Translations under genes and position numbers: made by a program | NCBI GenBank assembly: GCA_029582265.1 | Contig: CM055820.1 | Coordinates: forward strand, 16,388,485-16,452,484 | Reading direction: 5' to 3' | From: Zoroaster sp. YZ-2022 | Taxonomy: Eukaryota; Echinodermata; Asteroidea; Forcipulatida; Zoroasteridae | DNA length: 64,000 nt | In this document: positions 1 to 64,000 of the stretch, in pieces | How positions within the stretch are numbered: the stretch's first letter is position 1 | How the letters are laid out: each line of letters begins with the position of its first letter | Notes under the pieces: generated by a model | The model's input: only the letters and a program-made list of their open reading frames with translations | Databases searched by the model: none | What the model was told of the DNA's origin: nothing

Positions 1-398
1 GTACTGTGCGCGACGCGACCCGGGCATAATACACGAGCTGCAGTTGGTTCGGTGGTTCTCCACAGCAATTTCCCTCTCCAGCACCACGGCGCCGTCGGCG
101 GGCGCGCCATGGGTGGGCCAACGTGTTTTTTATAGGAGCAGCATGCGCACTCGGAGGTGCAATTTGACAACAGACAGGAAGAAAAACAATCACACTCAGA
201 GTCAAAGACAACCTTTTTTGTTTTTTAATGAAAGATAATCATGGAATGAAACTGTGATTTAGGTAAATGTATACATATTTATTTTTATTCAGTTGAAAAT
301 CACTGGCCTCGGGCCTGCGGTCCAGCGTTAATTTCGAGCCCTGCGCTTATTGGTGGCGGAACAATCTTAGCTCAGACTTTGAAGCGAGTGAAAAAAGA
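1..398. other. left edge, unclassified non-Polinton sequence
   Basis: The first 180 bases are GC-rich and unlike the AT-rich Polinton DNA that follows. I recognise no domain, tRNA or repeat end. The frame of the next ORF stays open a short way upstream of its ATG, so Polinton sequence may resume near 350-398. The stretch is probably the right part of another insertion whose left end lies outside the window. This is inference. Confidence 0.3.
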
Positions 399-1138
399 AT
401 GGCTTTTGACGATGGTGTACATAATCGTAAAGAACACACTATTAGAGTAGGTTACATTTTACAATCTGATAGCGTTAAAACAGCGTGGACTAAATTTATA
501 AACGTTGATGCTCGAGGTTTTACGGATATAGGTACGGAACGAATTAACGATTCTATAAGAATGTACGTTTATGCAATTTTAGGAGCTCAAGCGCGAAAAC
601 TTCTTTTTTAGCGGGTGGTACCGGTTTAGACGCGCAGCGTGAATTTATAAATATAGTCAATGCAGAGATTGATTCTCCGGTTGATTTACAATCTTCTATT
701 CAACGATATCAAGATGTTTTACAATACGCTCGTTCGCAATTAAACTTTTGTATCGGAGAAAATTTATATATGATGCCGAGCGATATGAATTTACGAATAG
801 GGTCGTACGCAGGGTATAACAATAATTTATTAATCGCAACGAGTGATTTATCTTTAGGTTCAAATTTAAATCTAAATTCAGAACCCGCACATCTTTCTAT
901 TTTACCTTCAGAATCACCACCGCCATTAATTGCTAAACACATACAAGAAACAAATGATTTAGAATCTCCCTCTACAATAGCACATGCGCAAGACCCTTTA
1001 GAAACTACGTCTGACGTTAGCGTAATAAAAGAAGACTCTTTTGAAGATGCTAGTCATCAAGAAGAAAAAAATTCTTTAATACTTGGTTTTGCGATTTTAA
1101 CTACGCTCGGCATTACGATTTACGAATTGTTATTTTAG
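399..1138 (+). pseudogene. Polinton conserved membrane-anchored ORF, one frameshift
   Basis: Two overlapping reading frames make one protein of about 245 residues. The first frame (399-611) stops just after a run of six T (604-609), and the second runs on to 1138, so a one-base slip in the homopolymer is the likely break. Visible features are a polar N-terminal half, the segment MPSDMNLRIGSYAGYNN, a Pro/Ser/acidic linker, and one C-terminal transmembrane helix (about LILGFAILTTLGITIYELLF) at the very end. It ends 9 bases inside the convergent gene at 1130-2044. I believe related ORFs occur in other animal Polintons, but I cannot name a function; a virion or membrane role is a guess. The frameshift could also be a sequencing error. 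Confidence 0.6.
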
Positions 1139-2044
1139 CGTTTTCTGCATATAAGTTAAAATTAAAACGCCAACCCCAGTTAACGCTAGCCATAAATGTT
1201 CAGCCGCCCACGTAACTACACTAGAAGCTGTTTTAAATAACCAACTTACTATCGATCCTATAATAGCCGGTAAAGCGGCTAAAGCTTTTGCTCCTAGTTT
1301 AGATAATACATTCGCTAGATATTTTAATGTTTTTTGTATCCACTCTTTTACACCGCCGCTATCTGGTGGTTTTGGGGTTGGAGGCGTGGGTTTAGGTGGT
1401 ATAGGTTTGGGTGCGGGCGGTATAGGTTTGGGTGGCGCGGGTGTAGGTTTTGGTAAAACTGAATTTACGGTACCAACGATTGATTCGACGATAAAAGCGA
1501 TAGTCGTACTAACAGCCGTTAATATACTAACGATCGTTACACCTTGTTCTCTAAATAAAGTTCTAATTTTATCTCCCAACGTATCGTCGCTTTCTATCAT
1601 GTAACGAACCAATTCACGGATGCTACCAAGTTGGCTACTAATTTCTCCCGTATTTAATTTTAACGCGTCTAATATAATTTGTCTTTTTTCTTGTTTTTCT
1701 CGCAGCTGTGTACTAGCTTTTTCAGTTAATTCTTCAAATCCACGCCGTTTACCGTCTAAAATTAATTCTTGAAGATGGGATATTTCTTGTTCTGTTTTAG
1801 ACAAATTACCTAAAATTAGATCGCGATTACCTTGCTTCGTTTCCAAAGCTTCGTCTAAACCCCTTAGCTCACTAAATTTATATTTAATTCCACGCTCTTT
1901 TAACCATTCATTTATCACGCGTTCTCCTTTTTCCCTATGCAAAATGGGTGTATCTTCTAGCGCATCTAAATAGGGTGTATCTTCTCGCGCTACCTCGTCT
2001 TCTGCTTCTTTTTGCACTGTAGAAAGAACGACATCAAAGCTCAT
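1130..2044 (-). CDS. Polinton structural-type protein: coiled coil, TM, Pro-rich linker, hydrophobic C-terminus
   Basis: An intact 304-residue ORF. Order of regions: acidic N-terminus (1-50), charged helical or coiled-coil region (about 55-165), a transmembrane segment (about 169-195, VTIVSILTAVSTTIAFIVES), a Pro-rich linker with repeated KP and PP pairs (about 196-230), then a second hydrophobic block (about 231-304) containing ALPAIIGSIVSWLF and a final TM-like helix. This architecture is, as I recall, common among Polinton ORFs of invertebrates; its role is not established and it may be a virion membrane or minor structural protein. The start ATG overlaps the stop of the upstream gene (2034-2044), as expected for compact viral-type gene packing on the minus strand. 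Confidence 0.7.
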   Translation of the reverse strand: MSFDVVLSTVQKEAEDEVAREDTPYLDALEDTPILHREKGERVINEWLKERGIKYKFSELRGLDEALETKQGNRDLILGNLSKTEQEISHLQELILDGKRRGFEELTEKASTQLREKQEKRQIILDALKLNTGEISSQLGSIRELVRYMIESDDTLGDKIRTLFREQGVTIVSILTAVSTTIAFIVESIVGTVNSVLPKPTPAPPKPIPPAPKPIPPKPTPPTPKPPDSGGVKEWIQKTLKYLANVLSKLGAKALAALPAIIGSIVSWLFKTASSVVTWAAEHLWLALTGVGVLILTYMQKTLK

Positions 2045-2685
2045 CGTTTACAACTTGTACATTTTGTGAGAACTGATGCGGATCAGCGTCTTCACGAATT
2101 GGTCGAAAGATATTTCTCGTTGATTCGAGTACCTCTTTAGTAACAGGGAGTAATCTTCTTTTTTTAGTAATATCCGCCGCTTCATTAAAAAATGCTGTTC
2201 CGCTGTGTCCTTTATCATTCGCTCTTTTAATTATTCTGCTTTGGGTAACGAATTCATCTGGGTTAGCTATACGCGTTAAAAGTACATCGTCGTAATAAAA
2301 ACCTTTATGAAATTGTCTTTTTGATTTATCTTCTTTATCTTTAAAAGCCATTTTACTATTAAGTTCTTTTGCTTCGTCTTCGTCAACAAAGCTAAAAAAT
2401 TTTGCTACTTTTTATTATTTCACCGGGTTTATAGTTTGGATTAAAATGCTTACGAAATTGTTCTATTTTTTGGTTAATTAAAACCGCCGTAGGATTTAAA
2501 GTAGATTTTCCACTTTCTAATTTTTTTAAATATTCTCGTTCTAATCTTTTTTGACTCTCTTCTTTTTCCTTTTCATATTCATCATTTTGAAATTCTGTTT
2601 CTTTATCTTGTTGTTGATCATATTTATCATCAAAATCAGTTGTTGCCATTCCAAAATCATCCATTTCATGTTCTCCCGCTTCCAT
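2034..2685 (-). pseudogene. Polinton conserved hydrophilic protein, split by a frameshift
   Basis: Two ORFs lie in series: 2392-2685 (97 residues, very charged, Glu/Lys/Gln-rich) and 2034-2351 (105 residues, with HSGTAFFNEAADITKKRRLLP and FSQNVQVV). The second frame stays open upstream of its ATG through 2352-2398 and meets the first ORF where that one stops in an A-rich stretch. The simplest reading is one gene of about 215 residues with a one-base frameshift near 2395-2400; two separate genes are the alternative, since the second has its own ATG in a TAAAATGG context. No enzyme motif, signal peptide or TM segment is visible. Function unknown. The 3' end overlaps the next gene (2034-2044). 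Confidence 0.55.
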
Positions 2686-2692
2686 TTTACAA

Positions 2693-3136
2693 TTACTTTT
2701 TATCTTTTTTTAATAATTTATAACTCACGTAACCTACAGCGCTCATTCCTAGTACGATAAATAAAATTTCTCGCGTTTTTTGATCTTCGCTAGGAACGTA
2801 AAAATCTTCTAGTTGAGGTTCATCGTGTAAATCTTTTGGTAAATACATTTGTTTGTTAGAAACTCGCGAATATTCATTCATCGCATCATCAATATTGTTA
2901 AACGTTCTTACAGCGCTTGATTCTTTTTGTATTTTCTCATTTAAATAATCTAGATATTTTAAACGCTTTTTACTAAATTCATCTCTAGCTTTTGAAAGTT
3001 GTTCTAACGCTAAATCGTGTCTTTTACGCTCTTGTTCTACATCATTATTTCGTAAACTACTAAATAAAGCATTTGAACCGGTAAATGCTAACGCATTAAC
3101 TACCGCACCTCCGATCATCATCGCTATAGATACCAT
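2693..3136 (-). CDS. Polinton two-TM protein with central coiled coil
   Basis: An intact 147-residue ORF. It starts with a hydrophobic segment (residues 1-28, MVSIAMMIGGAVVNALAF), continues with a charged helical region rich in Arg/Lys/Glu (about 30-75), a conserved-looking patch with EPQLEDFYVPSEDQKTREI (about 106-125), and ends in a second TM segment (about 124-142) followed by KKDKK. It opens the minus-strand block 3136 to 1130 and is divergent from the capsid gene at 3200. The family is familiar to me from Polinton ORFs of other invertebrates, where it has no assigned function. Its undamaged frame contrasts with the broken neighbours. Confidence 0.7.
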   Translation of the reverse strand: MVSIAMMIGGAVVNALAFTGSNALFSSLRNNDVEQERKRHDLALEQLSKARDEFSKKRLKYLDYLNEKIQKESSAVRTFNNIDDAMNEYSRVSNKQMYLPKDLHDEPQLEDFYVPSEDQKTREILFIVLGMSAVGYVSYKLLKKDKK

Positions 3137-3199
3137 TTTATAATTACTTTTTTATATATTTTTTTATAAAAATATTTTATAGTTGTTAACTATAAAACT
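3137..3199. promoter_or_regulatory. AT-rich divergent promoter between two-TM gene and capsid gene
   Basis: A 63-bp spacer separates the divergent ATGs at 3136 (minus) and 3200 (plus). It contains TATAAAA on the plus strand at 3191-3197 and TATAAAATGG across the minus start, plus a palindrome TATAGTT-GTT-AACTATA at 3178-3194. A bidirectional promoter is likely from layout alone; no expression evidence is possible here. Confidence 0.45.
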
Positions 3200-3248
3200 A
3201 TGGCAAATAATGCGTACGGAGATGTGTTAGATCCATACAGGAGAATAA

Positions 3249-3896
3249 AGCCGTGTTCGCACTGGACTTATTTTGGTAAAACTTACCGAGACGATGGGTA
3301 CTTTTCCCATTTTAAGTCCAGTGCGGACAGCCTAGGACGTTTTCCTCTCAGTTACTTTTCCTGAGTCCAGCGGTTACTTTTACTGGCCAACTGCTGCCCA
3401 GGAAAACTTCCCAGGTAACTTTTCCCGAGACGATAAGTCCAGTGCGGACAGTGCGAGTCGGTAAAAGCGGCTCAGGAAAAGCGAACATCCGCCCGAGAGC
3501 AACGTCGTGCTACACAGGGACACCACGCATGCGCTTTGCATTGTTTAAAACTGGCTCAGGAAAGCGTACATCCGGCCCGAGCGCAAGGTCGTGCTACACA
3601 GGGACACCACGCATGCGCTTTGCATTGTTTCACCGCACGGTGGGGGCGGGCCGGGCGCATTTAATGCATGTGCATGTGTAGCAAGTTTTCTGGGTCAATC
3701 GGGTCAACGTAGAAAGGTCACGCAAAGCGCCCTCATGAGTCATTATACTGACAGCTCGGTTACTTCTACCACGGTCTCGGTAAAATTTTCCCGTGTCGAA
3801 AGTCCAAGTGCGGACAGAGGTTAAATTTAACCATTTTTCATTTTACCATTGTCTCGGTAAAACCTTCCCCAAAAAAAGTCCAGTGCGAACACGCCT
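3249..3896. mobile_element. PIF/Harbinger-type MITE in the capsid gene (648 bp)
   Basis: The ends are near-perfect inverted repeats, AGCCGTGTTCGCACTGGACT at the left and the complement of AGGCGTGTTCGCACTGGACT at the right. They are flanked by TAA at 3246-3248 and 3897-3899. A 3-bp TAA target duplication is the hallmark of PIF/Harbinger transposition. Taking one TAA away with the element restores the capsid reading frame, which fixes the boundaries. No transposase is inside, so it is non-autonomous. AGTCCAGTGCGGACA recurs several times internally. Confidence 0.85.
3471..3640. repeat. 84-bp tandem repeat inside the Harbinger-type MITE
   Basis: Two adjacent copies with an 84-base period start at 3471 and 3555, each running from CTCAGGAAA to GCTTTGCATTGTTT with a few differences. 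They share GTCGTGCTACACAGGGACAC. Confidence 0.8.
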
Positions 3897-4186
3897 TAAG
3901 AGAACCAAGAGGTATAAAAGGATTACGTCAAAAAGTTGTCATTACAAATAATCCGAGTACTATTACTGAAAATCAATTATTAACGGTTCGTTTTCCAAAT
4001 TTAGGAATGAATGACGTTATCGTCCCGAATACGGTTCGATTAGCTTTCAATATAGAACTTGTTTCATCAAATACTACGAGAACGTTAGTACAAAATATAG
4101 GTAGAGCTATCGTAAAACATATAATTATTAAAATGGTAGGAAATGAAATATTTTCATTAGACGATGCGGATGTATACAATTGCTAT

Positions 4187-7100
4187 ATTTTATTATTATT
4201 CATGGTTTATTAAAAACATTCAATTTGGTTGCCAACGGCAAAATTACATTGAATTTACAAAATTTACAGAGATTAACATAAAAAAATAAACAATCAAGAG
4301 TTCCAAAGAGACATCTTAAAAATAAATAGTATAATAAAAAATATAAAAGATGAAATAAATAAATTAAAACTGATAAGACGAGTAAAATAAAAAGCAATTT
4401 ACAAAGAATATATACAAATATATGTATGTATAAAACTTGAAGCTTGAAGCCCCCCCCCCCCAAAAAAAATAAAAATAGAAAAGCTAACAATTAATGGCAG
4501 TTTTCATTTAGTAGTTTGACCATGTAAGGGATTGCACTATTAACATGTCTCTTGGTACGTACATTAGGAGTTGTCAACAAATGTGAGTTACGTAGTAAAC
4601 GGCCATTACTATCTCCTCTAGTTTTAGGAAGCCACTCGAAATTCAACACTGTTCATCAGAGAATTAGCAAATTTAAAGCAAATATGTTGGCGACGTTGCT
4701 CAAGGTCTTGAATTTCCAATACATGTAGGGCATGATGGCAAGAATCCTAACCATTCGCTAACATCATCCTCCCGGCTCGTGTTTGAATTCGTTCTATTGC
4801 ATTATGTTGCTTTATAGTAAGACCTGGATGCCAGACAGGGACAGCATATTCTAATAGTGGTCGAATGAAACCAACATAAATGGTGACGAGGTCTTTGATT
4901 GCTAGGCCAAACCTTCTAAGATTAGTTAACATAAACAACCGTCCACTGGCTCTACTGATAATGTCATTGATATGTATGTCCCATTTTAGATTACTGGCCA
5001 CTTTAATACCAAGTATTTTAAGGGCTTCACTTGATTGAAGTTCTTGGCCAGACAGTTGTAATGGATCGCGGGGGGCAGGGTTCTTAGCAAATGTGATGTC
5101 CATAGAAAAACATTTTGCTGGGTTTATCAGCATGTTATTTTCAGATGCCCATAAATCAAATCGGTCGAGTGTTTCTTGCATGTTGCTGGAGCTGTTAATT
5201 TTTATGTTCTCAATCAAGGTCATATCATCAACGTACTTAAGGGTGAGATTACAACTCTCGGTCGGCACTGCTGCATCATTTATCATGCTAAGAAAGGTGG
5301 CAGGACCTGTTAAAGTTCCTTGTGGTACGCCAGCTTTGAGTACTGACCAGCTAGAGAGGGAGTCGTGATATCTAACGCATTGAAGTCTGTCCGAGAGAAA
5401 GTCGGCGATCCATGGGATTATACATGGTCTAGCACCCATATTGAGTAGTTTTGTGATAGCTATATTATGGTCCACTCGGTCAAAGGCTTTGCTAAAATCA
5501 GTGACAACTATACGTGTGAGGCTTTTTGAATTATCAGCATGTTGAAATATGTTGTTGAGGAGTTTGACCAAGTAGTGTGTAGTAGAATGGCCCTTACGAG
5601 CTCCGAACTGGTTTGGGTCAATGAGAGGCTCAATGTCTTCCATGAGCCAACTAATGATAAAAGACTCTGCGACTTTAGCAAAATGATCAGTTAAGGATAT
5701 AGGCCTCAGTTGATTCCATGTTGGCGGGTTAGTTTTCGGTATCGGAACGACGACCGCTTTCTTCCACTGAGGAGGAACTACTGATTGATTGAACGATGTA
5801 TTGAGGATGTACGCTAGGGGTGAGCTCAATTCACAGGCGAATTCGCGAATTATCTTAGCTGGGATGCCATCAGGACCACCAGCCTTGGTACAGCTGATTT
5901 TCGAGAGTTTTGAGAAGACTACCCATGGATAAATGTATGGAGTTGGAATGGGGGCAGGTAAGTATGCAGGTAAGTTTGAAACTGAGAGTGGTCTAATGTC
6001 ATTGCCAATGGAGGAGAAGTGTTTGTTGATACAATCGGCTATATCAGCAGAGTTTTCAGGATCGATGTCTTGTGGTGGTGAGATGCTGGGTTGTTGCTTA
6101 TTTTTTGTTGTCATAATGCGAATCTGTCGGTACCATTGTGCAGGGTTAGATTTTTTAAGTCTCTGAACTCTATTATGATAGAACTCATGTTTGTCTGATT
6201 TGATGGCTCGAATAGTTTTATTGCGGTAGAATCTCCAAAGAGGCGGTCTTAAATGATTGAATACTGCCTGACGTCTGCGAATAAAAGCCTTTGTTTTCGG
6301 AGTCATCCAAGGTTTATCAGATGTATGAAGTTTGATTTCTTGCATGGGAAAGTGGAGGTCAATACGTTGGTGAAGAGTGTTATAAAAGGCATTGGTTTTG
6401 TCGATCACTGAGTCTAATTGGGTGACTTCTTCCCAATTATGATGAGTAATCCAATGACCAAATTCTTGGATATCTGAATTCTTAATGGGTCGAATTTTCC
6501 TCATGGTGATAGAGTTTTTAACAGGTTCAAACTCCTGCTTCGGAATCCAAAAGACTGACGAGTGGTCGCTCAAGCCGATTGGTGAGGCAATATCAGGACA
6601 GTTGTAAAATTTGGACAAGTTGGTTACAATTTGGTCCAATGTAGCATTTCTTGTAGGTTGTTTAACCGCTTGTTGTAGCTTGTTATTCCTACAAAGGGGG
6701 GTAATATCAAGGTGATTGAGGTCACCCAGTATGCAAATGCCAGCATCTGGATAATTAATTCTAACAACATCCAACGCATCTTGAATGTGGTTTATCATGA
6801 TGTCTTCCATTGTCCTGTCAGGAAAGTATACAGCAGCAAAAATCAGGGTAGAAACTGCTCATGAAGTCTTCTGGGGTGAACCTTGATCCATAGAATTTCC
6901 AAGTCAGCCGGGTGTCAACATTTAGTAATACTGATGCATGCAAAGACTCTTTCACATACAGGCGACTCCTCCACCAATACGTGAAGAACGAGGTTTGGAG
7001 AATAAATTGTAGCCCTCAATATTATAGTAGTCAATATCTCTGTCTGGCATGAACCAAGATTCGGATATGGCACATATATCAAATGCATTATCGAGAACAA

Positions 7101-7824
7101 CAGAACGATACTCATCCATTTTATTATTTAAAGAGCGTGGGTTACATAAAAGACTGATGGAAAGTGGAAATGCCGCTTGGTGAGGTGAGGTTGACGGTTT
7201 TCTGCAGGTGGATGAGATTTGTAGTATTGGCTCCTCTATCAGATTCAGGTAGTCTAAAATAATCATCTCTAGTTTCTGCTGACGTGATTAATACTGGAAT
7301 GTTATGTCTCTTATGATGGCCACTTCTACAGCCACGACGACGTTTAAATATACCAAGTGACTTCAGGAGGGCAACAGTATCACTGGGTAGTTTATATCTC
7401 CTGAGGTGAGCAACATGGACAAGTTTATTGCGAGAATAAACGATGGGTAGTGGTGTAGGATTTGGAGGTCGAGAGTGTCGAGTACGACCGTAGTCATTGT
7501 CATTTAACATGCACGTACGTGTACAGGATAGCACGGAATGGGCTATACCAGGGTCAAAGTACACAATGGCGGCTGGTTTCATACAATACTCACGAACACA
7601 CGTATCATAAGTTCGTTCTGCCACTGGAAATGCTGGGTATTGACGATCAACGCAATCCCTCCTATGATCTCCATCGTTCACTACTTGATTACCGACACAC
7701 TGGTGAAGTACCAAGTTTGCAATAACAGTTAAAAACGATAAAAATCGAACGTAAAACGGGAGACAAAACATTTTGTGGCAGCAGGCAGAACAGCAGGTAG
7801 AACAGATGAATGGTTAACAACCGA
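4187..7824 (-). mobile_element. non-LTR retrotransposon (jockey/CR1-like LINE) inserted in the capsid gene
   Basis: A 3.6 kb element on the minus strand. Its 3' tail lies at the left as (TTA)n (4186-4200), its 5' end near 7824 where the capsid frame resumes. The capsid sequence is continuous on either side. At the right junction TGGTTAACAACCG is present twice (7811-7823 and 7825-7837); part of this may be target duplication. It carries the endonuclease/RT ORF described separately. Confidence 0.85.
4747..7771 (-). pseudogene. LINE ORF2: apurinic endonuclease plus reverse transcriptase, broken
   Basis: Read leftward. The frame at 7771-7142 holds a basic leader (RRGCRSGHHKRHNIP) of the type found before LINE endonucleases. 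7266-6952 in a second frame gives the start of an exonuclease/endonuclease/phosphatase domain (NPRSLNNKMDEYRSVV, ICAISESWF). 6810-4747 (687 residues) has the rest of the endonuclease (GDLNHLDI, GLSDHSSVFW) and a full RT: KAGGPDGIPAKIIREFA, RPISLTDHFAKVAESF, VVTDFSKAFDRVDHN, AGVPQGTLTGP and the catalytic box KYVDDMTLIE. An in-frame TAG at 4747 cuts off a C-terminal stretch that continues in the same frame (LEIQDLEQRRQH). At least two frameshifts and this stop make it dead. The clade is jockey/CR1-like; I cannot resolve it further. Confidence 0.85.
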
Positions 7825-8781
7825 TGGTTAACAACCGCACAATGCGATAATCTAGCGTATCAAGGAATCAAAAATGAAAACGTAACTAAATTAAGAATAG
7901 ACGCTAGCGATAAAGTTCCCGCGGGTGACGGAGGAAAAGATAAAGCTATCGCGGATACTTATAAAAATAGATATTACATTCCTCTTGATTTTGAATTGTT
8001 GACCGATCATCAACCTTACTATCAATCTGGCATTGGAGATCGATTGACTTACGAACTTGTGTTTAATAAATTTTCAAACGTGATTAAAACAAGTACCGGT
8101 GATGATGATGATAATGCAAAATATACTATAAGCGGGATTTCTTTAGAATATGAGGTTGTTCATATGCCCGAATTCGCTCGAACGATTAAAAATCAATATA
8201 GTAATCGGGTGAGTATATTGTTTGATCGCGTACTAAGACAGAGCGTAACGCCGTTAAACAAAAAAGATACGATGTGGAATATAAATTTAAATACACCCGC
8301 AAAAAGTATGAAAGGAATATTGTTTTTATTCAAAGAGCCTAATGTTAAAGAAAGCAACAAGTTTTATAATCCAAAAATTAATAAAGTTTCAATTACGATC
8401 GAAGGTGTTCATAATCAACTCTACGCGCACGGAATGAAAAGGTATCAACATTGGGAAGAAATTTCAAAATATTTCGGTGATTCTAGTAAACAACACGCTA
8501 TACAAGTCGTTAAAGCTCTAAATTTATCCAACGTTAAACAAGCTGATTATTTATTAAACTGATACGGTTTATTTTTAGATGAGAACGAGTACCGATAATA
8601 GAATACACGGAAGTGGAAGACGAGTACAAAACTTATCCGAAGGAATTACTATTCAAATAGAAAAAGAAGCGGAAGATGCGGGTGAACTAAACATGTATAC
8701 TTTTATTATTATGGATGCGCAACTCGTTATAAAAAATGGACGTTTTGAAACTGTCGATTATTAATATTAATATTAAAAGGA

Positions 8782-9403
8782 ATGTTACCAAAATATCCAC
8801 ACGTTGCGTTAATTTGCGGTCAAACTGGATGTGGAAAAACTGAATTTATTTTAAGTTTGTTGGAACAAGAATATTTTAAACATTTTGAATATATAGTTGT
8901 ATTATGCCCCACTATCGCTATCAACGACGCTTATAAAAATAGAAAATGGGTTTGGAGCGACGAGCGAGTGTTGATTAACGATTTAAACAATATTTCATTA
9001 GAAAAAGCTTTACAAATTTATAGCGATGTATACGAAGGAGACGAAACGTTGTTTATCATCGATGATTGTAGCGCGAATAAAGGATTACGATATAAAAAGT
9101 TTTCGAAAGATCAACGACAGCACGAGTTATCGCTATTAGCTTTCAACGGTCGACACAAGCATCACAGCTGTTGGGTCATTTCACAAAAATATAATAGCAT
9201 ATTAAAAGATTTTAGAGAACAACTTAAATGGGTGTGTTTATTTTATTGTAAAGATAGACTCTTTTGAAGATTGTCTTCGAGAAAATGATGTCATACCGAC
9301 GAGAGAGACAAGAATAGAAATTCATGAAAAATTAAAACGAGTTAAACATCGCAAATTAATTTTAAAAACGGATCAACCTACCGATTATGAAATACGCGAC
9401 TAG
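8782..9403 (+). pseudogene. Polinton DNA-packaging ATPase (FtsK/HerA-A32 type), late frameshift
   Basis: The 161-residue ORF at 8782-9267 carries a Walker A motif GQTGCGKT near residue 13 and a Walker B motif LFIIDDCS near residue 96, followed by HHSCWVISQKYNSILKDFRE, which is sensor-like and conserved in the family. The ORF ends early at 9267, and the C-terminal part continues in another frame to the TAG at 9401-9403 (EKLKRVKHRKLILKTDQP), so a two-base loss near 9255 truncated it. In Polintons this ATPase is expected to drive genome packaging into the capsid. It lies directly downstream of the capsid gene. The P-loop itself is intact; only the C-terminal tail is out of frame. Confidence 0.88.
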
Positions 9404-9521
9404 GTTGTCTATAGGTCGTTGAGCAATTACCCATAGGTTACTTAGCAATTACCCATAGGTCGTTGAGCAATTACCCAATTACCCATAGGTTACTTAGCAA
9501 TTACCCATAGGTTGTTAGTAA
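9404..9521. repeat. minisatellite of an ATTACCCATAGGT unit, left part
   Basis: Units of about 24 bases around GAGCAATTACCCATAGGT repeat from the ATPase stop codon onward. The same units resume at 11538, so the 9522-11534 element was inserted into this array. Confidence 0.8.
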
Positions 9522-11534
9522 GGCATTAAAAAAAAAAATGTTATGTTGGCGTAACGGGCCAAAAAAAATAGGGTAGGTAGGTAGGGATTTTTTTTTTTTT
9601 TTTCTCTTTTTTTTCCTCCCAGCAATGAAAATGACATGTTTTCTAATTGTTTAAGCCGGTAGTAATACACGATAACAAAAGAAAACAAGGCTACACACAA
9701 CAAATAGTATACTTTTAAACTCTTGATGACATTTATTTTATTTGTATGTCTTTCTTTTATAGACCATGTAACCTTTGTATACAAAAAGAGTGACCTTGTA
9801 CATTCCAGGGCATCTGACAGGCAAGTTTACTACACTCATGCCTCGAAATAACCCACGGCACCCACAGCAATTGCCGTGGTGCCCTGTGCTTTTGCTGTGG
9901 TGCCCTGTGCTTTTGCTGTGGTGCCCTCTGCAAAGTTCCAATACAAATTTTAATTTTCCTCATAGAAGTGCCCCTTACCAGAGGAAAATTGCTGTGCCCC
10001 TTCAAGAACGAAATTCAAGGCCTGGAAATAAACACTGGTCATTTAATGGGAAATTTTACATTTTGTGTCATAATTTCCACATAAATTCAAGAGTTCTAAA
10101 AATAATGGGTGTATAAGTTTTGAGATGGGCCCCCTTTCTTCAAAATTTAAGGAAGGCATGGTAGACCACGGCTTGTAGTGTGCTTCACGACAGATGAGGC
10201 ATGAAGCCAACTTGCTGTATCTGTAAAATTATATTAAAAATATAAGAGTCCCTCCTCTTATAGCTAGGACTAGCCTAGAAGTAGGCTACTAAAAACTAGT
10301 ATTAAATTGTCTAAAAAATATCAAAACACATTTTGTAGAGTGGGGAACACATGTATGCCTACCTGTACTACGTATGTCCCCTCATTTTCCGTGCAGAAAT
10401 ACAGTCCCCCTTCTTCAAAGATATTGAGAACTTTATTGTAAAGTTGGTCAACTCCAGATATCCCATCAACTACGCCACTGCTGGTAGTCTTTTTCTTTAG
10501 AACTGCTCGTCCCCGGGTGCTCTGTGGTGTCGACATGATCTTTGTGAACGCATTATTATTGACGAAAGGAATATTTACTGGCTCGACATCATCAACCTTT
10601 CCGAAGGAAAAGGTACATATCAAAAAGTGGAATCCAAAATCAGACAAAATGCTGGCCGTTTCATCTGATTCAACATCTTTGTATGGACCCGCTTCTTCCT
10701 TTGACGATTGTATTTTCAGCACCGTGTACCCCACTTTGACATCGTCGGCGCAGCTCTGGGCGATTACCCTCAGCTGTTGACTCAAATTTATCCGTTTTAA
10801 GCGATCAAAAATGACCGCAGATCCACATTTTCCCTTGATGGAAACACTGTACGCTTTGGAACCGGGCGCCATGTTGATGCGACGGTGTAAACAACACGGG
10901 CCGGGCCGCGGGGTCACAGAATAGTTTATAATTTTTATAATGTATATATATCAATTTTTATTGTGTAAAATGCTGGAACAATAATTAAAATAATTTATAT
11001 TGTAACGAACGATTTTTTTAACACGAAATAAATAGCCAAGTATTTTTAATATTGTATAGTAGCAGTCCGCGCCGTGCAACAGTCTAGGACGAGGCTACCA
11101 TGTTTTTCATTGTAGAGCAGCCTCACGCTCGCTGAACCAGACTTCCAAGAAAGCAGCCCGTGTATTCACCATTGTGAAACGCAGCGCAGTATAGTGGGAG
11201 TCGGTACGACTATACATGTACGGTACATGGTGCATCTATCTCCGTATGTACATGTACATGTACATGTACATGTACATTGTTATAGGGGGCCTGCGCAATC
11301 TTCTGCATGTTCGATCGTTGTGCAACATTGTGCACTCCAAAGTTCCACGAGCGCAAGCGTCAGACAACACAACAATGAGAAACGGTCAGAAAAGGTTTCA
11401 AACGTATTTATAACTAATTTATATAGATTTTAATCATTAAATTTCTTCCCTTGAAAAAAAAAAAATATCCAGGGTCGGCCGTATTTTTAGGGTCGGTCGG
11501 GTTACGCCAACATAACATTTTTTTTTTTTATGCC
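9522..11534. mobile_element. 2.0 kb Harbinger-type element with TAA target duplication
   Basis: The left end reads GGCATT, then a run of A, then TGTTATGTTGGCGTAAC. The right end is its inverted complement (GTTACGCCAACATAACAT, then T-run, ATGCC). TAA flanks both ends (9519-9521 and 11535-11537). No transposase is visible. It contains a T-rich run, a GCTTTTGCTGTGGTGCCCT tandem repeat (9866-9930), an (ACATGT)n stretch (11245-11276), and a leftward exon-like ORF (10363-10872). Non-autonomous; the exon may be captured host sequence. Confidence 0.75.
10363..10872 (-). CDS. exon-like ORF with Kozak ATG and splice donor, inside the Harbinger-type element
   Basis: From an ATG in good context (AACATGGCGCC, 10872) the frame runs 170 codons to CAG/GTAGGC, a good 5' splice site, at 10363/10362; the unspliced ORF goes on to 10321. 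The translation has balanced composition with the repeated type of segment seen in real exons (AYSVSIKGKCGSAVIFDRLK near the N-terminus and GGLYFCTENEGTYVVQ at its end). There are no stops. I do not recognise a family. It could be a first exon captured by the element, or the N-terminal exon of an element-encoded protein whose other exons were lost. It does not resemble the Polinton genes around it in base use. Confidence 0.45.
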
Positions 11535-11537
11535 TAA

Positions 11538-11640
11538 GTTATCTATAGGTCATGAGCAATTACCCATAGGTTACTTGTTAGTTACTTGTTGTTTACCTGT
11601 AGGTTACTTGGTAATTTTTTTAATAAATATAAAATCTATT
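11538..11640. repeat. minisatellite of an ATTACCCATAGGT unit, right part
   Basis: GAGCAATTACCCATAGGTTACTTG units continue here after the inserted element and decay into an AT-rich stretch before the ATG at 11649. Confidence 0.7.
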
Positions 11641-11648
11641 TATAAAAT

Positions 11649-11957
11649 ATGAATACTGAAGAAGTAAAAGATTTACTTACTAGTATAGATGATGAAGTAA
11701 AAGATTTTATAAATAATTTTATAAATGATCTTATACAACTTGTTAATACTGAAAACAATAGAAAAGAACTAGTACAAGTTTTAAATATGAATACTGAAAA
11801 AATAAAAGATATATTTACTAGTATAGATGTTGAACGAGTAAAAGATCTAATATATAATCTTAACCAACTCGTTAATACCGATGGGTTATCAAAAATTAAT
11901 TACTGGTTTTTATATTTTTTTTATAAATTTAACCGATTATTCTATAGGTACTTATAA
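11649..11957 (+). CDS. small Polinton-region ORF with internal duplication
   Basis: 102 residues. The unit NTEEVKDLLTSIDDEVKDFI is followed about 48 residues later by a second, diverged copy (NTEKIKDIFTSIDVERVKDL), each ending near QLVNT. The protein is acidic and helical, with an aromatic C-terminus (YWFLYFFYKFNRLFYRYL). TATAAAAT directly precedes the ATG. No family recognised. It sits on the same strand as, and just before, the next small genes, 3 bases from the ATG at 11961. Confidence 0.5.
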   Translation: MNTEEVKDLLTSIDDEVKDFINNFINDLIQLVNTENNRKELVQVLNMNTEKIKDIFTSIDVERVKDLIYNLNQLVNTDGLSKINYWFLYFFYKFNRLFYRYL

Positions 11958-11960
11958 TAA

Positions 11961-12595
11961 ATGGAAGAAGTATCTAAAATATTAAACGAAAATCCTCAAA
12001 TGTTATGCCCACCAATTGCGTGTGTAAATGAAAATGATACGAGCGATGTTATGTTAAAGCAAAAACAACGGCTCTTATTCGTTGTAGTGGGAGGAGATTC
12101 AAAAAAGTATTTTGGTAAAGAGTAGGCTATAGCGTTAGCGATATTGAAGCTTTGTCTACGGAAGAGCGAAACGTACTATACGCGCAATACGAAACTAAAT
12201 TAGGTCGTGATATAACTCAGTCTTTAGGTAGCGCTGTTTTAACGTTATACGCTACATTATTAGGATTAGGCTTAGATCGTATTGATTTATACGGCTATCA
12301 ATTTCAAATTGATAATGAAGGTAAATTAATTTCAGATTTAGAAAACGATCCTTTTATTTTGAGTATGCTTAGTACCGTAGCGTGTGAAATATATTACAAG
12401 TACGGCGCCATGCTAGCACCGCTCAGTGCGACGTTAATTACGGTAAAACATTTAAAAAGAAAAGAAGAAGAATCTTGTATAGTTAATAAAAGCGATGGAG
12501 ACGAACGAGCAGAATGCACAACCGCTAACAAACAACCAAGAGAGCACATCGAGCCCGATAGAGTTACCGTTAGTAGTAACGAAAACACCAACTAA
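11961..12595 (+). pseudogene. Polinton conserved helical ORF, one frameshift
   Basis: The first frame runs from ATG 11961 (context TAATAAATGG) to a TAG at 12123. The second frame is open from 12119 to 12595 and starts inside a protein (GYSVSDIEALSTEERNVLYA), so one base was lost near 12117-12120. The combined product is about 210 residues. The middle is hydrophobic and helical (SLGSAVLTLYATLLGLGLDRIDL; ILSMLSTVACEIYYKYGAMLAPLSATLI) and the end is charged. I recall this type of ORF from other Polintons without a known function; a membrane-associated protein is possible. Its 3' end overlaps the next gene by 101 bases in another frame. Confidence 0.6.
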
Positions 12596-12892
12596 AAAAG
12601 AAAAAAGAAAAAACAGAGTTGCGGCCGGTAAAAAACTCGCTAAACTTAATAAAGAAAAAAACTACAACTTACAAAAGGTTCGACAAAAACTGTAACTAGT
12701 CGTAATAACACGTCACAACGCGCTATTCAAAAAGAAACAAGTAATGAAATGAGCTACTATTACTATATCGCTATTGGTTTAGCCGTTGGAGGTTTCGCTT
12801 ATTTTTTGTTTAGTAAAAAAGAACCATCAAAACCCACACAAGCGCCACCGCCGCCTCTGACGGGAGAACTCACAGTTTTTGAAATGGAATAA
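12495..12892 (+). pseudogene. Polinton basic, single-TM ORF, one frameshift
   Basis: The frame 12495-12695 encodes a Lys/Arg-rich region (KKEKRKNRVAAGKKLAKLNK) after an acidic start. It stops at 12695, but the frame 12689-12892 continues with a single TM helix (YYYYIAIGLAVGGFAYFLF) and a Pro-rich tail ending LTGELTVFEME. The switch lies in a run of five A (12685-12689), so a one-base slip is likely. The expected product is about 132 residues: a basic domain that could bind nucleic acid, with a C-terminal membrane anchor. The role is not known. Confidence 0.55.
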
Positions 12893-12937
12893 AAGTTTTT
12901 TTTAATAAAATAATTATATTGACGAGTATAAAATACA

Positions 12938-13180
12938 ATGGATACGAAAACAATCGCCGATTCAGCTTATCACAGCGCCATTTTAACTCTTTTTACAGTT
13001 TTATACAGCATGTTAGGTAAAAAAGTATTAAGCGTAGAACCAGCTAATTAAAATAAATTAGATATAAAAGATTCGTTAAAACTAACCGCGACGCTTGGAT
13101 TATCTTCGATGACGCAAATGTGGTTAGTTAAACAAGGAATTTTACCAAGTTCTCTTATGCCTAAAAATTCTATAGAATAA
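12938..13180 (+). pseudogene. small two-helix membrane ORF with in-frame stop
   Basis: 81 codons from ATG 12938 (TATAAAATACAATGG context). Codon 38 (13049-13051) is TAA; the frame is otherwise open to 13180. Helical hydrophobic stretches flank the stop (SAYHSAILTLFTVLYSMLG before, SLKLTATLGLSSMTQMWLV after). I have a recollection of similar tiny ORFs between the capsid and integrase modules of Polintons. The function is unknown. Confidence 0.5.
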
Positions 13181-13202
13181 AATATATATTTATAAATATT
13201 AA

Positions 13203-14217
13203 ATGGAAGCAAGTACAAAACTAAAGCTACAAAACGCATATTATAGTCCTAAAGGATATTATAAAGGTTTTGACGCGATTAATAAATTAGCTCAAGAAAC
13301 TAAAGTAAATAAAAAATTAGTTAAACGATGGATAAAAAAGCAAACGTTATGGCAAATTTATTTACCCTATCCTAAATATATTCCAAGACCGACTAGTTCA
13401 AATAGTACTTTAGAAAAACCAAATCAAGTTCATCGAGCAGATTTATTATTTCTTCCGCACGATAGTATCGGTAAAGGAGCGACTAAAAAGACGTACAAGT
13501 ACGCATTAACCAGTCGTGGATGAAGCGAGTAGGTATAAAGAAGCGGAACCATTAACCGATAAAACCGCTATTCAAGTCGGTAATGCTTTTGAAAAAATTT
13601 ATAAACGTTCGCAGCTCACTTGGCCAAAAATTATAAAAGTCGATCCTGGAAAAGAATTTATGGCTAGCATTAACGTATTAATGAGTAAACATAAAGTATT
13701 AGTCCAAAGAGGCGAAGCTGGTTATCATAGAGCTCAAGGTATAGTAGAACGATACAATAGAACGTTAGCCGAAAGATTATTTTCTCATCAATACGCTCAA
13801 GAAATAGCGACTGATGAAAGATCTCGAGTATGGGTTAAAAGATTACCGCTAGTTGTAAAAGCATTAAATAATGAGACGACGAGACTTATAAATTTAAAAC
13901 CTAAAGACGCGATTAAATTACGCGTTGTCGAACAAAATCCAGCCTCACCTGCACCAAGCGCAGGCGTTAAAGAAAAAGAAAAAAGAATTCCAAACAACAG
14001 TTTAGTTCGATATTTATACGCACCCGGTGAAGCTGAAAAAGATACGAGACGACGCGCGACCGATCCTATATGGAGTATAAAAATTTATAGAATAGCTAAA
14101 ACGATGAAAGCCGCTAATCAACCCATCTTGTATTATTTAGACGGAATTGCGCGTAGTTTTGTAAGAGAAGAATTACAAATTATTCCGCTCGATACAGAAA
14201 ATCCTCCTATTAAGTAA
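13203..14217 (+). pseudogene. Polinton integrase (retroviral-type rve, DDE), one frameshift
   Basis: Frame 13203-13523 (106 residues, ATG in ATTAAATGG) has an N-terminal helix-turn-helix-like region with KVNKKLVKRWIKKQTLW and the first catalytic aspartate in HRADLLFLPHD. A one-base insertion near 13515 shifts the frame. 13516-14217 (233 residues) continues with ASRYKEAEPL, the second aspartate in KVDPGKEF and the catalytic glutamate in GIVERYNRTLAERL, then a C-terminal domain with LVRYLYAPGE. The order fits the cellular-type integrase of Polintons, which inserts the element with a 6-bp target duplication. It is convergent with the polymerase gene, whose stop lies 2 bases away. Confidence 0.9.
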
Positions 14218-14219
14218 GG

Positions 14220-17200
14220 TTAAATAATCTTAGGTTTACATTTAAATGTTCTAAAACGATAAGGGGCAATAGCATCTGTTTCATTTCGTAAAATAAATCT
14301 CTTATCGTCTTTTGGATCTAATGATTTTTTATTAATGTTTATAGTGTATAAATTATTATTAATACTTCTAATATATTTCATATCGTGATATAATGTTTTA
14401 TTTCCAAAACAAGCGTCTTTAAAGTCATTAAAAGATATTTTCTTTTCGACGATGTTTTTTTTTACACCTTTACCTTTTTTAATTTCTTTTTTATTTGAAT
14501 TACGCTTTGCATACATTTTTGATCTTAAACCTACACATTCTGCGCCATGAATTCCCGCACCCTCGTCTTTCATTTTCCCAATCACTTTTTCATTTTCTTT
14601 TGAAAATAGAAAATGATCTTTTTCATAATTACTAAAATCATATAAATGCTTGTCTTTTTCCATATCTTTATAAACGTTTTCAGTTTCAATCAAAAGAATC
14701 AAACTGTCTGTATCCGTGTAAAGTAATTTTATCTTGTTACCGTATTTCTCTTTTAAATGATTGTAATAAAAATCGTACATATGTAATTTAGCTAATTCTA
14801 AAATGCACATTCCTACGAAAATTGGTTTATTAAACAAAATGCTTGTTTTATGCATGTGAATAGCTGCTAAATTAAAATTATCAAAAGTCCTTTGCTCAGC
14901 GAAAAATGGTTTTGCTATTTCTTTAAGCATATGTTTTTCTTCATCTTTATTATCTAAACGAAAAAGTTTTATATCTGTACGTTTTCGTACATTTTCCATC
15001 GTTTTTCCAAATACTGAATTATTCATTAATTTAAATAAATCTTTTTCAAATTTTGACGTCGAGTGTTTAAATCGATGTAAGATTTCATCCAACATGATTC
15101 ATCAAATTCTAATACGCGGTGAACTTTAGTTAGTTTCATACCAAGTTTTAAATACTGATCTAAATTACGATAATATAGCATGTATTTAGTTTTTTCACCT
15201 AAATTAGGGAGTAATTTTTCATCGTTTGACATAGGTTCATCTCCTAATAGCTCGATTTGATAGTCACTCAAACACTCTTTTGGAATAACCATTTTTTCTG
15301 GGGCGAGTGGAAAATCATTGTGTAAATCGTGTAATTTTCTAGGATATTCTAAATCAACTTCTAAAATGTACCCTTTTCCACATTTTTTTTCATCTTTAGA
15401 AAAAAATTTTTTTTGTTCATCTCTATTTAACCATTTAAAATTACCTGTTGGTAAAGGTTGACTCATAGCATGACCGTATAAATTATTCGCGTCTAAATGT
15501 AAAACGTAACTCGTTGGTTTCTCTTTATCGTAACCATCACATTCTTCGTTGTTTGCTTTTCCGTATCTATTACTCGCTAAAACTATCCCTCCTCTAAAAC
15601 CTTTTTCTATAAATAAATGCATATCGATATCTATCAATAACTCTAGTTTAATTTTTGAATGATTTAACAAAGCGTCCCAACTTAAACCCGGAGAAGTAAA
15701 ATAATTAGCTGGATCCAAAACATATTCTTTCATACTAGTATTACGAAAATTTTCAAATACATCCGCTAATAAACATGTATCTGTACGCACGTATAAATTG
15801 TGATATTCACCGAGAGTTTTGCAATCGAATGTATTAAAAACGTTTTTTGCATGTTCGTATTGTTTTTTAGTAATACCTTCACAATTTAAACGACTATAAA
15901 ATTTTTCTATCGGAGGAAGGCTCTTTTCTTTAAATCTTTCAAAACTATCCATGTATTCATATGGATAAATACCCTTTTGTTTTAAAAGTTCTAATTTCTC
16001 TAAACTAAAATCAAGTGAATCTAAAATAGGAAAAGATTTACTCGATTCAACCATTTCATTGAGTGAATAAGGTAAGAATTGATAACTGTCAAGAAATCGT
16101 AGTTGCCCAATTGAAAAAGAAATATACTTTTCTATATTATTTGCGATACACGTTATTTTTTCCTCGGTAAAACTTATACATTGCATAATAAGATGCGAGT
16201 CGTAACCTCGTAAATTATGTAAAAAAAAACTGGAACGACTTTTTTTTAAAACTATTTGTAATTTTAAATTACATTTATTATGCGCCGCACCTCGATATTT
16301 ACCGGTAATGTGGCAATGATCGCGTACTTTTTCATAACCTCTTTTAAATTCTTCTATTTCTTTATCGTATTCTTCTTTTATTTCTTTTATTTCTTTTATT
16401 TTATTTTATTTTTCATTGTATTTTTTCTGACAATATAATTCATTTCTTGATTCTAAAATACAAGCCCAACAGACGCAACAATTTTTATTAGGAATGTGAA
16501 AATTATTTTCCCACTCACATATGGCTCATTTCATCAGGTTGGGATACAAGGTGTGACATGAAGGTGAAATGTTCAAAAGTGATTAACTGTAACTTTTTTA
16601 CAGTTTTTATTATGGAAATGTATTATATTTTTATAATTTAAAAGTTTTTTCTTCATTGAATTCAAAACTAAAATGATTCATTGGTGTCAACATGAAGGAA
16701 ACAAATCACAGTACGGATGTAACATGGACACCAAAACATATTTCAATGCAGCAGATGTTAGTCAAAGCTTATGAATCCCTCATCTCTTTTCACTTCAAAT
16801 CAGTCTGGTTTCATGCATTTACCAATTAATATTATGCTTTTTAATGTCTGTCTTTGTACATCGAAGCAATAAAAAGAGTCGACAAAATGATCATTATTTG
16901 TTTTTTTGGCATCTAGAGGCTTTATTCTGGAATTTTTTCTTTATTAAATAATTTTTCAATAAAATCTATTTAAAAGTGACTTGGAAAGGACAATGAGGTT
17001 TATTGCTGTGGTATTTGGGTTTCTGGTGAATTACATTGACCTTCAATTGAGTTTATTCTGTCCTAAACTGGGCTATGCGGATGTAACTGACAACATTGGA
17101 CACCGTGTCCACGTTACATACTTCATGAACAACGATAATACTCCAGTAGACAACACATTACTATTCACAATGAGCAACAGTTACAGTTCTTCAGAGATTA

Positions 17201-20200
17201 TACAGACCCATAAGTCACTTCTCCTATGCAGAAATTTACCTTTAAAGACATCTGTAGAATATTTAAGAGTACACAAAAGCTATCGGACGAAACCTGAACT
17301 ACGTATACACCTTGAATTTTTTTCAAGAACCTACTGCAGACAAGGATCTGTGTGTGATTTATGTGTCATTTTTTAAAACTAATTACTAACTTTAAAATTG
17401 TTTTAAATTTTGGGTCATTACTAATTGTATCCACCATTACACATTATTGGTAAAGTGTCTGTAAATGTTTCAATAATTTGTTAGAATCAAGAGAATAAAA
17501 CCAAATTTGGGGTGGGAGAATTTTATTTTCACTCTGAGACTCATTTCATTTCTATAATAAATAAAATGTTATAGACCTGATCAATTTCTCACGGACAGAA
17601 AGTTTCAAAAATTGCCTTCCCTAATTATAGTTTATTTAGTGCTTAATTTCAAGTCTATCTGCACATTACATGTCAACTATAATTTGTTTGTGCCATGGAC
17701 AAATGGGATAAGATATTCATGCCTTATTTTGACTCTGCTTTAAAAATGGTTTGATCTAGAAAATTTGAAGTATTATTTTGTGAAAAAGATGTTTTGACAT
17801 CCCAAACCTTGGTAATACTTTTTTAATGCATCCTCATACAAATAGTAAGTTTTGGCCAGAATATTTAATGTTGGTGGATTGATTGGAACACCAGATAGGC
17901 AAACTAAAAGAACTAGGAAAACAACTGTTAATTTTTTTTTTTAATTCAAGCTTTCAATAATCCAATGTTTGATTTGGGAGGGACAAACTTTTTCACTCGT
18001 TACACTCAAAAATACAATTTTACCCGTTGATGTAAGAGTATTATTGAATATATTATAAATAGTGAAAAAGTGGAGGTTGGATACTGCTTTCCCTTGTGTG
18101 TGTAATCAAGCAACAATGGTTGGCCTTGTAACCGACGATGTTCACACACGACCGTAAACACCATTTTTGCCCAGTTTACGGACACGTGTGGTATGTCATT
18201 TCGGCGAAGACTACACAACGATTTTGCCTTGGTTTGCTCCTAAAATCAATGAGAATTCCCCCAAAAGTAAACGTAGTTTATTTCTATTATCAGTGCATAT
18301 TATTTTGTAATATTTGCATGAGGCAATGCCGACTCATTTTAGACAATGATTTCGGTTTGCAATGCTTCGGGCGATGGGCCACGCGCACGCCGCTCCAACA
18401 CTTGCGCAAACATTGTCACAGTTGCGCATGCTGGCGATGCATTTTGAATAGCATTGCGCAATGAATGCACTTTTGCGCCGCAAGTCTAACGCAGCGCAAG
18501 CGGTCTGTGGCATCGACGTAACATGAGACTCCGGCTCAATTTAGTTTTATTCGATGTGAAAGAGTTTTCGACAGCTTTGTTTAGTGTCCACAAAATAAGT
18601 ACTCCGTTTAAATGTTTAAAAAAATGTTTGCCCCTCAAAAGCTTTAAAAACAGTTGAAACTTGGCATAATATTTTAAAACCAATGGTATTTGCTGTTTTC
18701 GACGTAATTTTGATATTGGTTAATTTATCGACGTAACAAAAGACGCCAGGGTTTTAGACAGCTTTTCCCGCCAAATTAAACCTCGGTAGAACAGACTTAA
18801 TGAGTTGAAATCAAGACGGTCGTGTAGACATCAGTTATGCACCATACTATTTTTAATGTACGCGGTGGAATATATTTTTTTTCTACGAATTGTGCTTCGA
18901 TGTAACGAAATACGGATGGACACCAAATTCGGTCGTGGTATTTCAACTTAATTTTTGAGAAAATGGTACAGTTGAACTTCCAGCTGACACTTTTATTCAT
19001 TAAAGAGGAGTTTGGACATGAATATTATGATGCAATGTTATAGTTTTGGGCACTGGCGAAAATCTTTTACACCATTCTGTCGACGTAACACAGATTTACC
19101 AAAAAGACACCATGCGACACCATGCGTTACGTCGATGAAAGAAAATTTGAGCGCCGTTGCTGAAATAATTTATGCAAATATTCCAGTATGGCTACCTTTA
19201 TGTGAGAATTTAAACATCATATAACACATATTAACAGAAAAAGTTTACTTTGATTTTTTTTATATTATTCTTCATCATCATAATATGCATATTTTTTTAT
19301 GTCACAATTTTCATCACTTTTATTTCCATGGACACCACAACATTCTTGGATAGAAATAATAAATTTAAACCCGAAATTATTAAAAAAACAATTCTGATTC
19401 ATACTCGAGTATATAATTAATCAGGATAAACCATAATTTTCCTCTAAACATACATGTAGCCCAATCCTTATACAATTGTCCCTTAAAAAGTTGAGTTCAG
19501 CATATTTTGAGTGTATCCCAACCTGGTGAAATGAGCCATATCCAACACTTGCTAGCATTTTTAAAATCTTCTTTATCTTTTCTAGTCATTATCTTTATTG
19601 GATTAGCAAATATCTCGTTAATGTTTTTTACTTCATTCGATAGTTTTTTTAAAAGGTCATTTACTGCATCTTCACCCCTATACGTAAATGATGAAAATGT
19701 TGTACCATCGCATCGAATAATCACGTATGAATAACCACACGGTATGTGCTCTTGTATCGCGGTAGTTTTATCACCTAGATTTTTATCTATTGGAGCTAAT
19801 ATACTTTCAAAATCAGCATATATAACGAAAGGAGCTTTCATCTTTCTATCAACATTTTTAAATTTTAAAATGCTGTTTTTTCCACCCTTAAATGGTAGTA
19901 CGATACGTGTCGCTCTATCTTTTCCTCTACACTCTTTTAAATGTTTTAAAAGTATTCTTTCTTTAGTAAAACCGCATAAACAACGCTCGCAAAAGTGTTT
20001 TCGTTCATGACGTTTTGTTTGATCATAAAGTAATGTATTAAAATCTTTGATATAAACATAATGAGATTTTTGGTTTTTTTCTTCTTTTTCTTCTTTTTCT
20101 TCTTTTTCTTCTTGGATCAATAATAAATTTATGCGTTCTTTCTCATAATCTTCATCGTGAATATAATAAGGTACGATCGTATTGTCTTTCAAACCGTAAA

Positions 20201-21265
20201 CATTTATTGCTAAATCATTTTGTTTCTCCACTTTTGCTATTTGACTGATTGGTGTAGGTGCGTTGATATTAAAATTTAAACCGTCTTCTTTTTCATACAT
20301 TGACGTTCTTTTAGCGTTTTGTATTTTTACTTTTTCAATCTTAATATTTCTTTCTATCGATTCTTATGTTTATTATAACAACGCAATGCCCATCGCAAAC
20401 AATCATCGTCATCTTTGTTTTGTATGTTGATGCAAGCTTTTTTATCTCTTATAAAAGCAGGTAGCTCGATATAAGAACCGCCGCGAAAAGGTCTATACTT
20501 TGATATTCTAATATCCATCTGTGAAATACGAAAAAATACCCATCCACTACCTTTTTGTTCAGTCGTTTCTATAACTGATTTAATTTTTGAAAAAGCTTTA
20601 GCTAAACTCTCTTCAATCGTATCTAAATTTAATATTATTATTTGTTCTGAATTATGAAGAGGAATTGTTGAATATTCAATTTCTTCATCTACACTTTCTT
20701 TATAAAATGTTATCCACATGTATAGTTGAAACTTGTACCCACCTAATTCTTCTAAATCTAAAGTCAACTTGTTAATCAACTTTTGTTTTACACCCTTATA
20801 AAAATCATCTATATTACTTTCTCTTTTATGACTTTTTGGTACTGTCAGCGTTCGCGTTCGTAAATACCTTCCACCATTTACAACCCTCTCATCAAATTCT
20901 AAATCACCTCTACGCCAAGTTCCTACAATTTTATGTAAATCCTTTCGTAATCGCCCAACTCCTACTAAAGGAATACCTTTCGCTTCTATTTCAGCAGCAA
21001 GTTCAAGCTTCGTTAATTTCTTTAATGGCTTAGCTTTAAATCGACGTAAATAATTTTTTATACTCAAGTAATATCCACGTTTATCTATTCTACCCTTGTT
21101 GTTTTTAGTAAAAATTATTTTACCAAAGTGTTCGTTTTTACGTGAGTACTCTTTCATTTCTCTCTTTGACATTTGTGATAAATATTTTCTATTTTCCATT
21201 TTCTCTTTATTATTTAACAAGATAATATTTTTTCTATTTTTCAATTTTATAAGTATCATTTTCAA
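14220..21265 (-). pseudogene. Polinton protein-primed family B DNA polymerase, split by a 3 kb insertion
   Basis: Read leftward: 21265-20354 (N-terminal region, with a SAP-like LTKLELAAEIEAKGIPLVG), 20300-19538, then, beyond the inserted element, 16518-15026 and 15095-14220. All catalytic signatures are present: Exo I VIYADFES (about 19805), motif A LDANNLYGHAMSQPLP (about 15450-15510), motif B NNSVFGKTMENV (about 15000) and motif C YTDTDSLIL (about 14700-14730). Also visible are a Cys/His finger (CERCLCGFTKERILLKHLKEC) and HCHITGKYRGAAHNKC. Breaks are a frameshift near 20350, a stop near 16410, a frameshift near 15060 and the 16523-19537 insertion. The true start may be the ATG near 21198 rather than 21265. 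The family is DNA_pol_B_2, which uses a protein primer to replicate the linear Polinton. Confidence 0.93.
16523..19537. mobile_element. 3.0 kb inverted-repeat DNA element inserted in the polymerase gene
   Basis: The left end GGCTCATTTCATCAGGTTGG matches the inverted right end GGCTCATTTCACCAGGTTGG for about 26 bases. Both ends are bordered by ATAT, so the target duplication is ATAT, or TA with an extra terminal T on the repeat (Tc1/mariner-like). Excising the element with one copy of the duplication leaves the polymerase frame open across the junction. Inside there is no recognisable transposase. A 131-residue ORF (16981-17376) matches nothing I know. The motif TCGACGTAAC or its variant GATGTAAC recurs at least eight times. 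Confidence 0.75.
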
Positions 21266-21427
21266 TGTATTATCTCAATTTTATAAGTATCATTTTTTTC
21301 CTTCTATTTATCTTTTCATGACGTCATCAATCTTTTCATAATGTCATACTCCCCTACTACTACCCAACAAAAACATTTTTAATTCATTTTTGGGGTATGT
21401 GACTCAGAAGACCTCAATCCTATACTA
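21205..21427. repeat. Polinton terminal inverted repeat, polymerase side
   Basis: This stretch is the reverse complement of 59310-59490 and, in its inner part, of 60025-60119. The outer end is CCTATACTA (21419-21427). It holds the AT-rich ATACTTATAAAATTGA units that precede the polymerase start. Polinton TIRs typically begin AGT and are hundreds of bases long, as here. Ngaro sequence follows at once. Confidence 0.9.
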
Positions 21428-24050
21428 TTGCTTGGCAGGCCAAAAGCCAATTTAGTTCAGGTTCAATCCTTAGTGAGGTCATTGAATTTTGTGTGTAAAG
21501 CTGGGGCGTGCGTTTTTATGGCGTCTTATTGCACTGACAGTGGGCCTCAAGCAGCCGCATCACAGGGTGCACCTTTCGCAAGGTGCGAAGCTTGATCTGG
21601 TCATGTGGCTGTCATTCTTGCAGCGCTATAACGGTCTTACTACATCCCTGCGGGAAAATTGGGATTCATATGTTGCTCTTGAATTATTCACTGACGCTGC
21701 TGCATCCATCGGCTATGGGGCTTCTTTCCAAGGGAGATGGGTTCAAGGGCGTTGGCCATCAGGGTGGCTGGCTAGTTCTCCATACATTGCTTTAGTGGCG
21801 CTCCTCTGTTGGGCCCCTTGTTGACGAACTGCAGGGTGTTCCGGTCCGGTAACATCGCTGTTGTGGGGATCATAAATAAACAAACGTCGCCTTGTATGCG
21901 CATTTTGCAATTAGTGCGGGCAATGGTCATGCAATGCCTCAAATTCAATATAATTTTTAAATGGTGATACCATTTGAACAGTGTTGGTAGCAAACTTTAC
22001 TACCATTCAAAGGCATAGAGGGTCCATTGATTCACCACTTGGAAGTATCCACAAAAGGTTTTGTATTAGCTGTACTACCATTTGGAAAGATCCAAGCAAG
22101 GTTTTGTATTAGCTGACCTACCATTCAAAACCAATTGGGGGAATCAATACTGTACACAGTTTTTTCACCATTCAAAAGCGAATGGTTTCAATTGGTGGAT
22201 CAACTTGTATGAAAAAGGTACCAGAAGTAGTTAAGGCAGTGCATATACCAGGTGTTCATAATAACATAGCTGATGCACTCTCGTTTTCAGATGGGGCGTT
22301 TTCGGGCCCTAGCTCCAAGGGCCCAGCCAGGCATGACCCCTTTACCTCAGCTGTCCCACGTGTTTTAGCAGCGGAAATAGGACGGTTGTTAAGTTTGGCA
22401 TTCGCCAAGAATACACACACGGTTTACATGTCGGGGTGGCACGCCTTTTGTCATTTTAAAGCACATCGGCTGTGTCAACTGTTTCTCCGCAAGATTCATC
22501 TCATGGCTGTCTTTACATTACTATTCTCCGTCCACAATTAATACATATGTGGCAGGGGTGGGGTGTTTTTGTAAACTTAGGGGATGGGTCGGTCCAACTA
22601 ATAATTTTATTGTGGCAAAATTGCTGGTATGTTACAGGCGGGACGGGGCTAAGCAAGATGAGCGATTGCCGATTTCATTGTCACTTTTGTGCCGACTTTT
22701 AGAGGCGTTGCCCAAGGTATGTGCTTCCCAATTTGAAAGCACCATGTTTCGGGCAGCTTTTTTCGGCTTTTTGCGCGTTGGGGAGTTTACCGCCAATTCC
22801 ACTTACCATATGCAAGAGTCTATGTTCCGGTGTGTGTTTCTGTGGCAATCAATCGAGCATGTCTGTGGTCCTGGCCATACGTCATTCTAAAACTAATCAG
22901 GCTGGCCCTCCACAGTGGGTTCATATCGCAAGGCTGCAGGTTGTGGCAATCTGCCCAGTTACTGCTTTGCAAGGGTATTTGCAAGCACGGAAACAATTGT
23001 CCGGCCCCTTGTTCTGCCATGAACTTGTTCTGCCATGAACGCGGTGATCCCCTCACACGGTATCAGTTCACAGCAGTGCTTAGGGCTGCTTTGTTGTTTT
23101 TGTGGGGTGGCGGGCGATCGCTATCGGTCCCATTCTTTCCGGATGGGAGCTGCGTAGCGTTTCATACCCCTATCCCCGCTTTGATCATTTTGCATTTAGG
23201 GACGAATGATTTGGTGTCTCATGACTTGTTCACTTTGAGACAGCTCATCACTTCGCCCTTGGGCATTTGCCGACAAAGGTTTCCGCAAGCTATTGTAGTT
23301 TGGTCAGACATTCTCCTGAGAACGTTCTATTTTGGTGCCACTTCTCAAAAATCCATTGAGAACGTACGTAAAGCAGCCAATCGTTGGGTGAAAGCGCAGT
23401 GTAAAAAGCTTGGGGCTAGGGTACTGCAGTACCCGCAGTTTTTCTGGTCGGATGCTAGCCTTTATCGTTTTGATTGGGTCCATCTGTCTCCAAAAAGGGC
23501 TTTCCATTTTCGAGGCTAATCTGATTTTGTATTCTGTCTGTGCTGTAACTGGTGCACTTTTGTGGGTGTTTTTGTTCTGTTCCTTTGGGTGCGCTTCTCG
23601 CGTGTGGCAGTTTTGGGCGGAATAGCACATTAACTTCCCACTTTTGGTGCAGCAGTTCTGGCAATTAACAGTTACTGCAGTCCTAGAAAATTAAACTTAA
23701 TAATATGGAGATTTTAGTCATCCGTTATTTACATGTTATCAAGTGTTCATAGTGCCGGGACCTCCCTCGGGCTAGTCCAGACCACAGCTTACACATGTGC
23801 ATTATACTGTTTGTTATTGTCAACATTTAAATGTATGTTTTAATAACTATCCCCATTGGGGGTTAGTGGTGCCAGGTCTGGGTATACAGAGTCTTGGGTA
23901 CGCTGTATAGGTGGTCCCAGCTGGTTTTTCTCTGAGGTCTTGGGTATCTCAGGGTGTGTGTTTGTTTGTCTTTATCAAATGCTGTTTAATGACAAATCCG
24001 GTTTGCCCATAGTTTGGTATTCCGGTGGTTGATGGTGTCAACCTCTTTGA
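21428..24050 (+). pseudogene. Ngaro/DIRS retrotransposon, 3' half: RT thumb, RNase H, tyrosine recombinase, SGNH-like domain
   Basis: The coding remains follow one another in shifting frames: the end of RT (LVQVQSLVRSLNFVCKA), RNase H (LELFTDAAASIGYGASFQG, then VHIPGVHNNIADALS), part of a tyrosine recombinase (FRAAFFGFLRVGEFT, CPVTALQGYLQ), and a C-terminal segment like SGNH hydrolases (ILHLGTNDL, DWVHLSPKRAFHFRG, ending 23519). The recombinase HxxR region is missing, so there is an internal deletion near 23110-23180. The segment 23520-24050 is a noncoding 3' region with AATAAA near 24049. An SGNH-like domain next to a YR fits Ngaro elements. The 5' half is at 59011-59307. Confidence 0.8.
21961..22230. 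mobile_element. 270-bp MITE with TTAA target duplication inside the Ngaro RNase H
   Basis: TTAA at 21957-21960 and at 22231-22234 flanks a 270-bp noncoding block. Leaving one TTAA restores the RNase H frame leading into VHIPGVHNN. TTAA is the target of piggyBac and Kolobok elements. Internally AAGGTTTTGTATTAGCTG appears twice with ACCATTC repeats. The terminal repeats are weak, so the superfamily is undecided. Confidence 0.7.
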
Positions 24051-25497
24051 ATAAAAAAGCTTGAAAGCTGTGGCCAAGTGGCATTCAAATGAATTTGTAG
24101 TTGGTGCTATTTATTGTGAGTTTGAGTATAATGAACATTAACTTCAACCCTGTAACACGTTAACATTAGATCTCATGAAAAATAGCGTAAAAACTAACCT
24201 GTGAAAATTTATTAAAAATAGGTGCTCCCCCTATGATTTGGTCATATTATTATTAGGCCTATGTGTCCGAACCAAATAAAAATGTTTGATAATAATATTT
24301 TGAGAATATGAGAATCTAAACCAAAATTGAAGCTTCCCTTTCACAATTTTTTCAAATATGTAGAGTATGTAATCAGGGGTTAGGACAATTTCACATAAGT
24401 GCCAGGGGACATTGTCATGATTGTGTTCATCATGTTACACATGTCCATGTTCTGTCTACCGATGGCAATGCAAACTAATTGATCATCCAGAATCCAGCAT
24501 GTCCAGATAGATGCTGCTATGCACCGGTTTGTTCAGTCTATGCCTTTCTCCATGGTTGACCCAAGGTCTGTCAAGCCTAATATAAGCATTTTCCTCACTT
24601 TTTTGGATGATCTTGGACGTCGACGTGCATCTGGTTGCAATATAATCCAGGAATTTTGTGATCGTTCGTGTTACAACGGATACAAAATGTACAGTAACAG
24701 ACTGGAACCTTGTTCCTCTTGTTACAATCACAACGGTGTGCAATGCAGAGGTACCAGTCTAAATACAATCTGCAATTGCCGTACAGGTTTCACGGTCGTG
24801 TAGACTACTGGAAATGCGTATACGTGACCTTTGACCTTATTGTAATTACACGATACCCAAATTTTGTTTTTTGAAGAAAACCTTCCAAAAAGGATTATCT
24901 ATCATTCTATCAATCCCATTTTTTGCACTTTTAGGGCGGTGTGTACCTTTAACTTTACTACTTGTTAAAAGACGGGGAAAACACTAGTGATAATTACCAG
25001 TTTGCAAAAATGTTCAAATTATTGCTCATAAACACATGGAAAAGGTTCATTACTGTATCCACAGATGAGTAATGTTGAGGCTATTGAAAAATTCAATTCT
25101 CGCACATGAAACGGGCATGATGTGTCACATATTGACATTAAACTGTCAACCAGTTGAATGTACTACTATTATCATGTCATGCCACAATAATGTCTCCAAT
25201 GTTAAAGATTGTGTCTTGTATAATGTACGCCACTTCTGTGTCCTCGATCTCTGCAGAGAAAGCCGTAAGGGGTCAATCGGTTTAAGGCATGTGGAAACAA
25301 ACTCGAGCAGCGGATCCGACCCCCGTGGCCCATGATGTTTTCTTCTAAGAATGAACAAGGCTCCACATGTTCTTATCTTAGAGTGCCACGCGACGCCCGT
25401 TGGACCCTTGGGGCGAATTATCAGTCTGTTTTCGTGGTAGATGAGCTCACTCGGGTGTCTTGTTAGGACATGTGATCATAAAAACTTCTAATAAATA
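24051..25497. other. intergenic, with one dispersed repeat fragment
   Basis: No gene is supported apart from the weak Cys-rich ORF listed separately. About 24930-25050 (CTTGTTAAAAGACGGGGAAAACACTAGTG and onward) is repeated at 41200-41310 with small changes, so it belongs to an interspersed noncoding family. Confidence 0.5.
24519..24803 (+). other. cysteine-rich ORF, possible exon remnant
   Basis: 94 codons with eight cysteines in the last 55 residues (EFCDRSCYNGY, LEPCSSCYNHNGVQC, CNCRTGFT), a spacing like an EGF-type or other secreted module. There is no convincing signal peptide or splice frame, and the ATG is arbitrary. It could be an exon of a host secreted protein or chance. Confidence 0.25.
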
Positions 25498-26122
25498 TGT
25501 GAGAGGGACGGGGGAAGGGGGCGTTGAACATCAAGGGAAAAAGGGCTAGGGCACGCAGGTTCTCTGGATTTCACGTTGATCTTTATTGGAGTAATGGCCT
25601 GTAAAGTCAGGGCAGGCAGTGAAAAAGAGTTGCTTAGTTACAGTTTTCTTTCATTTCTTTTTGTTTAGATGACTCAGCAATTGTGTTAAAACATAAGGCA
25701 GAAAAACCCCAAGCTAGGCAGTCCTAAGCACCGACCAAAGTAACGCGCAGCAAACCCACCCCATCACATAAATCCGCCTGCAATCTCTACCCAATTGCCA
25801 AGTTTACATCCATAAAAATTATGGTTATTTGTCTAAAAACATAAAGGGCCATAACTTAAATATCTTCAAATGAGGCCTACATTATATTAATCAGAAACTC
25901 ATGTCTACAGCACATACTGCACATGGTCATACTACATATGCCAGCATATACACTTGTGCTCCTCTTAACACAACATTTGACATTGAATTCATACTAATTT
26001 TCTATCTCAAAAATTCACTTTTTTCATAGCCTCTAAAATTCCATAAGTACCACTAAACAAAACTATAATAATTTGCTGTCAAAGTGAAATAAGTCCCTTT
26101 GTCATGCTCTAAGTATATAATT
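25498..26122 (-). repeat. Gypsy 3' LTR
   Basis: Starts TGTGAGAGGGACGGGGGAAG on the plus strand and ends near CTAAGTATATAATT. It is nearly identical to 33982-34425 plus 35326-35515, with scattered substitutions and a 6-base indel. As the element is on the minus strand this is its 3' LTR. Confidence 0.85.
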
Positions 26123-26167
26123 AAAAAAATTGAGAAAAACGGTCTGGTAGCTTGCCACGAGTAGTCC

Positions 26168-29100
26168 TCACTGGATACCTCCTGGGTATGGACGTATCTG
26201 TTGATCCATCAGATCGGCTAGTACTTGGCACTGCCTGCTCAGGGGAATTGCCCAATGCAATCGCTGCAGGCTGCTTCTGGTCATCATTGAGGGCTTGGAC
26301 TGTTGTCTCCGAGATACCATCTGGAAACGGGGAATGTCGGTACTGTCTCCATCGCCTGGGAGTTTCACACCCGCCTCAGGTTCCACAACCAGATTGCGGG
26401 GCCTGAGGATATAACCCCTAGGTGTTGACTCAGAGTTCTCACTCGAAGGGTCCGATGAAGAGCTGCCATCAGCGTGCCTATCCGGGAGCCGTGGACAGTG
26501 CTTAATGTGAGACCGATGAACAACCTTCTCATGTCCTGACTGATTGCGGACGACGTATACTGGCTGATCCTCATATGGCTGCTTAACTACCAGGAAAGGC
26601 TCCATCTCCCAGTAGTCCTGAAGCTTCTTCCGCCCCTGACGAGCATGCTTGCAGATGAGGACATACTGGCCAATTCCCAAAGGCTTTTCAAAAACACTCT
26701 TTCCCCTCAAGGCCTGATGAGCCACAGCAGCCTGTTTGGTTTTCCGGGTTGCTATCCTGCAAGCCTCCCTCAGTGCCTTCTGGTGTCTCCTCATGTACTC
26801 TGACAAGCCGGCATGATTCCCCTTGGGTGCTTCCCAGCCTAAGTGGAAACGGCCATTCCGCCCATACATTAGGAAAAATGGCTCAACGCCTGTGGTAGAG
26901 TGTTCCGTGTTGTTGTACGTGTACACCAGGGCAGGGAGATACTGTGTCCAGTGCTGCTTCTTATTCTCCGGAAGGGTGGACAGCATACCATGTAAAGTGC
27001 GGTTGAAGCGTTCGCACTGACCATTCCCGGCCGGATGGTACGGGGTAGTGTGGCTTTTCTGGATGCCGTACAGTTCACATAGCTCCCTGATTATCTGGGA
27101 CTCGAAGTTCCGACCACAGTCAGAATGAAGACGGAGAGGACATCCAAATGGCAGAGAGATGTGCTTCACAAGAGCCTTGGCTACTGTGACAGCTCGTTGA
27201 TCTCTGGTTGGGATGGCCCAGGCATATTTTGTAAAGACATCCGTAACAATCAACACATTTTCGAAGCCATCCTTAGATGCTTCCAGGACAGTGAAGTCTA
27301 TTGCGATTGTCTCCATAGGGGCCGATGCGTTCAGTGACGAAAATGGTGGCCTGGTCTGGTGTGTAGGTGGCTTACTAATGGCACAACGTTGACATCTAGT
27401 ACACCAGTCTCGAACAGAAACCATGCCTCGCCAGTAGAATTGGGACCATATAAGCCGCCAAGTGCGTTTCGGGCCAAAGTGGCCCGCGTCATCATGGAAC
27501 CTACGCATCACTTCCTCCTGGAGAGATTCCGGCAGTACTAGCTGAAGCAGCTTCTGGTGCTCACTTGGAGAAGTCGCCTTGCGACAAAGCAGCCTGTCTT
27601 TGATCATTAACCTCTTCCAGTCTCGAAGTACAGCAAGGCTTTCTTTGCTCAGGTTTGCTCGTTCAGCACGGTCAGGTTTGCGCCCCTGTCCGACAAAACG
27701 AACCACATCTGCTAGGATTGGATCATCTTTTTGTGCTTTCTCCAGATGTTCTGCCGTATATCCAGGTAGACATTGGACACCACCGCTCTGACAGGTTTCA
27801 ATACAATGGGCAAAAGCGATTGGAAGCTCTACACCTGGCGAATAACCTCCAAGACATGCCAGTATCTCCGATGAATGGACCTCAATAACCTTCGGCGCGA
27901 TAGTGATACCTTCAACATCTTTCTCCTGCTCAGGTTTATCCATACGAGACAGTGCATCGGGAGCTTGGTTGTTTCTCCCTGGACGATAACAGAGTTCGTA
28001 GTCAAAAGAACTCAACTGCTGCATCCACTTCATCTCCGTACATCCAAGATTGGCCTTGTCAATGAAAAGCAACAGATGATGATCGGTCACAACCACACAT
28101 TTATTGCAGACAAGATAATCTTTGAATACTTCTGTGATGGCCCACTTTACAGCCAGTAGTTCCAGCTTAAATGCACTGTAGCGGCCACTCCGTTCTGCAG
28201 GTCGCAGCGTTCGTGAAGCATATGCTATGACACGGCTGTTGTCGTCATCATCCTGTTGGAACAAAATTGCACCCAGTCCTGTCGTACTGGCATCTGTCTC
28301 GACACGGAACGGCTTGGAGAAATCTGCATATGACAGAATGGGCGAAGTAGTGACACAATCAACAAGTCGATGGAATGCCTGTTTCCCGGCCTCGTCGAGG
28401 TTGATTGGGCCTTTGATGGGCTTGGTATTTCTGCGCTTCTGCTCACCCTTTAAATAACGAAAGAGTGGTCCTGCGATGGAGGCATAACCTCAAATAAAAT
28501 GCCGGAAGAAGCCAGTGAACCCCAGGAATGCTCGGACATCCTTCACAGAGGCAGGTTCAGGCCACTCCCTCACAACTTTGATCTTTTCAGGGTCCACAGC
28601 AACCCCACTGCTGGAAACTCAGTGCCCCAGGTACTGAACCTCGGTCTTCAACAGGTGACATTTGGCTGGCTTCAGTTTAAGGCCGTGGTTTCGCAGCTTG
28701 GTGAACACGCCATCGAGGTGGGCTAGGTGGGTGTCAAAGTCTGGAGAGTACACAATTATATCATCCAAGTAAATAAGGACGTTATTGAAGCACTGCTCTC
28801 CAAGACATCGCTGCATCAAACGTTGGAATGTTGCAGGTGCATTGGACAAGCCAAAAGGGAGGCGGGTGTAGTCATATAGCCCAAATGGTACTGCAAATGC
28901 CGTCTTCTCAACATCGGGATGTACGGCTACCTGGTAATATCCACTGGTCAAGTCTAAGACACTGAAGAACTTCGCCCCACCAAGGGCCTGCAGGGACTCC
29001 TCTATTCGAGGTAAGGGAAATGAGTCCCGATGTGTCAGCTGATTAAGTCGGCGGTAGTCTACACATAAACGAATGCTGGAATCTTTCTTCTGGACCACCA

Positions 29101-30299
29101 CTACTGGAGATGCCCATGGGCTGCCGCTCTCCCTTACAATCCCTTCCTCCAACAAACTATGGATGTGGTCTCGTACTGCCTTGTACTGTGAGGGAGGGAG
29201 AGGTCTATGTCTTTGACGAACAGGGTGAGCCGTCCCTGTATCAATATGATGAACAATAGTATCCGTGTATCGTAAGTCCTGGGCATGACGAGAGAATGTA
29301 TCCCGATGTTTCTCCAAGAGTGCTGTCACTCAAGACTTCTGATATGGGGTGATGCCTGAGCCAATGTCTACTTGGTTGTCCTCCACGTCTGTCTTTTCTG
29401 CACTGATGTTTCCTATAATAACTGATGGAGGGTCATTGGCTTCTTTCTCACGGTCGTGGACAACAGATCCCAAGCAGAGGGTGCCAAGCTCAGCCGATTT
29501 TGGGATGATTACGTCCGAGTTGGTCTCATTATAGAGTGTCACACTGAAGCTGCCAGATTCAACCTTTACAAGACAGGAAGGGATCGCAACTCCCATAGGA
29601 GTACCTCTGCTTGCTGTTGGCTCCAATACAGCCTCATATGCATTGCCTCCTGGACCTTCGTGTCCTTTTGCTTTCATAATGGCTACATGACGAGCTGACA
29701 ATACAACAGACTGCCCCCCAAGGTATGCTTTACCAACTTTACCATCCTTGGCTCCGAACTCTAGAGTCTGTCCAGTGGTCTTCAAGGCTCTCTGCCAAAT
29801 TGGGTCTTGGGTCGGCCAAGGTATCTTCGTCAGATGAGGCTTGTGACTTGAGCTTAGGTCTTCCCAACACTGCTGCAGCACATTCATTCCCAAAATTCCA
29901 TGCACACCTCCCTTTGTCTGCGTAGCTGGAGACTTCTCCCGGAGAACAAGCACAACTCAAGACCTGATAGTTTGTCCGATGGCATGAATATCCGTCTCAA
30001 AGTAGCCAACATAGGGCATATTGGCACCATTCGCAGAGACAAGGGTGAAAAGCTCAGGGATCGGTCGGAGCCTGAACCCGTTGGGGGCAAGGTGGGCATT
30101 AAAAAATGATTCACCAACAGTTGTCACTTGGGAACCTGGGTCAAGCAAGCCGGGAACTGTAACTCCAGAAAACATTACAGTAACAGAGTAGCACTCTCCG
30201 ACTGTTTTTGATAGAAACTTCTTATCCACTGGGGTAGTCGAGCCATCTACATTAACCTCCGCCGTAAGGCTCGCTACAGCAGAGGCTGGCCATTTAACT
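26168..30299 (-). pseudogene. Gypsy pol: protease, RT, RNase H, integrase; one frame with four TGA stops
   Basis: A single reading frame of about 1370 codons runs leftward, interrupted only by TGA at 29957-29959, 29330-29332, 28619-28621 and 28490-28492. Domains in order: aspartic protease with VPGLLDPGSQVT, where the usual DTG or DSG triad reads DPG; RT with LCVDYRRLNQLT, PFGLSNAPATF and the catalytic YLDD (LIYLDDIIVYS); RNase H (AYASRTLRPAE, YRPGRNNQAPDALSR); integrase with AIDFT, HSDCGRNF and NGQCERFNRTL as the D, D and E positions; then a chromatin-side tail (VVHRSHIKHCP). No frameshift is seen. Each stop sits where a CpG transition of CGA would place it. Confidence 0.9.
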
Positions 30300-32869
30300 C
30301 CGGCTGTGATTGCTGACTTGGTTCTGGTCTACCTTCAGGCTGCTGTTGTGGGTATTGGGGCGCTTGTGCTTCAGGTACAAATCCTCTGCCTCTTGGTCTG
30401 TATCTGTCATTGGCCACATTTCTGTAGGGGCAGTTTCGGGCGATGTGTCCCGGGAAGCCACACGAATAACAAGGTCCTCTGCGTCCTGGATGCGTCCTGG
30501 GAGGGGCAGCGACGGGATGGGGAAACTGCTGGAAATAAGGCGAGCCCATTTGTGGTTGAGGACTGGCATTCTGGTAAGGATAGCTCGGGAGGTAGTTTCG
30601 AGGATAGCCTGTTGGAGGCCTGACATCTTGGACAGCCTTCACTACCTTGTCAGTCATCTCCTTAAGAGCCCCCAGAAGATTGTCTGTGGCTGTTGCTTTA
30701 TCTCCCAACTGCATGGCGGCTTGATGAGCGGTAGAATTCATGGTCGCTCTAGATCTTGCATCCTCCTGTCCTTCCCGCCTCAAGACGTACTCCCGTAGTT
30801 CTCGGAAGGATTTCACCGCATCCCTTGGTACTAAGCCTGTGCGTTTACGGTTATTTTTGTAAACGTGTAACCGTTTCTGAAACGGTCGGTTACACGTGTA
30901 ACCGTCCGTCTCTCAGTCAAAAATGGTTGATTAAAAAATAGGTTGTTCTACGAACCGGTAGCACAATAGTCATGTATACTCATGGTGATCGAAACATTTT
31001 GAAAGGAATATAATCAATGTATGCCATACAGAATTTAATAAAATCAACTGATTTTCTCAAGTTAAAAATATCAAATGAAAACAACTTAAAAATAAATAAA
31101 ACACAACCTTTTTAGTCGTGTGTTCGTGTTATTATTTCATATTTAAGACATGTGTTTGCATCTTTCATCACATCATGCTTCAGCTTTGAGGCAGAAAAAG
31201 TAACTACGTTTACAAACATTTAGTAGAAAAGTATCTTACATGTATACTGTATTTAATCCTTTTCATCCAGGGTATCATAGTAGTATAATCCTACATGAAC
31301 ATTAGTCAAACCATCCTACACGATGTGTAGTTTGGTGGCAGCAATAACTGGGTAGCTTTCTGGTATTTATCTCGAAATTTCTGCACCATTTTTATTTTGC
31401 TGTTCCGTTCCGTATCACTATTTACGGCATTCGAATGTCGAGCGTAGTCCCGCTGGTTGCCTGCTTTCTGCACAACGCACATGTAATCACTACAACGGCA
31501 ACCAACGAAGCGATGACTCATCGCCTGCCACGCGTAACGAATTTTCCTATTGGCTCCTTCCATAGACTACGATATAACCAATTTTCCCATTGGCTCTCTG
31601 GTACACGCATGGCATAGACTACGATCTACGTAGTGGATTGTGATGTCGCTGGCGCTAAACGCGTTGCAACGGTTTTTCAGAAGTTTTGAATAAATCTGTG
31701 TGTATCGAGGTCCGCTCACTAAAACTGACAATGACCAGACCATTTTCGCTCACGAACAATAAAGTTTTTAGGTTTCTGTTTCTGTCTGTTTACCAACGAT
31801 TTTTGCTTAATTGTGCATTGTGTTTTGTTCTTCAAGATTCATACCTCGGCGTATAAGCCGCACCGCGTATAAGCCGCAGGCAACTTTTACCGTGTCAAAA
31901 TCAACGTATAAGCCGCGGCTTATATTTCGGAAATTACGGTACATGATAACACAGATTAACTGAGACTGTAACTATAATAAGCAACAAGCCCTGCCGATTG
32001 GAAAATGTATCACAAAAAAGAAAAGAAAACAAGTTTGTTATCAGCGACAGCGAGATCGCAATTTACAGGAAAATAGCTTCAACCGCAGAACCTTCTGAAT
32101 TGACTTTATTTTACGATTAACTGAATCGTAAACGTGTAACCGGATAAACGGTCGGTTAACCGTGTAACCGGCACAGGCTTAGTTGGTACATATCCCTGCA
32201 TGTATTTCTGATGTACGTGTCATTCAGTCCCTCTATGAACTGTTCTGTCAGGGCCGCGTTTGGGTTGGAGTACAGCTTCTCATCCCGGCTTGTGAGTCTC
32301 ATGAAGCGCTTCTCTAGATCAACTGCAAAATCTCGAACTCCTTCGCCATGGCGTTGTTTTCTCTCAAGAAAGAGGCGCTGGAGTTCCCCAACAGCCAACT
32401 TTTCACCATAGGAGTTCTTTATGAACAACAACACTTCCCCAATGGTTTGCCCAGCGGCCAATAGGGCTTTGACCTCCGCTTTCGGTATCCCACGCAGGTA
32501 GTCCACAAGAAAGGCACCCATCTGCACTGCAGGTATGGAATACCGCTGAAAGGCGTCCTCAATGGATGTGATGAAATCACGCACTTCACAAGGCTTGCCA
32601 TCGAAGGGAGTAATCTTGCGTTCGGGAGCCATCACCAGCTGGGTGCGAGGTTTAGCCAACATCTCTAGTAATTTGTCTGTAACCGTAGATGGAGTCTCAG
32701 AAGCAGGGTTGGGGTCCGGCATCAGTACTGTAAACTCATGATCTCCCCAGCCATCTGGAGATGGGCCAACAAGTCCATTCTGGGAGGGAACTACAACCAT
32801 GCTGCCATCTTCTTTGCTGTACAGAAGTCCCTGTGCCTTAGGGTGCTCAGTTTGTAGTACCCCCAGCAT
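30274..32869 (-). pseudogene. Gypsy gag, interrupted by a hAT element
   Basis: The N-terminal part (32869-32190) encodes a capsid-like region with LLEMLAKPRTQLVMAP, ITPFDGKPCEVRDFITSIED and QRLFLERKQRHGEGVRDFA. The C-terminal part (30823-30274) has REYVLRREGQEDARS, a Pro/Gln-rich stretch and one CCHC zinc knuckle, CYSCGFPGHIARNC. The hAT element 30832-32181 separates them; the two parts are in different frames, so an extra indel has occurred. The stop at 30274 overlaps the pol frame, as in many Gypsy elements that use frameshifting. A LINE fragment abuts the gag start at 32869. Confidence 0.85.
30832..32181. mobile_element. hAT-type element (1350 bp) in gag
   Basis: Ends TAAGCCTGTGC and its inverted complement GCACAGGCTTA, flanked by CTTGGTAC (30824-30831) and GTTGGTAC (32182-32189), an 8-bp target duplication with one mismatch. 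Subterminal GTGTAACCG and CGGTTACACG repeats are numerous, and CGTATAAGCCGC occurs three times near 31850-31920. There is no transposase frame, so it is non-autonomous. Confidence 0.8.
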
Positions 32870-33425
32870 TCATTCATTCATTCATTCATTTATTAACACA
32901 TATTCCAATGTTGACAACAAGAATGTTGTTACAAATAATTACACAATATCAAGAGGTCCTACAATATGCAAAGACAAAATTAGTAACATGAACAGACTAA
33001 TTATGAGAGAAAAGCTTGTCAACATTGAGGAAAAGAAGAAGCCGAGGTTTTTATTCCTTTCCCTACCCCCACCCCTCCCCTTAATTACAAAATGACAAAG
33101 TTACTGGACAAAAACAGAAGACTACATTCAACAATAACATTGGCAGGAGATCAGACCAAATAATAAGTCAATTAAATAGCATCATTGAGCAACTTAAATT
33201 TAAGTTTTTTTGTAAACGTTTTAAGAGAGCGAGACTGTTTGACATCATCAGCCAGACTGTTCCAGAATTTGATTCCACATTGTTGGGGACTATTTTTAAA
33301 TAGAGAGGTACGATTAAAATGTTGATACAAATGTTTCCTGGATGAGCTTCTGGCCCATCCTCTGACTTCAATGGGAACTGGTGTACACCCTCCTTACCCT
33401 TTACTTTAACGTAATTTACCATTTT
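32870..33425 (-). mobile_element. 5'-truncated LINE, 3' end only
   Basis: Read leftward, one frame gives the typical C-terminal end of a jockey/CR1-type ORF2 (SPQQCGIKFWNSLADDVKQS, then SLKTFTKKLKFKLLN). Next comes a 3' UTR and a tail of (CATT)n on the plus strand at 32868-32893. The tail abuts the gag ATG. Confidence 0.7.
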
Positions 33426-33981
33426 TTCTCCTTTTTTTTCCGACTCTAATTTTTATTTACTTTTATATATACACCGGATGCCTTTAAGCAATTTTATTTT
33501 CACTTTTAACCCCCTTTTTTTTTTTTTTACATCAAAGAGTTCTTTAACTGACCTCTAACCTTTTTTTTAAGTTACACTAATGAGAACATTTAAGCAATTT
33601 AATTCACACCTTTAATAAAAAAAAAATTTTTAGTTACACTAATGAGTACATTTAAGCAGTTTAATTTGCACAATTACTTTCCTGTTACTTTTTTTTTTTT
33701 TTTTTTGACAATGCACCTTTAAAGACAGCTTACACAATTGCAGCCAACAAGTGAAATCTCAGAGAGTGAAAAAACACAACCAACAGGCTCCCTTTAATAC
33801 AACATTTTCTTCTACACCTGATAATAAATCAACTATTCCTTATTTTTTTATTTTTTTATTTTTTTAATTTAAAAAAAAAAAGTTTTTTTTAAGTGTACGT
33901 GTGATTTCCTACCGCTACCACAGCTTCTTCTTTATCTGAGCTTGATTTCTTGATCATCCTCCAAATCCTGCCGACTATGCT
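33426..33981. repeat. Gypsy leader region, low complexity with tandem repeat
   Basis: Long T and A runs (33508-33529, 33689-33708, 33841-33890). Two copies of GTTACACTAATGAG followed by ACATTTAAGCA lie at 33572 and 33633. No PBS could be assigned with confidence next to the LTR edge at 33982. Confidence 0.5.
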
Positions 33982-35515
33982 TGTGAGAGGGACGGGGGAA
34001 GGGGGCGTTGAACATCAACATCAAGGGAAAAAGGGCTAGGGCACGCAGGTTCTCTGGATTTCAGGTTGATCTTTATTGGAGTAATGGCCTGTAAAGTCAG
34101 GGCAGGCAGTGAAAAAGAGTTGCTTACTTACAGTTTTCTTTCATTTCTTTTTGTTTAGATCATAGATGACTCAGCAATTGTGTTAAAACATAAGGCAGAA
34201 AAACCCCAAGCTAGGCAGTCCTAAGCACCGACCAAAGTAACGCGCAGCAAACCCACCCCAGCACATAAATCAGCCTGCAATCTCTACCCAATTGCCAAGT
34301 TTACATCCATAAAAATTATGGTTATTTGTCTAAAACATAAAGGGCCATAACTTAAATATCTTCAAATGAGGCCTACATTATATTAATCAGAAACTCATGT
34401 CTACAGCACATACTACACATGGTCATGTGGGGAACCGGCCTTATTTCATATATTCACTTCTAATGTTTACAGTACATGGTCGACCGCAGAAAGTCTATTT
34501 ATAGCACAATAGCAGAATGTATTACTTTTTGGTGACCTTTGTGCTTCCCGTGCAAAGACGGTTTTCACCATATCACTCCACTTAACAAATAATCCAAAAA
34601 CATTACCAAATACTAGCTTTTGTATAAGTTTCACTCCTAGATTGTATAAATGGGTATTATATTTAATTATCACTTGATTTGACTTTATTATGCTTGGCAA
34701 GTTCATTGCTACGGGAATAATCACTAGTTTTATATAAGGCGGATCAATTCAGACGTGTTGTCACCTCATTTTTCGCTCTCCGATGGTTGTTTTTGTAAGC
34801 AAACATACATCACGATTTCAGGCGCTATCTTTCTTAATTTTGTTCTGTACTTTGTGATGGAGAGGACTTTTCCTTATAACTGACTACTATCATATTCCAG
34901 GACTGGGTGAGTGTGGTTTTTATTTAATAAATATGATCTTGCTAAGTGTAATTTGCGGGAAGTTTTATCTAACTTATGTAAGTCAACTGGGTCATGTAGC
35001 GACTATGCGTTGTACATAGGCCTAATTATGTCATTGATCATGTGAGTTGTTGTTTCTGTGTGCATTGCGTTACACACATTGAACTAACGGAGTACTAGTC
35101 TAGTGTGTACATGATAAATACATTTTTGTCTAAACCTTAATGTTATGACATTTATACTTTTCTCTGTATTTTTCATAGGGTGTTTGTTACTGTTATTATT
35201 GTTGACTCAATAAATCAGAATCCAGATGAATGCAATCTAATCTATACTACTGAGTCGGTGGTCGCTTCATTCATAATTCCTTGGCTGATACTACGCAAGT
35301 AGTGTACCACATCAGTCATAGTACTACATATGCCAGCAGTACAAACACACTTGTGCTCCTCTTAACACAACATTTTTGAATTCATACTAATTTTCTATCT
35401 CAAAAATTCACTTTTTTCATAGCCTCTAAAATTCCACAAGTACCACTAAACAAAACTATAATAATTTGCTGTCAAAGTGAAATAAGTCCCTTTGTCATGC
35501 TCTAAGTATATAATT
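33982..35515 (-). repeat. Gypsy 5' LTR, split by a solo LTR
   Basis: The pieces 33982-34425 and about 35318-35515 together match the 3' LTR at 25498-26122. The interruption is the 886-bp block 34426-35311. Part of the same LTR (CCTGTAAAGTCAGGGCAGGCAG) appears again at 35561-35583 just outside. Confidence 0.85.
34426..35311. mobile_element. solo LTR of another retrotransposon (886 bp)
   Basis: Begins TGTGGGGAACC and ends GTACCACA, that is TG to CA with inverted tips. It contains AATAAA-like signals (CAATAAATCAGAATCC) near its end, as an R/U5 region would. It lies within the Gypsy LTR. The flanks GGTCA and TCAGTCA give only an imperfect 5-bp duplication. The TGTGG to CCACA tips resemble BEL/Pao LTRs, but the family is not proven. 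Confidence 0.65.
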
Positions 35516-36045
35516 TAGAAATAATAAGTTCAAAATTGGATATAAATAATGGCAAACTTTACCTGTAAAGTCAGGGCAGGCAGGGGGGGGGGGGTATTAT
35601 TTCACTTTTTTTGACTTTTTTATATTCTGCCCCCCTCAAAACATGTACAGGCCTATTAGAAAAAAGAATAAATCATTAAAATAAAAATTTGATATTTCTA
35701 ACCCCCCTGTACATGCCCCCTGAAAGTTTTGCTTGAAGGGCGCCCTCTGTTGTCAGTTTAACATAAAGGTTCCTTGACTCCATATGCACTGTAGAGACAT
35801 ACATAATGGTGGTTACCAGACTGTATGTGATTATGTACCACACATATAATCTAGAATGGTTGCTAATCAGCTGTTTGTTGACATGGTTGATGGGTTTTAA
35901 CTCAATTAAGACAATTATATATTTAGGTTAGTAAATGTATATACATCATATCATCTAAAAGGATTGTTTGCTGGCAAAGTTGGACAGTGACAGAAGTTAT
36001 TATCTGTGACCTTAGTTGGGTAAGTTTGTTTTTAATAATAATATT
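35516..36045. other. intergenic before the gap
   Basis: Noncoding; includes a 12-base G run (35583-35594) and a short fragment of the Gypsy LTR. No gene seen. Confidence 0.5.
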
Positions 36046-36545
36046 NNNNNNNNNNNNNNNNNNNNNNNNNNNNNNNNNNNNNNNNNNNNNNNNNNNNNNN
36101 NNNNNNNNNNNNNNNNNNNNNNNNNNNNNNNNNNNNNNNNNNNNNNNNNNNNNNNNNNNNNNNNNNNNNNNNNNNNNNNNNNNNNNNNNNNNNNNNNNNN
36201 NNNNNNNNNNNNNNNNNNNNNNNNNNNNNNNNNNNNNNNNNNNNNNNNNNNNNNNNNNNNNNNNNNNNNNNNNNNNNNNNNNNNNNNNNNNNNNNNNNNN
36301 NNNNNNNNNNNNNNNNNNNNNNNNNNNNNNNNNNNNNNNNNNNNNNNNNNNNNNNNNNNNNNNNNNNNNNNNNNNNNNNNNNNNNNNNNNNNNNNNNNNN
36401 NNNNNNNNNNNNNNNNNNNNNNNNNNNNNNNNNNNNNNNNNNNNNNNNNNNNNNNNNNNNNNNNNNNNNNNNNNNNNNNNNNNNNNNNNNNNNNNNNNNN
36501 NNNNNNNNNNNNNNNNNNNNNNNNNNNNNNNNNNNNNNNNNNNNN
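36046..36545. other. scaffold gap, exactly 500 N
   Basis: Five hundred N in a row: a gap of conventional, not measured, length. The order and orientation of the two sides depend on scaffolding. Confidence 0.99.
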
Positions 36546-37449
36546 GTAAACAAAAAAAAAATGGACGGGGATAACCCAATGATTTTTTTGCAAATAACGG
36601 TTACACGTGAGTTTTTAACCATCTGTACTATCGACACCAAAATTATTATTTCTGGTAAACACATTCATATTATGAACCAAATGACAGTAAAGCCTTTTAA
36701 AACACCTTTACCTATGCACACTCATATAGGCCTACTGTAATTTAATATTTTTAAATTTGCTACAAAAATTACAATAGATACAAAAAATTATTTTGCAATG
36801 TAAATTCAGTTTTAGACCACAGTTTTGTTATGGCAAAATTTTCGAACGAAATCGTCTCTATCAGTATTACTTGGTACCATGCCACTCGGATAATGGGAAG
36901 GAATCCTTCCTCCATGCTCGGTTGACATGTAAATACGACGAAGCACCCTTCGAGTGCTCGGTGGACTTCTAAAGACGCAACACCAAATACGCCCTCCTTA
37001 TTATTATGGTCCCACGGGAAACCCCACACCATTTATCTGCTAATAAGCTAAATGGGGTGTCTCGTCTTAGTTTCATTGATCAACCAACAAAAATTCACGC
37101 AAAAAAAAACGCAGGTCAGTGTGAAAAAGAAACCCGCATAGGGTAGGGCCCAGAAAAACTTTTTTATTCCCTGACGCAAACCTAGTTTTAAAAGAAAAAG
37201 AAACAAGACAACTGCAAAACCAAAAGATACAATTTCTGGGTCAGCAAGTTCACATCAAAGAAACAAGTTCGCTGACCTTGGAGCTGTTGAATGTATCAAT
37301 TTGGGATTAGGTCCAATATAAGAGCGTGTGCTATTGTTTACTTGACAAATGACTGACAGGTTGTGGTTTTACACTCCTGACCAAGCAGACAATATGGCAT
37401 GCTTATGCCGGTGCGACCGGCATAGCGCCCACGGTAGTTGAAAAGTATT
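36546..37449. other. intergenic after the gap
   Basis: AT-rich sequence. A minus-strand ORF at 36769-37032 has no recognisable domain. Nothing else is supported. Confidence 0.4.
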
Positions 37450-39470
37450 CACCGGCGCTTTACAAAAAAGGAATAGAAACACATATTGATATACAAATAC
37501 ACACAAGCATATGAAACATAATACTCAAGAAATGCTCAGCAAACAGGGTGGCTTTTAGTTTTGATTTGAAGCATCTGCGCAACAGTTCTTCACATTGTTC
37601 GGCAGATCGTTCCAAAATCTGGGCCTGAAGACACTGGAAAGATCTGTCACGGAATGTGGTACTTTCGTGCAACGGAAACAGGTAATACACAGTCACTGGC
37701 AGAACGTGTAGAACAATGGCTTTCACGTGGTCGAATTAAATTAAAGATATGGGGTGCCAGGTGGTGAAGAGACCAAACGAGAACGACCAGTTTGTACTCA
37801 TGTGGACATGTATGGGCAAGAATGTGCAATTTCTTGAGAGCGTCTGTGTAACTTGAGAACTCTAGATCCCTGCTTATAACTTGGCAGTTTGGTTCTGTAT
37901 GCGTTGTAGCATGGCCATATAATGATGATTTAGGCAAACATCAAAGTGAATTAGCATAATCCATGTGAGAAAATATAGCGCTATTAGTCATTTTGAGAGA
38001 TGAGTTTATGTCCAGATATTTGTGTACTTGAGGTTGTGCATTCCATATATAAAATGAGCTTCAGAAAGATATATGTTTTTAGAGTGAGGTGCTGGTCTAG
38101 TTGAACTCCGAGTAGTTTAATAGTATCCATCGGCGTACTGAGCATTCATCAATGATGACTTACCCACAGATGACTTTGCGGTAACAATGGTCGCTTCCGA
38201 TACTGTGAGTTCGGACCGAATCGTTCATTTTAAGCCGACGGACACAACCATTACGTAACATCATACCGTAGATGACAATGATGATGTCACACTATGCTCG
38301 GAACTACCGTCACCGGGACGCGCGTATGGCCCATAAACACAGTGATCATCAGCATATCCTATCAGTTGAAGGTTGTCATCAAGGCTGTTTCTATCGTACT
38401 GGCATAACAAGGAAAATATATGGGTCCATTGATACCAGTACCGAAAATCCAACGCGTAGGACGCGGAGCAACGTTCACGGCGAAGGTTCGAGCAGTTACA
38501 GTGACCGCCCGCACTCTAACGCGTCTCCAGAGCACCGAACCCGGACCCAGGAATTTGAGTAGTAGATCGTGGAAGACCGTGCCAAATGCGCACCTAAATC
38601 TGTAATCCCAGACAGAGGTGTTAGGCGTTTGGATTCAAAGTTGTGAAGGAGGTCGTTGAATAATTTGACGAGTAAAGCCGGTGCCATGTTGTGCCCGGTA
38701 TGCGCCGGTACCTGGGAGAGGTTGTTGGTCATTGAGATGTTGTTTGAAACTAATCATGGATGCTTTTCAGTCAATTTTGACAAGTATGTGTGGTTACTAA
38801 CTGGTCGGTAGTTAAGGATAGTTTTTCTGCATCAGACTTCTTCAACAATGTTTTATTGGATGCATTTTTTCCAAATCAGTAAGGAAAAGTTCACGGGACG
38901 AAAATGATGCATTGATAATTGAACTAATGATAGGTGTAAAAATATCGCAACGCCTTTTGATCAAAGACGATTGCGATCGGATCCAATCAGTAGGCTGTTG
39001 GTTTGAATTTCATTATAATTTTGCTGACTTCCTCATCATCTACCGCTGTGAAAGCCTTTGAATTTCTTAACATCTCGATGTTGTGGGTTGAATAGAGGAT
39101 ACTGATCTAAATCTGAGCGAATTGAGTCAATTTTGCCATAATAGTAGTGTGCAACCACCCGCCAGACGAACATCTGATGTGGATTCTGGAAGCGGACGAT
39201 TTTGTTGAACCCGTGAGACGAGCAACAATGAGATAGAGGGACCCCAACCGGTTGAGGTGATTTTATCTCGCACATAAAAGATCTTGTTGCGCTCAAGATG
39301 TTGCTTATATACATTACGTAGAGTGTATAAACGGCATAGTAATTAGTATCAGCTCGGTGTCTCAGCCAGTGTTTTTCGGCATTTCTAGTTGCTCGAGCTT
39401 TCGGTTTTCGGTGTCGAACCAGGGCACCAATAGGGCGATTTAAGTGACTACTTTGCTCTTTCAAAATTGA
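37450..39470 (-). pseudogene. degraded LINE: RT domain and 3' end
   Basis: Fragments in several minus frames line up leftward in RT order: a pre-RT region (HLNRPIGALVRHRKPKARAT, 39464 on), then NYRPVSNHTYLSKLTEK near 38810, KLFNDLLHNFES near 38650, the catalytic box LQLIGYADDHCVYGP near 38350, VISRDLEFSSYTDALKKLHI near 37860, and a C-terminal WNDLPNNVKN in another frame near 37600. Many stops and shifts make it long dead. The endonuclease is not seen. It is jockey/CR1-like but different from the LINE at 4187-7824, which has YVDD instead of YADD. Confidence 0.75.
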
Positions 39471-42400
39471 GCGCGCCGATCAGCATTTTAAGTTCCATAT
39501 TATAGGTAGCGTTACTATTTCACGAAGTCGCAACTTGAATTAATATGTTGAGACAACTTTGTCAAATCTAACTCAATGAGTCGCGGCACCCTATTTCTGG
39601 CAGCATGCTTCATAAACTATTATAAACCAAACACGCGTAATCAACCCTGCCTGGCACGCGGGTACCCGTGCCCATCTGGTTTTGCCGAAGCAGTGTGGTA
39701 GCGGAACCAGCGTCGTTTAACGTTGAACGCTTATGCAACAGATCGCGGCAGGCCGCACAATTACAAATGCGGCGCATCAAACACATTCTCTTGAAAAGCA
39801 GCGAAGTTGCCGGCCAATTAAAATGTATCAATAAAGCTTCCGCAAGATTAAACAAATCCTCAGTGGCAATTAAAATTACGTTATTCACAATTAGTTCTCG
39901 AACCGAAACAAAGGAAATTAAAAGCCACCAGAATAAATTGAGAGCGCATCAGATAGCTATCGGCCGACGATAGCGTATCGGTATTTTATAGCGCACCAAT
40001 GCCTGCCAGAATGACTTGCGCGCGAACCAATTTAGATTCAAAGAAAGACAAGGCGCAATCTTCATGTGAATCGAAAAGTCATGAACACTTACAAAGGTCA
40101 TGGAATTATCCAAGTAAAAAGTGTAAGAACCCTGTTACACATTTCATGGATGTGACTACCAAAGAGAAGCAAGGCAAATGAAAATCCTGGTTCATGGAAG
40201 CATTTCAAACCTATCTATTGACAAAACCTGTCTTCCTAAATTAGTTTTAAGTAGTATATAATTTTCACTATTTTTTAACTTAAAATGTTAGCACCTCAGA
40301 TCATGTCAAAGGATGCTTAAAACACTGGCATAATTTTACATCCAAAGTTTGATTATTTATTTATTTCTTTTGAGATGAAAAATTTTGGCTTCACGAGTCG
40401 CATGTCAGGAAGTCGTCTCTATCTTTGAATCGTGTAACAAATACTTTTACTGACTTCCTGATTTTAAAATTATCTCCGGATTGCGTTGCATAGTTATCGC
40501 CATCATGGAATGTTACAGTGTAGTCCATCACCCAGTATTGGCCATCTTAGATCTTTTCACAAGGTCCACGGGATCAAAATGAGGCTCGTGTCCAAAATAG
40601 ATAGGTCCTTTTAAATGAGATTTATATTTTCTAGTCTGCAGTCGGGACTAAGACATTAATTAGCAGGAAATGACACACTTACTCAAGCTGAAACTCTCAT
40701 AGGTTGGTTATTAGGCATTTAAACACACACCCCTTAGCAGGTAAAGTGCGGATGAGTTTTGAAAGTCATAGCCATCATACAATGTCACTGACTTGACTTC
40801 AATGGCTAGCTCTTTTAATCGCGATATATTTTCAACCGCGATCCTGCCGATATCCCCATTACTTAAGTATATTTGTAATTGAACAAAAAAAGGTATTGCA
40901 ATAGTTCGATATTATCGTGTTATCGCCTGCTTTGTCACGAACCCCATATCCAAAATCACAAACAACACACTTTAACTGATATGAATCATAATGTTGCTCA
41001 TTTTATGTGTCACAATGCAAACAAAATGATACCCCCAATTGTAAGTTGCAACTGACAGTACATCATACATTGATATTCAGCCAAATTTCTATATACACTG
41101 TTTTAACAAAATGGTTGTCTATTTTGACTAGAATCCTCCTTTTAAAACTCTTTATACAGTTTTATTTGAATCTTAAAAGTGTTGAATTAACTTTGGCAAA
41201 GTTAGTTTTAACTGTACTACTTGTTAAAAGCACGGGAAAACACTAGTGATAATTACCAGTTGGTAAAATGTTCAAATTAGTTGCCTCATAAACACATGGA
41301 AAGGGTCAAGGTTCAAAACTCAAGGTTATTTACAAACAAAATGAAAATCTTTAGTTGTAAGTTACGTGTAACTGGATGGTACAATTTACATTGATATTTT
41401 GCTAAATTATCATACACTGCTTAAAACATGGTTGTCCATTTACAGAAGTTGTTTTGTCAATTGGCATCACGGAGACTTCTACAGCAGATTATCGGTTATG
41501 CAGGAATTCTTCCTTTTGTACCGTAACAGCAGATCTGCTGTAACTTTGTTAGAGAATAGAAGAATCCATTTAGAAATGGCACATTTGCATAATTCACAGG
41601 AAAATCTGAAAACAGCAGTTCTGGTGTAAATTTTTGATTCTTTTCAAACAGAAAACCCACTGTGAACTCAATTTTAAACAGCGTACAATACATCTCCTGC
41701 ATGTGTACTTAAAGGGGCAATAGGACACTGATTATGATGTAATTGAAAACAGTCCTCTGATTCTGATTTGATATTATCCCTTTAATGTCACTTTTCGGGT
41801 CATAAACCAAATGTAAAATCAAAGTGACAATAAATTTGAGGTGTTCTAAAAGTGTAACCACACAAAATGAATTAGATGAAGCACGGTATTTGGCTTCGGA
41901 TCTATCAGCCTTATTTTTCTCAAGGGTCACATCAAATATTTCGACAGAAATTCGACACTTTCCTTAGAAACGTGAGGATGTAATGAGCTATAATACCTTG
42001 TTTGTCCTAATAACACCAGATGTGGAATTATGGATTTGAATACATTGAAGTGGAATGTGTTAAGATTAGTAAAATTCATCATCGAGTAATCGCATAATTA
42101 CCGCCCAGTTCCATTAATCACCAGTATTGAACGTATGATGGCACAACCTATTTTATGATAATTATTCTGAAAACATCGGATATTATTTCAGATTTGATAT
42201 GTTCATCAGCCAACAATGTCTCAGAATTGCCGTTACTCGTCAATGTGTTATCATCATGAAAGTACTTTTGAGGTAAATGCAGTATACTATCAACTAGTAA
42301 ATTATCACTACGCCCAGCACTTTGTACAACGTTGGTGTTAGGGTATTTTACACGATCATGTAAAATCCGCTTTGTGTAAAATTAGTACAAGTAATTGAAG

Positions 42401-43529
42401 AATAGGCCTTACATCGAAAGTGAGTACAAGGAATATTACAAATATTTATCAATATTTTGACCAGAATCTCTTTCTTTTTATATAAATCTTATTGAATTTT
42501 TGAAAAGTGTTGAATTAACTTTGGCAGAAGGCGGCTTTAAGGTACACACCACTATTTGTTACAGAATTGGGCGAGAAAAAACGCCTCAATATTTCATTGC
42601 TTCTCCACATGGTTGGAAAGATCTTTCAAAAGTAGAATATAATTGTCCACACAAATACCCCTGAAAAATGCGCTGCTTTTCTGTTATTGTACAAAAACAA
42701 TGTCATGACTTTTTGAACCAAAAATTATTCCAGAAAACTCACGTAGGACAAAAGAAATAGTTGCACTTTCAGAGATGCTGTAAAGTTTTATTTACTAAAC
42801 CAAATTCAAGAATAACTATTTTTATAATTCATTGATACTTGACAAAAGTGAAATGATTTTTGAAAAGCACAGGTGAAAAATTGTCAAAATCATGTACAAA
42901 AGCGAAAGTCTTGGCAGTTTCCCAAGACACCGGAACCAATCAAGACTCTGTAATTACGAAAGCCATGGCGTCTTGCGTTAAGCGCCAACGCCAGTGGAAA
43001 GTCGCCCAGTTCAAGGACATAATTATGTCAACCCTGCACCGTGGAACATGTAAGCGGGTCTCGACCGCTGTGGTGCTTTCGGGTCGGGTATTTTGAATTA
43101 GTGATACTGCCAGCGAGTTTAGTTTTGAAACAACTTTAATGACGCCTTCCATTCCGAACATCGGTGAGCCCCTTTCATCATATCAACGCCAGTAAAAAAA
43201 GTGACAAAAATCTGTCCACAGTTTGGGGGAGGCCATCTGTCAAAATCAGCGCCAGAATTTCGACCAAGCGGGGCTGGGCGAAGAAGAAGCGCTCACCAGT
43301 CTCCACGCAATAATATTGACGCGTGCCTGGCGACTCGTGTCCGGGCAGCCAACCTCAAATGATGGCAAAATACATCAGGAATTTGACTGTTGAATGTGAT
43401 GGTAATTACACCATGAATGTGGCATTTGTAGGATTATTGTTGGACGGGTAAGAGTAATAAAAGAGAAATATTGTTTGATAACATAATAATATGCCTAGGT
43501 GAGTCGTAGAGACTTTTTGATGACTGACT
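39471..43529. other. long intergenic stretch without a supported gene
   Basis: The short ORFs here (39610-39973, 42860-43161 and others) lack domains and splice context. About 41170-41320 is the second copy of the repeat at 24930-25050, and GTGTTGAATTAACTTTGGCA occurs at 41180 and 42507, so interspersed repeats make up part of it. Confidence 0.45.
41190..41320. repeat. dispersed repeat, second copy of 24930-25050
   Basis: Shares GGGAAAACACTAGTGATAAT and TCATAAACACATGGAAA with 24975-25050. Noncoding; ends not determined. Confidence 0.65.
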
Positions 43530-45210
43530 TTTATGTGGCTGTGTGCTTGAACTCTTATGATGAATTTCTGTTAGCCATCACATTATTTTTGATAGTTCCT
43601 ATATATGCCAAGGGCACAATGATTGTGATGATGTTTGTATTACAGATATGGTAATTATGGAGATAGTGATGATGTTTACAATACAGACTGAGACGTGATA
43701 ATTATGAGAACAATTTCGCAGTGAGATTGGTTGTATTTTCACCATCGATGCCCAGGTATCGATGCAATGGTACGAAGATGCAGTAGTAATAACAATAATA
43801 ACAATGTGTGGACTTGTATAGCGACGTATCACACCAACTGAGTGGTGCTCAGGCGCATATTATTACCCCTGCTCATAAGGCTCATAAATCATTCCTGGAA
43901 CCATCTCAGCTCCCTGGGAGTATGCAATGCTCAATTGCTGGGCCATTACAGGCGCATATGGTGAAAGCTAATCAACCAACTCTGCCCTCACAGGTACCCA
44001 TTTAACCCCTGGGTGGAGAGAAGCAATTATGGTTAAGTGTCTTGCTCAGGATTTACAAGTGTCACGGTAGGGATTCGATTACCCAATTCTGCTGCTAACA
44101 CCAGCACTTGAGTCCGTAAGCTAGCCCGCTCGACATGACTTGCTCCTTTATGAGGAATGTACGAGTACGAGCACGGATTTTAATATGCACCATGTCCATC
44201 ATATCCACCATTATTTCATTAGCTGTTATGTTTTGTTTTATAGGTATGAGAAATTAAACATCACTGCCAGTATTTTTACTTGCATCAACACCATGTACAG
44301 TTCAGCCTGATTCCATTTCCAATATTCACAGCTACAAAGCATTGCCAAGGTAGAGTAAATCTTGATTGGTTCAGATTTTTTTTTTTTTTATCCCATTTAT
44401 TATTATTTTTTAAATTTTTGTTTATATAGAAAACTTAGTTTATGTAAATATTTGTTTTTCTATAAAACAAAATCAGATTTACAGAAACAATTTCTCATTT
44501 AGAAAAAAATAAGTTGTGCATTCAAGTTTTTTCCCCCTTGTGCATGCTTAATGTTAAATTGTCCATATTAAAGGGACAACATCACGATCATGGAATCGGT
44601 GTCCTTGTTTAAGATGAACACAGTAACTGAAACTCTGGATCATTTATTCAGCAGCATTGATAATTATGACCTTATCATGTGGGGTGTTATTTTCAGTCAC
44701 CGAGGTAATCTAAAACTAGCACTCCGATTCCATGTCCTGTTGATCATGACCGTTGTCCTCTTAAATGGAAAGTACAACAGCATAACAGCTGTTATCGGTA
44801 ATATTTATTTACTTTGAATGAAGATCGTTTAATAATGAATATGTTAAAGTTTGAGCTCAATGGGGAGTCTAAGTCATGAGAAAAGTGTGAAAACCCTTCA
44901 TAATTCTTTAGGAAAATATTAGTAAATGTGTATATATTTTTTTTTCAGTTTTCTTTAAAATAAGAACACAATAAGCAGAATAATTGTTTAACTGCATCAC
45001 ATCCAGTTAGCTGTAGGTAATAATTGTGCAATCAAGTAATAACCAGTGATGTACCTTCCTTTAACATCATATCCAAACATTCATGTGAACATGTTTTTTC
45101 ATTCCTACAGTGCCCTAGCATCTCTTGGTCAACTCCCAGGTATACATGAGCCCATCAATCATCAACATCAAAGTCAGTTGCACAAGATCAACAAGTGGAG
45201 TCAGAGCAAC
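43530..45210. repeat. tandem duplication, copy 1 (carries a SINE)
   Basis: Runs from TTATGTGGCTGTG to the GATCAACAAGTGGAGTCAGA end and is repeated directly at 45211-46495 with about 90 percent or better apparent identity. It is longer than copy 2 by the inserted SINE (43763-44160). It contains inner segments such as GTGTCCTTGTTT near 44600 and TCTTGGTCAACTCCCAGGTA near 45121. Confidence 0.85.
43763..44160 (-). mobile_element. tRNA-derived SINE in copy 1
   Basis: Absent from copy 2, whose sequence is continuous across the site. On the minus strand the head at about 44150 has tRNA-like boxes (GCGGGCTAGCTTACGG and GGGTAATCGAATCCC), then a body, and a tail of (ATT/GTT)n at the left (43790-43803). 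The head shares CTGGTGTT, GACACTTGT and GAGCAAGACACTTAACCA-type strings with the SINE at 51600-51975. Confidence 0.75.
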
Positions 45211-46495
45211 ATTTTGTGTGGCTGTATTTAACGCTGAACTCTTATGATGAATTTTGTTAGCCATCACATTATTTTGATAGTTCCTATAGCCAAGGCACAA
45301 TGATTATTGTGATGATGTTTAATACAGACATGGTAATTATGAGATAGTGATGATGTTTACAATACAGACGTGATAATTATGAGAACAATTTCCAGTGAAT
45401 TAGTTGTAATTTCCACCATCGATGCCCAGGTATCGAGTACGAGTACGAGTACGAGTACGGATTTGTAATATGCACCATGTCCATCATATCCACCATTATT
45501 TCATTAGCTGTTATGTTTTGTTTTATAGGTATGAGAAAACATCACTGCCAGTATTTTTACTTGCATCAACACCATGTAGAGTTCAGCCTGATTCCATTTC
45601 CAATATTCACAGCTACAAAGCGTTGTCAAGGTAGAGTAAATCTTGATTGGTTCAGATTATTTATTTTTTATCCCATTTATTATTATTTTTTTATTTTTGT
45701 TTATATAGAAAACTTAGTTTATGTAAATATTTGTTTTCTATAAAACAAAATCAGATTTACAGAAACAATTTCTCATTTAGAAAAAATAAGTTGTGCATTC
45801 ATGTTTTTTCCCCTTGTGCATGCTTAATGTTAAATTGTCCATATTAGGACAACATCACGATCGTGGAATCGGTGTCCTTGTTTGAGATGAACACAGTAAC
45901 TGAAACTTACTGGATCATTTATTCAGCAGCATTGATAATTATGACCTTATCATGTGGGGTATTTTTTCAGTCACTGAGGTAATCTAAAAACTAGCACTCC
46001 GATTCCATGTCCTGTTGATCGTGACCGTTGTCCTCTTAAATGGAAAGTACAACAGCATAACAGCTGTTATCGGTAATATTTACTTACTTTGAATGAAGAT
46101 CGTTTAATAATGAATATGTTAATGTTTGAGCTCAATGGGGAGTCTAAGTCATGAAAAAAGTGTGAAAACCCTTCATAATTCTTTAGGAAAATATTAGTAA
46201 ATGTGTATATATTTTTTTTCAGTTTTCTTTAAAATAAGAACACAATAAGCAGAATAATTGTTTAACTGCGTCACATCCAGTTAGCTGTAGGTAATAAATA
46301 ATTCAGTAATTGTGCAATCAAGTAATAACCAGTGATGTACCTTCCCTTTAACATCATATCCAAACATTCATGTGAACATGTTTTTTTTCTCATTCCTACA
46401 GTGCCCTAGCATCTCTTGGTCAACTCCCAGGTATACATGAGCTTCATCAACATCAAAGTCAATTGCACAAGATCAACAAGTGGAGTCAGAGCAAC
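45211..46495. repeat. tandem duplication, copy 2
   Basis: About 1285 bp, a direct repeat of 43530-45210 without the SINE. It has a (GTACGA)n stretch at 45435-45460, where copy 1 has only two units. Confidence 0.85.
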
Positions 46496-47410
46496 ATATA
46501 CCTATGGACACAACATCACATGAGCCTATATGAGTAAGTGAAATACTATTTGGCTGTCAACACATCACATTTCACAAAAAGTTATTTAATTTAAATTGTA
46601 CAGATATTACTGTAAACAACCCTACATGTATATGTAACTTGTATCTCCCTTTAAAAAATAAATATAATGTTTATATCAAAATTTTGTTTTTTCTCTAGTA
46701 TGAACTTGCACATGCTGATTTCATGTAGCCTTATAATTAGTTTCTAAGCAATATTAAGAAAATACACTTTTGTGCAATTTAAAGGAAGAAAAAAGTAATT
46801 ATCCTTCTGAGAGTTTGTCATTTGCAGTGTGTGGGTGTGTGTGTGTGTGTGCGTGTACTTACACACCATTCGTTGTGGGGTACCAAACACAATGGAACAA
46901 TGGTACCCCACAAGGAATCTATAGAAATTCTGGTACCCACTGGAGAATTCTATAGAAAAGGGATAATAGAACGAACAAAGGAATACCCCACAATCCGCAT
47001 GTGTGAGTGTGTGTGAACATGTACATGGTTCCTTGTGGGGTCCAAAACACAATGGAACAATTGGACCCCAAGGTAACTATAGAAAATCTTGTACCCCACA
47101 GGAGAATTCTAAGGAAAGGGATAATAGAACAAACGAACAAAGGATACCCACAAATCAATGTGTGTGAGGGTGTACGAGCACTGGCAAGGTTGTGGGGACT
47201 TATAACTAAAGGGAAGGCAAGAACAGTGTCTGTGGGGACATTTTCATGTCCCCACAACGTTTAGGTCCCGATTCGCTTGTCGAATAACGTGTAAATGTCC
47301 CCACAATTACGATGCGTGACTGTGTGTGTGTGTGTGTGTGTACTATAGCACTAACAATTAGTCAAAGTAACTTTACATGTGTTATTCAACATAATCTTTT
47401 TTGTAAGATT
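46496..47410. repeat. (GT)n tracts and a two-copy minisatellite
   Basis: GT-rich tracts at 46826-46850 and 47321-47340. Between them a unit with TGTGGGGTACCAAACACAAT, GGAGAATTCTA and GGGATAATAGAAC occurs at 46872-46990 and again, changed, at 47034-47150. The whole stretch is noncoding. Confidence 0.7.
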
Positions 47411-49559
47411 GTTTGTTCATGTTTGGTCCATAGGTGAGATGGAGACAAAGTCGAATGCTCAGTTCATCATGTCACCTACGTATGTGAATGGGTGTCAGCA
47501 AATGGAAGCCTACCACACCCTAGTTACTAGCAGACATTCCACTGAATAAGAGTTTTCTCAAGAAGATTACCAACTATATCAACTTCAGGTTTGTTACATG
47601 GTGCCATCCAATCAAGATTTTTCAAGGAAGTACAGAGGACATGTCCTCCTTTCAAGACCCTCTCTGCCAACAATTGCGGGTATAACATGAAAATGTTTCA
47701 AGACAAATGCAACTGATTGCCCTCAACCCCCCCCAACAACCCAAACAAATTACTATAAGTATTTTGTAGTTTGTACTACCTTGAAAATGTTGATATTTTG
47801 AAGCTTCACATGGTTGAAGAACAGTAGGAGTAACAGTAATTATCTTTCAAGAGTAGTAAATAGCATTGGTTCTGAGAACTGGCAGTGACATTACTTTATG
47901 TTTCAATCAGTATACTCTGGATTGTCTTCAGGGGATGAAGATGATCCAGAGTATACCGATGGAAAAGTTATTCCACCGGTTCTTCTAAGAACCAAAACTG
48001 TTAAACTGTAGAGATAGTTAGATGGTGCTACCACAAATTTTAACTCCTACTGTATACAAACATGTATTCTTAGATAAATATGCATAATGATATTGACACT
48101 AGCCCAACACATGCTTTTCAAGAACCATGATGATAAATCAACATGTAAAAACACTATGAAAATAGTTTGCCAGGGTTGTAGGTAGCCAGGTAAACTTATT
48201 CAGCGTTATTATGGGCATAAAGTCACAAAGTTGATTTAAGGTAGAAGGGGACTACATGTATAGGAACTAGATTAAACTTGGCTGCAAATTCAAGGGCAGG
48301 AAGTGGGGTTAAATTGATTGGGGCGGGCGGGCTAGGGTTACTGAAGACACTGAAGCATGGAGGGGCATATAAACATTTTCCCCTTTGTTTTCCAACTTTA
48401 CCAAGGAAAAGTTACCCTGTGAGAGAAGAGTCTTTACACTCTTGATATTTCCATTTCCAGGTTGTAAATAATTTTTCCGTACATGGAACATAATAGAAAG
48501 TTGGCTAATGTTCATGTATCACATAATCTACTCAAAGCACAGCCGTATAGTAATTGGGTGGAGAAGAAACAATGCAGCTGTCAAATAGCTAATGTCTGCA
48601 GTCTTCAAAGCTTGTATGGATGTCAGCTAATTAGCCTTTCATTAGAAAAAAGCTTCTAACTACTACATGATAGTTTTTCCTTCTTTCCCTGCCCTCAGCA
48701 GAAGAGTTGTCAAGGTAAAAAATTCCCAAAAGTAAGGCCACAAGTTGTAATTAGCCAATTGACAATTTAAACAAAATTAAATGTAATTACATCCACTTGA
48801 TCAAATCTGATAATTGCTTGCCCTTTTCATTTTGTTTATGAAAACCTTTAAATTTTAGATTTAGATGGAGCCAACATTGGTATTTATGTCTTGGTATTAA
48901 GTCTTGTACAAAAATAAATTGAATGGATGGACTGCATGTTTATATACCGAGAGTGATCTTTATTTATAATATACTTCACTTTCAACTCAAGTTTATAATG
49001 AACAAAAATAATAATAAATTGAAAATGATAGTGACACTGTAATCATGCATCTGCTTATAAATTTTCTGTTTTCAACTATACTGCAAATAATAAAAAATCA
49101 TTTATAAAATTTGAAACAAATTCTACATTGCTTTTTACATTTTCAAGGTTGTACACATATTTGGCAAAATGTCTGTAGCTACATTCACACTATAGAATTA
49201 CAAGCTAAAGATCGGATGCCATTTTGTACATAAATTTTTAGACATTGAAATAATCAAGAGTTGTATGGGTGCTTGTAAATTGCCAATAAAATAATGAAAT
49301 ACATATTTATTTTAACTGTCCATTTGGTTTCATGACTTGACTTTTGTGGTTCCACTCCCCCCCCCCCCCCCCCACAATCAATTTAAACCACTTTGCTGAC
49401 CTGTTTAACCTATTGTAAACAATATAACAATGAGTGTACATGGTCTTACACATGTAACAAGTGAAATGACTTCAGTGTAAATGAACCCAACAATGATCAT
49501 TTGTTGACAAGAAAACAGAATCAATCTGCATAATAAATGTACGATTTGGCAGTGACAGT
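47411..49559. other. intergenic or 3' UTR side, no gene seen
   Basis: Includes a 13-bp perfect hairpin (47911-47965) and a 17-base C run at 49357-49373. The right part may be 3' UTR of the minus-strand exon at 49560-49907, with TTTATT (AATAAA on the minus strand) near 49306 and 48962. Confidence 0.4.
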
Positions 49560-49907
49560 TCAGAATGGATGACATTTAGGGCTGTCATTGGAATCGGTAA
49601 TTTTGGAATAAAATGCCTGTCCCCCAATTTCTTTGGTGATGGCATTTACTGCCACTGGTGATAAACCAACACATTTGTTTTCTAAAATTCTTTGGACTAT
49701 CATTGCAGCACTGCATAGAATCCAAGAACTGGGGAGGGGAGGGCAAACAAGCAATAAATGTAAGGGGCCCAGACATATGTTTGATTCCAAATTAGCCAAT
49801 TCCAGTTTGATGACCAAAGACTGGTGCTTCATTATGTACGAGAATTTCACACCCAGCATCAATTCTGCATACTGCTGAAGTAGCAAGATGTTTTCACTGT
49901 CCTCTTT
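49560..49907 (-). CDS. putative host terminal coding exon
   Basis: Minus-strand frame of 115 codons to a TGA at 49560. The upstream edge is a good 3' splice site: a pyrimidine-rich run ending TTTTTTCACAG just before the first codon, at 49908. The translation looks like real protein (LLLQQYAELMLGVKFSYIMK, then VIKLELANLESNICLGPLHL and SPVAVNAITKEIGG). I do not recognise the family. A first exon on the same strand at 52374-52452 could belong to the same gene, but no exons between them were identified. Confidence that it is an exon is moderate. Confidence 0.5.
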   Translation of the reverse strand, partial: KEDSENILLLQQYAELMLGVKFSYIMKHQSLVIKLELANLESNICLGPLHLLLVCPPLPSSWILCSAAMIVQRILENKCVGLSPVAVNAITKEIGGQAFYSKITDSNDSPKCHPF

Positions 49908-50199
49908 CTGTGAAAAAAGAGTGAAAGAGGAGTAAGGGCTTAGATTTAAATAAATTACCAACATTATCAACAATCGCACTGTGTGAAATAAATTAAAACA
50001 TTTGCTTTAGCAATCTGATATGGATTGGAAGGTGGTTATCAGATAGACCCTTCTCTTGGACTGAAAATAGCTCTACTGCTAATGCTATAGTATAGCAAAA
50101 AAAAAAAATTATACTGAACCTTAATTTTTGTAATAAACTTAACCATTAAAAACTAAATAAAAATGTTAATCGCTTGTATTTGATAAATCATTTTATCGA

Positions 50200-50480
50200 C
50201 GAAAGTGATCAAATGCGTTATGCGCAACTTACATACGGATGGGGTTTCTCAATGGGCATGCATATTGTTGTGCACTCGTTCATGGTAGGCCAGCGGCGAG
50301 GCTTATGGGCTATTTTCACGTCGTCAAGCCTTTATATGCCCCAGGGTGGATCATGGCTTTTACAGCCAATCAGGGAGACGTGGGCGGGAAGTTTCAGCCG
50401 CTTTTTTGAGAGCCTTCCCACCAATAGTTTGTCTGGTGAGCAAACTTTGGTGGAGGATTTCTTAATAAATTCAAGGTTGC
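50200..50480. promoter_or_regulatory. promoter-like stretch with CCAAT and GC boxes
   Basis: Contains AGCCAATCAGGGAG (50368 region), GTGGGCGGGAAG directly after, and CCACCAATAGTTTG (50419 region), in a locally GC-richer segment. Such CCAAT plus GGGCGG clusters mark animal promoters. The direction and the gene served are not determined. Confidence 0.35.
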
Positions 50481-51599
50481 AAGTGCTGTGAGGTTGGCGC
50501 TTGTATGGTGTCAAGCAACCAGTGCGGTTAAGTAGTTAAGTTAGGGGCATTCTTGTCACTCCTTGTTTATTAATAGCATATATTAACAAGTCCATGGAGT
50601 TTTGGGTTAGCGGTTTATGATTTTTCAACAAATTTAACTTTTCTTCGATTGGATACAGGTTCTGCACTGTCTACGTAAGATTCAACTAGTTTAGCGACAG
50701 GAACTTTTACAAGCGGACCAGTTTCGGTTGGTTGTAACAAATAGTATTTTCAAGAACTATGACGAGTAGCAGGCCCTAACGTTTATGTGTATAAATTTCT
50801 TCGTGGGCAGATCGACTGGTGCGCATACGACTAGTGAGGCTCAGCTCGTCTGGCGACCTGCAATTCTGGATTCTCTTCATCATTAGAAGAGTTTTGTGAC
50901 AGTAGTTCATCTTCGATGTAACAGTTAGATGTTCTGTTGTCTTTTTATGGATTGATTAATCACTGCAGTATATCGGCCTTCACACCTCTTCGTTTTATTT
51001 GCGGTTTAACGCTGTGCTAACTAGGGCTGAATTTGACACTGTCACGATGGAATTAGGGGTCCTAACGTTAACTTTACAATTCTGAGGGTGACCTTGAGTC
51101 CAAGGTCTCCAAACTACAACTAGTACAAAAGCCCTTGAATTGATTGCAATTGGCAGCTAGTTCACGTCTGTCTAGTGATTCAGTGAAACCAGTCATTGCA
51201 ATGATGATGCCAATGCGACCGAAGAAGCATCAGGTTACGCCTCAGCCCGGTTGCCAGCGACTCCAGTGACGGTGAGGCACGAAGCTCCCCTACATCATCA
51301 AGTTCCCTACCAAGGCTAAAGCGTGAGACCTGTAGTTCGCTTACGTGCCCCCTTCCCAGACGCCAGGCTCATCATAAAGATAGGGTATGTGACAAAAATT
51401 TCAAACTTCACCCAATTTAACTTCCAAATGGATACCAGTGTAAAGAGCTTAACTCTTTGGCTACGGAATAACTGTGCAGTGGCTGTGGACGGAATTATTT
51501 GTACCACGATCGAGCATATGTGTTGACATCGAGCCGCTGTGAGCAGCTTGCCGGCTGAGAGTAAGTAATTTCCGAGCACGCTGTGAAAAGGTGTAGGAA

Positions 51600-51975
51600 A
51601 AGAGTGGTCGTGGGTCGAGCGGTTCTAGCGACACGAACTCAAGTTCTGGTGTTGCCAGCAGCAGGTGTGGGTTCGAGCCCATGCGAGACACTTGTGTCCT
51701 TGAGCAAGATACTTAACCAGGATAATTGTACGCCCTTCGGATGGGACGTTAAGCCGTAGGTCCCGTGTACTAGATTAAGTAATGCACGTAAAAGAACCCC
51801 AGAACACTTATCGTGGAAGTGTAAAGAGAGGTTTACCCGTGTTTCTGGTTCACTATTGCAAAGGCGCCCTTGTTTACAGGTTTCCTCAGGCTTTCGAGCT
51901 TACAGTGCTTAAGTGCGGCTTTCTGGGGCATCCTTGGTTTCATTACCAGAAATGATTAATAATAATAATAATAAT
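51600..51975 (+). mobile_element. tRNA-derived SINE with (AAT)n tail
   Basis: Head with tRNA-like A box (GTGGGTCGAGCGG) and B box (GGGTTCGAGCCC at 51667-51678), then CCTTGAGCAAGATACTTAACC, a body with GGATGGGACGTTAAGCCGTA and AAAAGAACCCCAGAACACTT, and a tail (AATAAT)n at 51956-51976. The head is related to the SINE at 43763-44160; the body differs. Confidence 0.8.
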
Positions 51976-52172
51976 AAAGAGAGAAACTTTACAAATGACA
52001 GAGCTGTAGCCTATAGATCACTGGTTCGAGGTGAAAATTTAATAGAGAAGTTACATTTATTTTAAAACTTCTGGGGGAATTAATTGGTAGAAATTTCGGC
52101 CTCCAAAATATAAAGAAAAACATAAGAAAATTTGTGACCGTTGATTATTTGGGGTACGTCATGACTCTATTT

Positions 52173-52551
52173 ACTAGTTTGTAGCCCCATAAATGTGGCA
52201 CGGATACGCCCCCCGCATATCCTTAGCCACAGAGTTTGGTCTCATTCCGCTAACAGTGATAATTCGAAATTCAGGCGCTGAAATTGACGATATTTGCGAC
52301 TATTTTGACAGTCTAGATACGTTCATACATGTTTTAACTATCTAGGCGCCCAAAAATAATTGATTTTACTTACATTTTATATTTCCTGACATATCTGCTT
52401 GAAAAATTACAAGACGATCGTCATTGTGCCGGGTTTCAACGAGGACGGCCATCTTGAATGTATGAAGAGTGTGAACGGGAAAACAACTTGCGCGCGCAAC
52501 AATTTTACGACGGCTGTTTTATGTGTGCACATACTTGCTGTATTTTAGCGC
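52173..52551 (-). repeat. inverted duplication, left arm
   Basis: Reverse complement of 54523-54901 at roughly 80 percent. Shared strings include ACTAGTTTG, GCCACATTTATGGGGC, TATCTAGGCGCC and TGTGCACACATAAAACAGC (inverted). It contains the exon-like ORF 52374-52452. Confidence 0.85.
52374..52452 (-). CDS. putative first coding exon (ATG to strong splice donor)
   Basis: Minus strand: ATG at 52452 in AAGATGGCCG, a YY1-like start context found at many animal promoters, then 26 open codons (MAVLVETRHN onward) to AAAT/GTAAGTAAAA, a strong 5' splice site. In the mirror copy (about 54621-54695) the same start and the same donor are visible, but the frame is broken by a stop, so selection may have kept this copy. 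Protein family unknown. Confidence 0.4.
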
Positions 52552-52771
52552 GCGAATTATTCCGTTTCAGGGTTGCACGTGTTGTCGGTAGTCAGAGCAT
52601 TTTTTTGTGCTAAACATGTGATATAACTAATTTAAAAATCAAATATATATAACAAAAATAAATAAATAAAACATGTCCGGTTCCTGCATTTCAATTGTTA
52701 CTTTTCCTATAATAAGTAAGCATAATAAATGATTGGATCGAAAGCTAAGGCCACCCTCCGATTTAATTTAT

Positions 52772-52805
52772 ATATATAATATAATATATATTATATATAT
52801 AATAT

Positions 52806-52890
<85 letters not shown>

Positions 52891-52925
52891 TTATTAATTT
52901 TATTTTATTTTGTGTGTGTGTGTGT
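52772..52925. repeat. (AT)n microsatellite followed by (GT)n
   Basis: AT dinucleotides with interruptions from 52772 to 52885, then TGTGTGTGTGTGTG at 52911-52926. It lies between the arms of the inverted duplication. Confidence 0.95.
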
Positions 52926-53337
52926 GGGGGTTCTTTGTTAATGGTGAAAAGAAATGTGCAAAAAATCCACAATATAATTCAGCACCACGAAAAATGTTAA
53001 AAATACCGTTCCAGTGACAGGCAGTAATGGACCGATCGAATCAAAATGAAGTGTTTCATGTTTGAGGATATAAGCTGATACGATACTAGATTGCATATTG
53101 TTGTTTAACAAAATGATAATAGTAATATTAATAATATTATCCAGTATTATTGATAATGATGGATGGTAAAATGTTAATAATTGGGACCGTTCCTGTACCC
53201 ATGGGTTTTATTGAGAAATTCCACGACCCCAAATAGCATAGACCCACACCACGCTTGAACCATCTTTGCAATTTGTCTGGTCCGAAGTGCTCATGAGTGC
53301 AATCTTTAAGTACACATGCTAACTTTGGTAAATAAAG

Positions 53338-53914
53338 CAAACAGGGGTCTACACATCTTAATTTAGAACAATTTAAAATAACCAGGGGGAAGACTCTTAT
53401 TAGAAAATAAACCACCTTTGTACTGGAAGTTACCGCCTTTATATTCTCACAAAACAGATAAACATGAAAAATTGTAAAAATATTACCTGTACTATATTAC
53501 ATAGATATTACATAGACTATATTCACAGATATTTTGTCAGATAAAACAATCATTCTGGTTTTTTTTGTTTTTTTAATTTTTTTTTATAGATTTACAAAAA
53601 TGGTGGAACCATTAATATTGTTATTATTAATAGTAATAGTGTATTAACACTATAATATTTCATATATTGAAATTATTAGTGAAATTTGTATGTTGTTTAA
53701 AATTACTATTTAAAATTAGTATTAAACTATTGTAATTAATAATAGACTATTTATTACATTATCATTTTATTTTAATAGACATTCTCTCTTGTTTTATGTG
53801 TACAATGTAAGTACAGTTAAATAACCTGGTACATGTATATGATAGTTAAAAGGGATGAACTTACCATGCAGTACGGTTAATTTGATGAAACTGCTCAATG
53901 TTGGTTTCTTGAAA
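53338..53914. repeat. 577-bp tandem duplication, copy A
   Basis: AACAGGGGTCTACACATCTT starts here and recurs 577 bases on; both copies end with CAATGTTGGTTTCTTGAAA or its CAATATTGG variant. AT-rich and noncoding. Confidence 0.85.
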
Positions 53915-54489
53915 CAAACAGGGGTCTACACATCTTAATTTAAGACAGTGCTGAAATAACCAGGGGAAGACTCTTATTAGAAAATAAACCACCTTTGTGC
54001 TGGAAGTTACATGCTTTATATTCTCACAAAACAGATAAACATGAAAAATTGTAAAAATATTACCTGTACTATGTACATAGATATTACATAGACTATATTC
54101 ACAGATATTTTGTCCAGATAAAGCAATCATTCTGGTTTTTTTTTTAATTTTTTTATAGATTTACAAAAAATAATTGGAACCATTAATATTGTTATTATTA
54201 ATAGTAATAGTAACGTAACACTATAATATTTCATATATTGAAATTATTAGTAAAATTTGTATGTTGTTTAAAATTACTATTTAAAATTAGTATTAAACTA
54301 TTGTAATTAATAATGAACTGTTATTATTACATTATCATTTTATTTTAATGAACATTCTCTCTTGTTTTATGTACAATATGCAGTAGAGTTAAATAACCTG
54401 GTACATGTATATGATAGTTAAAGGGGATGAACTTACCATGCAGTACGGTTGATTGGTGATGAAACTGCTCAATATTGGTTTCTTGAAAG
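53915..54489. repeat. 577-bp tandem duplication, copy B
   Basis: Direct repeat of 53338-53914 with scattered substitutions and small indels. It ends just before the right arm of the inverted duplication. Confidence 0.85.
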
Positions 54490-54522
54490 TTTATATCTGC
54501 GACATCACGTGGTCATATCTCT

Positions 54523-54901
54523 GGCGCTAAAATACAGTAGTATGTGCACACATAAAACAGCAATCAATAAAATTGTTGCGCTAAGTTGTTTTTCCGTTCA
54601 ACACTTTTTTCCGCACTATGGCCGTCCTCGTTGAAACTTGCACAATGACGATCGTCTTGTAGCCAATTTTCGGGCCTATATGTCAGGAAATATAAAATGT
54701 AAGTAAAATCACCATTTTTTGGGGCGCCTAGATAGTTAAACATGTAAGGAACGTATCTAGACTGTCCAAAATAGTCGCAAATATCGTCAATTTTCAGCAT
54801 ATGAATTTCCGAATTACTACCGTTAGCGGAATAAGACCAACCTGTGGCTAAGGATACGCGGGGGGGCGTGTCCGTGCCACATTTATGGGGCAAACTAGTT
54901 T
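54523..54901 (+). repeat. inverted duplication, right arm
   Basis: Mirror copy of 52173-52551. Its exon-like segment keeps the ATG and GTAAGT donor but has a stop. The two arms point away from each other. Confidence 0.85.
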
Positions 54902-57900
54902 GATGCCTATCGTCAATCGTATGAAACAATTATTGCGGATTAAAAAGAAGAGTTATTATTGGGAATCGTACAATTAGCCTACCTTTATATATTTTCAGGT
55001 TTTGTAAATCCATGTACATAAATGTAAGAATGTACATGTAGGCCTAGCCTATATGTTTTAAACGAAATCTAACACACTCCGGGTAGAATTACGCTGACTT
55101 TCTCGGATGAATTTTTTCAAATGCATATGACCCAACTTTGACGTATCGCATAACAAAAATTGAGCACGAGGTTGTAGCATCTGATTTCATCCATCTCACT
55201 GAACAATCAACTTTGCTGAGGATGCCCCTGGTTAACTGGTATCCGGCCGCAAAATAAAACAACACAAAGCATAGCCCGCAAAATGCGGTCACCATGGACA
55301 GGGCCGAGAAAACTCAGTGTGTCTAATGTGTTATCACATACCTACATATAAGATGGTGGAGGGTTTCAGCTAAGCAGTGACAGTGCCTGTACCCTTGTTA
55401 TCTGGATCTGATGCTGGCAAAACCACGTCCACCATTCACCCCACCATACCAGCCGTCCAATCGGGTCAGTCTAGTGTACCCTTGGATACAGGAAGCAGCC
55501 ATTGCCGCTGGACTTGTTGTGGACTTTGATTGTGGTGACCCCACTTGGACTGGTTTTGTTTCTATTAATATTACTCATTATTAGCTCTTTTGTCAAAGGC
55601 ATTCCTTGTTAATGTTATACTAGGCCTACTACTCAATATCAATTTTGGCCAATGAAGCTATTGTTGTTGTATATTATTGTTTCCATGGCGACGTTATTTT
55701 ACATCGTTAACAACTAAATTTAAAATTTTATATAAAAGCTGTTTCGGGCAACATTCAGGTACACCTTCATAAAGTTTCAGGGCCGTGGAAGCTATGGCAG
55801 GGGTCGAAATTGCCGGTAACCCGCTAGCCCGGGGCTGCTGGATTTACAGCCGGGCTACTATTTTTTCCGGTTTGATATCCCGGCGGGCTGGTGGAAAAAT
55901 AAAGTAAAATGCATCATCACAAATAATAATGAACTGTCTGACAATAAGGTTTGGCTTTTTACTTTGTAATCAGTAGTGAAAAATGTTTTTGTTAACTCGC
56001 CGTTGCATCAAAACATGCTAGAGGTACATCGGCCTGGATTCACTTGACGATCATACAATTACAGCGGTCCGGCCGCGAGCAGGGCGGCGCGGCATACCAT
56101 ACACTCCAGTGACGGTGTCACATAAAATACTGCTCACCTAAAATTTGCTTCCCTACTGCATGTGGGGAATGGCTTGCGCATCGGAATATTCGGTCCTGTG
56201 CACGTGCACAATTCACGAATGTCTATGTCTAATGACACACACCAGCTATTATACCGAACTGGTTCCGCACTCGTTCAGCAGTTAATCAGATTGCTGAGAG
56301 GTGAGAACTAGGCACAGAACAGCCTTTAGTCAAGGCGCGCGTGGCACCCCGGTTACTGGCGCGCTGTGGTGGTCTTTCGTGTCGTCTATACGCCAGTATC
56401 CGGGGTGCCATGCTTGCCTTGACTCAAGGCTGAGCACAGTGCGGACGAAGAACATGCCGCGTTATAATTATCTGCGCACTATACTATACTGAATCGGTAC
56501 GGTTTACTGATTTGTAATTGATTGAAAGTTTGTGGCCGGCGGGCTTTGCGCACTCGCTAACTAATATCAACAGTACAGAACAAGCATGTGGCGCTTTGCA
56601 AGGAGTGAAACCTGTGCCTCCCGCGAAAAAACAAAAAGTGGCCGGGGATGACAAGGATCTGGAAACAAGTCGATCCACTATGAACAAAAAAAAAGAACAC
56701 GGAAATTCAATAGGGCATTGCATAATGACCGTAAGTTGTTGAACAACGATGATAAAAAACAATGTGATGTATTGCAAGAGTGCGTAAAATTTTGCATATA
56801 ATTCCGAGGATAAGAAATCTGCATTTGTTGTGGGGTGCACTCATTTTAGAGTTGCATCTTTAAATGCTCGTGAGAAAAGTGAGCAACATATCAGATCTTT
56901 TGGAAAGAATCTGAGTGAAGAGCACACAGATGGGGATGTCACAGAAGACGAATCAGTTTATTAGTGATAGCGATTTCTAAAACATCAAGAAACATACTCA
57001 CAAAGCTAACTTCAGAGGTATTTTTTCCTTAGTTTTCATATTTTTTGGTACATTTATCTATAATAATACTCTCACGATGATAGACCCTACAATACATGGG
57101 AAATCAATGTATAGGCCTAAACAAAAGAATAAAGAATTACAGAATAAAGCTCTTTTTTTGGGCTACTGAAATCTAATCAGGGCTACTAAAAATTTGTGTT
57201 ACTAACAACCCTGCCAATACCATGAAAATCCATTTGATTTCAAACCCTGTATAAGTATTTACAATATAGCAGTTTCCTTTTGTTTACCAACTTGTTTACA
57301 ATGGTAAACAATACCAAAAATAAGTATCTTGAACAAAAAGCTCCATCATGAGGAAAAGGGTGGGCAAATTTCCTGAAAGCGTAAACTTGATAAAAGGGGA
57401 TAACCCGTAAGGCCGTTTGTTTTCCATCACTTAGATTACAGTTGTATAGCTACAAAAATGAGCGAGGATGGGGGAAAAGAAAGAAAAATGATAAAGGTTG
57501 CGAATTCCGAGCTCACGAAATCAGGCGGGCGAAAAAAAAAAATAAAACCGCATGACGGCTTCTAAAACACGTTACATTATACACAATTTGTGTAGACAAA
57601 AGCAGAAAGTCACTGAATGAATATGGCGAGTGTTTAGGCTGGCAAATGTTCTGTTTCCGGTTTCCTGACCGACCCTAACTTTACGCCGCGACCCTAAACA
57701 AATTAGCACACACAGACCATTTGTTGACACAGCAATAAATTGCATGAGTTTGGGCCGTGAGGTCAAGTCGCGCGATACTGCGTACATATAGTTGTTACTA
57801 AATGGCCAATGTATGACGCAGGCAAATAGTATAGTCTATAAAGCGGACTACGCACTTTTTATGCGTGAATGATAACATTGGTCTGGTTTCCATCGCCCAT

Positions 57901-59010
57901 CGGCGCTGATTTTTTCTCCGTTCACTGGCTCACGATGCGTGCCATATTACTATTACATGTACTGTAGGGATCTTGTTGTATGTTGAAGAAAATGTGATCT
58001 AAAAAGTATTGTTTTGTACACGATGGTGTTTTGTACGCGATCGGTGGCACTGTTGTATGATGTTGTGGATTTTTTTTTTTTTTTTTTTTACTACAAAATT
58101 TGATTTTTTAGTGAGGATTTTTTAATTTTTTCGAAGCTGATTTTTGACGGCGATTCCGTAATCAAGTTACAATAAAAACATGGCACAAATCCGTTTGGAT
58201 GTTTCAAAAGGATTTCAATTGAGAACTAGCCTGTATTCTCTATCATAATTTATCAAAGGTTTAGTATAAAGGACATTTCAAAAAATGGGTTTAGGTCCTT
58301 ACTATAATTTTAGTGCCCCCAGTCATTACTAAGGGTCCAGTGTTTGGGCCTTAATCACCTGCCTTTTCTGGCTTTAGGCAAAGCCGCTTGCTAAATCAGC
58401 CAAGGGGCACATTGCGCAGTCGACTACTGGAAGAAGAGGTTTTAGGTGATGCTTACATTGTCATATCAATTTTGTTTATTGAAAAGTGTACAGTACTTAC
58501 CGAAGGTCATAGGTCTTGAGTTCCTGAGGTTGCTCTTGTGGTAGTGGGTGTAAGATGTTTCTCACGTTCTGGCCATGTGCACGCATGCCGCTCTATGGGT
58601 AGTGATGGGCAGCGCTCTGACAGCATTTACCAAAAGTGTTGGTAATCCAAAGGCCATGCAACGACCAAAAAAAAACCTGGGACCTTTGTCTCATTCATCA
58701 TCTGTAGGGCAATGATTTTCCGTTTAGCGGAACGAAACGAATTAACGGAATTGGCCTCTTTCATTGTGCATTCATTTACATGTGGAAATAATGTCAAACG
58801 GAAGTGAAAAGATTTTTGTACACTGTTCTAATGGGCGAAACGGAAATGAAGATTTGTTAAATTGGAAAACTGACTTTTCTGAAACGGAAAATCATTGGCT
58901 TACATCTGTCTTTCCCACAAGGAAGGGGTCAATGCTTTCATTGGTAAGGTTAATGCAAAGTGAATTATCGTCATTTGTCGTAGGGTTTGCAGGCAGGCTG
59001 TAATGCATGG
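54902..59010. other. intergenic, no supported gene
   Basis: Short ORFs only, none with a recognised domain. Includes the strong hairpin at 56320-56432 and T runs near 58073-58092. GGGCTACT-type strings occur at 55850 and 57160. Confidence 0.45.
56320..56432. repeat. 42-bp imperfect inverted repeat with 29-base loop
   Basis: The left arm 56320-56361 (CAGCCTTTAGTCAAGGC to GTTACTGGCG) pairs with 56391-56432 with about five mismatches. GC-rich stem; the loop is 56362-56390. It could be a tiny MITE or a structured RNA. Confidence 0.85.
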
Positions 59011-59307
59011 CTTGCTGAGGCAGGCATTAAATCAGCTTTCGGCTCTTGCCAGTTTCCCTCGTGATTACTGACTTTTTGGTTTCAAGTTTGGGGCAAATTT
59101 TTATTTTGACAAGTGCCTGCGATGGATGTTCCATTTCCTGCTCGCTCTTGGGAAGTTTAGCACTTTTCTGGAGTTCCAGCTAGGTAAAGCAATCACATTC
59201 AGGTTTTGTCACATATCTGGATTGGGGTCGAAATCGACACTGTTCGAGGGCAGGTCCGGGTCCCACAGGTCAAAGTTCAACCACTCACAAGGCAGATTCA
59301 ACTCTTG
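59011..59307 (+). pseudogene. Ngaro/DIRS RT, 5' half, interrupted by the Polinton
   Basis: Frames give GIKSAFRLLPVS, a FYFDKC segment and FSTFLEF, then (after loss of the catalytic box region) GVEIDTVRGQVRVPQVKVQ. The last codons CAA CTC TTG join in frame to CTTGGCAGG at 21431, so this is the partner of the Ngaro half at 21428-24050. The Polinton TIR begins just after it. Confidence 0.8.
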
Positions 59308-59309
59308 AG

Positions 59310-60119
59310 TAGTATAGGATTGAGGTCTTCTGAGTCACATACCCAAAAATGAATTAAAAATGTTTTGTTGGGTAGTAGTAGGGAGTATGACATGAAAAGA
59401 TTGATGACGTCATGAAAAGATAAATAGAAAAAATCATACTTATAAAATTGAGATAATAAATTGAAAATGATACTTATAAAATTGAAAGCAATTAAATATT
59501 ATGTTGAATAATATTAAAGATGATTAGTCATGATTTTAAACTAATTTATAAAATTGAAAACGAGGATTAAAAAACCGAGTACATTTGTATAAAAATATAC
59601 ATTATATAAAATAAATAATCTAGATATTTATTTACTAAAACATCGCAACAAATATTACCTTGGAATTTTTCGTTGGTTAGTTATGATTATAAAGAATCTT
59701 TGATGATAATTATACATATTTACAGTTTAACTTTGAAAATTTTATAAACGTAAAAAGTTACCGCGATCACATTTATATATTTATGATGTTAAAAAGCAAA
59801 CATCATAAAATTACACATTAGATTGTAGACATATTGTCACATGGGTTTTTCCTTATTGTTATATACAATGGGCATTTTATAGCTACGATCAAAAATTTAC
59901 AGCTCTAATGTTGAACATGTTCATCAAGATAGGTGTGATTATAATTATAACAGCTACGATTTAAAAGAAGAAAAAATTATGAATTTTGGTTTTAATTGAA
60001 AAAGAAAAAAAAGAAAAGAAATCATACTTATAAAATTGAGATAATAAATTGAAAATGATACTTATACAATGTAGTTATAAAATTAAAAAATAGAAAAATA
60101 TTATCTTGTTAAATAATAA
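59310..60119. repeat. Polinton terminal inverted repeat, other end, with internal extra sequence
   Basis: 59310-59490 (TAGTATAGGATTGAGG, then CATACCCAAAAATGAATT, then ATGACGTCATGAAAAGATA) is the inverted copy of 21250-21427. The inner part 60025-60119 matches 21205-21300. The 535 bases between are extra here and are flanked by a repeat of ATACTTATAAAATTGAGATA, as if inserted or duplicated within the TIR. No gene is seen in them. Confidence 0.85.
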
Positions 60120-60121
60120 AT

Positions 60122-60780
60122 ATGGCAAACTATAGATTAAAGAGCAAAGCTGAGCTAAAAGATTGTATTAAAAGAAAAAATTAAAATTGGTGCTGCACAG
60201 GGTTGTAGCTAGAAGAAAGTGAGTGGTGGCTCAAAATGGCGAAAGGCGAAGCGTAGTGAGCTACGGCGAAGACTAGCGCAGCGCGAAATGATAGCTGTTT
60301 GCACAGTCGTGAGTAAGCATACACGATGATCGCCGCTGTACTTCTATCACGCATGCAGCAGAGACCACCGATCATCCACCTACATCCCATATTTTAATGA
60401 CGTCAGGGGCTTTCCCCTGACGCCATATATTGATGTTATGTTAATGATATCGTGTTGAACACAGCTGTTTTGCGATCAAGCTATTTTTAATGTGATATTG
60501 GACGAATTAAGGAAATTTCGCCTTGAGTAATGGTTTAAATGAACAAACACGAGTCAAATATGTTAAAATCTTGTATATTTTGCATGATTTTAATAATTTT
60601 ACACCACTTTTGTGCGGTCGGTGAACTGTTATTTTCATGTGAGTGCCGGTCGGTCAAGCTGAGTGCGGCTACTGCCGACGGCGCCGACCACCGTGGCTAC
60701 AACCCTGGTGCTGCATCTGGAAATATGGAAAACTAATCAAAGAGGATTATTTAATAGCGATAATAAAACTACAAGCATAA
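60122..60780 (+). pseudogene. small SAP-like Polinton ORF, split by a hAT MITE
   Basis: ATG 60122 opens a short frame (MANYRLKSKAELKDCIKRKN) that stops at 60184. After the hAT MITE (60198-60707) one frame continues with KYGKLIKEDYLIAIIKLQA to TAA at 60780. The two parts resemble the two helices of a SAP DNA-binding motif, about 45 residues in all. Another SAP-like segment is in the polymerase N-terminus. Family call is tentative. Confidence 0.45.
60198..60707. mobile_element. hAT-type MITE (510 bp) with 8-bp target duplication
   Basis: Ends CAGGGTTGTAGC and GCTACAACCCTG, flanked on both sides by GTGCTGCA (60190-60197 and 60708-60715). An exact 8-bp duplication and CAGGG tips are typical of hAT. 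No transposase inside. Confidence 0.9.
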
Positions 60781-60885
60781 ATGTTATACACTAACGAGTA
60801 AACAGATCGTGTGAATGGCTTTTAAATGGTTCGTTAGAAAATGTAGTAAACTAAGCACGGTCAAAATGTATATTGCTCTATGCAC

Positions 60886-60984
60886 ATGGGTCGAAGACAA
60901 GGAAAATCAAAAACAGTTGCTTGTAAAAGATGTAAAATGGGTACAAAAGCAAAAAGTGGAATATGTAGTAATTGCTTTTTGTAA
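60886..60984 (+). CDS. 32-residue zinc-ribbon microprotein
   Basis: ATG 60886 to TAA 60982-60984. The sequence has two CxxC pairs (C13-x2-C16 and C27-x2-C30: VACKRCKMG and GICSNCF) after a basic start (MGRRQGKSK). This is a plausible zinc ribbon for nucleic-acid binding. Too short to name. It could equally be the start of a longer ORF: reading goes on in the same frame past the stop with more Lys-rich sequence (LAKTLARKNYNF). Confidence 0.4.
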   Translation: MGRRQGKSKTVACKRCKMGTKAKSGICSNCFL

Positions 60985-61301
60985 GGAAAATTAGCCAAAA
61001 CTCTCGCTAGAAAAAATTATAATTTTGTGATGAAAGAGTTGATAAAAACAACAACTCGTTATAGCTCTGCTTAAAATTATAAACATTGTATTAATTTATA
61101 ACGACTAAAATTAAAATTATATGGTGGAGGTCTATCTGACGTTTTTACTCTGAAGGATTACGCCGACGCGAGTGTAATAAGATTTATTTACAGCAAAGTT
61201 TATTTTAAATTCATAAGTTTTTCTATAAAATTTTTTTCATTATTTACATTATCGGTTTAACTTCTGTTTTAACTGGTAAAACTGTATCTTTGTTAGAGTT
61301 A
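60985..61301. other. Polinton interior, nothing assigned
   Basis: AT-rich. A short plus-strand frame (KLYGGGLSDVFTLKDYADAS at about 61113) looks protein-like but is not open for long. Confidence 0.3.
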
Positions 61302-61783
61302 TTACGATTTTTCATTCATTTTAGAATATTTATCTCGTTTATCACATACAGTACAAATTCATTTTGAGTAATGACACCATCTTCGATGGCTTTTGAAGCG
61401 TGGTTTCAATATGTTGAGTTTAGATAAAGCTAAAAAAATTTTCATCGTGTTTTTTTGCTTTTTAGATAATTTATATTTTGTTCTGAGAGCAATCGCCCAC
61501 GCCTAACCTAAAGCTAAACCTTCTAAAACAAATCCACGGTGATGATACACGCTGGCGATACTGGCTATTCCGATAGCTCCCGCTCCCCATACAACCTATT
61601 CAGCGAGGTTTCACGATACTCAAGCGTTGATAATTTTATTATATTTTTATAGACGCGCGATGATTTATTTCAATTCGTAATTCTTTTGAATATCATCGAT
61701 TTTTGCAAACGAAATGATTTAGCATCATCTGTCAAAGACGGTAAATTTGGATAAAGTACATTCGTGATTCTATAGGCAATCAT
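61302..61783 (-). pseudogene. degenerate Polinton helical ORF
   Basis: Minus strand from ATG 61783: MIAYRITNVLYPNLPS, DDAKSFRLQKIDDIQKNYEL, a hydrophobic GAGAIGIASIASVYHHRG segment, KYKLSKKQKN, and in shifted frame AIEDGVITQNEFVLYVINEI. Stops and shifts interrupt it at several points. This order (N-terminal helix, glycine/alanine hydrophobic core, helical tail with an acidic pair of short helices) matches a type of ORF I remember from Polintons of cnidarians and other invertebrates; function unknown. Confidence 0.55.
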
Positions 61784-62799
61784 TGTTTTTATTAATGAAA
61801 AGATAATTTTACAATTTAAAAAAAAAAAAATCAGTGTTTGAAGGATAAAAGATTTTATTTTTATATCGTAACAGATTCCGGTATCTAGAGAGCCAAATAA
61901 ATTTAATTTTATATAGAATTTTTTTCCCCATTTTTGAAGTGCAGCAAATTATGCATTTATAAAATGATGTTTACCATAAAAAAATCTCGCTTGTTTTAAA
62001 TTTGGAAATGGCTCAAGCCCAACAATATCGTCACTAGTACTTTTTTCACTTATTACAAAAGAAGAAGAGTTATTATTGTTTTCAAATGATTGAATAAAAA
62101 ATGAATAAAATGATAAAAAGTCTAACCGAGCTCCTAAAAGCTTGTTTCTTCAAATTCATAATTTTCTCTTTTCACTAATAATATTTTTTTTAAATGATAT
62201 TAAACCCCATCAAGATCTTCACGTTCTTGAAAACTAAAAAATAATAATGATTGTTTTCAAATTTTCTTTGTTATTTCCCAATTTTTTATATGACGTTACT
62301 TTATTATAATCTCGCTTCTGCGTGACCAGGTCCATAAATACCGCATATTTATAGTATAAAAATAAAATTTAATTTAACGGTAAAGTTTTAATTTTATATT
62401 AAAACATATTTTAGAATTTAGCTACCAAAAGGTTGCTTCAGCAAAACTTTTGTACTTTTTGTATTTTAAAACACATTTCATACTTTAGATGTTGCGTTTC
62501 ATTATCTATAAAATGAAATTTCTCATTTCGTTCTGGAGAAGGAAGATGATAAATGTTGGCTGCATAATTACGCGTTGATGAATATGTAATAAAACTCAGT
62601 TTTTGAATGTGTAAAAATAGAGCTATACGTTGGTGAGATGTTAAACTATATTTTGTAAAATTTCATCTCTGTTAAGATATCCATGATCATAAATTTCGCT
62701 AGACGAGGTGTATAAAATTTTATTTTCACTGCTACTATACAAAACTTGTTCGCCGCTTATGACCAGGTCCATAAATACCGCCATATTTATTTATAGTAT
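61784..62799. other. decayed Polinton interior with a repeated block
   Basis: No open gene. GACCAGGTCCATAAATACCGC occurs at about 62329 and 62761, in each case next to (A/T)TATTTATAGTAT, so a segment of some 430 bases looks duplicated. On the minus strand both copies encode an IYGPGH string. Confidence 0.4.
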
Positions 62800-63430
62800 T
62801 TATATAATTTCTAGATTTAAAATAATGGGAAAACCGTGATTATTTATATCTCTACCTTTTGAATCTTTAATTTGAAAGCTCAACGCTAAAAGCACCGACT
62901 TTTAATTTTTAAACAATGGATTTTATATTCTATATACATACTATTTCCAAACAATTGTCCTTGCAAGGAAAAGTGTTTAAATGGTGCAGGACTACCGTTG
63001 TAATAATTATCGGTTGTAGGAATTTGATCGCAATGAATGTATAAAATTTAAAAGATGAAGATCGATTTTTTACTATATTCTCCACGTTTAAAAATTCATT
63101 ATGAAGCCCGAGTAAATTAGCTAACCCAGATGAAAATTTAACGGATTTGTTTTTGTTTTTATTAATAGTGAACGAATCCATGCTTATGTCTTATTATAAT
63201 ATTAATAATTTCAATAATATTGTAAAGCCCGGTTCGACAAACTTGAGGACATCTTCCTCACCGGATCGATAAAATATTTTTCTTTTACGACGTTGTAATA
63301 TCCTACCCAAATGTTTGCGCTAAATAATGTTATCGTGAGATTAGGTAAAACTTGTAGCTTTGCATGGTGAGGATGATAAGTAAGACATTTCGGTGACATT
63401 GTGAGATTACCCGCGATTATCAATAACATT
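62800..63430 (-). pseudogene. Polinton minor-capsid-like protein, frameshifted
   Basis: Minus-strand pieces: 63429-63211 (ANIWVGYYNVVKEKYFIDP), 63181-62930 (NKNKSVKFSSGLANLLGLHN) and, in the next frame, YIHCDQIPTTDNYY and a C-terminal block FQIKDSKGRDINNHGFPIIL ending near 62812. The order GYY-then-FSSGLA-then-IHCD-then-DSKGR is that of the single jelly-roll minor capsid or penton-type proteins of Polintons as I remember them. At least two frameshifts and two stops. It is the expected partner of the capsid gene at 3200-8764 although it lies at the other side of the window. Confidence 0.65.
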
Positions 63431-64000
63431 ATTTAATGTATGAAACGTCATTTATTATAATAAAATTATAAACTTTAATACTAAAATGACCTTTCCATTA
63501 GTGTTCAAGAGTACTTTACATATTCATATCCAACATCGGGAAATTTTAACTAATTCAATTAGCTTCTCGCTAACAATTTAACGAGTATAAATATTTACGT
63601 TAACAAGAACGAGTTTTTTACCGCAGATTTTGATGTTGTTTTTAGCAACTCAAGTTACCGGGTTTCGTAGTAAAAAAGTAGTTAATGATTGGCATCATAA
63701 CCATTAATTTTTATCAAAATCAAATAAATTTTACGACGATTGTAGTTCAACGAGGCGCGTAGGTTATCAACATTTAAATCATTCAAATATGATGATTATG
63801 GTTTTTAAAGATTTCACGCTATTTTCAAATAAGACGACACCAAAGAAATGAGTTGTCCCACGCCTTTTCAAAAATTATTTAGCGGCTTGATAATAATATG
63901 ACATTAGCGCGATAAAAGACTATGTAAAGACTTTCACCTCTCAACATCGAGCAATTGGAAACAAAACGTTGATGCGCACAGCGATGGATTAGTCCCGCTC
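63431..64000. other. right edge, decayed Polinton DNA
   Basis: AT-rich DNA of Polinton type with no open frame; QVTGFRSKKVVNDWHHNH is readable near 63650 but short. The element continues beyond the window. Confidence 0.4.

Follow-up and report, generated by a model that had tools for sequence, protein, structure and literature searches.

The window analysed here, a single stretch of 64,000 nucleotides, raises the question of why two ends of what appears to be one Polinton (Maverick) transposon face away from each other. A sequence-only reading of the window had taken the 37.9 kb between the ends to be host DNA and had left three causes open: a tandem duplication, a circle linearised within the Polinton or a scaffolding error. 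The ends do lie that far apart, but the sequence between them is not continuous: it contains a scaffold gap of exactly 500 N at 36046–36545, and its continuity rests on the join that the scaffolder made over this filler. Since this is the only N run in the window and falls between the terminal inverted repeats (TIRs), each Polinton end lies on its own contig, one on contig A (1–36045) and the other on contig B (36546–64000). We consider it probable, at roughly 85%, that the outward orientation of the TIRs is an error of scaffold order in which contigs A and B were swapped. With exactly 500 N between the ends, a scaffolding error is much the simplest of the three causes, and nothing in the window needs the other two.

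The TIRs had been described as outward-facing inverted copies at 21205–21427 and 59310–59490, and alignment confirms this. The contig A TIR occupies 21238–21427 on the minus strand, with its outer end at 21427, and the contig B TIR occupies 59308–60120 on the plus strand. The reverse complement of 21238–21427 aligns with 59310–59487 over 190 columns with 176 matches, two substitutions and six gap runs of 1–5 nt each, including one where the alignment ends. The alignment has a local score of 309; 292 inverted segments taken at random from the window reached 99 at best. Over a wider span (21204–21427 against 59310–59520) the BLAST identity is 88.8%, with the inner part more divergent. The contig B TIR is the longer of the two, with an insert at about 59492–59996, after which the repeat resumes at 59997–60120; the insert measures about 505 bp and is flanked by direct repeats. 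The contig B end opens with AGTAGT and the contig A end is shorter by a few bases. Long TIRs are a defining feature of Polintons, and the (AGT)2 end motif is known from vertebrate Mavericks in one account of these elements (PMC8097293). No further TIR copy emerged from self-BLAST of the window, which gave only fragments of the same two repeats and weak (60–70%) matches.

Both TIRs abut fragments of the pol gene of a retrotransposon that we take to be a Ngaro element of the DIRS group (tyrosine-recombinase retrotransposons). The RNase H half and beyond lies directly outside the contig A TIR (21428–22365, plus strand), and the tail of the reverse transcriptase (RT) half lies directly outside the contig B TIR (58903–59307, plus strand). 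When the readings of the two flanks were joined into one query, with XX marking where the insertion lies, 303 proteins were retrieved at E ≤ 0.001, the best of which is 70% identical over 68% of the query. The 120 homologues listed of these 303 were used for placement on the window and for the junction counts; the organism names among those listed are of animals, and 112 of the 120 carry a precomputed PF00078 assignment. In tblastn with these 120 proteins (E ≤ 1e-3), matches to the RT tail fall at about 58.8–59.3 kb and those to RNase H and the residues after it at about 21.4–22.4 kb, so that both the RT and the RNase H of a DIRS-group element are represented. Neither half turned up a second time in the same search; the few other matches in the window, at about 28.4–29.2 kb, overlap a Gypsy RT. 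The two ORFs examined for a tyrosine recombinase (22113–22538 and 22393–22887) have no Pfam match. Just past the Ngaro matches, the ORF 22737–23516 matches a GDSL lipase/acylhydrolase family with an E value of 1.5e-6, below the curated cut-off.

The sequence-only reading had also held that the codons of the two Ngaro halves join in frame, and two counts bear this out. Of the 120 homologues examined, 114 could be scored and six were too weak; in 109 of these 114 the anchors in the two flanks are spaced by exactly three residues, and in the other five by 5, 5, 5, 4 and 0. Forty homologues have both junction hits in a residue mapping at E ≤ 10, and in 36 of them the codons 59305–59307 and 21428–21430 (TTG) fall on a single residue; the remaining four gave −2, −2, 6 and −3, and 80 of the 120 lacked one or both hits. 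This same-residue mapping at both junctions is the pattern expected from a target-site duplication, which by this measure is at least 3 bp long. A 6-bp duplication (CTCTTG/CTATTG) had been suggested, and it can be upheld in part. The left copy is complete at 59302–59307 on the plus strand, and the right copy is only partly visible at 21425–21430: its TTG is clear, but the preceding three bases are also TIR sequence, so that only three of the six positions are certain. Taken with the tblastn placement, the codon register strongly supports the earlier proposal that both ends would be sides of the same insertion; the two TIRs are thus best read as belonging to opposite sides of a single Polinton insertion, or of copies of it, and not to independent insertions.

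The greater part of the element that is visible lies on contig A (1–21427, minus strand) and comprises the PolB-side TIR, capsid homologues, an A32-type ATPase and a weak rve match. We accept that this element is a Polinton in which several of the defining parts are putative; it presumably continues beyond position 1 of the window, and self-BLAST of the window showed no second TIR on the contig A portion. The major capsid gene (3875–8761, plus strand) is split by a LINE at about 4250–7824, and its tblastn identities are 57–66% to P0001–P0003, the three of 39 queries that were listed. The longest capsid piece has 687 homologues at E ≤ 0.001; sources named for them include Mytilus edulis and bacterial MAG bins. 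Structure was compared through an AlphaFold model of P0001, a homologue that stands in for the broken gene of the window itself; the confidence of this model is low (mean pLDDT of 57.8). In Foldseek, run against a viral library as well, the model matches the double-jelly-roll capsids of PBCV-1, iridovirus, faustovirus, Sputnik and mavirus, with E values down to 1.1e-11 and query TM-scores of 0.34–0.49 among the best 50 matches listed. The homologues and this low-confidence model together indicate that the gene encoded a double-jelly-roll major capsid protein, as in other Polintons. The LINE that breaks it runs on the minus strand (4250–7824) and carries an RVT_1 match at 4750–6858 (E of 7.1e-28).

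The adjoining ORF (8749–9264, plus strand) matches Pfam Pox_A32 with an E value of 1.7e-9 and a PHROG terminase with an E value of 6.9e-10, and supplies the A32/FtsK-type packaging ATPase expected of a Polinton. It is followed by integrase-like ORFs (13203–14217, plus strand), for which the Pfam rve match of 13510–14214 is weak (E of 0.0026, below the curated cut-off). Several pieces on the minus strand (14220–21274) are presumably derived from a PolB gene, as judged by motifs; they have no PolB family match in Pfam, and the region includes a weak endonuclease VII-like stretch (PHROG E of 0.00036, Pfam E of 0.0074). These PolB-like ORFs are broken up at about 16406–19496 by about 3.1 kb without an ORF of 150 or more residues. 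An adenovirus-type protease and a minor capsid protein had no Pfam match among the ORFs tested, a comparison that short or distant genes would escape; both genes may also be situated beyond the window.

On contig B, the presumed Polinton interior extends from 60121 to the window edge at 64000. No Polinton gene was recognised there when 12 of the 15 ORFs of at least 50 residues were compared with Pfam and two with PHROGs (best E of 0.046). An overlap between the Polinton sequences at the left and right edges of the window would have helped to settle the contig order; none was detected beyond weak (60–70%) matches. Searches of viral_contigs with capsid, PolB and integrase queries confirmed no complete related Polinton. 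The capsid alignment matched a single 4.6-kb contig in genome_contigs, titled as an archaeal MAG (L001), and a PDB sequence search gave nothing for PolB and one match for the capsid alignment, with an E value of 0.15. A 16-base TIR pattern occurred in four viral contigs, which were taken for chance matches.

The following course of events would account for the arrangement. The pol gene of a Ngaro retrotransposon, the older of the two elements, would have received a single Polinton insertion, accompanied by a short duplication of the target, probably of 6 bp. The assembly would then have broken within the Polinton, leaving its two ends on two contigs, and scaffolding would have set contig A ahead of contig B with a 500-N filler. 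The true order would be contig B, Polinton and contig A (or, equivalently, the pair reversed), and each contig would stop within the Polinton shortly past the edge of the window. Read in the order B, A, the locus runs from the RT half of Ngaro through one target site, the Polinton and the other target site to the RNase H half; the Ngaro halves then meet in register and the TIRs pair inward. The Polinton parts sum to about 26.1 kb, which by arithmetic falls to about 19 kb once the LINE interval, the insert in PolB and the insert in the TIR are subtracted. This remainder falls inside the range of 12.7–24.6 kb given for intact vertebrate Mavericks (PMC8097293). The contig A part also holds the PolB side with no second TIR, which we count in favour of an order error. 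Fixed fillers of 500 N are described for joins of inferred order in two published assemblies (PMC9835750, PMC10942973), and in one benchmark of Hi-C scaffolders at least 74% of the misjoins made by SALSA2 and pin_hic were relocation errors (PMC8627104). Against an order error stands the stretch 60121–64000, which has no recognisable Polinton gene, whereas those of contig A can for the most part still be read; the window also gives no sign that either contig stops close by.

It is unlikely that the present order is real, which would require either the tandem duplication of a segment exceeding about 55 kb and containing a whole Polinton or the excision of a circle and its re-integration through the Polinton. 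A tandem duplication with a unit of one Polinton plus 21428–59307 would leave the window order correct, the right end of one Polinton copy being followed by the left end of the next, and would give the same geometry, the same codon register and the same two joints. It is nevertheless decidedly improbable: the duplicated segment, together with one Polinton, would have to exceed about 55 kb, and the 500-N gap offers a simpler cause. No second copy of the flanks is present in the window either, though a duplication would place such a copy beyond its edges. Polintons carry long repeats and occur in multiple copies; the flanks of one insertion could have been separated, with a compatible geometry, by ectopic recombination between Polinton copies or by a circle that was excised and then re-integrated. 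This would take several events for which there is no direct evidence, and it gives no particular reason why the flanks should lie on one scaffold, 38 kb apart and in this order; we regard it as very improbable. The chance that two Polintons inserted independently into two Ngaro copies is slight in the extreme, even though both families are probably multi-copy. The breakpoints fall on the same codon and on complementary sides (36/40 and 109/114), and the TIRs differ by only two substitutions; on this codon register and TIR identity, independent insertion was rejected.

Under the favoured reading of swapped contigs, the locus combines two known kinds of element. The inserted element resembles Polintons in its long TIRs, (AGT)2 end motif and probable 6-bp target site, and in its capsid of the double-jelly-roll family, A32-type ATPase and integrase-like and PolB-like ORFs; it differs in being split over two contigs and broken by other sequences, and in that the protease and the minor capsid protein were not found. 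The surrounding element resembles Ngaro in its RT–RNase H pol, homologues of which align across the insertion site, but this copy is frameshifted and partly deleted, and its tyrosine recombinase has no Pfam match. Ngaro elements inserted into endogenous virophages have been described in Cafeteria (PMC8547959). Two similar kinds of element are nested in that description too, with the nesting reversed: here the virus-like element lies inside the Ngaro. The suspected error is akin to the relocations counted in the scaffolder benchmark (PMC8627104) in that a contig is misplaced within its scaffold; it differs from those in being suspected from a split transposon and not from a reference.

Biologically there is nothing unusual in a Polinton nested within an older Ngaro, and the case serves mainly to flag a probable assembly error. 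If the order error is true, a transposon split between contigs exposes wrong contig order from sequence alone. The signature, a pair of TIRs that face outward on either side of an N gap of fixed size and have flanks continuing each other in frame, would lend itself to screens of scaffolded genomes. If instead the present order were true, the window would represent a large Polinton-linked duplication, with a virus-like transposon marking the joints of a large genomic repeat.

The sequence between the two Polinton ends contains further repeats. A Gypsy-type element at 25498–35521 has a long pol ORF (26171–28489) and flanking direct repeats in pairs of 95.7% and 93.1% identity. Its closest database protein is 51% identical among the 7980 candidates scored, which were those sharing most words with it, and the organism names among the matches listed are of animals, as the host itself presumably is. 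A direct repeat of about 1.05 kb with two copies of 94% identity lies at 44159–46497. At 52173–54899, a 0.58-kb tandem pair (91%) lies between inverted repeats that measure about 380 bp and share 85% identity; this structure is possibly a DNA transposon.
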